Of a DNA stretch of 64,000 nucleotides, positions 1 through 64,000 are shown one piece after another (the stretch's first letter is position 1; each line of letters starts with the position of its first letter). Both the position numbers and the translations under genes were made by a program. The DNA comes from Antedon bifida (taxonomy: Eukaryota > Echinodermata > Crinoidea > Comatulida > Antedonidae): contig OY727096.1 in the NCBI GenBank assembly GCA_963402885.1, forward strand, positions 3,224,001 to 3,288,000, written 5' to 3'. The notes beneath the pieces were generated by a model. The model was given only the letters and a program-made list of their open reading frames with translations, searched no databases and was not told the origin of the DNA.

Positions 1-109
1 ATATTATACCGCGGTAAGAATTACAATCATCCGGTTGGGTTTATGCGTCAGGGATGCCTCCTCCGTTCCTGTTTTTTTTTATACTGAACTTTACTTTTTG
101 TTGTCATAG

Positions 110-1527
110 ACTGGAAAGTGCAATACCTTTGCTACTCCGAGAGGTAACAAAGCTTGAAGATGCATTCAAGCGTGACGTTTGTATAGCTTTCCCAGATGAA
201 GGAGCATGCAAACGATTTCAGTCGATGTTCGCTGACTTTCATATCATCACGTGTACAAAGATACGAAATGGAGATAAACGTATAGTGCAAGTGAAGGAAG
301 GTGTGATAATGTTAAAACATTCATTCCATTACAAAGGGATTTTACTTACTTACATAGTCTGGGACATACCCAAACTTAGATTCCTCCATAACTAATTAGT
401 GCAAACTATCATACTATAATGTAATGTTAACATGGTTTGTGCCCTAATGGTTTTTTAAATGTAGCAAATGCAGGAATCTTGAACAATCCATGGTACAATA
501 TTGTTTTGATCGACCAATGACAAGCTAGTTGATTGGTTGTTTGATCGACCAATGACAGACTGAGACCATTTATTTACTTTGTTCGACCAATGACAGGCCA
601 GTTATTTGTTTTGTTACCAGGTGATCCGGATAAAAAAAATGTAATCATTGTTGATGATCTTGTTCAAACTGGAGGAACTTTGAAGAATTGTGCTGAGGTT
701 TGTATCAAGACTAATAAGTAATAGAATAAACAAATATGGTAGTGATATGCCCAAATATGGTAGTGATATGCCCAAATATGGTAGTGACATGCCCAAATAT
801 GGTAGTGATATGCCCAAATATGGTAGTGATATGCCCAAATATGGTAGTGATATGCCCAAATATGGTAGTGATATGCCCAAATATGGTAGTGATATGTCCA
901 AATATGGTAGTAATATGGCCAAATATGGTAGTGATATGACATCATCATGTCCATTATGGGCACATCACATTTTTTTGTCAGATAAAGTTTGATAGTGTAG
1001 ATGGAGCCTTATGCCTTGTTTTCATGGTTGACAGTGCCAATAAAAGACTTTACACTAGATGAATAGCCAACTGTGCCGATTACACAGCCAACCGTTCCAA
1101 TAGCCACTTCCGTCTAAATATATGTAATATATTAATAATAATCTATAAATAAGTCTATGCATTTGGCCAATAATCGCTCTGATGGGAGAAGTCTGTTAAT
1201 AAGTTTGCTATGTCGAAAGACGTTTAGCGTTCGTGATGAGGACGAAATATTAATCTCTTTATAAGAATATTTTTTTTTCAATTTTCCAATTAGGCTTTAA
1301 TGAATAGAGGAGCCAAATCCGTATCTGCGTACATCACACACGCTGTATTCCCACAGGAATCGTGGAAGGTTTTCACAACATCCAATAGCAACGTTCCATT
1401 CAAGTATCTATGGATCACGGATTCCATACCGCATGCTCTGGAAATCGCAAAGCACGACCCTTTTAAGCTGCTTTCACTGTGTGATTCGATATCACATTGT
1501 TTGTTAGGGTTCGATCTTCAAATGTAA
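110..1527 (+). CDS. Ribose-phosphate pyrophosphokinase-like protein (PRS3/4 type), C-terminal exons
   Basis: Three terminal exons, 110-300, 621-697 and 1294-1527, join in frame (phases 1 and 0) with AG acceptors and GT donors and encode the last ~167 residues; the 5' part lies left of the window. The segment VIIVDDLVQTGGTL is the PRPP-binding loop of type I phosphoribosyltransferase-fold proteins. The preceding DKRIVQVKEGD and the following GAKSVSAYITHAVFP and WITDS blocks fit plant PRS3/PRS4-type PRPP synthetases better than the common animal PRPS1/2, whose loop reads VDDMADTCGT. The family makes PRPP from ribose-5-phosphate and ATP for nucleotide synthesis. Whether this divergent animal member is catalytic cannot be judged without the N-terminal ATP-binding half. 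The stop codon is 1525-1527 and a hAT-like element begins 8 bases later. Confidence 0.85.
345..392 (-). mobile_element. Fragment of non-LTR retrotransposon 3' end
   Basis: On the minus strand this intronic stretch reads as a short copy of the 3' end also seen at 50840-50990: a TTATGGAGGAATCTA block, then a GTATGTCCCAGACTA block. It is too short for family assignment. Confidence 0.5.
734..1011. repeat. 21-bp minisatellite grown inside a family-A MITE
   Basis: About ten head-to-tail copies of a 21-bp unit built on CAAATATGGTAGTGATATGCC (736-946) are followed by the normal right half of the dispersed family-A element, ending with AAAGTTTGATAGTGTAG. The unit is a single internal segment of family A elsewhere in the window, so the array arose by local amplification inside one copy. 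Its length is a multiple of 3, which explains the long but meaningless open frames here. It lies in an intron of the PRPP synthetase-like gene. Confidence 0.9.
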
Positions 1528-1535
1528 TATATTGT

Positions 1536-1724
1536 CAGTGGCGTAACGGCTATGAGAGCTCACAGGCTAAACCCAGGGGCCCCCGGAACTTATGGAGCCC
1601 CAGACCAGTGACCAGAGGAAACAACGGGCATTAAAATATGTCGAAAAAATCTTAAAAAGCACCCGGCCTCCAGCGTTGGAGGGCTCCTAAACCAGGGGCC
1701 TCAGGCCTCTGCCTTACGCCACTG
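1536..1724. mobile_element. hAT-like non-autonomous element with 8-bp target duplication
   Basis: A 189-bp element with ends CAGTGGCGTAACG and CTTACGCCACTG, flanked by perfect 8-bp direct repeats TATATTGT (1528-1535 and 1725-1732). An 8-bp duplication and CAG-type ends are hallmarks of hAT transposons. It sits directly behind the TAA stop of the PRPP synthetase-like gene, in the presumed 3' UTR. A second copy lies at 4950-5170. Confidence 0.85.
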
Positions 1725-1732
1725 TATATTGT

Positions 1733-3595
1733 TAGTTATTGAAGTGTTTGGTGAAGTCTAGAATAATTGACTAACCATTCCGCCTGTTTCGGGGAACACT
1801 TCTAAAATGTGCAATTTATTTAAAAATATACATAAAATACTTTTTATCATATTTTAATATGTAAAAAATCAATAGGCAGTTTGTATAACCGAAATTGACC
1901 AAGATATGACCAAATATGGTAAAATAAGCGTTATTGTCACATAGTAATAAGTTTTAATTTATATGGTATTGATATTATCAAGGTAAACAATTTTAGTAAG
2001 AATAAATCATTTTAAAGCATCATTATTGTAAATATTTCTGTTAACAAATAAAATTCAGTAAATTGAATACTTTTCCACCAATTTAAATGTCCTATTCAAT
2101 TCCGATCGTAGCGGGTATATCGGAGATAAATAGAGACCATCGTGTTGCGGTTTTTAAGCTTTCTCAACGTTAAAACGCAAAAAAATACGTAGCCAAGTTG
2201 AGCCGCCGACAAGTTGAGTCTCCGCCAGAAAAACGTTATTTTCTATGAAACGCCAAATGCTAACTTTCGCCGGTGCTCGTTTCTATTTAATAGAAGTTCT
2301 AACTTCTATTTATATTAGGGATAACGATGTATATCCAAAAGTTAATATCACGGTATTAAATATTACAATTAAAGAAATAATATTATGAAAATCTGACTTG
2401 TAATTTCCGAAATATACGGTCTAAAACATCGCCGAAAATTATCGTTTTTAGCCAAACGACGTACGTAAACATGTTGCCCCCTCAGTCGGAAGTTGTATGA
2501 ACTACGCCATTTTTCGATAAAATAATTACATAAAAACACTTTTTTTAGCAAAATATTTTGTGTATTAATTGTATAATTCAATAAAATATGATATTAAATG
2601 ATTAGTAAATAAATAATATTTATTTAACCTCATTCGAAGAATGTCTATACTTGACACGTGATTTCACGTGGTACACGCGAGAAAAATACTAGGGAGTGCA
2701 CTGAATTTGTAACTTGAAAGATTAAAAACCATTAAATTATTAAATATTACATTAAACTACTTGCGTTTTACACCGTGTTAAACATCAGATATACCTATAC
2801 CTAACCAATATCAGAGGGTACATTGGAGTTAACCGATATAGGGTACATTGGAGTTAACGAAACAGAGATGTTCAAACGAATGGAGTTACTCAGATGATCA
2901 GCTTACTATCGCTGATTTTTTATGTAAAAATAAAAAATACAATATACATACTAACATACTATAAAATTAAATTTATTATAAAATATTGTAAATAATATCT
3001 TACTAAACCCTTTACTATACAAGTTTTATAAAATAAGAAATAAAATGAGTATTGTATGATCGCTGATTGCAAAAAAAGGTTTTAAATCGAAAATTTATAA
3101 ATATATTATTAGTATATTATTAATTCATATAGTATTTTACTATCATTATTTCTAATAGCCTATTACAGTATAGGCCTTTTACTGTACGTAAATCCCCTTT
3201 ATACAAGTTGAATAAAATGAGAAATAAAATAGTAGGCCTAGGCCCATAGTAATTGTATGACGCTGATCGCAAAAAAAAAAAAGGTTTTAAATCGAAAATG
3301 TTTAAATATTATATTATAAGTGTATTTTTATTTATTATTACTAATAGCCTATTATATGCCTTTTAATGTATGTAAATCGAAATTTTAGTCAAAGCAGTTG
3401 TTCTTACTAAGACAACACAAGTAAATTGACCAATCACGGCGCGATGGATCATTAGAACCTTCGCTTGTGATTGGTCAAATTACATGCTTTGTGTCAACTT
3501 GGGAACCAATTAAGTCTAGGCCTATTCTAACGTATATCACAGGTGTGTGTATAAGAACGAAAAAAGAATTACAAAGTCTTTTTAAAAGATCAGCT
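1733..3595. other. Intergenic spacer between convergent genes
   Basis: AT-rich DNA between the 3' ends of the plus-strand PRPP synthetase-like gene and the minus-strand EGF gene. No convincing coding exon is seen. It holds a diverged tandem duplication (3003-3380) and an imperfect hairpin (3412-3505) whose arms contain TTGACCAATCAC and GTGATTGGTCAA. Confidence 0.6.
3003..3380. repeat. Diverged tandem duplication, unit about 190 bp
   Basis: Two successive copies share the order: TACAAGTT..ATAAAATAAGAAATAAAAT, a CGCTGAT(T/C)GCAAAAAAA block, GGTTTTAAATCGAAAAT, then TAATAGCCTATTA and a GTAAATC end. The copies differ by small indels, so the duplication is not recent. No coding potential. Confidence 0.65.
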
Positions 3596-6500
3596 TTAAA
3601 TTGTTTGCTTCATCTTATGAACGTCGTCATCTTTTTTCAACGATGGATGCTGAATAAATATGTCATCATCGCAATACTTGCCGCCAAATGATGGGCCGCA
3701 GTCGCACCGAAACTCACCCAAATCATCCAGTAACTCACATTTTCCTTTTGCCTTGCATGGGTTAGGAATACAGGGATTGGCTAGTAGAAACAAATTGTTA
3801 CAAATAGAGTTAGTTATTTCATACGCATCCAACAGCGAGCACAAACTCGCCAATTACAGGATGGATAAACTATTTTATAATTTATCGTGCTTATAAAGTA
3901 ATTTTAGGCTTAGTGGGAGAGGAGTTAAAAGAGTCGTGAGTAACAACCCTGGCACTAAGTCAGGATTGAACCCTGGCACTAGGTCAGGATTGAACCCTGG
4001 ACCTTCGGATTGGAAGGCAAGCACGTTAACCACCAAGCTACAGCCGGCACCAACGAAATAAAGTTATTGCGAAGATTGAACGGCAGGGTATTGTCTATGT
4101 GCTCATTTTTTGTCTTCTTTTGGAAATTACCGTGGGTTACCGGACCAGACGTAATATAAGGGATTTCCCCAAAAATGTAAAACACACTGTCAGTAGGGCC
4201 TATTAAAATAAATGTATACTATACCCAGTTCACAATTGTCTCCAATGTAACCGGTTCCTATACAATCACATATGTATGTATCATCCTCGTCTCTTAAACA
4301 ATTTCCCTTGTGTAAACACGGGCTTGGATGACAAGGATCATCTGAAATAATATTCACCGTATATTAAATTATGGCCGTGTTTCCGTAGGCAAAATTTAAC
4401 CGATAAAATTCCTGTGGAAACGGGGTTTAACCGAATCTCCGCTCGCGAAAAATTAACTGATAATTATCTCACTCAAATCGGATAATTATCGGATAAATGC
4501 GAAAAACCGTTGGGTTTTGATTGGGAACTTGGTTGGTTTTTACCTTCTTTTTTTTTTATTAATTATCTGATTGGTTCAAAAATTAACCGATAATTTTATG
4601 GCTGCGGAAACACGGCCTCCTCATTTGAAGAACAATACCCGGATCCAATGTAGACAACTAAAAATTATAACATAAAAGCGATGTGTGACACTATCGAATA
4701 CTCACTGCCTAGCTCTTTGAGACTCAGAATAATGACTATTTAAACCAATAAATTTTACATTTCGGTCTCGAAACAACAATAAACGTTACTTACCGACCTC
4801 ACAGTTGATTCCAGTAAAACCAGTACCCAAGCAGTCACACGTGTAATCTGTATCGGTCCGAACGCACACTCCACGATTGCATGGACTAGGGGAACAGGGG
4901 TCATCTGTAAAATATTTAAGATAAGATTCGTATTAATCTAGGAGGACAGTAGTGGTGTGACGCAGAGGCCCCTGGTTTAGCAACCCTAAGTGGTCCTCCA
5001 ACACTAAAAGTCTCGGGCGTTTTTAATTAATTTAATTAATTTTTCTCTGGCCACTCCTAAGAGCCCTTCAACGCTGGGTAGTTGGATTGAACTATTCATA
5101 CTCAGAGGCCCCATATAAGCTCCGGGCCTCTGGGTTTAGCCAGTAAGCGCTCATAGCCGTTACGCCACTGCAGGACAGTGCCTATCCATAACGAGGGAGC
5201 GCATAATAACATAATAATATTAATCTTCTGTCAAAAATATTAAAGATTACTTTTATTTATACTTTTTACTTTGCTATGAAAATATTTTTAAATCACCTAT
5301 TTCACAAATGTCACCCGTGTACCCAGTACCGTTGCAACGACACGAGAATCCACCCATTGCGGTTGCATTGTAAACACACTGGCCACGATTCTCGCATGGA
5401 CTCGGAGAACATGGATCATCTATGAAAAAGACACAGTTAATTAAAGCTCTGTCTACACTATTAAACTAGTTTGACAAAAAAAGTATATACCAAATATGGT
5501 AGTGATATTCCCAAATATGGTAGTGATATGACATCATCATGTCCATATAGTGTAGGCTTAAAAAGGTAGATACAAATGCCCATTATGTATGTTATAGTGC
5601 TAAACAAAACTACTACTAGACGAAGCTGTGACGAAACCGTACCTTCCTCACACATACTCCCCATCAGTCCCGTGCCCCCACAGTTGCACCTGTATCCAGT
5701 AGATTCAGACACATCATGCAGGCATTCTCCGGGATCGCACGGATTCGGTTTACATGGGTCTTCTACAAATAAGAACAAGAGTTAATAGAATGAAAGTTTT
5801 AATATCCACACAATTCAGGGCGGATCCAATGGTTGCCCTAAATTTCGCAAATTGTAATGCAAATGATAGGGCATCAAATTAAGTTCACCCCTTGATTGAT
5901 TTCAACATTTTGAAGCACTGCCTCCATCCCCTCTCCCACACCCTGTTTTAAAATCCTGGTTCCGGCCGCGCCATTGCTATTTATTGAAGAAAATACGCGG
6001 TATAATGTATTACAATTACAAAAAAAGTGAAGTCTTGTTTTACAATACCTTCTAAGCATTCTTCTCCTCGGAATAGAGTGCCACGACAGTTGCAAAATAA
6101 CGTACCGGCACTGCTTTCCTCACACTCTCCGTAGTTGTAACACCGAATATTTCCACATTCCTCTAGAATACACGAGGTAACTCAAAATAATTAATATATA
6201 TATATATATATATATTGATCATGATAATATATGAATATTTTGGATGATTTTGATTGACTCCTAATATCTTTTGTGTAGAAAAAAAACATAATTATTATAT
6301 CGTGGTTTGTTATCGTCTTTAGAGGATATAAACAGGGGTGCCTAGAAAACTCAGAATTCAAGATTCGAGTTGTCTAGATCAGGCCGCCATATACCAAATA
6401 GCATTCAATATAATTTTCACACGACAAACTACATTTAATATCATTGTTCAAAGGAACACAAATATACAGTATTATATTAGGCCTAAGTATCACAACAAAA

Positions 6501-6805
6501 TTACAATCTTCCTTACCAGACTTATCTGTGACGGCGACAGAGCAAACCTGTGGGAAAAGACCAACACTAACACACGTTATATTTAATATATAGGGAGAAT
6601 GCATGTTTATAAAAATGTATGGCCTAATTTTATTAGTAGATACTTTAATCTTTTGAATATTTATTGTGGCAGATTTCAATCCTAAAATACCACTGTATGA
6701 AAACGATGACAACACAACAGTCGACAGTTGAATCTTAGGACAGAAATCAAAAACAAAAGTAGACCTACATACCACAACACAGGACAGCAAAATAATTTTC
6801 CACAT
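3596..6805 (-). CDS. Secreted protein with six EGF-like modules
   Basis: Eight exons (5' to 3'): 6773-6805, 6517-6547, 6049-6162, 5643-5762, 5297-5419, 4794-4904, 4225-4341 and 3596-3780. All junctions agree in phase and total 834 nt, giving 277 aa plus stop. Residues 1-18 (MWKIILLSCVV, then VCSVAVT from a 31-nt second exon) form a signal peptide. Each of the next six exons carries one EGF-like module with six cysteines. Five are symmetric phase-1 exons, so modules could be duplicated by exon shuffling. Modules 2-6 begin with xxPCxPxPC-type motifs, and several contain CxCxGTG. The Dx(D/N)(E/Q) calcium-binding signature is absent. The last exon adds an acidic/basic tail ending KMKQTI. There is no transmembrane segment or other domain, so this is a secreted EGF-repeat protein of unknown partner. 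It is divergent (head-to-head) with ZNF706. Confidence 0.85.
3812..4052 (-). mobile_element. tRNA-derived SINE (family S), reverse orientation
   Basis: On the minus strand it starts with a tRNA-like head (GTAGCTTGGTGGTTAACGTG, then a box-B-like GGTTCAATCCTG) and ends with a tail containing GGATGCGTATGAAAT. Related copies occur at 20398-20606 and 51228-51405. This copy has a small internal duplication of the 'ggcactaggtcaggattgaa' segment. Intronic in the EGF gene. Confidence 0.75.
4373..4617. mobile_element. Palindromic MITE (GGCCGTGTTTCCG ends)
   Basis: About 245 bp bounded by inverted ends GGCCGTGTTTCCGTAGGC and GCTGCGGAAACACGGCC. The subterminal segments AACCGATAAAATT and AATTAACCGATAATTTTA are also inverted relative to each other. 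No coding capacity. Intronic. Confidence 0.75.
4950..5170. mobile_element. hAT-like non-autonomous element, second copy
   Basis: Inverted relative to the copy at 1536-1724 and sharing its internal segments (AGAGGCCCCTGGTTTAG, GGGTTTAGCCAGTAAGCGC). The right end CGTTACGCCACTG is intact and the left end is degraded. The flanks GAGGACAG and CAGGACAG form an 8-bp duplication with one mismatch. Confidence 0.75.
5442..5560. mobile_element. Family-A MITE
   Basis: Intronic copy of the commonest repeat in the window. It starts TTAAAGCTCTGTCTACACTA, has the CAAACTAGTTTGAC subterminal palindrome and two internal 21-bp-type units, and is truncated on the right. Confidence 0.85.
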
Positions 6806-8147
6806 ACTTCCCTATATTGTTTTGCACACAATAAATGAAAACGACTATACTATACGTAAACGCAAATGAGAATGCACAAGCAAAATTATTTATATATAGG
6901 TCTATTTAAATATTTATTTTTACACTCACTTCACCGACTGCATTGTTCGCTATTCATGCAAATCAAATACTAGTGTATATATCTATAACCGTGAATAACT
7001 GTTTGTTTTGCACAATACAGAACCATTTTAAATCATCATCTCCACCCTAATTAAAATCGCTGATGCGTTGTTCAACGGTTTGAATGGTTGTTGAATTCGT
7101 GGTTCGATCCAGCCGATTTTTATTTACTATAAGAAGTAACGCAATTATAAATAAACATTAGGTTGACGCAAAACAAAATGCGTATTTAACGTGTTAACAA
7201 TTGAATTACCGAAGAAGAGCTCCTGGTTTATATATCAAATTAAATATCAAATTATAAATGTATACTATACTGATGGCATTTTCGGCGTGTCATAACCGGA
7301 ACCACCGGGAACCATTTAATTGTACAAAGTATTCATCAAAAGTAAATTTTGTGCACTAAAATTACACGTGTTTCACTAAGGCGATCTATATTTTTATAAT
7401 TAAAAACATACAGTAATCAAATTCAAATATTTATATATTGCAATGCTGCATATTACTTTTTTATATTCGGTAATTATTTATATTTAGTTACGCAAAGCTG
7501 CTAGCTAGGCCTACGATACTCCTCTAAAAAAACGGGAAGAAACAGTGTTTATGATCGGTGGTAGGGGACAGGTATGTACGTGGCTTAAGCCTAGCTCTTT
7601 TATCATTATTGTCAACGCTTTTGTAAGGAACATTTCCTTCTTATAACACTATTTTAAATAGAACATAAACTGCATGTTTCATTATAAATGAATACGATAC
7701 GTTACCGTGGTACCGTAAACCTAACCATTCATTTGAAAATTGGTCCATTCTTCAATCACCATGCTGTGTATTTGTATTTTCTATTGCACAACAAAAAGCA
7801 ATGGTAAATACCTGCTGGATGAGCCTTCTCGACAGCTTCAACAGGGAGAATGGTGTTCATTGCCTGGGCCTAGCCTTAGCTAATAAGTAACACATTTTAG
7901 TAAATATCTTTTCACTGAAAAACTAATTTAAGGACTGTCTTGGATTTATTATTTCATAAAAATATGTATACGAAACAAAATCATATGGAAGAAAAATGCT
8001 AATCGACTTCTATAGAAGCTGTTGGCAAAACTGTTGGGCTCTTTTGTAACTCCTTGGTTGGTCAACTGGTGTAATTTTCCGAAATTAATAAAGAAAATAA
8101 AAAAAAGTATGGAAATCTTGTTTTTTTTTGTAGGTTAATCATACACA
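6806..8147. promoter_or_regulatory. Divergent 5' region between the EGF gene and ZNF706
   Basis: 1.34 kb separates the two start codons, which point away from each other, so both promoters and 5' UTRs must lie here. A possible non-coding first exon of ZNF706 ends near 7570 (GGGGACAG followed by donor GTATGT), and an acceptor TTTTTTTTGTAG lies 14 bases before the ZNF706 start. No TATA box or other element could be assigned with confidence. Confidence 0.5.
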
Positions 8148-8611
8148 ATGGCAAGAGGACAGCAAAAAATTCAATCACAACAAAAAAATGCAGAGAAGCA
8201 GAAGAAATTGAAGGCGGCAAAGAGTGGCGATAAGAAGGATTCGGCCAAGAAGGCACTGATATATACATGTAGTGTATGTAAGGTAGGTATCATAACCAAT
8301 AGTGCATTAAAACCTGTGACATCGTGTAGTTAAAACAGGTCTTCTTAAATTCTTTTGTAGTAGATTAGCAAATTATATACTAATAATAATATCCTGGATT
8401 TATAAAGTACCTAATATTGTAAAACCTCTAAGCACTGTACAAAAGAAAAATATAAGTAGTATTAGTTGTTTTTTATTTTTTAAGTGTTTTTAAACTTTTC
8501 CTTTTTTTTCAGACACAAATGCCAGATGTTAAAACATATACACAACACTTTGAAAATAAACATCCAAAAAGTCCTAAACCTCCAGTACTTTTAGAAGGAG
8601 CATCCTCATAA
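8148..8611 (+). CDS. ZNF706: Zinc finger protein 706 orthologue
   Basis: Two coding exons, 8148-8282 and 8513-8611, joined in phase 0, encode 77 aa; human ZNF706 has 76. The N-terminus MARGQQKIQSQQKN is the family's hallmark and is followed by a Lys-rich stretch. A single C2H2 finger is split by the intron: Cys41 and Cys44 in exon 1 (YTCSVCK), His57 and His62 in exon 2 (QHFENKH). The tail is proline-rich. The start is fixed by the conserved N-terminus. ZNF706 is a small, very conserved nuclear protein linked in vertebrates to repression of KLF4 and exit from pluripotency; its role here is unknown. Confidence 0.97.
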
Positions 8612-10005
8612 GGTACTGTATATAAAAACTAATAATTTAATAATAAACTAAAATTTATGCTATCATCATATATTACTGCCATATTTAAGCATATCACTTC
8701 AACTTGTTGATGGTGTAGACAGAGCATGTTTTGAATGAATATTGTTTATTATTTTGTATGTACTATATACCCTTCATAAAATTCAAAATATCATGCATTT
8801 GTAATTTCTTGTAAAATTCTGTTCTGTAATTCTTGAAAAGACATGTGTATCCTGCGTATGTGGTTCCTGTATCATGGAAGGTTGGAGTCTATGATATACA
8901 GTAAGTAGGCATCACATGTGAAATACATGTGATGCTGTATCTTGAAATCGGCCTATGATACTAGATAGATATGATGAGACTGAGAATCAGCTAACATGTT
9001 TGTGTTTTTCTTTTCAGGACTGGAATCTATTGGATTATAGGAAGGCAGAAAGACCAATGTATTTTCTTTATTTCTCTTCGTTCCTTTTATTCAATTATGC
9101 TTGAAAATGTTAAAATTCTTCCATATTACTACTACTTACTGTTAAACAAATAAATGATGTAAATAATTTATATTGAAAATGTTAACCAATAAAACAACTG
9201 TACTCAGCATAACCATTTAGTGAATGTAAAATGTGTTGGAAACATTCATCTAAACTGTCATTGTTAAGTAAGAGATTATGTGCAAAAGTAAATGCAAACA
9301 ATATATGTTTACAGCATACAATCCAGGTGAAACAGCTATGAATGCTGCAGGGGCTTCAGTGCTCCAGGGGCTTCAGTGCTCCAGGGGTGTAAGTGCTCAT
9401 AAAATCAATATTAATACGTTATGTTTATTATGTAAATAAGAATAATAAATATTAAGTCATCTGATAATATCTTCAATTTGTATAATTTAACCAAAACTTT
9501 GGATAACCACTGCATTGTCAACTTTTAGAATGGTTTAATCTATTATTTATGTAAAATGGTAACAATTTTGAGAGTTTTTCTTATTTCTCTTTACACAGTG
9601 TCTGCATACCTATATCTTGACGAAATGTTTTTGTTATTTATTGTTTCTTATTTTAAAGTATGTTACTCTTTTTTTATTATTCACATCATTCATTTTATGC
9701 AAATTTGTAATTTGCAATCAAACTGTTATTGGTAATATTTTAAGGTTATGTTCTGTGACTTTATCACCGGTGTGTAACCAGTGATGCGCAGCATTGGTGT
9801 GACTTCATTACCGGTGTGTGATGCATTGGTGTGCATGTTCCGCAATTATTATTGAAATAATTGGACAAAAAATTTGGGTAAAAATTCAGAAAAATAAGCT
9901 GCAAGTAAACTAAATGTTTTGGTGGTCTATTTTTTTTGGTATTGACAGTAAAAATAAAACTTTTGATGTTTAATTAAATGTATGTACTGTGTTTGAAGGA
10001 GTGGC

Positions 10006-10136
10006 TAAAGCTCTGTCTACACTACTTTGAAAAGTGTAATGTGCCCAAATATGGTAGTGATATGACATCATCATGTCCATATATGGGTACATCACATTTT
10101 TTTCACATAAAGTTTGATAGTGAAGAAAAGGCTTTA
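10006..10136. mobile_element. Family-A MITE
   Basis: Starts TAAAGCTCTGTCTACACTAC, contains CCCAAATATGGTAGTGATATG and GACATCATCATGTCCATATA, and ends AAAGTTTGATAGTGAAG. Intergenic copy. Confidence 0.85.
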
Positions 10137-10160
10137 CTCCTGTAACAATAGTTGTAAAGT

Positions 10161-10285
10161 TACACTATCAAACTTTATGTGACCAAAAAAAAGTGATGTG
10201 CTTATATATGGACATGATGACATCATATCACTACCATATTTGGCCACATCACACATTTTTGTCAAACTAGTTTGATAGTGTAGAT
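10161..10285. mobile_element. Family-A MITE, opposite orientation
   Basis: Begins TACACTATCAAACTTTATGT and ends CAAACTAGTTTGATAGTG, so it is inverted relative to the copy 25 bases to its left. The pair could form a large hairpin. Confidence 0.85.
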
Positions 10286-11994
10286 ATTTTCTTTAATTTT
10301 TAAATTCTCCATTTATATATCAAAAAGAAACAAATTATTTGTATATTTGTATTGTCTTAAATATTAAGATCAAACAGCGAGCTGCAAATTATTTACTGAA
10401 TCATTTTGTGTTCTACATGATGCCGAAACATGTTTCTGCCACTGTTTTGGTAACAAAGTTGGCAGGTAGACCTATGGAGACCTTTGCGACTTTCACAAGA
10501 AATTTTCACCCGACATTGTATTTTTAATGCAAATTTTGACCCGGTTTACAATTGCAAAAAAATAATATGGTATGATTTACTGCAACCTTATTGTAATAAT
10601 AAACTGAATTGAAACAGATTATAGTACTGTATATTCTACAAAAAACGCATGGTTAAGAAACCAGATAGAACAACAAACTACACACTGCACTGTTTTTACA
10701 CAGAACATGCATGTACTGCACATGCACATTTATTGTATAGTAATTCATTCCATTCTCCAGCACTACAAAACTATTTACACCTTTAACAAACAATCTTGTA
10801 ATATAAACTGTGTATAGACATCTTCTAGTCTTCTATAAATTGTAATTTTAAATGTATTGTTTTTTAATGACACAGCTTTATTTAATAATCTTGAGAGCAG
10901 CCTTCACCTTTATTAAGGTTTTTAAAAATCAAAATCTATTGTATGTGTAAATTAAACATAAAAGCTGTAACTTGATATACTTCTATTTTATAAGTTAAAA
11001 AAATAAACTGTTTGATTCTCACCATGGTAGATATAATAGCAATGTTTTTAATGATTAAAATGTGTTCAATACCATTAGCATTCTCTATAGAAAAAGAATC
11101 CCAACAACATTGCATAGTGATAACAATATTTTAAAATATTATTCAAGGTAAATATAATGATTATTTAAGTACAAATTAAAATAATAATAGTAATGCAACA
11201 ATATAAAATTCTTTAAAACCCCCTGATATGCATAGCATTAGCTAAGAAATAATACTATTCTTTATATTGAAATACTTCATAATCAATTCTGAGTATATAA
11301 ATGTAATTTACAATTTTTTTTTTACAAAAAAGGATATTTAGCTATATAAATAGCCATGAATCACAGACTAAACTGTCCAATTAAATGAATTAAAACATTG
11401 CCACGAAAAAATTCAATACTTGATGTATACTAAATACTGAATAAAACTTTCTTTTACTTACTTTTCAATAAATTCTTCTCTTCAGAGAAATAATTATGTA
11501 TATTTTAATTTAAAAAATCAACAGCAATGTTGCAAATTTGAATTAGCTTTAAAAAAATATTTTATCCACTCAATCACAACCAATATTATTTATTTTTTTA
11601 TAGTTTGTTGAGAGAAGTCGGTTTTACACTAGGCAGATTTATTTATGCAAATAAAATGCGTGTGTTTATCTTCCAAATCAGTTTTTTGCTTCAGCGAAAT
11701 TATTAAATCGAACACTTTACGCATGAATTAACACAGGTTCATGTGCACTCATGCAAATCAAACAAGTCGGCAGACATTTTTTTTGCTCTTGTAATGAAAA
11801 ATGATACAGGGTAGAACGACCTTTTTTTCTATGTGAGTGAATGATTGGATTTGCGCAAATAAATTTGGCTTTGGTTATTGGAAAAGAGGCTTAAAGGGGA
11901 TAGATTGATTTCACAATGATTGTCAAAAAAGCATTTTTTTTATCCACCTTTCACTATCACTGGGAAACTCTCCGCAAATTCTTTCTGTATATCT

Positions 11995-14900
11995 CTATAT
12001 TGCTGTATAGTGCTTTTTTTTTAATTGCTCAACATCACGTTTAGAGAATTTGTTTGAGTCTGCGATGCTAAGACTGTGAAAAACTTGTTGTAGTGCTGTA
12101 AAACAAAATATTTTTAACTTCATTACAGTATATGAACGAGTTAATAATAATAATAATATCCTGGATTTATAAAGTGTTTATAAAAATTACGGGGTTGTAT
12201 TATAGGAAGGTGGGACTATAATACTTTAACATAGGAGTATATTCGGTCATACACTCTCAAATTGACATGTAAAAACACATTTTACAAACCCGAACCAACA
12301 GTTTTAAGAGAGCGGACTGACAGTAGTACTTACCTGTTTTATCTGACGGTGATAAGAACATCATGACTGTGGTAAAGCGTTGAACCTTTGGTAAAGACTG
12401 AAGAACTTTTAACGTCATATCAACATCTATCAAGACAAATATGTACAATTACTGCAGTAAACCTTTACAAGTTAGTTAATGGATAGCGGTGTTGCGCAAT
12501 GTATAATCCGTCCCCAAAACTGGATTTGCCTTACCCTTCATTATTTGAATATAAAACAATCTCAAGGTTGTGAGATTCTGCTAAAGCTCTCTCTACACTA
12601 TCAAACTAGTTTGACAAAGAAAGTGTGATGAGCCCATGGTAGTGCCCACATATAGTAGTGATATGACATCATCATGTCCATATATGGGCACATCACATAA
12701 AGTTTGATAGTGTAGACAGAGCTTAACATACCTTTTTTGATAATAACACTGTTCAAGCATTCAACAAGAGCTGTCAATAGTTCACCATCCAACGAATGAC
12801 TCACAACTAAAAGAGCATATGAATATGTAGATTAGTATATGAATATGTAGATTAGCATATGAATATGTAAATTAGCATAAGAATATGTAAAAGAGCATAT
12901 GAATATGTAGATTAGCAAATATAGTATTGTTTAAAGGTTTACAATAAATTTAGGTTCGTGGTACTACATGTATTTATAAAAGGAAATAAAGTATGGTAGA
13001 GTTGCTTGGCTACCAATCCAAGGGTCCTGGGTTCAAGTCCTGTCATATGCCAGGATTTTTTCTAATGACAAATTACAACTCCACTCTACAAGACTTGTAA
13101 TAATGATGGCCACCTTTAAGAAGGATAGTGAATGAATTCGCTTATGGTTATCCTTGGCAATTTGCCTAAATATATAAAAACAAATAAAAACAAATTGAAA
13201 AAAATGGCAGAGAATTACCAAACATAGAATTTGACTTTAGCAATATTCATTTTCTTTCATTTGTGGAAAAAATTGCTAGGTTGATTTTTTACTATAGCTA
13301 TGTATACAATATCCAGCTAAACGTGTGATGTGCCCAAATATGGTAGTGATATGACATCATCATGTCCATATTTGAGCACATCACATTATTTTGTCCCAAA
13401 GTTTGATAATGTAGGCAGGGCTTAAGATAATATAAAATTACAAATCATGTCCCTACAGATTCTACTTACTTTGTGGGAGTTTACTTGGCTGCACTAACAT
13501 AAGCAGATCGGCTAAACATTGAATACTGTCAGGTCTGGTGTGTATACTAGCCCAACTCTGAGTAAATTCAAATGGGGTTCCCTGAAACAGCAAAAAACAA
13601 ATACATGTTGTCAATTTATGATTGCATACATATCAACAACAAAAAATGGCATTTGTAAACTTTGTAACAAGAGAAGATTTGGCACTTGTCTTAAGCTCTG
13701 TCTACACTATCAAACTAGTTTGACAAAAAAAAGTGGCAATATCACTACCATATTTCGGCAAACCACACTCATTTGATAGTGTGGACAGAGCTTTAAAGTA
13801 GAAGATGTACAATAAAACAAATTCAAATATGCACTACACATAATAATTAATTATAATTCAGTGATACTCACAGCTTTAAGTTCAACTGGTTTCAAATCTT
13901 CCGGAGCTGGATTGTTGGCAGCCTTACCAGATTTCTTCTTTTTCTTTTTCTTCCCTTCACTTTTCATTGGTCCATTGGTTTTTGTACTAGTAGAGTTTTT
14001 CTCTTCCACGTTTTCTTCAGCATTGTCAGCCACAGGCTCTTGTATATTTGAACCTGGTACCTCTTTTGTGGTGTCCGGTTTTTTTGCATCAGCTTTTTTA
14101 GATTCCTTTATTGCATAGAAAATTTACGGAAAATTAACAATTTAGGCATCATGTCAAAATTATTTTACTGTAGTAATGTATAATGTATAAGTTTAAGAGG
14201 CAGTTACTGATCCTCAAGCTGAACTGGAAACTACAGAATTTGGATTGTGCCTTCCACGGACCCAGGGTAGCCAGCAGTGCAGCGCCTACCAGATCAGAAT
14301 ACTGGGAGACGATCCCCTAGTCTTTTTTAATCGTTTACCCAAAAGCTTGCTAAATAATTGCATAAACAGATTGAAGGTTACATAAATTAGTTAGTGATCA
14401 GAAATGGGTGATGTTAGTGATGAAAAATGAAGTCATCAAAGATAATTTTGAAGGTGATGTTTGGTATTGTACAGTAATTTATTTTCTTGGTATTTTATAT
14501 TAAAAGTTATTGAAATACCTCTTCATCCTCACTTCCATCAACTTCCTTTATTTGTATCTTCTTTCTGTTAGTTTTCTTCTTCTTGCTTGAAGTTTCATTT
14601 TTTCCTGCTGCTGCAGCTGCAGCTGCTGCTCCAGGTGGTGGTGGTGTTGATTGTACTTTTGAAGATTCCATTTGCTTACAACGCAATTCCTGAAATGTAT
14701 TAGAAATCTTATTTATAGTATATGTTTTTTTAAAATTACAATATTAATAACAAAGATACTTAAACTAGGATTTAACAACAAAAAAATGTTAAAAAGTGTG
14801 ATGTGTCATTTTACCAATATGCGTATAACCATGTGGCGCGTTGTGAATACGAAGTCACTAATGATGTACGCGCATTGTGACGTGAATCTTAACTAGACCC

Positions 14901-17900
14901 TTTACTTCAAGACTTGCGCATTGTGATGTGAATCTTAACTAGACCCTTTACTTCAAGACTTGCGCATTGTGACGTGAATCTTAACTAGACCCTTTACTTC
15001 AAGACTTGCGCATTGTGACGTGAATCTTAACTAGACCCTTTACTTCAAGACTTGCAGGTGAAACATGAGATTGAAGACTAAGTCGCTAATGATGTACGCG
15101 CATTGTGACGTGAATCTTAACTAGACCCTTTACTTCAAGGCTTGCAGGTGAAACATGAGATTGGAGACTAAAGCCGATTTTCCACTAGGCGAATTTGTTC
15201 GAGCGAATCCAACGTTTCAAAAAGAAAAAAATCGCCTACTCTCTTTCCACTACATGAGCGAATAGCTGCGACTTTCATGTTCCTCGCGTGGTTGCTGAGA
15301 ATTTCGATTCGCATGAGTGCTCATGAAAGCGTCATAGCTCATTTCCTGAGCTCTGATTGGTTGCGCAATATTTCGCTTCGCAAAAAGTAGAAACAATTCG
15401 AACTAGTAAATTTCGCTGAAGCGAAAAATTAAAGGAACTAGAATTCGTCGAAGAAGGGAGTATGACAGACAGAAACTCGAATACGCATGCGTATAGCATG
15501 ACGCTTTCGATTCGCGCGAACAAATTCGCCTAGTGGAAAATCGGCTTGAGATGCAAGATTACAAAGTACTGTATTGTAACTTACATTTCTGTACAATTCT
15601 TTCACAATATCCAATTCCTTGACAGCAGGTTTATTTGTTGGATCAATCTTGAGGAGGGTGTTGAGATCTTTTAAAGACATCTTGTAGTCTTTCAACATCT
15701 GTCCAAAAAAGCAATATTGCATATATGAATAAATACAAGTTTCTAAGTTTTAAACATACACTAAACATGGATTTTGTATAATATGTATATTTATATATAG
15801 AATAATTTGTGCAGAACATAAATATTATTATTCCTCTCAGTAGTAAGACCTTATAAATTACCTTTTTACTCAGAGCTCTTCTGTAGAATGCTTTGACGTT
15901 ATTTGGATCAAGTTTGAGAGCGGTAGAGCAATCTTGGTCTGCAAGAAGAGGCTAGACAGCAAACACACAAACATTATTTTGTTTTACATCTTAAACATAC
16001 TAATTCAATCATATGACAGAAATTTATTTAGGTGTTATATAATATTGAATATTGTCCTACCTGGTTGATCTTGAGGTGACACAAAGCTCTATTAGTGTAC
16101 CCTACGGTCTGAGTATTATCCAACGCAACACAATCACTGTAACACTTTATTGCTTCACCATATTCACCCTAATGTAATATAAAAAAAGAACTACAATGTA
16201 CGGCTGGCTTGCATGTACGTACTGCAACTTGTAATTAAAAATAATATTAAAGATGTATTGTCCACCAGAAACATAAAAATGAAGATTAATTAAATCAGAC
16301 TTTTATATATGTTATTTTGTAGTTTTAATAAAGTTAATCACTTCCATAGAAAAAAAACGAAAAAAAAATCATGTTTTCACTTATAAAATGACAAAATAAA
16401 TGTTAAAATTCAACCAAAAATCCATTGGCTGGCAGCCAATTTGATCATTTTTTGCTTTAAATTACATTTTTTCAGGTAAATACATTTTTTTCGATCCAAT
16501 TTTTTGTCAAAGTGGATAACTATTATGTTACATTTATAAAATGAAATATTCAACAAACATTTTTTAAGAATTGTTTTTCAGGGGGACAATACATCTTTAA
16601 AAAGAAACAATTGTTTTTTCTGTAGCTGTGGGTTACACAGCAAGTTACGTTGGTTTATATACAAATAATACAACCAAAAAAAGAAATTTGATATAGTAGT
16701 ACAATTTTTATAAATAGAGGACCACTCTTGTTGCATAGTTATCACTCTAATACTTTAATATATCTATGGAAAAGACTAGAACTTGAGAGATGTGTACCTT
16801 TTTATGGTGCATGTTGCCATTATCTTTTGCTGTCTGGTATTGCTTTTGAATAGATGTTGTATTGTCATCCTCTTTAATCTTTCTCTCGTGTTCAGTGATA
16901 CTTTTCAAGATTGCCTCCGCTGCCATGTTGGCATTATTTTCAACTTGAGCATCTAACTCCACTTGTCGGTTCTCTTCATCTTTTTCCTTAGCTTTATCTG
17001 TTACTTTTTCCACATCCTCTCCGCCTTTAGCAGCCTCCCTCTTTTCAACATCTACTTTCGTCAGATTCTCTTGCTGCGAACCTGAATAGGTCATTCCGGT
17101 TGACATCTTGACACTGCCGGATGACTCTGTTCTGGAAGTAGTAACAGCTGGTGAGGAACTCTTTGCAACAGTGGTGAGTACAGGAGGAATCAAAGATGGC
17201 GCCTGTGTTCTCTTTGGTAGCTTCTCTCTCCAAGCTGAACCATCCTTTTCTTTCAGAACCGTCATACACCTAGACACAAATTAATGAAAATGGCTAGTCC
17301 TTAATTTTATCATCTGTGAGGAATCAGTCTCCACTGATAATTCAATTCAATTTATTTTTAAAGATATATCTTTATGTAATTTTTTTAAAAGTAGAATGCA
17401 CTTATGCTGGCGAAACTTAAATAATATCTTCATGGAATTAAGTTTATAAATGGCAAAGTGAGCAGCACATTTATTTCATTTTATTTATTTATTCTGTCTG
17501 AATTCTGAATGACACTTTCAGTGTTTAAAACATTGATTTCCAAAGTGGTTCAGTAGAGAACATTAACAATAATAAAAATAATTCAAAGACAACTAACAAA
17601 GTAATTTACATTGGTACACATACATTTACAAAGGTAACTATCTACAAAACATACAGTATATATAACTAATGGAATGAATTCAAAGTAAAAGATTAATACT
17701 TAATCAGTAATATTTTGAATTTGAAAAAGTTGAAAGTGTCAGATTTATAGTTTGTTTTTGTGTCATTTGAAAGTTTGTTTCATAATTTGATTGATGGATA
17801 TACAAAAGTTCTTATTTATGCAAAATTATTTTATTTTAACTCGATATGTCACAGTGGATATCGATATGTGCATACTGTTTTGCGAGTACAGACATATTTT

Positions 17901-20900
17901 TGCCAGAAGCTTATGCTATTTACTTTTTTTTTAATTTACATTTAAATGTTTTTTTGTGTGTTTGACATGGGTAAAAAAAAAAAATGAATATAATTTGAAC
18001 AAATGATTAGTATATCAATACCTAGCAGATCCATCCAGAGCAGTCTTGTTGGTTTGGTCAATACGGAACACATTTCTATAGTCTACATATGCATCTCCAT
18101 ACCTGAATTATAATAATAATACATTTACTAAAATATAAAAACAAAGCTGGACTATTGAAATAAACCAAAGATATCATATCTCAGATCTTTTTTTTTCATT
18201 GGAACTTTAAGCCTGTGAATATCAACTAGCATTTTAAGAGAGCCCCTGAATATAGCATTTTAAGAGGGCCCCTGAATATCAACTAGCATTTTAAGAGGGC
18301 CCCTAAATATCAACTAGCATTTTAAGAGGGCCCCTAAATATCAACTAGCATTTTAAGAGGGCCCCTAAATATCAACTAGCATTTTAAGAGGGCTCCTAAA
18401 TATCAACTAGCTGTTTAAGAGGGCCAGTGAATAGTTTGAATCCATGCACGCCGCATTGCTTGTATCCTTAGGCAAGTAAAGACACTTTACTTATGTTTGC
18501 CTATTATATCCACCCAGGTGTATAAATGGGTACCTGGCAAGGTAAAAACATAATTGCGCAGATTACTAGCTGCATTATGGGAGTATGTTTCCATACGTGT
18601 TTGATCCAATGACTGGGGTAATAATGTGAAGCGCTTAGAAGCATTGTGCAATAAGCGCTAAAAAAAAAACAAGTATTGTTATTAATATCAACTGGTATTT
18701 GTATGTCCAAGTGGAAAAGTTACCTCCGTACAAAGGAAACATGAATATGATATTTTACATACTATTAGTTTATTACAATGATGGAATTGTTAGTTTTGAT
18801 TATAAAAAAATAGTAACATTTTTGAAATTATCAAGTACAACCTTTCCAACGTTTCATATGCTTTGGCTCGTCGAAGGTAAGCTTTAATAAGTAATGGGGC
18901 TCGTTGAAGGGCGCTATCACAATCTTGAATACACTGTCTCAGGTCTCCTACATGGTAACTACATGCGGCACGGTTACTGTACAATGTTGCCAGTGAGTAT
19001 GTGTGAACTCCATTATCTTAAAAATAATGCAAAAATCATGAATAACTAAATTAGACTAGATTAGTGACCATGCATTACATTTTAAATAATATATATATTA
19101 AGCCCTGTCTACACAATCAAACTAGTTTGACAAAAAAAGTGTGATGTGCCCAAATATGGTGGTGATATGCACATGTATGTGCACATTTTTTTTTGTCAAA
19201 TAAAGCTTGATAGTGTAGACAGAGCTTAAAGATGTATTGTCCCTCAAAAACATGAAAAATGAAGATTAATTAAATCAGACTTTGAATATGTTATTTTGTT
19301 GTTTTAATAAAGTTAATCACTTCAATAGAAAAAAAACCGAAAAAAAAATCACGTTTTCACTTATAAAATGACAAAATTAATGTTAATGTTAAAATTCAAC
19401 CAAAAATCCATTGGCTGGCAGCCAATTTGACCATTTTTTGCTTTAAATTACATTTTTTTCAGGTAAATACATTTTTTTTCGATCCAATTTTAGGTCAAAG
19501 TGGATAACTATTATGTTACATTAAAATGGAATATTCAACAAAAAAATTTTTAAGAATTATTTTTCAGGGGGACAATACATCTTTAAGAAATGTTGTTTGT
19601 CTAGTGGAAAACAGTACCATAGTAACCTTAGCTTTACCAACCTGGCAATAGTGATTTTATAGACTTGGTGTAGAATTCTGATGCTTTACCATACTGCCCT
19701 GAGCTGTATAACTTGAAGGCTTCATCCTTATAAGACACGGTACTACTAGGAAGGGGAGGTGGTACGGAAGGGAGGGAGGTAGGAGATTGGGAGGTTGCAG
19801 CTTGGGATGAAGGAGTCTGGGAGGTTGCAGCTTGAGATGAAGGAGATTTGGAGGTTGCAGTTTGGGATGAAGGAGTCTGGGAGGTTGCAGCTTGGGATGA
19901 AGGATTCTTGGAGGTTGCAGTTTGGGATGAAGGAGAGGTAGGCTTTGATTCTTCAGGTGTATGTACCATGTTCTCTGATAGTAGAGGGTTCCGTTCCATT
20001 TCAGAATGATTTGATACTGGTGATATTAATTCATTTTCAATTATATTATGCTTGTCGCTTTTCTCGCCATTGCGTACACGTTTCTTGGCGCTAAACACAT
20101 TCCCATCAGCCTGATCATTTTCCATTTTCTTATCGCTTTCATTTACTATTGCATCCTCTGGATCATCACTATCGCTGCCTTCCACTTCTTTTATTTCTAT
20201 TCGTTTACCCTTGCTTTCTGTTGTTTTATTTTTCGATTCATTTGTTACAATATCAGCAAGCATATTCTGAAAGTAGAGCATCAAATGCATAAGTGCGGTC
20301 TAATGGTATGATACTAACCCTGTAAGCGACATGTTTAAACCTACAATTTTATTTGTACAATATGAGAACTGTTTCTGTTTTAAGTTATTTTTATGTATTT
20401 CATACGCATCCAACAGCAAGCACAAACTCAAATTACAGGATGACATAATTTATCGTGCTTATAAACTAAGTCTCACTTGAGGATTAGGAAGTGGAGTTGA
20501 AAAAGTCGTGAGTTACAACCCAGGCACTACAGTAGGTCAGGATTAAACCCTGGACCTTGGGATTGGAAGGCAAGCATGTTAACCACCAAGCTACAGCTCC
20601 ACTACAAGTAGTAGAACCCTTACCTTTGCTTGTTTATTGCCAGGCTCTAGTGCCAGGGTTTGTTGAATATCTAGCTTAGCTGCATGGTACCTCTTAAGCC
20701 CCTTCTTTGCCGTGGCCCGTCTTAGCAAAGCTGCAAATGAAATCAAATTCATGTTACCATGCATGCTCTACTCTTTGCGCCTTAAATTGCAGGGGAACAG
20801 TGCGGTGGTGTTTGAATCATCTTTGTTATTATTATTTTTTTATTGTCATTAACAGGTTGTCTTTAGTTAGCCTATTTCCTGTTCAGAGTCTAGATAATTT

Positions 20901-23900
20901 TAATAATAAATTAACACTCAAAGCGCTCTGGTCTGTAAGAAATAGCGCTATATAAATGTCGCATTATATATTATTATATTATTATATACTCTCCATGCTC
21001 TTTATTTATACGGTTTCAACAAAATTGAAATACTACTTCACCTTTGACATTATCTGGTTCCGATTCCAAAACCTTATTGCAATCTTCTATAGCATCACCA
21101 AATTTCTGTAATTTTATGCCTAGCGCAAAACACATTACAAAATGTATATTAAAACATTACTGTTGCGAATGACGAACGGGAAAACAAAGGGTACCACTGT
21201 GCATTGCTTAATGCTCAGCTACACGCATGCCAGTAAACCAGCAGTATTAGTACAACCATATTACGTGACTCCCCAGAAAATATAAAAAAGTGCAAAAACA
21301 GAAGGGTATACGATAGAACATATTTTTGCTATAGCGCCAAATTTAAGAAAAAATAAAATCATAGGTTATATTTAGTCACTGTTAAAAAAAATGCATCTCT
21401 ATCAACATCCATATTTAATTTCAAAGCATTCAATTCAACTTACAAACAAGAGATCTATTGTTATAAGCTGGTAATGACGGTTTTAAAGAGAGGCTACGAC
21501 TATAATAAGCCAATGCTTCTTGGAAATCCTTAGCATAAAATGCCTGCAAGATAGAGAAAATAATAATAATAAACTAAAGTGCTATTTACTGATGTCTTAC
21601 AGCGCTAAAAGACCAAAAAGAATTATTGAAAAAGGTGAGATTTTAGAAGTGACTTGAATTGCTTAAGAGATTTGACGGATATGGAGTGGAAGCTGGTTCC
21701 TAACTAGTGGCGCTTGTGAATTGAGATTAAATCCTGCAGATCCCAGAAACTGATTGGTAAACAAGAGTGGATATTTTGTAGATTATAGAGAAAAATATAA
21801 TGTATAACTTCTCTCAAACCGGACACCTAAAAAACTAGAAATATTCTCAAAACAAGATTATTTAAAGTTGTCTACGCTATCAAATTTTATGTTACAAAAC
21901 ATGTGATATGCCCATATATGAACATGATGTCATATCACTACCAATTTGGGCACATCACACTTTGTAGACAGAGTTTAAAGTTCTAGAATTTCCCAACATT
22001 TTTCTTTCCTCACTGTACATCATTCAGGAAACCAAACTTGGTTTTTAAGAAATTGATTTTTAGAAATTATAAAAAGATGACGATATCGTATGTTGTTCAA
22101 TGCTCTTCCATAAACAGTATTAATTAATTAGTTATCCGCTTGGTAGAGCGGATAACTCCTTGTTACTGTATGGGATCAATATTTTTTTTCTGTATTATTC
22201 TTGGATCCTTCCTTCCTTTTTGTGAGTCGCGTTTCTCTAAAATGTGTAAACATAACATTTCATAACTTTGACAACATATGGGCATTTACGTGAAGTTGTG
22301 CACCTCCTATTTTTGAATGACGTCATAGTTGCGCAACGTGACTTACGCGCAATTTTATGAATTTCAATGATTGATTATAGATTAAAAACCAAAAGTCATT
22401 TAGTATTGACACTTTGACAAAATTTAAGTCATATCAGGGGCAAACTTTCTACGGATTAAAAATGGCATGTTTCACAAGAAGTTACGCGCGCACGCGCATT
22501 TAAAATTTCAAAATGCGCAAAATTAATTTCTAATCAACTTTTTATGCGTTTCTTGTCATTTTGAGCATGTCAAAAATTCCCACGGGCGCGCAATTTTTTA
22601 CGCACGCGGTGCGCACGTAGCGTTAAAAACATATTTTTTTCTCTTGAATTATATTTTTCAAGTCTTTCCTAGTAATTTTGAAAACAATTTAGACCTTTTC
22701 CAGTTTAAATAACGCCATACGAACACGTTGAATTAGACAATTCGTGCGCGTTTTTTATGAAAAAGCTTAAAAAATCGTCAAAATTATGTCTTTTTTTAAA
22801 CAGTCATAGTTTCTAAAGTAAACCGTGAACCGTTTATTTTTATTACAAAATCTAGAAGTTGATGAGTTGTAGATATCGGATCATGCATCGATAAGGCTAA
22901 AAAAACATTGTGACGTCATCGTATGGCCACACGAATGTAAAATATAGGATTTTTGTCTCTTTCGTTATTGCTCATCACATTCAATGGAGCGCATCACGCT
23001 TATCTGTATTCCTTTTTCGCCTAAATTTATATATTGTGTAGGTCAATCAACTTTCTTTAGCATGAGATAAAAATATTTTAATTTTTATGACGTCATCATG
23101 CCTAAAAATTTTAATTACGTGGGTCATTAATTTCATCTTTACAGTAAATTTTAATCTGTAATAGCTCGTAAGAATAAAATGTGATAATCACGATTAAAAC
23201 GTTTTCTGGAAGCTATTGGATTGTAGATACGAATTCATGTAAACATTTTGCCAATCGGATGTTGTGACGTCATCATATGGCCAGTTGAATAAAAAAAGTC
23301 GTATTTTCATATTTTGCGTAATAGTTCATCACATTTAAAAGGGTGCGCATCTATATTTTACGTATTCAAATTTCTTCTACACGTTAATATGTTGTTCCTG
23401 AGATAATTTCCTCCAGAAATTGCTATTTAAGTGTTTCATTTTGATACCGTCGCCATGTTAAAAATTGGAATAAATGGCGGGTCCCGTAATTTCACCTATT
23501 CTACACTGTATGTAATATGTATACAGATTATACTCTTTGCATGTATATACTATATGACACAAATTGACAGAATTCAGCACTAACAGCATATCATATTCTT
23601 CAGTTCTTGTCATAATGCCATAATCTTTATCTGTGTGCAATATTCCAACGTATGACGTGCACGTGGCGTTTGTCGTGGTGCGGATAACTAACTCGTCAAA
23701 GTGACGAGTTTCATGTCTAGTTTTCAATAGAGTTTGTTACAAAATAGGACGCAGCGCAAGGATGCATGTAAATTGCAAGTAATTTGACCAATCACAAGTG
23801 ATGGATTATCCAAACTGTTGCTTGTCATTGGTCATTTGCGTTGCATCCTAGTGGGAACCAAGCATTAAGGCAAGGCATCTATAATCTTCTTAAGCTCTGT

Positions 23901-26900
23901 CTACACTATCAAACTAGTTTGACCAAAAAAAAGCGTGATGTGCTCAAATATGGTAGTGATATGGTAAAATAAGGTAGTGGTATGACATCATTATGTCCAT
24001 ATATGGGCACATCACATAAAGTTTGATAATGTAGACAAGGATTTACTTCATTTCCTTTGTCTTTCTCTCTTTGTGCTTTTAATATCTTCTCTTCTTCTGA
24101 CATTCCTATACAAAAAAATAGTATACAAACAATTAATCTTTATAAGTGCAATGGGTCTTTTAATTAGTACACACCGCTCTCCAAAAAAGTTAGTTCCAAT
24201 CACCATAAAAAATTGCCCGGCGCTATTGCAGTACTCCATTCTATATTACAAACCTGAGCATGCTATAGTGCAGTTATTTGAATATCATGTGACCCAAACT
24301 CATCCAATCAAATGACAAGAATCTACTTAGGTGTGTTATAGTAAAAAATATATAATATATAATACTGTCAAGGTTGAGACAAGAAATGAAGTACCATTTT
24401 GTATAGACAAGACAAAAATCATGCATTCTCATTCTTCTCAAAATATTTGCAAGTTAATTTTAGCTAGGCCTACATTACTCAAAATATTTGAACAACTAAA
24501 GCACTTACAGCACAGAAGTGTACAACTACTCACTTCTGAACCTAAATTTAAAGGCATACCTACCACTGGTATCGACCATGTGTTCTATGTTGACTATATT
24601 ATCTGTTATTTTGCTAGGCCCAGCTTTGTTTTCTTCCTCAACTTTGTCAACAGCTGCTTCAGCATCATACTTATCCCAGGCCCTGTAATTGGATGATGTG
24701 ATGTGTTCTTTTGATGGCTTACCCCAATCTTCATTCTTAGTGGAAAAGGCAGCAAACATAATTTAGCTTTTAGAATTTAGATTTAATGAAATCATGTTTA
24801 TAATCATATATTTGTTTTCCTCACTCCCATTCCCTAAATTACCATTTATTGTCTTAATCCAGCGCTTACAGTATACCCCACAAACAAATGTGATTAGAGA
24901 AGTCTATGTACCTGAGCTTTCTCACCATCGGCTGAAATAACAGTACTATTGCGTATAGGTGGGAGATCTGACGACATACCATCATTTACAACTGCTGAAT
25001 TAACTCTTTCAATTTTTTCAAAATCCTGAAAAAAAAAAAAAAAAACAGATTTTGAATTCAATAACAGATCACAAATAATACTCACTACATTTCAAATGTC
25101 GCAACTTAGAAAAAATAAGATGTCTGGAGAGGGAACTTAAATTATAATAAAACTATTTAAAACATCTTCATTGCCGTCGCGAGACAATTTCAATTCAATT
25201 CATCGACATTTTTATTCCATAATCAAAATAAAAACATATACAAATACAATACAAATAATAAGATAATGGAATGGGATACAAAATAAGCACAAGTGCTTTA
25301 AGCATGTAATCCTAACAAAAAGATTTCCCGAAAGATCATAAACAAAACGGTACTGGGTTTGGTCTACTAGCGTTCCTGCTGCTGAGAAATTGGGCTTCTA
25401 ATTATTTATTAGTTATACCCGCAATTATCAGGATGAACCTGTACATACATACTAAAAGCGTGGTTCCCACTACCGACGCAATGTAACGCAACCCACGCAA
25501 CGTAACAAAATGCCCTTCTAATAATTGTGTTTGCCCCACCTGCGTGAAAACAAACGCGATGTACTACTGTATGTTTTCCAGTGTTCTTTCGCCTTGCGTT
25601 GTTGCCGTGAAATCAAACTTATTTGATTTCTCGTAGCGATGTTTGCAACACTGTTACGCCGTCGGTTCCCACTTGTGATTACGCAATACAGCACTTTGCG
25701 TCGCTGCGTTACGTTGCGATTCATTTTAGTTGGAACCACGCTTAAGGGGAATCTACCACAACAAAAACATTAATCATGAAATTCTTACATTCATCTCTTT
25801 CTGTATATCATCCCACTCTCCTTTACTGGTGTTATATTTTGTAGCTGGTAAACCATCCTCAATCAATACTTTGCTAAAACAGAAAATGAAAATCATTTAC
25901 AATTATTCCATAACAACAAACACTTTGATTGGTTGATTTTGTTTCTTGTGCTATGCATTAATTTCTTCCGTTTCAACGATTTAAGTTGCATCATCAGCTT
26001 TTTGTAAGTTTTGTGACGGTAAACCCACCTGCAGAGTGCCGAAGGGTGTCTGAAGAGGGTAGTTTTTTTATTAAATGTTAAAAGATTTGACTTTCATCTC
26101 ATGAAAAAATTGAACATTAATTATTTGTGTACTATAGTTAACAAATACTAGCAATTGAATATCGTGACATAAGTAAACTATATCCCCAGGACATCAGTGT
26201 TTTAATCCAATTCTTGTCTACACTATCAAACTTTATGTGACAAAAAAATGTGATGTGCCCATATATGGACATGATGTTGTCATATCACTACCATATTTGG
26301 GTATCACTACCATATTTGGGCACATTTATTATTATTTATCACACATCACACACTTTTTTGTCCAACTAGTTTGACAGTGCTCTACAATGGTAAATTCTAG
26401 AAATCATGCCATGTATACCATAACCATAACGTAACCAATGCAATTTAAACTAGAGGGTACTCCGAGAGTACAAACCTCCGCCTACTGTAAAATTCCCCTA
26501 CATAAAATGCCCCCTGAATATTTTTGTTTTACATTTTTTTTTATTAGTTCTAAGTGTAAATATGTTAACTGCACACTACAAAGTTGTGGATGACAGTGTG
26601 GTGTAATGGTTATGTATCCAGCCTCTCACAGTTAAGATCGCTGGTTCAAGTCCCACTGAGGTTTTTTTTTTAATTATTTTTTTATTTCTTTTTTTTTTGT
26701 TTTTTGTGGACCTTGATCTTTGACCCTGACCCTTCAAAATTTAACCACAATTATATGATGTGTCATTGATCATTGTGGCTAAGTTTGGTGAGAATCGGAT
26801 AAAAACTGTGGTCTCTAGGCAGTAAAATAGTTTTTTGTTAGTTGTGACCTTGACCTATGACCTTTTCCCCTCAAATTCGAACTCGTCCGAGCTTTTGGGG

Positions 26901-27788
26901 CATAGATCATTGTTGCCAAATTTGGTGAGAATCGGATAAAAACTGTGGCCTCCAGGCTGTTCACAGACACACACACAAACACACACACACACAAACATAC
27001 AGGGGTGAAAACATAACCTCCTTGGCGGAGGTAATTATGTACCTTTTTGGTTTGAGCTTGGCCAGTCGTTCCTTGCAAAACGTTAAAAGTTGTGGATAAC
27101 AACCTTCCTCTCCCGATCTTAAACATAATTAAAAACAAATAATTATACAGAAACATATAATATTTTATAATGATATCAAAATAATAATATTCTGTACAAA
27201 ATAAAATAGAAAGTTGTTCTTTGGGTGGGACGTCACTTGAACCAATACATGCAAACATCTGAAAATCGGAAGGTGGGTTTTTTTTTTAGGTCAACAGTGT
27301 CCTCTATCTGTTATCGAGAAGTAAGGAGTGCAGTGTTTGATGTCACAAGCGGTATCGCATGGTGGCTATGTGATGGGGAATCCCCATCCCGTTGAAAAAA
27401 AATTACGACCGCAGATGGTCGTACAATAGCTTAAATATTGTGAATTTGCCTTTTTGTTATAATTTTAATGCAGAAAACCACACATATACATAAAAATTCA
27501 GTTATCTTTGTAATCAGGGAGAAAATGAGGAAAACCTGGAGCACAATTTTAGGCCCGGGAGATGAGACTAAAATATGGGGCATGTATGCTAGCCCATTCC
27601 CTTAAGAGCAAAGCCCAGGGTGGGCTTTTAACTGGGTTACTTGACAGTGCCACTTACTCTAGTTTTTTGATGATTTTTTCAAGTTCTTTTGTATCCATAC
27701 ATTTTTCAATATATGAATAATCCATATGTTCTACAAGAATTTCACACTTGCTTCCAGAGTTAGTACCAAACGCTCTTGCAGCATCCAT
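11995..27788 (-). CDS. SPAG1: Sperm-associated antigen 1 (dynein axonemal assembly factor)
   Basis: 22 coding exons: 27658-27788, 27043-27117, 25789-25873, 24912-25025, 24564-24735, 24047-24105, 21444-21543, 21042-21119, 20624-20730, 19642-20266, 18842-19016, 18022-18102, 16798-17269, 16061-16168, 15862-15951, 15585-15698, 14519-14689, 13872-14105, 13470-13581, 12732-12806, 12334-12426, 11995-12095. All splice phases agree and sum to 3372 nt, i.e. 1123 aa plus stop. The start MDAARAFGT leads into EHMDYSYIEKCMD, matching the conserved SPAG1 N-terminus (EHLDFKYIEKC in human). Domains: TPR block A ~205-305, TPR block B ~490-595, TPR block C ~742-860 and an RPAP3_C domain ~998-1105. SPAG1 works with HSP70/HSP90 and R2TP-like complexes in cytoplasmic pre-assembly of axonemal dynein arms; human loss causes primary ciliary dyskinesia. 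The protein is longer than human SPAG1 (926 aa) because of low-complexity linkers in exons 10, 13, 17 and 18. Confidence 0.96.
12582..12726. mobile_element. Family-A MITE abutting the donor of SPAG1 exon 20
   Basis: Full-length copy with CTAAAGCTCTCTCTACACTA and GTGTAGACAGAGCTTAA ends. On the transcribed strand the intron starts GTATG and enters the element at once; only about 5 bases separate the donor from the MITE end. Confidence 0.9.
12992..13203 (+). mobile_element. tRNA-derived SINE-like element
   Basis: The head holds a box-A-like TATGGTAGAGTTGCTTGG and a box-B-like GGGTTCAAGTCC. A 3' body follows (TGCCTAAATATATAAAAACA) with an A-rich end. It differs from families S and N. Intronic in SPAG1. 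Confidence 0.6.
13323..13425. mobile_element. Family-A MITE, left-truncated
   Basis: Starts within GTGTGATGTGCCCAAATATG and ends GTAGGCAGGGCTTAA. Intronic in SPAG1. Confidence 0.8.
13691..13796. mobile_element. Family-A MITE, internally deleted
   Basis: Both ends are present (TTAAGCTCTGTCTACACTAT and GTGTGGACAGAGCTTTAA), but the centre is shortened to about 106 bp in total. Intron 18 of SPAG1. Confidence 0.85.
14860..15165. repeat. 47-bp tandem repeat array
   Basis: About five copies of a ~47-bp unit containing GCGCATTGTGACGTGAATCT and ACTAGACCCTTTACTTCAAG. The last copies form a longer unit that includes GCAGGTGAAACATGAGATTG. The array directly abuts the MITE at 15171. Confidence 0.85.
15171..15548. 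mobile_element. MITE with 30-bp inverted ends (CCACTAGGCGAATT)
   Basis: Inverted termini AAGCCGATTTTCCACTAGGC and GCCTAGTGGAAAATCGGCTT bound ~375 bp of non-coding DNA with further internal symmetry (CATGAGCGAATAG and GATTCGCATGAGTG). Intronic in SPAG1. Confidence 0.85.
15585..17269 (-). other. SPAG1: SPAG1 exon 13 linker and TPR block C
   Basis: Exon 13 (472 nt) begins with the conserved WREKLP motif and continues with a long charged, Glu/Lys-rich linker that may be helical. Exons 14-16 form the third TPR block: GEYGEAIKCYSDCVALD, YTNRALCHLK, NVKAFYRRAL and MSLKDLNTLLKIDP. Confidence 0.9.
16247..16601. mobile_element. Family-B MITE
   Basis: About 350 bp with inverted ends TTAAAGATGTATTGTCC and GGACAATACATCTTTAA and a shared interior (CCATTGGCTGGCAGCCAATT, GTGGATAACTATTATGTTAC). 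Other copies: 19226-19586, 28916-29248, 52342-52682 (opposite orientation) and 63956 to the window end. Confidence 0.9.
18232..18425. repeat. 31-bp tandem repeat array
   Basis: Six to seven copies of a ~31-bp unit combining AGCATTTTAAGAGGGCCCCT and AAATATCAACT. Intron 11 of SPAG1, ending at the next SINE. Confidence 0.85.
18425..18668 (+). mobile_element. SINE with conserved central domain (family N)
   Basis: Contains GCATTGCTTGTATCCTTAGG and CACCCAGGTGTATAAATGGG, a central block shared with the copy at 56048-56325 and resembling the deeply conserved Nin/Meta-type SINE core. It ends in an L2-like 3' segment (AAGCGCTTAGAAGC...AATAAGCGCT) and an A-run. The tRNA head is mostly missing in this copy. 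Confidence 0.75.
19098..19229. mobile_element. Family-A MITE
   Basis: Starts TTAAGCCCTGTCTACACAAT and ends GTGTAGACAGAGCTTAA. A family-B element begins at its last bases, so one inserted into or beside the other. Confidence 0.85.
19226..19586. mobile_element. Family-B MITE
   Basis: Near full-length copy, collinear with 16247-16601, with ends TTAAAGATGTATTGTCC and GGGGACAATACATCTTTAA. Confidence 0.9.
20398..20606 (-). mobile_element. tRNA-derived SINE (family S), reverse orientation
   Basis: The minus strand opens GGAGCTGTAGCTTGGTGG, then CTTGCCTTCCAATCCCAAGG and a box-B-like GGTTTAATCCTG, and ends in GGATGCGTATGAAAT. It ends ~18 bases from the donor of SPAG1 exon 9. Confidence 0.8.
20915..20990 (+). 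mobile_element. L2-type retroposon 3' tail
   Basis: AACACTCAAAGCGCTCTGG...AGCGCTATATAAATG followed by a TTATTA-rich microsatellite: a 3' hairpin plus short repeat, typical of L2/CR1-type ends. Intronic in SPAG1. Confidence 0.6.
21862..21978. mobile_element. Family-A MITE
   Basis: Diverged copy in reversed order: TTAAAGTTGTCTACGCTATC, CATATCACTACCAATTTGGG, then TGTAGACAGAGTTTAA. Intronic in SPAG1. Confidence 0.8.
22128..23691. mobile_element. Unclassified 1.56-kb repeat with short inverted ends
   Basis: Bounded by TTAGTTATCCGC and its inverse GCGGATAACTAA. The left end alone is a small palindrome (GTTATCCGC...GCGGATAAC). The interior is non-coding, unusually rich in GCGCGC-type motifs for this window, and contains internally related modules around TGTGACGTCATC(G/A)TATGGCC (near 22910 and 23265), followed in both places by a TTCATCACATT-type motif. 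No transposase remnant was seen. Confidence 0.55.
23745..23870. repeat. Imperfect foldback MITE
   Basis: Arms GTAATTTGACCAATCACAAG and CTTGTCATTGGTCATTTGC, with GGATGCATG and GCATCCTAG further out, form a hairpin of ~120 bp. It resembles the hairpin at 3412-3505, which also ends in GGGAACCAA. Confidence 0.6.
23890..24044. mobile_element. Family-A MITE fused to the donor of SPAG1 exon 6
   Basis: Full-length copy (TTAAGCTCTGTCTACACTAT...AATGTAGACAAGGATTTA). The exon ends at 24047 and the donor dinucleotide is 24045-24046, so the intron reads GTAAATCC with most of the donor bases lying in the MITE end. Confidence 0.9.
25451..25745. mobile_element. MITE with AAGCGTGGTTCC ends
   Basis: Inverted ends AAAGCGTGGTTCCCACTACC and TTAGTTGGAACCACGCTTAA. 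Subterminal ACGCAATGTAACGCAAC and GCTGCGTTACGTTGCG are also inverted. Non-coding, intronic in SPAG1. Confidence 0.8.
26206..26385. mobile_element. Family-A MITE with duplicated centre
   Basis: CTTGTCTACACTATCAAAC, an internal doublet of ATCACTACCATATTTGGG, then CAACTAGTTTGACAGTG. Intronic in SPAG1. Confidence 0.8.
26450..27037. repeat. Dispersed repeat with tRNA-like segment and GGCGGAGGT ends
   Basis: Starts near ACAAACCTCCGCC and ends CTTGGCGGAGGTAATTATG, an inverted pair. Inside are a tRNA-like segment (GTGTGGTGTAATGGTTATG, box-B-like TGGTTCAAGTCCC), a doubled GGTGAGAATCGGATAAAAAC module, and a CA-rich microsatellite. Its right end lies at the donor of SPAG1 exon 2 (27041-27042). Confidence 0.6.
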
Positions 27789-28915
27789 AACTACTACTGT
27801 ACTAACAAAGAACCCAAAAAATACAACTTCAAAGCATAGTAATAATGCATGTTTCTGAGCATATGCAGAATGAATTCGTGACTTGACAATTTTCTAGCTA
27901 GTATTTACTTGATGATTTTATGCACAATTTGAACAATTTCAAATTGCACAAGGATTCAATTGCGCAATGTTAATTTGTGCAATTTGAATTTGCACAATTT
28001 GAATTTCCTTGTGCAATTTCAAATTGCTCTAGTGCAATTTGAACATTTACATTCGTGTGAGGACCGATCACAACGCAATTGACGTGTGTTCTCTAGCGGC
28101 ATGTCTCTAGTAGTAGGCCGATAATGCACATTATTGTTTTATTGTTTTACTCTAGTAGGATGGGAATTTCCCTCTACACTTGGCTAGGGCAATGCCATTT
28201 TTAATTTACTAGCCTAGGCCCTTCTTAGGGCTAGGTAGGCCTAGCACCATACAAATAGTGACCCTCAGCCTAGGCTTAATACTAATAGTAGCCTACCAAT
28301 AGCTAGGCTAGGCTCCTGCTACTACTAGGCCTATATAATTATAGTCCCCTACTAGATAGGCTCCTAGCTAGGCCCTACCTAGGCTAGGCCTCCTAGGTCT
28401 AGTTACTAGGCCTATTACTAGGACCAGGTCTAGGGTAGTGTATGTAGTACTAAGCCTAGCTAGTCTAGGCCGGGTTAGGCCTACTAGGCTAGGGCCTTCT
28501 TCTAGGCTAGCTAGCTAGTTCGGGCCAGGCCTAGGCGCGCCTAGCTAGTCTAGCTAGCTAGCTCTCGGTCGGTATAATAAGACAATTAAATCATATACTA
28601 GCCTACTAGGCCTAGATGGGCCTAGCTAGAGATGGTACCTGATTTTAAATACTGGGATATTTGAAGTCTTAGTATTTTATTTATGAAAATGTTACAAATG
28701 TATGCTAAATTCAGCTCCTACCTTCTTCCTAATATTAAAAGGTTAGGCCTCGCGCTAGACTCCGCCTCTCTCTGTTGTCATCAACCCCGCAGTTTTTGTA
28801 ATCGAGAGAGAGACTACGACGTCGACGAATTTCCAAGAATTGTCAATTACAGCGCCCTCATCCATGAAATTGAACTGCGCGCGCAACGTTACGGAAATTC
28901 CAGGGAATTTCCACT
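27789..28915. promoter_or_regulatory. SPAG1 upstream region
   Basis: Holds the SPAG1 5' UTR and promoter. An acceptor-like TTTGTTAGTACAG (minus strand) precedes the start codon by about 9 bases, so at least one non-coding 5' exon is likely. Runs of CAATTTGAA/TTGCAC repeats occupy 27920-28050, and a CCTAGG-rich tract follows at 28190-28640. A 78-codon plus-strand open frame at 28683-28919 has no recognisable feature. Confidence 0.45.
28190..28640. repeat. CTAG/CCTAGG-rich low-complexity tract
   Basis: Dense irregular arrays of TAGGCCTA, CTAGGCCTAG and GCTAGCTAG, i.e. many overlapping short palindromes, unlike the AT-rich surroundings. Shorter patches occur at 55195-55470 and 63100-63130. Confidence 0.8.
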
Positions 28916-29248
28916 TTAAAGATGTATTGTCCCCCAAAAATATGAAAAAAAGAAGATTAATTAAATCACACTTTGAATATGTTATTTTGTAGTTAATCAC
29001 TTCCATAGAAAAAAAAATGAAAAAAAAAAATGTTTTCACCTATAAATTGACAAAATAAAACCAAAAACCCACTGACTGGCAGCCAATTTGGCAATTTTTT
29101 TGCTTTAAATTACAGTTTTTTTAAGGTAAATACATTTTTTTAATCCAATTTTTGGTCAAAGTGGATAACTATTATGTTACATTAAAATGGCATATTCAAC
29201 AAAAATTTTGTTAAGAATTATTTTTTCAGTGGGACAATACATCTTTAA
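28916..29248. mobile_element. Family-B MITE
   Basis: Copy collinear with 16247-16601, missing a few internal segments, with ends TTTAAAGATGTATTGTCCCC and GGGACAATACATCTTTAA. Confidence 0.9.
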
Positions 29249-29278
29249 TGACGTACAGTACTGTTCTTCTTGTACATT

Positions 29279-30901
29279 AGGACCAGAAGCTTCAAATATC
29301 TGGGAGCTATGACTGATGAAGGGTCCAAACAAGAGATATTGTCCAGGATAGCTCGAACAACGGGTGTGTAGAAAGCGACGACCTCGAATTGGACGACCCC
29401 AACGACCCGGGCGACCTCGAATTGGACGACCTAGAATTGGACGACCCATAACACGAAACCGACGACCCCTATACCCTAGCCTAGGCGTTAGGCCTAAGTG
29501 TGGTATAACATCCCGAAGCCGAACATAGCCAAAGATCTTTAAACTATACCTTATATAATACTCGCAAGCAAGCAATTGATTGAAAAAATACAGAAATATC
29601 GCCATTTGATACTGAATGTGTCGAAACGAACAAACGAACAGATATGGAACGCCAAGAGTGCATCATTAAAACTGCAGTCGACTCGATTAGCACACGAAAT
29701 ATCATAAACATGGCAAACCAGGTCAAAACGGCCCCTTTTTCAGCGGCGGGTAAGGTTTGCTCAGTGGATTGGTCATTGGTTGGTCATTGGTATTTCGACA
29801 AACATATTAAAAAGAAATTCAAAGGAAATAAATATTATACATTACATGGTTAAACCATGGACGTATAATTACATCTTCTTCATATAACGAACACTATAGG
29901 CCTACCAAGCAGCGTGTTGCGAACATGTGCATGGGGAGGGCCATAAGAAAGCTTTACATTTCACATATGCATTGTATACGGTCAAACCTTACCCGCCGCT
30001 GAAAAGGGGGCCGTTTTGACCTGGGTTGCCATGTTTATGATATTTCGTGTGCTAATCGAGTCGAATGCAGTTTTAATGATGCACTCTTGGCGTTCCATAT
30101 CTGTTCGTTTGTTCGTGTCGACACATTCAGTATCAAATGGCGATATTTCTGTATTTTTTCAATCAATTGCTTGCTTGCGAGTATTAAATAAGGTATGGTT
30201 TAAAGATCTTTGGCTATTTTCGGCTTCGGGATGTTATACCACGCTTAGGCCTAGGCTAGGCTATAGGGGTCGTCGGTTTCGTGTTATGGGTCGTCCAATT
30301 CTAGGTCGTTCAATTCGAGGTCGTTGGGGTCGTCCAATTCGAGGTCGTCGCTTTCTACACACCCCTCGAACAACAGCAGAAAAGACAATATGGCACGACA
30401 GAAACATCACCCTAACGTCAAATATCAGGCTCATGCGCACTCTGGCCATCTCCGTATTCTTGTAAGCATGTGTCAGTCCTGGACACTCACAGCTGATCTA
30501 CATAGACGGATAAAAGCACTGGAAATGAGATGCTACCACAATATCTTCAACATCTCATATAAAGACCATGTCACGAATGAGGAAGTCAGCAACAGGATCA
30601 AGAGAGCAATTGGACCATACAGAGACCTGCTATCAATTGTGAAAAGCAGGAAGCTTGAGTGGTACGGACACGTGTCGAGATCCGGTGGGCTGGCTTAGAC
30701 CATATCCTACAGGGTACCGTACCGGGAGGGAGAAGGAGAGGCAGACAGAGAAAGAGGTGGGAAGACAACATCAAGGAATGGACAGGTTTGACCTTTGTTG
30801 ACTCACACAACGTGCTACAGAGGACAGAGATCGGATGGAGGAGGATTGTCCAAAAGTCAGCAGTGTTGCCTCAACAACTCTATCAGGGGTTAGGAAACTG
30901 A
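29279..30901 (+). pseudogene. Reverse transcriptase C-terminal fragment (non-LTR), split by a DNA transposon
   Basis: 29279-29361 reads FKYLGAMTDEGSKQEILSRI, and the homology resumes at 30375 with IWHDRNITLTSNIRLMR, followed by EMRCYHNIFNISYKDHVT, EWYGHVSRSGGLA and RQRKRWEDNIKEWTGL. These are hallmarks of the RTE-like endonuclease/reverse-transcriptase ORF common in invertebrate genomes. Between the parts lies the foldback element 29362-30365. Even with that removed, a frameshift near 30460 and a second around 30690 break the frame, so the copy is dead. Confidence 0.9.
29362..30365. mobile_element. 1-kb foldback DNA transposon with 9-bp target duplication (MULE-like)
   Basis: Inverted arms of ~390 bp (29362-~29760 and ~29988-30365) start GGGTGTGTAGAAAGCGACGA and flank a ~225-bp non-coding centre. 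Perfect 9-bp direct repeats TCGAACAAC at 29353-29361 and 30366-30374 are the target duplication. Long terminal inverted repeats with 9-bp duplications fit Mutator-like elements. Near both ends the arms carry short repeats (GACGACCTCGAATTG), one more in the left arm. No transposase. Confidence 0.88.
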
Positions 30902-31020
30902 ACTGAACTGATATTGTCCTAAATATATAAGCCCATTTATAGGCCTAATTGTTATCTTATCGTTATTCTTATGGTCATTCTTAAAATTAAAATTTAGAGT
31001 TCTCACGCACAAATTGGATG

Positions 31021-31194
31021 AGGGACTCATTTGGTCGAAAAGCTATTATATTATGGAATTCGTTATCGGAGGATGTAGTAGCTTCAAGATCAACCAATCA
31101 ATTTAAGTCCGGTCTTGAACGGGCATGGTCCAACCACCCTCTTAAATTTGCGCCATATTCAAGAGTTGATGTAATTATCAAGAGGGGCTTATAG
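31021..31194 (+). pseudogene. Reverse transcriptase C-terminal tail (non-LTR)
   Basis: A 57-codon open frame ending in TAG reads RDSFGRKAIILWNSLSEDVV, then FKSGLERAW. The R-x-SFG(R)-A-I-x-LWNSLP-type motif is the C-terminus of Jockey/CR1/L2-type ORF2 proteins. A CAAGTAAA repeat follows at 31240-31262, a plausible 3' tail. Confidence 0.75.
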
Positions 31195-32312
31195 GCATAG
31201 CCTAGCCTCGACTCCGGACCCAGCACAGCTGAGCTCCAGAAACAAGTAAACAAGTAAACAAGTTATTTTTGTTACAGTTTGTCTTTTCTTCTAGGAAATA
31301 GCCTTTCAAAGTCTGATTTTATTAATTTTCATGTTTAGTTTTTGCGCTATATGCATTTCGCGAGCATACCCAGTCTTATACAGTTGCTTCACTCAACTAT
31401 GTACTGAGAATGTTAGTCAATATGTTCCATGCTAACGTCTCTGAGCATGCTCTGAATTTAATAGTCATGTAGTCGCTTGAAAACAAAAAGTCACTCTTAT
31501 ATTTATTCTTTATACTGAGTAGCCTATTCAAAGACTGATCTCCCAGAGAACCCAGTATAGTAATATGATGAGTTTGTGACAGTCGCTGAGTGTGAACTAT
31601 TTATGGAAAAACAAACAAAAAATTAATCCCATTTATAGGCCTAATTGTTATCTTATCATTATTTTTGTTACAGTTTGAAAAACAGAAAAACAAACAAAAA
31701 ATCAAATTACTTTTAATTATTGCTTTAATAAATTCACTTGGTGCTAAAATAATAAAGTGCATATAATTAATAATAAACAATTAAACTATTATATTTTATG
31801 ATAAGCTATATAAATTTAAAATAATATAATTCAACAAATTAAACCAATGGGTGCCCAAATGATGAATTGATCCTTGAATGCCTACTATAATACTAGATAA
31901 AGCAAAGTATAATTCAACTCAACTTGTGCTAAATTTGCGTAAATTATAGTTTTAAAGAATGTGGCCATCTGCAAGACAAATTGTTTTCACAACCAAAATT
32001 AATAGTAATCTTACCAAAGAACATTTAAAACAACAGCATGCTTGCAAATAAAAACTAAAACTAAAATTTGATGGGATTGATTATACTGCTGTAGCTAGAT
32101 GCACCTGAAATTTTGGGGTTGAGATATGACCAATCAACCACACATAGGTCTAAAGGCCAATTTACATACGAGCGGAAATGGTAAGCGGCAAACTGCGTAG
32201 CTTGTCCCACATAGAATCTGTATTTAACCTGTAAATGGTCATACTAGTAAAAAGGTGAGAACATTTTTTGAATATGAACTATATACTAGAAAGTTCCAAG
32301 TTCGGCTAAATT
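31195..32312. other. Spacer downstream of the mucin gene
   Basis: AT-rich, with a short segment (31300-31340) resembling part of family B and a duplicated CCCATTTATAGGCCTAATTG (30930 and 31628). It must contain the mucin 3' UTR. No gene is seen. Confidence 0.5.
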
Positions 32313-32665
32313 TTAGAATATAATGACTGTACTAGTACTAGGACTAATACTAGGACTAGTACTACTACAGGTATCATCCGTACAGGTACAACGATCAAAG
32401 GTGTCTAAAGTAATATCTAGTTCAACATTTTCATTATCAGCACAGATAAACGTTATCGTTCTAGTTACAGACACTGGTGCCTCTGGCCTACAGCAACCAC
32501 ATTTGGTATCATAAGTAATGGTCTGTGTCCTTATTTCTACATGGTGAGTAGTAGTTGAAGCGCACATTCCATCACAGTAATCAATTTGAACGCCTGCTGT
32601 TGTGCAGGTTTTATTATTATATAATGTACTAAACGTTTCGACTGCCTGTTTTTGTTCACAAGTTT
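32313..32665 (-). other. Mucin C-terminal cystine knot (CTCK)
   Basis: Terminal exon, 117 codons with stop at 32313-32315. Cysteine pattern CEQKQ ... TCTTAGVQIDYCDGMC ... KCGCCRPE ... FICAD ... FDRCTCTDDTC fits the CTCK domain that dimerises VWF and mucins. A Ser/Thr-rich tail (STSPSISPSTSTV) follows. The hydrophobic last residues are too short for a membrane anchor. Confidence 0.93.
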
Positions 32666-35600
32666 CTAGAAATCAAAAGAAAAAAAAAATCTTATTCTCA
32701 AATTAGGAATTGCCAAGAATAGACAGTATAAAGGTGGCAACACTGTTCCCAGGGCAAAGATTCAAAAGATCCTCTACATAACCAAAGTATTTTGGAGTTA
32801 TTTTTGTAGAAAATTGTTATAACTTATTTTTATTTTCATTAAGCAAAATCAATTTTACAAAAATCTGCAGATGTATTAAACAAACCGTTGTTATTGTAAA
32901 GGCCTAACATTTTTTTTTGACTACACCAATTGCTTTTAAAAATTATAGAGAAAAAAATAGACACATATTACCTTTAGGTTTGGTAGTTGCCGGCAATTGG
33001 GTTGGTTGTGGTGTGGGTGTTGCAGTTGTACTTGGTTTTGACGGGGTACCTGTTGCAGTTGTACTTGGTGTTGACGGGGTACCTGTTGCAGTTGTACTTG
33101 GTGTTGACAGGGTACCTGTTGCAGTTGTACTTGGTGTTGACGGGGTACCTGTTGCAGTTGTACTGGGTGTTGACGGGGTACCTGTTGCAGTTCTACTGGG
33201 TGTTGACGGGGTACCTGTTGCAGTTGTACTGGGTGTTGACGGAGTACCTTTTGCAGTTGTACTGGGTGTTGACGGGGTACCTGTTGAAGTTGTACTTGGT
33301 GTTGACGGGGTACCTGTTGCAGTTGTACTTGGTGTTGACGGGGTACCTGTTGCAGTTGTACTTGGTGTTGACGGGGTACCTGTTGCAGTTGTACTGGGTG
33401 TTGACGGGGTACCTGTTGCAGTTGTACTTGGTGTTGACGGGGTACCTGTTGCAGTTGTACTTGGTGTTGACGGAGTACCTGTTGCAGTTGTACTTGGTGT
33501 TGACGGGGTACCTGTTGCAGTTTTACTGGGTGTTGACGGGGTACCTGTTGCAGTTGTACTGGGTGTTGACGGGGTACCTGTTGCAGTTGTACTTGGTGTT
33601 GACGGGGTACCTGTTGCAGTTGTACTGGGTGTTGACGGGGTACCTGTTGCAGTTGTACTTGGTGTTGACGGGGTACCTGTTGCAGTTGTACTTGGTGTTG
33701 ACGGGGTACCTGTTGCAGTTGTACTTGGTGTTGACGGGGTACCTGTTGCAGTTGTACTTGGTGTTGACGGGGTACCTGTTGCAGTTGTACTTGGTGTTGA
33801 CGGGGTACCTGTTGCAGTTGTACTGGGTGTTGACGGGGTACCTGTTGCAGTTGTACTTGGTGTTGACGGGGTACCTGTTGCAGTTGTACTGGGTGTTGAC
33901 GGGGTACCTGTTGCAGTTGTACTGGGTGTTGACGGGGTACCTGTTGCAGTTGTACTGGGTGTTGACGGGGTACCTGTTGCAGTTGTACTGGGTGTTGACG
34001 GGGTACCTGTTGCAGTTGTACTTGGTGTTGACGGGGTACCTGTTGCAGTTGTACTTGGTGTTGACGGGGTACCTGTTGCAGTTGTACTTGGTGTTGACGG
34101 GGTACCTGTTGCAGTTGTACTTGGTGTTGACGGGGTACCTGTTGCAGTTGTACTTGGTGTTGACGGGGTACCTGTTGCAGTTGTACTGGGTGTTGACGGG
34201 GTACCTGTTGCAGTTGTACTTGGTGTTGACGGGGTACCTGTTGCAGTTGTACTTGGTGTTGACGGGGTACCTGTTGCAGTTGTACTGGGTGTTGACGGGG
34301 TACCTGTTGCAGTTGTACTTGGTGTTGACGGGGTACCTGTTGCAGTTGTACTTGGTGTTGACGGAGTACCTTGTGTAAATGTTGCAAATGTTTTTGTAGG
34401 TGGGGTTAGTTCTTTAACTCTGGTAGTGGGTGTTGACGGGGTACCTGTTGCAGTTGTACTGGGTGTTGACGGGGTACCTGTTGCAGTTGTACTTTGTGTT
34501 GACGGGGTACCTTGTGTAAATGTTGCAAATGTTTTTGTAGGTGGGGTTAGTTCTTTAACTCTGGTAGTGGGTGTTGACGGGGTACCTGTTGCAGTTGTAC
34601 TGGGTGTTGACGGGGTACCTGTTGCAGTTGTACTTGGTGTTGACGGGGTACCTGTTGCAGTTGTACTTGGTGTTGACGGGGTACCTGTTGCAGTTGTACT
34701 TGGTGTTGACGGAGTACCTTGTGTAAATGTTGCAAATGTTTTTGTAGGTGGGGTTAGTTCTTTAACTCTGGTAGTGGGTGTTGACGGGGTACCTGTTGCA
34801 GTTGTACTGGGTGTTGACGGGGTACCTGTTGCAGTTGTACTTTGTGTTGACGGGGTACCTTGTGTAAATGTTGCAAATGTTTTTGTAGGTGGGGTTAGTT
34901 CTTTAACTCTGGTAGTGGGTGTTGACGGGGTACCTGTTGCAGTTGTACTGGGTGTTGACGGGGTACCTGTTGCAGTTGTACTGGGTGTTGACGGGGTACC
35001 TGTTGCAGTTGTACTTGGTGTTGACGGGGTACCTGTTGCAGTTGTACTGGGTGTTGACGGGGTACCTGTTGCAGTTGTACTTGGTGTTGACGGGGTACCT
35101 GTTGCAGTTGTACTGGGTGTTGACGGGGTACCTGTTGCAGTTGTACTTGGTGTTGACGGGGTACCTGTTGCAGTTGTACTTGGTGTTGATGGGGTACCTG
35201 TTGCAGTTGTACTTGGTGTTGACGGGGTACCTGTTGCAGTTGTACTTTGTGTTGACAGGGTACCTTGTGTAAATGTTGCAAATGTTTTTGTAGGTGGGGT
35301 TAGTTCTTTAACTCTGGTAGTGGGTGTTGACGGGGTACCTGTTGCAGTTGTACTGGGTGTTGACGGGGTACCTGTTGCAGTTGTACTTGGTGTTGATGGG
35401 GTACCTGTTGCAGTTGTACTTGGTGTTGACGGGGTACCTTGTGTAAATGTTGCAAATGTTTTTGTAGGTGGGGTTAGTTCTTTAACTCTGGTAGTGGGTG
35501 TTGACGGGGTACCTGTTGCAGTTGTACTTTGTGTTGACGGGGTACCTTGTGTAAATGTTGCAAATGTTTTTGTAGGTGGGGTTAGTTCTTTAACTCTGGT

Positions 35601-38600
35601 AGTGGGTGTTGACGGGGTACCTGTTGCAGTTGTACTGGGTGTTGACGGGGTACCTGTTGCAGTTGTACTGGGTGTTGACGGGGTACCTGTTGCAGTTGTA
35701 CTTGGTGTTGACGGGGTACCTGTTGCAGTTGTACTTGGTGTTGATGGGGTACCTGTTGCAGTTGTACTTGGTGTTGACGGGGTACCTGTTGCAGTTGTAC
35801 TTTGTGTTGACGGGGTACCTTGTGTAAATGTTGCAAATGTTTTTGTAGGTGGGGTTAGTTCTTTAACTCTGGTAGTGGGTGTTGACGGGGTACCTGTTGC
35901 AGTTGTACTGGGTGTTGACGGGGTACCTGTTGCAGTTGTACTTGGTGTTGATGGGGTACCTGTTGCAGTTGTACTTGGTGTTGACGGGGTACCTTGTGTA
36001 AATGTTGCAAATGTTTTTGTAGGTGGGGTTAGTTCTTTAACTCTGGTAGTGGGTGTTGACGGGGTACCTGTTGCAGTTGTACTTTGTGTTGACGGGGTAC
36101 CTTGTGTAAATGTTGCAAATGTTTTTGTAGGTGGGGTTAGTTCTTTAACTCTGGTAGTGGGTGTTGACGGGGTACCTGTTGCAGTTGTACTGGGTGTTGA
36201 CGGGGTACCTGTTGCAGTTGTACTGGGTGTTGACGGGGTACCTGTTGCAGTTGTACTTGGTGTTGACGGGGTACCTGTTGCAGTTGTACTGGGTGTTGAC
36301 GGGGTACCTGTTGCAGTTGTACTGGGTGTTGACGGGGTACCTGTTGCAGTTGTACTTGGTGTTGACGGGGTACCTGTTGCAGTTGTACTGGGTGTTGACG
36401 GGGTACCTGTTGCAGTTGTACTTGGTGTTGACGGGGTACCTGTTGCAGTTGTACTGGGTGTTGACGGGGTACCTGTTGCAGTTGTACTTGGTGTTGACGG
36501 GGTACCTGTTGCAGTTGTACTTGGTGTTGATGGGGTACCTGTTGCAGTTGTACTTGGTGTTGACGGGGTACCTGTTGCAGTTGTACTTTGTGTTGACGGG
36601 GTACCTGTTGCAGTTGTACTGGGTGTTGACGGGGTACCTGTTGCAGTTGTACTTGGTGTTGATGGGGTACCTGTTGCAGTTGTACTTTGTGTTGACGGGG
36701 TACCTTGTGTAAATGTTGCAAATGTTTTTGTAGGTGGGGTTAGTTCTTTAACTCTGGTAGTGGGTGTTGACGGGGTACCTGTTGCAGTTGTACTGGGTGT
36801 TGACGGGGTACCTGTTGCAGTTGTACTGGGTGTTGACGGGGTACCTGTTGCAGTTGTACTTGGTGTTGACGGGGTACCTGTTGCAGTTGTACTGGGTGTT
36901 GACGGGGTACCTGTTGCAGTTGTACTTGGTGTTGACGGGGTACCTGTTGCAGTTGTACTGGGTGTTGACGGGGTACCTGTTGCAGTTGTACTTGGTGTTG
37001 ACGGGGTACCTGTTGCAGTTGTACTTGGTGTTGATGGGGTACCTGTTGCAGTTGTACTTGGTGTTGACGGGGTACCTGTTGCAGTTGTACTTTGTGTTGA
37101 CGGGGTACCTTGTGTAAATGTTGCAAATGTTTTTGTAGGTGGGGTTAGTTCTTTAACTCTGGTAGTGGGTGTTGACGGGGTACCTGTTGCAGTTGTACTT
37201 GGTGTTGACGGGGTACCTGTTGCAGTTGTACTGGGTGTTGACGGGGTACCTGTTGCAGTTGTACTTGGTGTTGACGGGGTACCTGTTGCAGTTGTACTTG
37301 GTGTTGATGGGGTACCTGTTGCAGTTGTACTTGGTGTTGACGGGGTACCTGTTGCAGTTGTACTTTGTGTTGACGGGGTACCTTGTGTAAATGTTGCAAA
37401 TGTTTTTGTAGGTGGGGTTAGTTCTTTAACTCTGGTAGTGGGTGTTGACGGGGTACCTGTTGCAGTTGTACTGGGTGTTGACGGGGTACCTGTTGCAGTT
37501 GTACTGGGTGTTGACGGGGTACCTGTTGCAGTTGTACTTGGTGTTGACGGGGTACCTGTTGCAGTTGTACTGGGTGTTGACGGGGTACCTGTTGCAGTTG
37601 TACTTGGTGTTGACGGGGTACCTGTTGCAGTTGTACTTGGTGTTGACGGGGTACCTGTTGCAGTTGTACTTGGTGTTGACGGGGTACCTGTTGCAGTTGT
37701 ACTCGGTGTTGACGGGGTACCTGTTGCAGTTGTACTTGGTGTTGACGGGGTACCTGTTGCAGTTGTACTTGGTGTTGACGGGGTACCTGTTGCAGTTGTA
37801 CTTTGTGTTGACGGGGTACCTGTTGCAGTAGATGGTATAACAATAGTAGTTGTTCTTTCATGCAGACATCCAAAAATTCCAAATCTTACTGTTGGATTGG
37901 CGACATTATAAGAATCAATTTCCACTCTTAGAGCGACAACAACTGGAAGTTCTTCAGGAAGAAGAATTTTTTCTACAAGGGAATTATTAGTTTGGTTTGG
38001 AACATGAAAGTCATCACTCATGATAATGTAACTTTCACTTCCTGGTTCTTTATGATACAATTTAAGTTTGGTAACAGAATTTCCTTCATCTCCCTGAATG
38101 GTTAAGGATGTTATGGATACCGTGTTATCAAATGTAACATCTACATATGGTTTGGGCTGTACAATAATATCAGGATACCATATTTTTTTGCTGTCTATTT
38201 CCGTGCTGTTAGGATTAGAATTATCTGATGTTGTTCTAGTTATTGAAAGTCCAGCAATAATAGATAATTCATCATCACATTCTGTAAAGAAAAGAAAATA
38301 GTTTATTATAAACTAATACTATACTATAACATTTTTCCAAATGGTTTGATTGGCTACACGTGGCTGTATTTTCTGTATTAGCAGTGGAGACAATTTTTAC
38401 TCCTGAAGTTTGTCATATGATAGATAAATTTCAAACTGAACCTAACTCTTAAATAAACCTAATCTACAGTAAAAAAAAAAAAGAAACGGTTTACAATTAA
38501 ATAACCTATGAGAGTTGAAGAAAACATCAAGAAAACGCACACAGTCCAAATTAAAATAATATTTAAAGTTCAGATTTTATTATAATAATTAATAATTACT

Positions 38601-41600
38601 AGAAGTTGTTTATTTTGCATTCTAAAATAGATAATTGATTGCACGTCATGAACTTGGAAACGTAAATTCTTCTGAACTTGCAGACCTCCACAAGTTGTGT
38701 TGTCAATCTAGCACCTGGCTATCTTTTTTTAGCTTGTGGAAGAATAATTTTAAGAACATTATTTTATTTATTTAACATAAAGTCCGGGTTTTTCTAAAGA
38801 GTCCATGAAGCTCAAGTCAAAAGTCCCAGATTTAATTAACATTTCAGTACTTTCAAATCAAATAAAGTAGTCTATCATATTTAACAAACTAATTTTATAT
38901 GTATTTTTTGACCTCCGCCAAGTAGGTTATATAGTCAATTTCACCTGTCTGTTTGTTAGTTAAAGGATTGCCAGATCTTTACCATTAAATTCTGGACCAC
39001 TTTTTATATTATTTTACTTACTACAGGTAAGTATCCATGTGTTGAACTTAGGTTCATAGTAAAATAAAATATTAATATTATTAATAAAAAATAATAATGA
39101 TTAAATATTTAAAAAAATAATGATAATGAAAAAATAAAGATCCTAAGCAGGAATTAAACCAAGGATGTCTACTGTGAAAGGGTGGATAAACCATCGTTCA
39201 CATGGCTGTAGTGCAATTCACAAATCATACGTAACTCTAATTAGTCCAGTAAAGATAAGTCAAAAATAGGGTGAACCTAGAACAAATTGCAACAGAATTT
39301 TTTTTTGTTTTGTCTGGTAAATATGGTTCAAATGAACATCATATCCAAAGTTTACCAAAATCGGACCCCGGGAAGTAGGTTAATTAGCATAAATTCAAAA
39401 TGGCCGCCATTTGCTATTTTGAAGCCCCATATCTCCTTAACGGTTGGATTTAGACCACCTTGTGCATTACGAGTAGATGTAAATGTGATATTAAACATTC
39501 TAATTAGCTTATTTAAATTCCCATATGACGTACCTATGACGTCATATGGTAGTTGTGACGTCGTACATTATGTTATAACTGTTTAAATGACATTATACTA
39601 TGCGAACAATTTAGGAAATGCAAGAAAACATGTTTCTTAATATTCTCCTTGTTGAAATGAACATAATTTCCAAAGTTTACCAAAATCGGACGTCAGGAAG
39701 TGGGTTAATTAGCATACATTCAAAATGGCCGCTATTTACTATACCATTTTGAAGCTCCATATCTCCTTAACGGTTGGTTTTAGACCACCTAAGTGCATTG
39801 CGAGTAGATATAAATGTGATATTAAACATTCTAATTAGCATAATTAAATTTCCATATGATGTACCTATGAGGCATATGGTAGTTGTGACGTCATATATTA
39901 TGTTATAACTGTTTAAATGACATTATACTATGCGAAAATTTAGGAACTGCAAGAAAACATGTTTCCTAACATTCTCCTTGTTGAAATGAACATTATTTCC
40001 AAAGTTTACCAAAATCGAACGTCAGGAAGTGGGTTAATTAGCATACATTCAAAATGGCCGCTATTTACTATACCATTTTGAAGCACCATATCTCCTTAAC
40101 GGTTGGTTTTAGACCACCTAAGTGCATTGCGAGTAGATATAAATGTGATATTAAACATTCTAATTAGCATAATTAAATTTCCATATGATGTACCTATGAG
40201 GCATATGGTAGTTGTGACGTCATATATTATGTTATAACTGTTTAAATGACATTATACTATGCGAAAATTTAGGAACTGCAAGAAAACATGTTTCCTAACA
40301 TTCTCCTTGTTGAAATGAACATTATTTCCAAAGTTTACCAAAATCGAACGTCAGGAAGTGGGTTAATTAGCATACATTCAAAATGGCCGCTATTTACTAT
40401 ACCATTTTGAAGCACCATATCTCCTTAACGGTTGGTTTTAGACCACCTAAGTGCATTGCGAGTAGATATAAATGTGATATTAAACTTTCCAATTAGCATA
40501 TTTAAATTACCATATAACGTACCTATGATGTCATAAGACATATGACGTCATATTATGTCACAATAATGCTCAATTGGCATTATTCTAAGGGGAAAATATA
40601 AAAACCGTAGGAAAAGATGTTTTTAATCTCATGAAAATAGTAGCACAATTAACACATCCAGGTTAAGATCATGAGATGCTGACTATACCGAAAACTACAG
40701 TATGACATTTATCATTTTATGTGTAATCTCAATTCCAAGATGGGGAATTGAGATGAGTTTGTGGAAATGATAGGTTTGAATAGCCTGACCCATTACAATA
40801 TTGTTTTATTTTCCTTTACCAATTTAAAGAGATGAAGTTCTAAAAGATGTAGTTTTGGAAACACAAAACAAGATGTGCGCGTGAGTACAAATCAGTTTCG
40901 GGAATACAGTTGATGATCACAACCTTTCATACTGTTCTGTAGAATAACTATTTTCATGAGATTTTGTAAATAGAAACTTAATGATAAATTTCAATGGTTT
41001 TTACATATATATCTACTCGTAATGCACATAGGCTGTCTAAACCCAACCGTTAAGGAGATACACTGCTTCAAAATGGTATAGTAAATAGCGGCCATTTTAA
41101 CCCACTTCCTGACGTCCGATTTTGGTAAACTTTGGATATCATGTTCATTTCAACAGGAAATTGTTAGAAAATTGTTTTCCTGCAGTTTCAACATTTGTTA
41201 GCATAGGATAATGTCATTTAAGCAGTTATAACATAATATATGACGTCACAACTACCTTATGACGACATATTTACGTCATATGGTAATTTAAATGTGCTAA
41301 TTGGGAAGTTTAATGTCACATTTATATCTACTCGCAATGCACTTAGGTGGTCTAAAACCAACCATGAAAGAGATATGGGGCTTCAAAATGATATAGTAAA
41401 TAGCGGCCATTTTGAATTTATGCTAATTAACACACTTCCTGACGTCCGATTTTTAAAAAATGTAGAAATTATGTTCATTTCAACAAAGAGAATGTTAAGA
41501 AACTTGTTTTTCAGCAGTTTCTAAATTGTTCGCATAGTATAATGTCATTTAAGCATTTATAGGTTCTAGGACACCTACCCCCTAGACAGTTACCCCCCCG

Positions 41601-44600
41601 GATGTTTACCACCCGGACAACTACCCCCTTAGGACAACTACCCCCCGGACAACTACTCCCCGGACAACTACTCCCCGGACAACCACCCCCTTAGGACAAC
41701 TACCCCCTTAGGATAACAATCCCCCGGACAACTACCCTCCGGACAACTACCCCCTTAGGACAACTACCCTAAGAAATTATGTTCATTTCAACAAGGAGAA
41801 TGTTAAGAAACTTGTTTTTCAGCAGTTTCTAAATTGTTCACATAGTATAATGTCATTTAAGCATTAATAACATAATATATGACGTCACAACTACCATATG
41901 ACGTCATAGGTACGTCATATGGGAATTTAAATATGCTAATTAGAATGTTTAATATCACATTTATATCTACTCGTAATGCACTTAGGTGGTCTAAATCCAA
42001 CCATTAAGGAGATATGGGGCTTTAAAATAGCAAATGGCGGCCATTTTGAATTTATGCTAATTAATCCACTTCCCGATGTCCGATTTTGGTAAACTTTGGA
42101 TATGAAGTTCATCATATCAACCATATGAAACAAAAAAAAATTCTGTTGCAATTTGTTCTAGGTTCAACCTTATTTTTACTGGACTAAATACCCTTCACAT
42201 CTGCAACAATAAGGTTTGCATAGTGTGAATACTATTTTATGAAAATCTCCAGAGACACATTGATGAGAAGCATGTTTTTGTTGAGATTTAAATAACGCGC
42301 AACTAGGCTTTCTACCAAGATTTCTCAGGCTTCGCATGCATGTATGAAAACGTGTAATAAATCAGGAGATCAAACTTGGTTACAAGTTGTTACAAGTTGT
42401 ACAAATTTATGCAGATGTAAAATAGGGTATAAGACAAAAAAAAATTAATAATTAAGTTTGAGGGATATTTTAGAACAGAAGAGGATTCCAATAGTATTTT
42501 TCAGTAATTTATGAACAAGGAATCAAACATGCAAATGCTGAGTAAGCTAGTGTTCTACTAAATACTACAATTTTGTATCAAACCACAAAAGATATACATA
42601 ATTTATTTTGTTAAAGAAATTATTGAGTAATATGGTCAACTGCTTCTCTATATACAGTATTTAATAGTGTTAAAATTGTAAATGTCATACAAGGGCCGAA
42701 CTAGGTTTGCGTGATCTCCCTTTTTAGCAGGTAAAATGAGATTGCGTACTGCATTCTGAACTATCTCGTAGAAGCCTTAGATCATTGTAACAGAACCTGT
42801 TTCGAGAGCGTAGGGCCAGTGGGGTCGGAGATCATTCTATGTTGAAGCTGCAAGTGTATGGCTATAGCTTACCAGCAACAGTTAAATGCTTTATTTAATA
42901 TTATTCTGAAATTTATTTTTTTTTATTATTATTATTTCATCATATAAGACATTACAAAGGAAAATATCACTATATGCTGATTTTAAAAGTTAAAAGCTAA
43001 ATACAATTTTGTATCAAACCACAAAAGATATGCATAATTTATTTTGTTAAAATGAGCTCTATTTGGGTGGAGGATACCGACTCTATACAAATTGTCGTTA
43101 TTATTACTATACTGTATTATTATCATTATTATTTATTTTGGACATATTATTAATATTATATGTTAGCTCTACACTGCCTAGATCCACCCATCACAGAAGG
43201 GATCGATAAATGAAAATGAAATGAAATACCTTCGATCGTCGTCAATCTAGTGGTTTGCAAAGTGGTAGGAGCTTCAGTTACTAGTACGGTTGTTGTAATT
43301 TCAGCAGTGGTAGTACGACTAGTTGTAGTTTGAGGTACTTGAGGTGTCGTCGTAGGTTTGATCACACATCCATAGAAAGCAATTCGTAAAGCTGGCTCAA
43401 TATGATACTTTATGATTTCAACTTTTAGATACACGACATCTGGAAAATCATTCGGCAGTTGAATGATAGTCACTTCTGAATGGTTATCTTGCCCCGCTAC
43501 CTCTATCAATTTATTCCACTCTACTATAGTGTCAGAGTCCACTGTTTTATAGTGCAATTTTAGCTCTGTAACATACATATCATCTATTCCCTGGATACCA
43601 ATAATAAGCACCTCTACAGTGTAGTTGAAATTGAATTCAAGATACGCTCTAGGTTGTTCTGGCATATTGTTTGGTTTCCAGCCCGCACTATATAACTTTG
43701 TGTTTTCTGGATTTGAAAAGTCGGATGTTACCCTAGTTGCTTGTCCAACGACGTCCAAGTCTTTGTTACACTCTAGATAAAAACAGAATTGTATTATTGT
43801 CTCTCAATTAACTGTATTGGCTAATTTGATTGATGGTAATGTCATTACTTGCAGCGTTCGCAATAACACTGGTCCGCCGCGGCCAATGGCAAGTTAAATG
43901 CATGATGGACCTGTTAAATAGTAAAATAACATGTCTGTTTGGCCAGTTAAAATTTCAGAAAAATATGATGAAATATCAATAATTTTACTCAATTTACCTC
44001 TTCACAAATTCCTTTACAAAATATTCCTAATGTAACAAAGATTTATTTTTTTGTACCTCATTTTTAGTTTTTTTTAAAGTTATTTTGGTTGTTAATTGAA
44101 GGCCTCCCTATTGGCCCATATTCTGTGGCCAGTAAAAGAAGTGGAGTAATATAATTTTACTGGTCTTCTTGTAAATTACAAGAAAAGTCATTAAAAGTGA
44201 AAGTTTCACAAACAATATATTGTTATGTTATTATACTAAATGCATATTATCACTGCAACATGTATACAGCATGTATGTATCATGTATTATTTTGCCATAC
44301 ATAATTTGTTTAAATTTTGTGGGAAATTATTTCATTATTTCAAGAAACAACAGCTTGAACAAGTCCTATTTATGGTCATTTGGAAGATAATTTGTTTTGA
44401 GATGTGATTTGAGAATTTATTGGGATAGCCGAATAATTTAAATATGTTCTCAATAGATGTTTTGTTTTTGTTTCATTTTTTTCTTGTTTTAATAATAACA
44501 AACAATAATATAATTAAGAAGAAGTATAATTGTATTCGTTCTTAAAAAATATTAAATCACTCCTACAATTACGATTAGAGTACCGTAAATCTTCTAATAA

Positions 44601-47600
44601 TAGTAACCCGCCCTATAATAGTAACCCACCTTAGTCAATCTATAATAATAACACACTACTCTAATAGTAATATTGGTTAATATTAGAGTCACAAAAACTA
44701 TTGACAAAATTACATTATGAAGACTGGTCGTTTATGATGCAGCCGTATTTTGAAAATAAGGAGATAATGCATGTTGATCTCGTGAGTGGGGGGGAGGATT
44801 GAGTGTTTTTGAGTTTTGTTTTTTTATAAAATAAAGTTAGAGTTCAAAGAAATGTGTTTATTGGTACTGTTTTATTATTTTGCTATGATTTGCTGACCGG
44901 AAAAGTGGGTTACTATTTTCAAGTGCCTAATTTAAGATTAGTAATAGTAACCCACTACTCTAATAGTAACCCCACTTCTAATAGTAACCCACCCTAAAAA
45001 ACAATCAAAGAATAATAACCCAGGGTTACAATTAGAAGATTTATGGTATATTCCAATTGCATACCTTCAGTTGTTGTAGGCACAACAGTAGTGGTTGGAA
45101 TTGGAGTAGTAGTTGTAATTGGAGTAGTAGTTGGCCTTGTTGTCGGAGCGACTGTAGTAACCTCACAGACCGGTTTAGCACCACAAAGACCAGTTTGGCT
45201 GTTGTAGTCATCTTGATGGCAACAGCCATCTACACAGGTAGCACCGTGACACATCTCCACACATGGACTGTAATGCTCACATCCCTCATCACACTGCATA
45301 GCTGTATCATAATATTAATAATAATATTAAAATGTAAATGGGGAATATAATAACCTGGGATTGGCTACACAGGTGTGGACGAGGACGACACATACAACAA
45401 CTTTCTTCTTTCCTAAGGGTCTCTTCATGTTGATTGCTGCCACCAAACGGCGCCCGTTCATCTGTCCACAATGGAAACATCTGTCCTGGCTGAATAAACC
45501 AGTACACAAGGGAAACCCCCTACTCTTCCGAAAGATGTATTGAGTTCTTTAAAGTGCACGCGAGCCAGATATGTACACTGTACCTCCAGTTTTAAGTCCA
45601 TATCCGAGAAGGAGGAGTGTCTTGAACCTGTGCCGATTGTATAGATGGTTTGCGGCTCAAGTTTACTCGGCATGGGGGATATTATCAAACACAATCTTGC
45701 CAGGAGCATGGAATCTGAACACATTTTAATCCTCATGTTGCAACATAAACAAAACAATAATTTATTTTTCAAAAAAGAGTTAGAAAATTTGTTAAAAAGG
45801 CAACAATAGAATTAATACACAAACTAAATATATGAAAGAATATATATCCAAAGGCAAATTACTGAAAAAATGACAATGCTGTGGGTATCAGTGGCTGGAT
45901 CTCAATGGAGATACAAAAAAAAAAGCGAAAAGCTAAATCAAAATGATAAGTAAAACAGCCAGAAAAGTTAGCAGAGCTTTCGGGCAACACTAGCACTTCA
46001 TCAGTGCAAGTGAAGGAATTTGGATAACGAATATAAGTGAGTTACATTGTAAATCAAATGAAATTAAAGGGGCATTATTGTCGTAAATTGTGAAATCAGA
46101 TGATCAGTAATTTTAGCTTTAGAGTTGTAGAATATGAATGCCTATAAAGGCATTTTTATTTGTGGTCCTACCTTGTTTGTTTTATAATAATATTATTGTC
46201 TATACCTTTTTATGCTATTGTTATAAAATGTACAGTATTTCATCCATGATCAACTTTGATCAACTGTATACTGAAAGTGTTTCACTTAAAATAAAAAATT
46301 AAATAAACAATCAGTCACAGTTTTGGAGAATTGGGAAAAAAAAGTTGTTGAAACTTACGGCAAAAGTGTGATGACCTCCAGCTTATCAAGATGTCATAAT
46401 CTTTGCAGAGTTGGGCATAAGCCGATATGGCTGTACACATACACTCACAGTCTCCACCATAGTCACAGGCACATGAATCAGCCACACATTCTGTGTAAAA
46501 CGTCTTGACGGGAACACGACTGTGGCACGGTGAAAACAAATCTTCATAAAGTATTTTACACTTGCTCTCGGCCCAGAACTTTCGTTTTGGGTATTTTTGA
46601 CAGGCATCACTGGGCTCTACAGCGCTAGGGCAAGCAGTCAATGCCTATTGATATAAAAAAATTGTTGTTTACCATGTACAGTACTGTAAGGTAAACAAGG
46701 TAAATTATAACATTATAAAACCATTAACCATGTCCAATAGTTACTTTTACCGACCATTGCCTGCCCAGTAAAACTTACCATGGTCTCGGTAAAACTAATT
46801 ACATGGCTAAGAAGTCCAATCACAACGTGCAACTCATGCTAACACATGCAAGTCAATCATTTTTTTAACATCACCGTTAAAATATCTAAGTACGATGATA
46901 GTATGATGATCAAATCTTCTGATGACATTGGGTAAAGCCACCATGGTTAAATTTACAATGTTTCAAATCCAGTGCAAACAAGGCATACCTTCCAACTATC
47001 ACCGAACTCATATACTGACGTGGCTTCCATTCCATTTCGCATTTGCAGATCGTTACCTTCCACACCATCATAGTAGCCGCATAGACCTGTTAGCTATAAA
47101 AACAAGTAATATCTCTAGAAAATGATTTCAGGTTTTACATGTGATGCAGGTGGTTAAAAGCAGATATACAGGTGGCTATTATGAATGCTTATGAGTGCAA
47201 ATAATGAGGTGAAAACATTTCACTTTCACCAAATTATTTTTTCTATTACATGAACATAAAAACATTCATTATTTGTTTTCACGCCTACTTTTATTCAATT
47301 ACTTCGCTGATTCGACCCTAACCCTCCAATTGTGGACGTGGGGTAGAAAAATTATAAATGATGCACATCTACTGGGCCAATTTTAACATTAGACCCCAAT
47401 TTAGGGTTCGGACACCCCGATCACCGGGGTCCTGAAGATGTATTCTTAATAAGGGTTATATTGAATTTATCTTCTTACTTTGCTTTGCAAGCTTGAACTT
47501 AATTTAATTTGAAGCCATGTTCCTTTATTCCACAGCAAAGTGTAGCCTACATTTATTGAGTATACAAGCACATTGTAATCCAAGTCCATTACTGTCCAGT

Positions 47601-50600
47601 AGTTGGCAGCTAAACCAGTTGGTTGCAACACAGAGTCACCACGAATTAGCTTGTAAGTAGCTTTTTCATCATCAGACCCTAGTACAACAAAACATTAAAG
47701 CTTTATTAAGAGTCAGAAATACAATGATACATCATCATAACAACAAGGACACGTAAATTTGACAACATCTCCCCAGTATTTGCAGATCTTCATTGGTTAC
47801 CAGTACAACAAAGGATACAGTACAAGGTGTTGATCCTGGCCTACAAAGCTAAGCACAATTTGACGCCTGGCTACCTATCTGAGCTTATGCAGAGTTACCA
47901 GCCCACTAGATCTCTTAGGTCCGGTTCCCAATGCCTACTTGTGGTTCCTAGGACAAGGACATCTACCTACGGTCAGAGAGCCTTTGCAGTGGCAGCGCCA
48001 ACTTTGTGGAACTCCCTATCTATCACAATCAGACAGTGCACTTCCCTTAACTCATTTAAGACTCAACTCAAGACTTTCCTTTTTCAAGCTTTTCATTAAT
48101 TTAACATTTCCTGTTTGTATTTTTTATGTAAAGCGCATTGAGAGCTTGCTTATATGCGCTATATAAGAACAGACTATTATTATTATCATTTATCTTTTCA
48201 TCTGCTCGTCTTTGGAAAGATCTGCCACAAGCTATTAAAGAGGAAACATCAATCGATATTTTTTCTTAAGTCTTAAGCTACATCTTTATACTTCTTATTT
48301 TGGTAGGATAGGCTAGACAGATGCCTTTCACTCGAGATCCTATAAATACTGTTCCAGCAAGCTCTCATATGGGTACAGTAGCTTAATATTGGCTCAGTGT
48401 GAACGTAAACTAATATTGGCTCAGTGTGAAGGTAGCTTAACATTGGCTCTGTTTGAACATAGGTTAACATTGGCTCTGTTTGAACATAGCTTAAAATTGG
48501 CTCTGTTTGAACATAGCTTAACATTGGCTCTTTTTTAACATAGCTTAATAATGGCTCAGTGTGAACATAGATTGATTCATACCTTCACTAAGTGTAATCG
48601 CCTTTGTACAAGTGACACCTGTTGATCCACACTCTACATTCTGAATAGTAATCGTGAATTTAGGATCTTTTGATTTTATCAGGTCATATTTACAATTTCC
48701 AGGGAAGTTAAACTGTTGTCCATCGAACGTTTTGTAGTGGCCATCTCCCCATGTAATGCAAGTACCTATTAAAACATAGTATTATTATTTCTCCAATTTC
48801 TTAAAAGAACTACATTAATATCTGTAGAAACAATCTTGGGAAACGTATTATCAGAAAATAATAGAAGTGTGGAACAGACAACTTTCAACTAATAATAACT
48901 AATAATTTGAAGTAAGCGTAAAGTCTAGATGGCCCTAATTTATAATGCTATATGTTGTCAAATTAATACAGAAATGTTAACAATCAACAGAAAGTCTACT
49001 TTAAAATGTACTCTAAACATAGTTATTACTTTAAAAACATATACAGTAGTAATAATAAATACCATTGCATTTTGTTTCTACACATTTCCAAATGCCTTCA
49101 TTGCAGGTACTGAAAAGAAGGTACAGTGGTAGAACATTATTCATTGAAGAGTTTAAATGTACAGGTAGTTCAATACCTTCTTAGTACTCTGATTCCGGTC
49201 ATTTTGATACTTCATGTCTATGAATGTGTTCAGTATCAAAATGTATATTCTCTCTTTTGTACTATACTATGGTAAAGATAGTCTGGCCCATTGGCCAGAT
49301 AGTTTAAGCCTATGAATTTAGAAATGTATTTATATATTACTGTATCTAAACACTGTTGAATGTAAAATAATAGTAGACACTTTACCATGAACTGCAACCA
49401 ATTGCTAGAACTTCTGTATCAAAATATGCCTGGCCATCATTCATACATGGACATTCTGTTGGCTGAACACATTTTAAATGGACCTCATCATAGACATATC
49501 CCTCTTGGCATTCACATCCTGGGAGGCAATCTTTCTCAGAACAAACCTCATCAAAAAACCTTGTAGCGCATGTTTTACGACAATTGTCGCCTCCATAACA
49601 CAAAGTATAAACAGCATTTTCAGAGCATGAACAATTTTGTTTTTGTGAACAAACGAATTCACCATTACTACATATACTACATAAAAAAAATAAATGGTTA
49701 GGGTGTTAGAACTAATGTTTATAAGTTGGATGGTGAGAATATTTCATGAGATTGACTGCTCTATTTAATGGGGTGGAGCCAAGTTACATACCGTTCATGT
49801 TCATTGATGAAGGCTAGGCTGGGGAAGCTAGGCCATTCAAAAAGGCAGTTCTCCAATTTGGACATGGAGTAGAACAGTTAAACATATATACGTATACTGT
49901 ATTGGTCAATTTAACGTTCAGTCTGACAAGAAGACGGGTTGTGTTGAAAAATTTTAAATGTGCTTGTTTCTGATATGCAATTTAAACGGAAGACTCCAAA
50001 CTCTAATGCATGTACACAATAAACAGGAAACCGAAAGCTTCCTATTGAAGCAAAATGTCCATGCACAACTTACCATACACCACAATCTACAGTTAGTTCG
50101 TAATCTTGTGGGTAGTATCTACCATCAGCTAAACAGTAACAATCTTCTTTGACAACGCAATTACCATAATGATCAAATACCTTACCATCAGGACAGATGC
50201 ATCCAGCAGTGCAGATATCATTACACTTATTGTCGGATGGCAGCGGATAGCAAAACAAGTCGCAAGAGTCAGCACACACTCTATAGACAAGTCCTTCAGG
50301 ACAAGTAATGCCTTTTAAAGAATAAAAGTTTAAATTAATTATACAATATAATTTAAAAATAGTAAAAATATTTTCAAACGATTCAAATAAATAATTTTCA
50401 ACACTGAAAAAAAAAACAATATGAAGCGGTTAAATTTTAAGTTAAAAATATTCATTATTAATTGATTCGTATCCCAAATAGTACTTATTTTAACAGATCC
50501 ATTCTACCATTTTTCATGTTTTGGGGGGACAATACATATTTAATGGTAATAGAATTCTGGACCTCAAGAAAAGTCTGGTTTTCTCGTTTTCAGAGTCTGG

Positions 50601-53600
50601 TGTCAGGGAAGTAACTGTTATTCTAATACTAAAATATATATGATGGGTGGTACAGCCATACCAAAAACAGAAACAACAATAAGAAGACATTGTCCTCGCA
50701 ATAAGAAGATATCATTGCAGATGTTCTGATGTGGCAGACAAAACATGGGCTTGCAAAACTAGGAAGACCAGCACTCACATACATTGATGTACTAGAGATG
50801 GATACTGGTATGCAGAGAGAGGAACTGGCTGTCACAATGGCAGATAGGAAGTTATGGTGGAATCTAGTCATATAAGTTTGGGTATGTCCCAGACTAAGTA
50901 ATGCAGAGAGATGAACTGGCTGTCACAATGGCAGATAGGAAGTTATGGAGGAATCTAGTCATATAAGTTCGTGTATATCCCAGACTAAGAAAGTAGGAAA
51001 TACAGTTGTATACTTACTGCAGTTGTACACATCTTCATGCCAGTAATCCATGTAGATTCCCTTTTTGGCGCAATCAGAAACATACTGTGACATCATATTG
51101 CAGTGAATGCTCTCATCTTCTAGATTTGTACACACATCGTGCATGCAGGAATCATAATACGGCCGACTTTCCAAAAACTGGAAACATTCTGTTTAGATTA
51201 ATTGATAATACATAATTAGGAGCGTTGGCAGTGGAGCTGTAGCTTGGTGGTTAACATGCTTGCCTTCTAATCCCAAGGTCCAAGGTTCAATCCTGAACTA
51301 GTGCCAGGGTTGTAACCCATGACTCTTTCAATTCAAGTGAGACTCGCGTTAAATTATAAAATCCATCCTCTAATTAGCAAGTTTCACGATGTTGGATGCG
51401 AATGAATTAAAAAAAAGTATATTAACTCAATGAACAGGTGGTATCGCTACTATAGATGGGAATGATGACATGATATCAATACTAAATACGGTCATGATAC
51501 AGCATCACTACTAGGTATGGGTATATCATGACCAAATATGGGCATATCATGACCAAATATAGGCATTATGGCATATCACTACTAAATATGGGCATTATGG
51601 CATGATATCATTACCAGATATGGGCATTATGGCATGATATCAGTACCAAATATGGGCATTATGGCATATCACTACTAAATATGGGCATTATGGCATGATA
51701 TCATTACCAAATATGGGCATTATGGCATGATATCAGTACCAAATATGGGCATTATGGCATGATATCATTACCAAATATGGTCATTATTGCATGATATCAT
51801 GACCAAATATGGTCATTATGGCATATCACTACTAAATATGGGCATTATGGCATATCATTACCAAATATGGGCATTATGGCATGATATCAGTACCAAATAT
51901 GGGCATTATGGCATGATATCATTACCAAATATGGTCATTATTGCATGATATCATGACCAAATATGGTCATTATGGCATATCACTACTAAATATGGGCATT
52001 ATGGCATGATATTATTACCAAATATGGGCATTATGGCATGATATCAGTACCAAATACGGGCATTAGCTTTACCTGAAAGGGCTCCTGCACTCTTGAGTGG
52101 TTCACACCTCTCCACAGCAGTTTGTTGATGATTCTGGTGACAGTTGCAATGTAGAGTTGAAACTGCATGGCTATTTGAACAACCAGCAACAACTTTGGTC
52201 TTACTAACAAACTCACTAATATCTTCCTCAACATTCCCTAATAAAAACAATAATTAAATCTTGCTTCCTTTCATAAAAGAAAAAAGATGTCTTGGAGAAC
52301 ACAAAAAAAAAATGTGTTACCATTTCAAAAGTATGTTTACATTAAAGATGTATTGTCCCCCTGAAAAAATAATTCTTAACATTTTATTTTTAATTTGCCA
52401 TTTTAATGTCACAAAACAGTTGTCCACGTTGGATCAAAAAAAATGTATTTAACCTAAAAAACTGTAAGGTAAAGCAAAAAACAGTCAAATTGGTTGCCAA
52501 CCAATGGGTTTTTGGTTGAATTTAACCATTTATTTTATCATTTTATATCTGAAAATCATTAATTTTTCCGTTTTTATATCTACAGAAGTGATTACCTTTA
52601 TTAAAACTACAAAATAATCTATTCAAAGTCTGATTTTATTAATCTTTATTTTTCATGTTTTGACGGGACAATACATCTTTCACATCAGACATGACTGAAT
52701 CATTTTCTCTATACTTATACTTATGACAGTAGGAACATCTGGATGGGAATTGTGTGTTAATTGAAGTACTGTTGACTATGTAGAAAGTAGAGATTTGTAC
52801 AATGTTTTCTTATAAAATTTACCTGCAGGTGTCAAGAAATCGTCAGACTTGGCGTTGTTGTATGTTCCACATAATCCGCACGTTTTTCCAAACAAATCTC
52901 TCTCAACGTGAACCTCTATTTGTGTATTGCCATCGTACAATAGTGAAATACCATCACTCAGCGATACCTACAGTATAATGATATTGTCAGTACACTAATG
53001 CTATACCTGTCTCATGCATGAGGGCCGATTTTTTATACCTCACGCATATGTGTCCATTTTTCACGTATCCAATTGTATACACAATTTTAATTTAATGTCT
53101 CACGCATTAGCCACTGAAAACAGACACAGTATTGTACAATATAGCTAAAATAAAGTGCAAATTTAAATTGATCTTTATGTACTTGCATGTACTATCATAG
53201 CTACATGCTACTATAATGCACAAATATCAACCTACAGGCTTTTTTTAATTGATTCACTTCATATTAAGCGCTGTCTACATTATCAAAGTTTATGAAAAAA
53301 CGTAGCTTATCATATAGAGGTGCCAAGGTTTGGAATGAGCTACATGAAGATATTAAAAATGTGAACTCTGTCTCTCTTTTTAAGAAACTGTTAACTGCTA
53401 ATTTCATGTAGCTTTATTTAAATGTAGTGTATTATTTAATTTTATAGTTAGTAAGTGTATCCTTGTTTTATTTTATTGTAATTGTTTTATTATCTGCATT
53501 TAAAGTAAAAGAATAAAAAGTTACCTTGATTAAATTGTCAATCTTTTCAACAAACAATCCTAGCAATACATGTGGAAAAGAGGCTATTTGAAAGTTGTTC

Positions 53601-56600
53601 ACATAAGCCCTGGGACCTTCAGACAACATAACTTGATTACCACCCTTGATGATTGTAAGTTTCTTTGTGCACGGGGCTAGAAATCCGTCGACTTCTGGAT
53701 GGCAATGTGTATTTTGTAACCGTATTTGGTAATCCCCTGGGTCGTCGTTGCAGTCTTTGAGGAGATAGTATTCACAGTCGCCCATGAATTCATAGTGTTT
53801 GTTGTCAAAGGTTTTGTACGAGAAAATACCTGATGCCCAGCAAGTAGCTATAATAAGAATAATCAAATGTATGGATACAATATTTAAAATGGATGATTCA
53901 TTTTGGTCACTCAATCACATTAATTAACATGTAATAGCTATTCACTTTGACCAAAAACTGGATCTAAAAAAAAAATGATTTTCCTAAAAAAAAAGTAAAA
54001 AAATACTTAAATTGTCTGTCTACACTATCAACCTAGTTTGACAAAAAAAGTGTGATTTACCCAAATATGATATGTTTAAATATGGTAGTGATATGATATC
54101 ATCATTTCCATATATGGCCAGATCACATTTTTGTTGTCACATAAAGTTTGATAGTGTAGGCAGAGCTTTAGGAAGTGTTGCCGGTTACTAGGTTCAGACA
54201 GCAACCGACGACATTTGACATGAAATAACTTGTAACTAGGTCATCGCAAATCAAAATAATCAAATATCGTCCTCAACATACCTCCACAGAGCTGGTCTAT
54301 GCAGTCGAATGATCCACTTCTACAAGTGCTGAAATTGATATTGATAAATATGTACAATCAATTGCATGTGCATTGGTATAAAATGAAAAATATTGACAAT
54401 TAAATAACTGCCAACTGTCATTGAATTTTAGTTTAAAAACTTGCAGTGAAGACATTGACTGGAACTACGTTCTTCTAAAATGGCCCTCTTGCATTGCAGA
54501 GAATATTCTTAAGCTCTGTCTACACTATCAAACTTTATGTGACAACAAAATGTAATCTGCCCATATATGGACATGATAATGTCATATCACTACCATATTT
54601 GGGAATATCACTACCTATTTGGGAACATCATCCTTTTTTAGATAGTTTGATAATGTAGATAGAGCTTTAGTAATATTACTAGATCATCTTCAGAAAGGTC
54701 TAGCTGAAGCATGAACTATCCTGACAGAAAACCATATGGTATGGTAATAGAATATTCCTTGTAAATTGGCCATTTTTCGAAAAAAATCCCTGTACTATAT
54801 TCCAGCACACTTACCACTCTCTGCATTCAGTATCAACAACCTCATTAGGTTGAATTACATCATTGCCATAAAAACATGGGCAATCGGTGCTTGGTACACA
54901 AACTCCATTATGATGCAAATGCCCGCTTTTGCATTTACAACCCTCTAAACAAAAGTCAGGTTCACAGTCGCCATCTTCGTGCTGACAGGTACCGCCACAT
55001 GTACTCTGACATGGTGAATATTCCTCAACCTGGACATTACAATCAAAGGCTGTAACAAAAGCAATATAATGTTGTAGTCATACATTTATAATAAAATAAA
55101 TACAGTAAAGTCTCTAGATCACCTTAGGCTATGTTTGTAACCGTGCTCGATGAAAGCCCAGTAAATATTTGTTTTATATAACATACCAACCTATTTGGAT
55201 GGCTAGGCTAGACCGAAGCGAACGCAAACATATACTTGGTTGGAGTAGGCCTAGTTAGTGGCACAGTTTTGCTGCTAAGAAGCAAGCAAAAAAGGCCTGC
55301 GTTTGATAATTCATCGCTGATATGCCATAAGTATGCAATAAATATTCCCAAATCATACTTTATTTGTTCTTCATATTTTAACTGGTTGCTAAACTTACTA
55401 AATCCTCCAAGTCAGCTCATACACAAGTTAATTATCATAGCCTAGGCTACTAGGGCTAGCTACACAATTGTTGAATCGCGCATGTGGATCCGTTTGGGTT
55501 AGGGTTATAGACAGACGATTAACCAATCATATGCCGTGCTGGTATATAATTTGAGATACAACATAAAAAACTGTTTGTTCCTTTTGTAAAATTTAAACTT
55601 TTGCTAGCTTTCCAAATTCATTAAAAATGTGATTCTTGAAGAGTTCCTCGTATCAAGGAGATGACAGATACAGGTACAATTTATTCTATCCTTCACAGGA
55701 AATTCACAAGATAGCAGTTCAAGAATACAATAATGATGGAATGAGAAACAACAAATTAATTAAGACAAATTATCTCTGAAAATTGTAGAATAATTATACA
55801 TTATACAGAACTTACGACAGAAATCAGCTGTTCGCCAATTTACATTTGTACCACTTCTAGAGCATTCCAATGCATATGCAGCAAAATCGGAACAAATGCA
55901 ATCATTAATATTACTGCTTTTACAACTACAAATGCTTTCGTAACAAGCTTCAAGATAGTAGTCCGATGGAACCACCTAAAAAAATAACAAGTTGCTTTTA
56001 GTTCTATAAATATAAACTGTAAATAAAAATATATTATAGATTTCAGTGATGCATGTGGCGCAATGTGTTGAACGTTGGATTACTGATCGTGAGATCATGG
56101 TTCGAATTTAACTCTCGCCGCATTGCTTGTATCCTTAGGCAAGATACATTTGCTCTCTCCCCCCAGGTGTATAAAATGGGTACCGGTTAGATCAAGACAC
56201 AATTTTGCGATGATTACTAGTTGCATTATGGGAGTATGTTTCCGTACGTGTTTGATCCAAAAAATGACTGAGGTAATAATGTGCAGCGCATTGAGAGCTT
56301 GCTTATATACTCTATATTAGAATTATTATAATAATAGATAAGGTAGGTAACACCAATAATGGTTAATAATGGTTAGTTTATGATGTAGATTAAAATAAAC
56401 ATATTATCAAACAAATAATACTGTCCTATACTTATTCAATTGTTTTTAGATTTTTTAATCTGAAAACAAATTGGAAATGCGCAATTGTAAAGGCTTATTT
56501 ACACTAGGACGATAACGATAGACGATAAAAAACAGCATAAATGATTATCCTATAGTTCTAGAACGAAAACTTTTTAAATTTCTTTTGTTTTATGTAATAA

Positions 56601-59600
56601 AAATGCATGCTTATATATTTATCATCGATTGTTATCATCCTAGTGTAAAAGGCCCTTATAACCCTTACGTCTAGGCAATCGCAAAAGACCTCCTTCAGTT
56701 TTAGGCACATGTTAAGTTCATCTTGGCTAAGATCTTTAAACTTTACACAAGTCTCTATTATACCACATTCTGAAAGATGAGAATGTTCAATACAATGAAT
56801 GAAATTTATCGTATTATCCATCACTATGCACTATCTTCAAAAATGACATTTTCATAGATTTTTCATTCTTTCCTTTCAAAATAAGAAGCAAAAGACATAA
56901 AACTGATCCAAAAACAAAAAACTGAAATAAAAAAAAAATTTAAATAACAGCGCAGGTTATATATTTAATTACACATAACTATTGTTGTCAAAAAACAAAA
57001 CAAATTAAACAAAAGATGTAACGTATCCCACTTGGTATCACATGATCTTAACTGAATTCACACAATCCGTAATACTTTTGAGTTGTGGCAAGGCAAATGT
57101 GTTTCCTGCTCCTTTGTTTGGTCACCTAGGTAGGGGTCCGAGACCGCGACAGGACGAGAACGGATGGGGACCCTCCAAAGAAATTGCATTTTATTTGTAT
57201 GATTTGCTTTATATTTAAAATGCGCTTTGAGCACTCTTGAGTGGTATGTGCGCTATAAAAATCTTGTTATTATTATTATTGTGGAATGCAATTGTTATTA
57301 AGTTTTTAAAACTAATCCCCTTATTTTGTAAAAAGTTGTAAAAAAAAAGAAAAAAGTTTCGATTTTCATTTGCAAAGTACTGTATAACTGTCTTCTATTT
57401 GCATGGACTGTGGTTCGTTTTACTACACATTTATTCACAATTACATTTTACAATATTTAATAGTATACCAAAATACGTAAAACATCTCACAAGTCTGTTA
57501 ATACTTGTTACAAGGTGAAGCTTGCAAATGTGAACTGGGTATTACTATTAGAAAGCCAAAACGGTGGAACATTTTTCTATAATAATATCGATGATGTTAC
57601 ACCAAATTGTAACCAAATGTATATCATTAAAAAAATTACATAACCACAACCACACTTGCACAATATGTTTACTATATGCAGAATATTAAATTCTAGAACA
57701 AATTAAGACTGAGAAATCATGATTTTATTTTGAAGAATGAGCAAATTACCTGCACTTTCTACATTCCAATTTTTAGCCATGGTAAATGGATCAAATGTTG
57801 ATGGTATAACACCATTATGGGCAGCATCATTTGATGGTAACCCATCATAGCTTCCACACATCCCAGTAACAGTTAACGGTGAGCCGGTAATAAAAATTTC
57901 AACCAAGTCCTTTCGGTTCCAGATAACTTTAAACAGATTCAAGTCATCAACCACAGTAACGTAATGAGAGGAAAATGTGATTGAAAATGGACCGACAGTT
58001 TGTGTTTTGCTAATAAGCTCATTGTTGTACATAACACCATCACTTCTCATCAGTATGGATTTCAGGGTCCCATCATCATTTTCTTGAACAATAATAGACA
58101 TGAAATCAGTGTAGTCAACCAAAATCTGAAAAACATCGCCATCTTCGTTGTTGTCCACCTCATCATTTTGAACCAAAACATGACGACATTCGCTGTTAAC
58201 GGAATAAACGAAGCCATCAAATGTGCGGTAATTCTGCTTGTCCCATACAGTACAAAAATCCCCTGAAAAATAACAAAATTACATATCAACGAATTGATAG
58301 TACATAGTTTATTATGCCAAAAAAAAAAAACACAAAAATATAAAAAAAAAATAACACTAATTAACTGCTATGTGAGAAGTACTTCCACTTACTCTAAAGC
58401 TCTGTCTACACTATTAACCTAATTTGACAAAAAAATGTTATGTGCACAAATATGGTAGTGATATGACATCATCATGTCCATATATGGGACATCGCATTTT
58501 TTTGTCACATAAAGTTTGATAGTGTAGAAAAAGCTTAAAACATGAATGTAAAGCTCTGTCTACACTATCAAAAATTACTATCTTTTTTCCACCCTGAAAT
58601 GAACCTTCGAATAGTTGGAGTAGCAAAGATAAACAATTTAAATACATGTTACTTGCCATTTGGCGGAAGACTGGGTTCAGGTCTATATCCACTATTAACT
58701 GAAATAAAAAAAAAGATATTTGACATTAAAATGTTATACATAACATAATATTATTATTATTATTATTATACATAATTAATGAAAATGTTACATATGAAGT
58801 AAATATACATTTATCATATCAAATTGATATTTATAAGACAAATATTATTTACAAAATATGCATTTTTATACAAGAAATAAAAGTGGTGAAATCCCCACAA
58901 AAGATTTAAAAAAAATATCTATTAAAACGAGAAAAACCATGTTGAGAGATGTAGCTCATTGGAAGGAGAGACTCATTAAAATCGGTATAGAATATTCAAT
59001 ATATATTTAATTTTTTTAGTTGGATTAAACATCTTCTAATGTACAGTATGTATTTATTTAATATATATATATATGGACCAAACCGTACATGTTAAATAGG
59101 ATTCTAAAATTGTTTTTACATTTTTTTTTTCATAAATGAAGAAATTAAACATTTAAAAGTCTTACGAGTTTCGCACAAAAATCCTTCAATTCCATCTGGA
59201 CACTGGCAAACACCGTCTGTACAAGTTCCCCCATTTAGGCATGGATTGGGAACACACGACAGAAGCACTGAAGAAAATAATGTTAATTTATCATCATATA
59301 GAGTTCTGCGGTGCTGACGTCACGGCAGTAGGTGGCGCCGTTTTGTAGCTAGAAAACATTCAACCTGCCTGAGTGACTCCAAAGTCACCAATGGCTTGGA
59401 ATAGGCTTATTGACTTACTTAATAATTTTCAATAAAAACAAACTAAAATTTCAAAAGATCACTAAATATTTGTTTTTAATAATCTATTTATTCTTCAACT
59501 ACAGTTTAAGTTAAAAAGAATCAAGCCAAGATACATAATTTGATAGAAATACAGATCTATATAGTTTATCAACATAGTAGCATTGAACACATTTTTGGTT

Positions 59601-62600
59601 GCGCTAGCAACCATGCAGCGCCATCTATTGTTGTGATGTCACACCGCAGAACTCTATAGTGAGAAACATACTGATCAAATGCACAGGTTGATTTTATGCT
59701 TTTTTTCTAAAGCTCTGTTTACACTATCAAACTTTGTGACAAAATTAAAATGTGATGTGCTCATTTACAGTATGGACATGATGATGTCATATCACTACAA
59801 TATTTGTGCACATCGCTACCATATCACACTTTTTTGTCAAACTAGTTTGACATGAAAAATGTGATGTGCCCAAATATGGTAATGATATACCCAAACAATA
59901 ACATGGTAGTGATATGACATTGTTCATGTTCATATATGGGTACATCACATAAAGTTTGATAATGGAGACAGAGCTTAAGATCACAGCAGGTAAATTTACT
60001 ACACTGAACTTTACTAGTCTGAACTATTTACTGCCGATATTATGCAAAAAGATTTACCATAACCCTTCTCACTTTGTATTCTATATGTTTAGGATAAGAT
60101 TTTTCTTATTATGTTTGATAATTAAATATTATTACAAAATGGTCTGTTTCTACTTAACACTATGGCCAACCCCTATTTAGTGGACGCCTCTATTAAAGAA
60201 AAACTTTATTGGGTTCCAGTTGTGTCCTCTTAATGAAGGTCCAACTGTAGTAAAACGAAAATGTTGTGTAGTAATCTCAGAACAACTTACGTATTTCACA
60301 AAAATAACCGGTGTGTGTTGGTTCAGCACCTCCATTGCTACAATCACATGTTACGCTTTCTGAATCCGAGTTTTGACAAGGAGCGCCATTTTTGCATGGA
60401 TTATTTTGTGCACATACGTCCTCTAAATGAAATATGAAGTAAATATATCAAAATTGTATTTAAATTAAAGGTAACTAATCATATTTCTATTAAAATTGTC
60501 ATTAAAAAACAATCATTTCAATAATAAAAACACAAAATTATTCAAAATTGTTTTTAAATGACAACATGAACAAACCAAAAAATAGGTATTGGGTATAAAA
60601 TCATAATATACCATTGGGGCACTAATGTCCTTGTATAATTACACAGTGTCTTCCAACTGCATATGTTGTAAAACGAATAAAATTGGAATTTCAAACACAA
60701 GTCGAGTGGCAGAGCTGTTAAGTACCGCAAACCATTTATACAATCGACACAGGTTCACGGCACTCCTTAACCATTGTTCAAGTCAAGTTCTGATGGTAGG
60801 ACAAATCTTCTCGGATAAGGACTTAAAACTAGAGGCCCAGTGTACACATCTGGCTCGTGTGCACTCTAAAAAAAACCCAGTATATCTTTCGGAAGATTAG
60901 GAGGTTACTCGGGTGTACCGGTTCACTCAGCCCCTATGGTTGTGGACAGAAACAAACAGGCATATCCCCGGGTATAGTCCCAGTATTGACTTTTAATCTT
61001 GATGTAAGCCTCTCTCTAGCCAGTTCAGACCTTTATTTTCCAGGATTTCCCTGAGTGTAGTCCCACCCACAAAGTTTCATATTCTATGGGGGTGGGATTA
61101 TACCACAGGATATACAGTACTTACTCAATTCACAGAGGGTGCCTCTATGAAATGTACCAGTACAGTTACACATAGAGGTATCTGATTCCGCATCATAATT
61201 GCATATACCACCATTTTCACATGGATCACTTTTAAAACATGGATCCTCTGAAAAAAAAAATGTTTTTAAAAACTGTTACTGAATTTGGGTTAATTTTGGC
61301 TAATTTACTGGCCACTGTCCGGCACCTTCCAATTAAATTAACCATGCTGGCTAAAAACATGTGACTCAGGTATGTTCTTAGAGTTCATAACGCCATAATA
61401 CTTCAATTATAGTTTTTTTTGTAAGACAAAACAAAAATGTAATCCTTTCAAAATAAAATGATAATGATAATTTGGCCTTACTAGTGTTATAAATTAGACA
61501 ATATTGTACAATAGAATGCATCTACACCATTGTGTTGAGTCCTAGTGGGAACAACACTTTACACTTGACCTCAGTTGACCTTACCATCACTGCAGGTATT
61601 TCCAGTAAAGCCTGTATTAGTACAATCACACTCTGCACTACCAAGACTATCAACGCATTTTCCATTATTCAGGCAAGGGTTTGGCTGACATGGATCAACT
61701 GAAAAATAACAAAACAAGACACTTTCTAGCTTGCAAACTGCCACTGAGCCTGTTTGCCAGGATGCTGGATTCAATTGTAACAGTTCCTCTAAAGCTATGT
61801 CTACACTATCAAACTTTATGTGACAACAAAATTTATGTGGCAAAAAACTTAATGTGGCAAAATATGTGACAACAAAATTGTATGTGTGCATATATGGACA
61901 TGATGATGTCATATCACTACCATATTTAGGCATATCACTACCATATTTGGGCACATCACACTTTTGTTGTCAAACTAGTTTGATAGTGTAGTCAGAGTTT
62001 AAAAGCTTTACAGAAAATGAAAAGCCAGTAAATAACTGGTCTGACATTTGTTTTATCTATCTTTTGCCAAAGATAGTGCTTAAGTGAAAAACTGGTTTAT
62101 CAAACTTTCATAAAGAAATGAACTTCCTTTATGATACACTATATATAAATATACTTATCAATAAATTAAGCATACACTCACAATTGAAAACCATTTAAAT
62201 CATTCACGTGCATGTGAACGTGATGTCACTTTGTTGGGTTGTTGCACATGCTCTCCCTGTGCGCCTCCCCCACCTTGGATCCACCCCTGACTTTGTTGTT
62301 GTGTGAATTAAAAACCAAACAAAACACTTACGATATTCACAATGCACTCCAGCATAGCCCAGTCCTGCACAGTCACATTCATATGCACCTGCATCCAATA
62401 CCATACAAATACCACCATTTTGACAAGAGCCACCATTTTCACACGCTAACGTAAAATATATACAGTAGTATAGTAATTATCAAAGGCAATAAATATAAAA
62501 AAAACAATGTTGTGATGTTTTACTTCCTCAATGATACACTATATATAAATATACTTATCAATAAGAGTAAAATAGTGCAATTTGACTACTGGCTCTTTCT

Positions 62601-63536
62601 ATATATGGTAAAAAGAATGTAGAATTATTATAACCAACAACAAATTGTTTTTCTAGGTTTTGTTGAAAGAATTTGTTATTATTTTTATTATTATCAATTT
62701 TCTTATTTCATTTTTATAAATCATTCCCTACTAGCCTAGATCTGTGATAATTTGTAAAGTACATAGGCCTACCTGTGCCAGAATACGGATCTTCGGTTGC
62801 TTAAAAAAAAAATGTATACAATTAAAAATACAATTGTGTAGTGCTTATTAACTGTACAGTAAATCAAATATTCGAAACATAATTTATGCAAATTATTTAT
62901 GCAGATTCATTAAAGCTTGCATACATTATAGGTGGCGTTTAACTTCCGCTCTACACAACGTCATCATCCGTCGGCACGCCAGTAAAAAAAAACTAGGCCT
63001 AGACGGGGAAAGCGGAGACGCGACGACATTGTTTTTGTTAGTTGGTCATTCCAGCTTTCCTCCGTTTGTTTGTACAGGCAGCTTGCCGTGTTTTCTGATA
63101 GTCTAGCTAGGGCTATAGCCTAGCTAGGCCCGACAGCACAAAGTGAGAGATGTTGCATATTTGATCTAAAATAATTCGATGTTAAAATAGTAACTTACAC
63201 AAACAAAACACTAATCAGAAGGAGTAATGTTTTATACTCTACCAAGGAATATAATAGGCTAGGCTAGGCATCAACTCGCGTGGTGTTGATGGTGTGAATG
63301 TGTTGTATTGTGTCACTTGTGTGACGCGTATTTTGGTGTGCATGTTGTATAAAGGAGACCCAAAGCGGTCCATCAAAATGGTGACAGATAAGCGTTATCA
63401 GTGGTAAATTAAAAACCATAATAACATCTATATAGCGCCAATTTCAAAAATATGATCAGGCGCATTGTATCCTGAAATTTGCAAATAAAACAAAATAATA
63501 ACAAGTACTCACCTCCTTCAATTGCTTGTCTTATAG
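32313..63536 (-). CDS. Gel-forming mucin-like protein: EGF5-D1-D2-D'-D3-discoidin2-PTS-cystine knot, 5' end not found
   Basis: 28 exons in matching phase: 63513-63536, 62773-62799, 62332-62445, 61585-61698, 61125-61247, 60291-60422, 59166-59267, 58657-58698, 57750-58262, 56669-56769, 55816-55975, 54815-55049, 54282-54328, 53525-53847, 52823-52967, 52074-52237, 51018-51177, 50074-50311, 49386-49676, 49063-49109, 48583-48765, 47479-47678, 46989-47093, 46359-46644, 45065-45301, 43230-43772, 32972-38281, 32313-32665. Together they give 3439 aa. The first exon found starts in phase 1, so the signal-peptide exon lies upstream, probably outside the window. The D1-D2-D'-D3 plus C-terminal cystine-knot plan is that of gel-forming mucins and VWF; lack of a D4 region recalls MUC6. 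N-terminal EGF modules and discoidin-like domains resemble echinoderm adhesive proteins such as sea-star footprint protein 1. Likely a secreted, O-glycosylated, disulfide-polymerised gel or adhesive protein. A mucosal versus adhesive role cannot be told from sequence. Confidence 0.9.
32972..37859 (-). repeat. Mucin PTS domain: 33-bp coding minisatellite array
   Basis: On the coding (minus) strand each 33-bp unit encodes TTATGTPSTPS; by spacing I estimate ~115 units. Thirteen copies of a 75-bp variant, which inserts TRVKELTPPTKTFATFTQ, are interspersed only in the half encoded first (34370-37430), giving a higher-order pattern. The ~41 units at 33010-34370 have no such inserts. The array is free of stops, nearly free of indels and entirely inside exon 32972-38281. 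Thr/Ser/Pro make up most of each unit, i.e. a dense O-glycosylation region; ordinary units carry no charge and no cysteine. The complementary strand is also open, but only because the unit is a multiple of 3. Confidence 0.95.
37860..38281 (-). other. Mucin discoidin-like domain 2
   Basis: The first ~140 codons of the 5310-nt exon. It begins EC, has DNSNPNSTEIDSKKIWYPD, VTFDN, ITSLTIQGDEG and KLKLYHKE, and ends VRFGIFGC. Same layout as domain 1 (SxxxNPxxTxxxxxxWxPxxxxxxxAY/YxxxxF ... GC), so the two are a diverged pair. Confidence 0.68.
38990..39240. other. Mucin intron, no distinct feature
   Basis: Part of the ~4.9-kb intron between the discoidin exons (38282-43229). Around 38910-38990 a degraded ACCTCCGCCAAGTAGGTTAT resembles the GGCGGAGGT-ended repeat at 26450-27037. 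The rest is AT-rich with nothing recognised. Confidence 0.4.
39244..42184. mobile_element. 2.9-kb foldback transposon with tandemly repeated inverted arms
   Basis: Ends GTCCAGTAAA... and ...TTTACTGGAC are inverted and flanked by TA on both sides, a likely TA target duplication. The left arm (39244-~40560) holds four tandem units of ~329 bp built around AAAATGGCCGC(C/T)ATTTAC, CTCCTTAACGGTTGG and GACGTCATA motifs. The right arm (~40985-42184) holds three units in inverse orientation, interrupted by a C-rich minisatellite at 41571-41768. The ~425-bp centre is unrelated and non-coding. Long inverted repeats made of internal tandem repeats are the defining trait of Foldback-type elements. Confidence 0.85.
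41571..41768. repeat. C-rich minisatellite (GGACAACTACCCCC)
   Basis: About thirteen imperfect copies of a 13-18-bp unit, GGACAACTACCCCC with optional TTA, inside one arm of the foldback element. The surrounding arm sequence AAATTATGTTCATTTCAACA is duplicated on both sides. Strongly C-rich on one strand, unlike anything near it. Confidence 0.85.
42571..43046. repeat. Direct repeat pair
   Basis: TACAATTTTGTATCAAACCA CAAAAGATAT(A/G)CATAATTTATTTTGTTAAA occurs at ~42571-42616 and again at ~43002-43047. Possibly the ends of a degenerate insertion or a segmental duplication. Mucin intron. Confidence 0.6.
43230..43772 (-). other. Mucin discoidin-like domain 1
   Basis: One phase-1 symmetric exon of 543 nt. 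It begins EC, has DFSNPENTKLYSAGWKPN and RAYLEFNF, and ends ALRIAFYGC, the N- and C-terminal cysteine pattern of F5/8 type C (discoidin, galactose-binding) folds. A Thr-rich linker (TTTSRTTTAEITTT) follows. Sequence similarity to typical F5/8C domains is low. Confidence 0.7.
44581..45053. mobile_element. TIR element with AATAGTAACCC repeats
   Basis: Inverted ends TACCGTAAATCTTCTAAT and ATTAGAAGATTTATGGTA flank short arrays of CTAATAGTAACCCACC. Ends start with TA, suggesting a TA target. The right end is 9 bases from the donor of the mucin TIL/D3 exon (45063-45064). Confidence 0.7.
45360..45700. repeat. Dispersed repeat, inverse copy of 60690-60930
   Basis: Shares GTTTGCGGCTC/GTACCGCAAACC, TTTTAAGTCCATATCCGAGAAG and the CACGCGAGCCAGAT(A/G)TGTACACTG segment with 60690-60930 in the opposite orientation. 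Short open frames in it (45307-45772) do not look like genes. Confidence 0.65.
45840..46030. repeat. Dispersed repeat fragment
   Basis: Contains CAGCCAGAAAAGTTAGCAGA and GCTTTCGGGCAACACTAGCA followed by CTTCATCAGTG. I recall this as a motif of repeats common in invertebrate genomes, but cannot name the family from sequence alone. Confidence 0.4.
47749..48175 (+). pseudogene. L2/CR1-type retrotransposon ORF2 C-terminus with 3' tail
   Basis: 117 codons to TAA at 48097-48099: FADLHWLPVQQRIQYKVLIL, YKAKHNLTPGYLSEL, RSGSQCLLVVPRTRTSTYGQ, AAPTLWNSL, and ending FKTQLKTFLFQAFH. This is the classic C-terminus of L2-like ORF2 proteins. The 3' tail AAAGCGCATTGAGAGC...GCGCTATATAAG and an (ATT)n run follow. 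A 5'-truncated insertion in a mucin intron, opposite to the gene. Confidence 0.9.
48201..48269 (+). pseudogene. Second, shorter reverse transcriptase C-terminal remnant
   Basis: 22 codons plus TAA read SARLWKDLPQAIKEETSIDI-F, again the LWxxLPxxIK motif of ORF2 C-termini, 30 bases after the L2 tail. The L2 copy probably inserted next to or into an older element. Confidence 0.6.
48360..48565. repeat. 27-29-bp tandem repeat array
   Basis: About eight imperfect units of TTGGCTCTGTTTGAACATAG CTTAACA. It ends ~20 bases from the donor of a VWD3 exon. Confidence 0.8.
49063..49676 (-). other. Mucin D' segment (extra TIL-E)
   Basis: 49386-49676 begins with CICSNGEFVC (E-type), continues with a second TIL (CYGGDNCRKTCATRF ... 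CLPGCECQEGYVYDE ... CVQPTECPC). The 47-nt exon 49063-49109 (CTCNEGIWKCVETKCN) closes it. A TIL module without its own VWD and C8 between D2 and D3 is exactly the D' of VWF and gel-forming mucins. Confidence 0.88.
50723..50990 (+). pseudogene. RTE-like reverse transcriptase C-terminus with duplicated 3' end
   Basis: 50723-50875 reads VLMWQTKHGLAKLGRPALTY, IDVLEMDTGMQREEL, VTMADRKLWWNLVI and stop, a typical RTE-type ORF end. The last ~80 bp, including the ATCCCAGACTAAG tail, are repeated directly at 50902-50985. Confidence 0.75.
51228..51405 (+). mobile_element. tRNA-derived SINE (family S)
   Basis: GGAGCTGTAGCTTGGTGGTT, CTTGCCTTCTAATCCCAAGG, box-B-like AAGGTTCAATCCTG, then GTGCCAGGGTTGTAACCCATG and a GGATGCGAATGAATTAA tail. 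Best-preserved head of the family in the window. Confidence 0.8.
51470..52066. repeat. 32-bp tandem repeat array
   Basis: Some 18 units based on ACCAAATATGGGCATTATGG CATGATATC(A/A)(G/T)T, with shorter variants lacking part of the unit. Resembles an expanded piece of the family-A interior (CAAATATGG, TGATATCA). It ends only ~6 bases from the donor of mucin exon 52074-52237. Confidence 0.9.
52342..52682. mobile_element. Family-B MITE, opposite orientation
   Basis: Ends TTAAAGATGTATTGTCCCC and GACAATACATCTTT; interior GGTTGCCAACCAATGGG corresponds to the inverse of the other copies. Confidence 0.9.
53266..53411 (+). pseudogene. MITE-end fragment joined to a reverse transcriptase C-terminal tail
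   Basis: A family-A end (TTAAGCGCTGTCTACATTAT) runs directly into an open frame at 53292-53411 ending in TAG: SYRGAKVWNELHEDIKNVNS, then VSLFKKLLTANFM. The GAKxWNELPxxIKxxxSxxxFKxxL pattern is the ORF2 C-terminus of CR1/L2-type elements. Mucin intron. Confidence 0.75.
54008..54170. mobile_element. Family-A MITE
   Basis: TGTCTGTCTACACTATCAAC to GTGTAGGCAGAGCTTTA, with a short internal expansion. Mucin intron. Confidence 0.85.
54509..54668. mobile_element. Family-A MITE
   Basis: TTAAGCTCTGTCTACACTAT to ATGTAGATAGAGCTTTA; the ATCACTACC(ATA)TTTGGG unit is doubled. Mucin intron. Confidence 0.85.
56048..56325 (+). mobile_element. SINE with tRNA head and conserved central domain (family N)
   Basis: Head ATGTGGCGCAATGTGTTGAA with box-B-like ATGGTTCGAATTTAAC; centre GCATTGCTTGTATCCTTAGG and CCCCAGGTGTATAAAATGGG; 3' part GCGCATTGAGAGCTTGC TTATA shared with the L2 tail at 48130. 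This points to mobilisation by the L2-type elements present in the window. Confidence 0.8.
56490..56657. mobile_element. Small TIR MITE
   Basis: Inverted ends AAGGCTTATTTACACTAGGA and TCCTAGTGTAAAAGGCCCTT, with ACGATAACGATAGACGATAA / TTTATCATCGATTGTTATCA inside. Its right end lies ~10 bases from the donor of mucin exon 56669-56769. Confidence 0.75.
57110..57290 (+). mobile_element. Retroposon 3' end with ATT repeat
   Basis: TTAAAATGCGCTTTGAGCAC...GCGCTATAAAAATC followed by (TTA)n, as in the L2-type tails elsewhere. The upstream body (CTAGGTAGGGGTCCGAGACC) is unclassified. Confidence 0.55.
57291..57749. other. Mucin intron without recognised feature
   Basis: AT-rich sequence between the ATT repeat and the 3' end of the D1 VWD exon. 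No exon, repeat pair or element ends were found. Confidence 0.4.
58394..58538. mobile_element. Family-A MITE
   Basis: TAAAGCTCTGTCTACACTAT to GTGTAGAAAAAGCTTAA. A further left-end fragment of the same family (AAAGCTCTGTCTACACTATC) lies at 58551-58572. Confidence 0.85.
59297..59658. mobile_element. MITE with TATAGAGTTCTGCGGTG ends
   Basis: Perfectly inverted ends TATAGAGTTCTGCGGTG and CACCGCAGAACTCTATA flank ~330 bp of non-coding DNA with subterminal TGACGTCACGGC and GTGATGTCACA. Mucin intron. Confidence 0.85.
59708..59979. mobile_element. Compound family-A MITE
   Basis: Two copies in opposite orientation joined at CAAACTAGTTTGACATG, forming a ~270-bp near-palindrome from TAAAGCTCTGTTTACACTAT to AATGGAGACAGAGCTTAA. 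Confidence 0.8.
60690..60930. repeat. Dispersed repeat, inverse copy of 45360-45700
   Basis: Carries AGTACCGCAAACCATTTATA, CTTCTCGGATAAGGACTTAA and CTTTCGGAAGATTAGGAGG in the order opposite to 45700-45360. No family assignment. Confidence 0.65.
61790..62002. mobile_element. Family-A MITE with expanded centre
   Basis: TAAAGCTATGTCTACACTAT to GTGTAGTCAGAGTTTAA; the ATGTG(G/A)CAA...AAATT segment and the ATCACTACCATATTTGGG unit are each repeated. Mucin intron. Confidence 0.85.
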
Positions 63537-63955
63537 CTGAAAAAAGTATAGATATTGAATAACGAATGTGAAAGACTCTTACACATTATTAGGCCTAAAA
63601 CAATTTTGCTGTTTTTAATAGGTTAAAATTACATTTAATCCATTCTCTTCCATGGCCTCCGGTTGAATTAAATTACTGGGTTTCAGTTTGTTTTAAGAGG
63701 GACAATCGGGAATATTGGGATTGCTTCCATCATGTTCTTCTGTCCATACTTATCGATTAAAATTGGATACTCTGTATGTAATTAAACATTTAATACGCGC
63801 CTGACTGAAAATAAGCTCAGACTTGTTTGCGTCATTTCATAGCATCGTTTCATGTGCATTTCACACATTTCAACAATCTTGGAATATACAAAAAGTATTA
63901 CTACAGTAAGTTTTTGATTAATAAGTATAGCGATATAAACAATAAAATACTAGAC
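63537..63955. other. Upstream part of the mucin gene, start exon not found
   Basis: AT-rich intron-like DNA beyond the first mucin exon recognised. I looked on the minus strand for a start codon followed by a hydrophobic stretch and a phase-1 donor and found none, so the signal-peptide exon probably lies past position 64000. Confidence 0.45.
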
Positions 63956-64000
63956 TTAAAGATGTATTGTCCCCCTGAAAAATAATTTTTTTACATTTTT
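63956..64000. mobile_element. Family-B MITE, cut by the window end
   Basis: TTAAAGATGTATTGTCCCC followed by the CTGAAAAATAATTTTTT interior; the rest lies outside. Confidence 0.85.

Follow-up and report, generated by a model that had tools for sequence, protein, structure and literature searches.

A putative echinoderm gel-forming mucin gene with EGF-like and discoidin-like modules

Introduction

Does a single gene of Antedon bifida join an EGF block, mucin-type D domains, discoidin-like modules, a Thr/Pro/Ser array and a cystine knot and, if so, what kind of protein would it encode? The question is raised by the minus strand of a 64,000-nucleotide stretch of DNA (hereafter the window; C9:3224001–3288000). 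We examined the gene model in the window, the assignment of each domain and related loci in the 315.6-Mb assembly (27 contigs).

Gene model

The gene runs on the minus strand from window position 63536 to 32313 and is composed of 28 exons in one shared reading frame. Joined, the exons give 10331 bp and 3443 codons including the terminal stop (3442 residues), with consistent phases and no internal stop. AG acceptors are present at all 28 exons, and 26 of the 27 donors are GT; the remaining one, at exon 8, is GC. Exon anchors were picked by eye from the sequence and checked afterwards by script; six-frame scans preceding exon joining gave the same domains, exon by exon. As a random control, 500 sets of segments matched in length to the model exons (exon 27 omitted) were taken from the non-exon minus strand. 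Even in its best frame, no set had fewer than 71 stops (mean 101), compared with zero in the model. Pfam was run on seven joined segments of the predicted protein, and ten of the other ORFs gave nothing above its cut-off. The gene is real, with all exons in one direction, and the phase-consistent 28-exon structure proposed in a first-pass annotation is borne out by re-derivation, splice sites, the stop control and Pfam domains.

The domain order is five EGF-like domains, D1-D2-D'-D3, two discoidin-like domains (probably divergent F5/8-type-C), a Thr/Pro/Ser (T/P/S) region of 1628 residues and a CTCK-type domain. The features, with the basis of each assignment in parentheses, are as follows.

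63536–63513 and 62799–62773, minus strand: exons 1–2, short N-terminal linker with no domain (splice sites and phase 1-1 only)
59166–62445, minus strand: exons 3–7 (62445–62332, 61698–61585, 61247–61125, 60422–60291 and 59267–59166), five EGF-like domains, one per phase 1-1 exon (Pfam EGF)
58657–58698, minus strand: exon 8, 14-codon linker with GC donor (splice sites, phase)
54282–58262, minus strand: exons 9–13, D1, VWD-C8-TIL (Pfam)
50074–53847, minus strand: exons 14–18, D2, VWD-C8-TIL (Pfam)
49063–49676, minus strand: exons 19–20, end of the D2 linker and D', TIL (Pfam TIL, 34.8 bits, 1.8e-8)
45065–48765, minus strand: exons 21–25, D3, VWD-C8 with a cysteine-rich TIL-like tail, and a short T/P linker (Pfam, alignment)
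43230–43772, minus strand: exon 26, discoidin-like domain 1 and T-rich tail (phase 1-1 exon, profile)
37842–38281, minus strand: 5' part of exon 27, discoidin-like domain 2 (Pfam F5_F8_type_C, below cut-off)
32972–37842, minus strand: rest of exon 27, T/P/S region, 1628 residues (composition, repeats)
32313–32665, minus strand: exon 28, CTCK-type cystine knot, short S/T tail and stop (cysteine pattern)

Introns in the window contain a dispersed short element that looks MITE-like by eye (e.g. at 23892, 54511, 58465 and 61910). Two of its words are TCTACACTATCAAAC, with 10 exact copies on both strands, and CATATCACTACCATATTT, with 19 exact copies. A 329-bp tandem repeat (3.7 copies) occupies 39326–40528 in intron 26, and a stretch near 41–42 kb that faces it looks, by eye, inverted relative to the repeat.

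N-terminal region and EGF block

The EGF block is matched by Pfam EGF in five stretches (78 bits, 5.9e-22). Without the short exon 8 that follows it, the junction of exon 7 to exon 9 would also be in frame. Neither the window nor the 19.4 kb lying upstream of it yielded a convincing start codon or signal peptide. With strict donors, a scan for signal-peptide exons over the introns, the window end and the 19.4 kb upstream yielded none; looser donors gave six weak candidates. The introns hold one in-frame ATG. The gene is therefore 5'-incomplete here, and its 5' end should lie further upstream.

A neighbouring gene at 3629–6811 on the minus strand, in the same direction as the mucin, has a signal-peptide-like start (MWKIILLSCVVVC) and six EGF-like exons at 6157, 5754, 5411, 4896, 4333 and 3772. 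Its EGF pieces are 37–54% identical to the mucin EGF block, of which it is a possible source or sister.

D domains and inter-chain cysteines

The three D assemblies are matched by Pfam as VWD and C8 (D1: VWD 40.9 bits, 3.4e-10, C8 50.9, 1.9e-13; D2: VWD 109.2, 3.2e-31, C8 45, 1.3e-11; D3: VWD 95.9, 4e-27, C8 65.3, 6.2e-18), with TIL in D1 (30.7, 3.6e-7) and D2 (37.7, 2.3e-9). The domain chain claimed in the first-pass annotation thus stands for EGF, VWD, C8 and TIL, except that Pfam finds no TIL after D3.

Positional correspondence to known D domains is clean for D3 and mixed for D1 and D2. On human MUC2, the best stretch for D1 is 16–367, which is the MUC2 D1; its best partner is likewise D1 in MUC2, MUC5B and MUC5AC chains, and D3 in VWF chains. 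D2 pairs best with D2 in VWF, MUC5AC and MUC5B and with D1 in MUC2, and its top chain is FCGBP. At E<=0.001, there are 33 PDB sequences that match the D'D3 segment, and every one is named mucin, VWF or FCGBP. Against D'D3-only chains the segment scores 277.8 bits with MUC5AC, 246.9 with MUC2, 240.7 with MUC5B and 195.6 with VWF, a ranking of scores and not a phylogeny.

The CGLC motif occurs once in the whole protein, in D2 at residue 715, and is absent from D1, though present in the D1 of human MUC2 and MUC5AC. This motif is assembly-related and is not obligatory for the gel-forming mucin family. D3 contains equivalents of VWF cysteines 1091, 1097, 1099 and 1142, which can be aligned with MUC2, MUC5B and MUC5AC; the first three sit in the C8-3 loop and the fourth after it. 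As described in PMC8847404, these residues form D3–D3 bonds in VWF and MUC2.

Discoidin-like modules

Each of the two discoidin-like domains spans about 140 residues, has one cysteine at either end and starts at a phase 1 exon edge; they are 37% identical to each other. Domain 1 alone has no Pfam match, and domain 2 matches F5_F8_type_C at E=2.7e-4 to 3.9e-4, with 21.0 bits versus a cut-off of 28.2. Because Pfam missed discoidin-like domain 1 and the CTCK, domain-family profiles were used for the discoidin-like modules. The profile built from the two window domains matches factor VIII C2 and neuropilin-2; at E<=10 it retrieved 33 PDB sequences (best E 0.0011), namely 31 entries for factor VIII, neuropilin-2 or discoidin-2 plus YolA and an asparaginase. 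A second profile combined the two window domains with four relatives from the same genome. At E<=1 it found 30 PDB sequences: 28 belong to neuropilin-2, factor V or factor VIII (best E 3.6e-5), and the two non-family matches are IsdC. Pfam F5_F8_type_C is detected at E<=0.1 in five of these six domains, the best still below the cut-off, and the first and last cysteines are invariant in all six. From these profile matches, the two modules are likely divergent F5/8 type C domains. Judging from the family, with Nectin and Sfp1 as treated in PMC7037938, they may bind glycans.

T/P/S region and cystine knot

The T/P/S region is 43% Thr, 17% Pro and 15% Ser (75% together), with 949 Ser/Thr residues. 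It is built chiefly from the 11-residue repeat GTPSTPSTTAT (99 exact copies), with a longer variant present 13 times. The DNA of the array (33018–37829) is very uniform, its 125 33-base units that start with GGTACC representing 13 sequences; the array length may therefore vary or be mis-assembled.

Exon 28 encodes 11 cysteines in the order seen in the VWF CTCK, including equivalents of 2771, 2773 and 2811. In VWF, three CTCK cysteines bond two chains, according to PMC6333368 and PMC8626975. Exon 28 has no Pfam match for CTCK, and its label rests on the cysteine pattern together with a weak match to the VWF CTCK (4nt5, E=0.11). The discoidin-like and CTCK names given earlier are accordingly kept by virtue of profiles and cysteine pattern, respectively, with Pfam falling short of its cut-off or silent. 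Taken with the domain order, the conserved inter-chain cysteines argue for the polymerising mucin architecture that had been proposed.

Related loci in the genome

In the mitochondrial ND1 and COX1 genes of this genome, the usual animal motifs result when AAA is translated as Asn and ATA as Ile, as in table 9, a code that echinoderms and flatworms have in common. ND1 and COX1 lie on opposite strands, an arrangement not known from flatworms, so the host is probably an echinoderm.

At E<=1, the CTCK has two matches in the genome: one is the window gene, the other lies at C9:2632209–2632490. The latter falls within mucin loci at C9:2.60–2.66 Mb, where D-domain exons are followed by CysD domains (Mucin2_WxxW, 7.3e-16 and 3.7e-19) and S/G/T- or T-rich repeats in long frames. 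VWD/C8/TIL exons of these CysD loci are 30–49% identical to the window gene over D'D3 pieces. The D1 VWD was not found in them, and the EGF block and discoidin-like domains gave no match in C9:2600001–2670000 (E<=0.01) or C9:2660001–2700000 (E<=0.1).

Of the 24 matches to the discoidin-like search, two fall in the window gene; the other 22 lie at C9:9755561–9782520 and are 34–48% identical, save one (31%, E=0.134). Two further features define this second locus.

C9:9718672: EGF-like exon (pattern match by regex)
C9:9719217 to 9728734: D-domain exons

Each tandem exon of the second locus consists of one discoidin-like domain and a T/P/S tail, and near-identical pairs lie about 1474 bases apart. 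Beyond them come discoidin-like pieces of greater divergence, T/P/S frames, and exons that are TSP1-like (by eye) or TIL-like; no CTCK was found up to C9:9791000. We infer, from sequence on either side of 9729001–9755000, that the second locus (C9:9.72–9.79 Mb) is one gene. Its EGF-like exon, D domains and discoidin-like plus T/P/S exons repeat the order in the window and, together with the exon phases, uphold the earlier view that the window contains a single gene and not three.

By sequence identity, the window gene has a mosaic history: its D'D3 pieces are nearer to the CysD loci (43–49%) than to the second locus (35–44%), and EGF and discoidin-like parts are common to the window gene and the second locus. 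The discoidin plus PTS module, as read from these sequences, recurs, and it does so at the position that CysD occupies in ordinary mucins.

Elsewhere, tandem VWD matches of equal score lie about 1.7 kb apart at C7:672774–734906, which on this pattern represent a recently amplified VWD array.

Discussion

Inter-chain cysteines of the MUC2 and VWF type are present in both D3 and CTCK, so the best reading of the gene is a disulfide-polymerising, O-glycosylated mucus protein. We give a probability of about 0.8 to a secreted echinoderm gel-forming mucin that would form disulfide-linked polymers, bear dense O-glycans and carry discoidin-like modules at the CysD place. Chains would first pair tail to tail through the CTCK and would then be linked head to head through D3, with D1-D2 as an assembly platform, yielding long disulfide-linked polymers. 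The T/P/S region would bear dense O-glycans that hold water. Between D3 and this region, the discoidin-like pair would replace the CysD of other mucin loci in the genome and probably give side contacts to glycans, which might belong to the gel, to microbes or to a surface. Additional protein contacts are the probable contribution of the EGF block. The sequence itself shows the domain order, the reading frame and the cysteines; secretion, polymerisation, glycan binding and a mucus or adhesive role are predicted. Several features sit less easily with a gel-forming mucin: no signal peptide was found, D1 lacks CGLC, the CTCK match is weak, the discoidin-like match lies below the Pfam cut-off, and D1 and D2 do not correspond strictly one-to-one to the known D1 and D2, D2 having FCGBP as its top match.

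The protein might instead act in clotting or immunity in the manner of hemolectin or hemocytin, as a polymer net of blood cells in which discoidin-like domains hold microbes. Hemocytin and hemolectin do combine VWD with discoidin and are given a role in aggregation in PMC4015701. A T/P/S region of 1628 residues with 949 Ser/Thr is, however, a mucin trait, and D3 ranks higher with mucins than with VWF (by score, not by phylogeny), which makes this reading unlikely.

Two transcription units, an upstream EGF-only gene and a D1-to-CTCK mucin that starts in intron 7, are somewhat less probable. Here an ATG at 58741 opens MYNILMSNIFFFIS and continues into exon 8 in the model frame, and the hydrophobic stretch after it might act as a signal peptide. 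In favour of this reading, the search upstream of exon 1 turned up no exon for a signal peptide, and the GC donor of exon 8 is non-standard. The hydrophobic run, however, coincides with the pyrimidine tract of the exon 8 acceptor, so that the likeness could be chance; exons 1–9 all join in phase 1; and at the second locus the EGF-like exon (regex match at 9718672) lies about 0.5 kb ahead of the first VWD exon.

Less probable again is an Sfp1-like adhesive protein of tube feet. Sfp1 shares VWD, C8, EGF and discoidin domains (four of the last) in the description of PMC7037938, but neither a T/P/S array nor a CTCK figures in it; the window protein, for its part, has no GDPH motif, and a galactose-binding lectin domain is not among its Pfam matches.

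An artefact of assembly or annotation, in which unrelated exons or a degenerate gene were strung together, is very improbable: exons were picked by eye and the repeat array may be mis-assembled in length, but 28 exons carry no stop versus at least 71 in 500 random sets, the window matches assembled chromosome C9 and the module order is found again at the second locus.

Returning to the gel-forming mucin, we tentatively suggest, as a possibility short of even odds, an echinoderm subfamily in which a duplicated phase 1-1 exon encoding a discoidin-like lectin module and T/P/S tail replaced CysD. If this is true, each polymer of such a mucin would bear glycans as well as domains that bind them, making reversible self-cross-linking possible, and the protein would be a natural design for a mucus with its own lectin. 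It would also mean that mucins keep their polymerising ends and exchange the module between them (CysD, VWA in the case of VWF, or discoidin-like as here). Because two discoidin-like loci lie beside CysD mucins in one genome, the swap is testable across echinoderm genomes.

Comparison with known systems

The closest parallels are the vertebrate gel-forming mucins MUC2, MUC5AC, MUC5B and MUC6, which are alike in D1-D2-D'-D3, CTCK, inter-chain cysteines and a T/P/S region within one giant exon. The window protein differs in the EGF block in front and in having discoidin-like domains instead of CysD; it also has no Pfam match for a fourth VWD or a VWC. MUC6, too, is not known to have a fourth VWD. 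In the same genome, the CysD loci share with the window gene VWD/C8/TIL exons and one CTCK, and have CysD in place of discoidin-like domains. The second locus shares the EGF-like exon, the D domains and the discoidin-like modules with T/P/S tails, and differs in its approximately 22 discoidin-like matches followed by TSP1-like and TIL exons.

Among proteins outside this family, insect hemolectin/hemocytin combines VWF-type D domains with a discoidin domain, as here, and has a role in aggregation and immunity; the account in PMC4015701 mentions no T/P/S array. Sea-star Sfp1 is a cohesive footprint protein that undergoes autocatalytic cleavage into four subunits (PMC7037938), whereas the Sfp1-type GDPH motif is absent from the window protein; the latter has both a T/P/S array and a CTCK, neither among the parts of Sfp1 described in that source. 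SCO-spondin shares three D-type assemblies and a CTCK with the window protein, and has EMI, LDLrA and TSP1 domains (PMC8487547), for which the seven segments of the window protein gave no Pfam match. A mosaic gel-forming mucin with inserts of other kinds is reported from Ciona in PMC6109156. No paper on a mucin combining EGF, D1–D3, discoidin, PTS and CTCK was among the matches listed in the literature searched, which covered few subscription articles.

The first-pass annotation had described a protein that joins two designs. The combination itself stands; precedents for VWD with discoidin exist in hemolectin/hemocytin (PMC4015701) and Sfp1 (PMC7037938), as far as those sources describe them, and the lack of GDPH sets the window protein apart from the latter. 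The window gene is a new arrangement of known parts, not a new kind of system.
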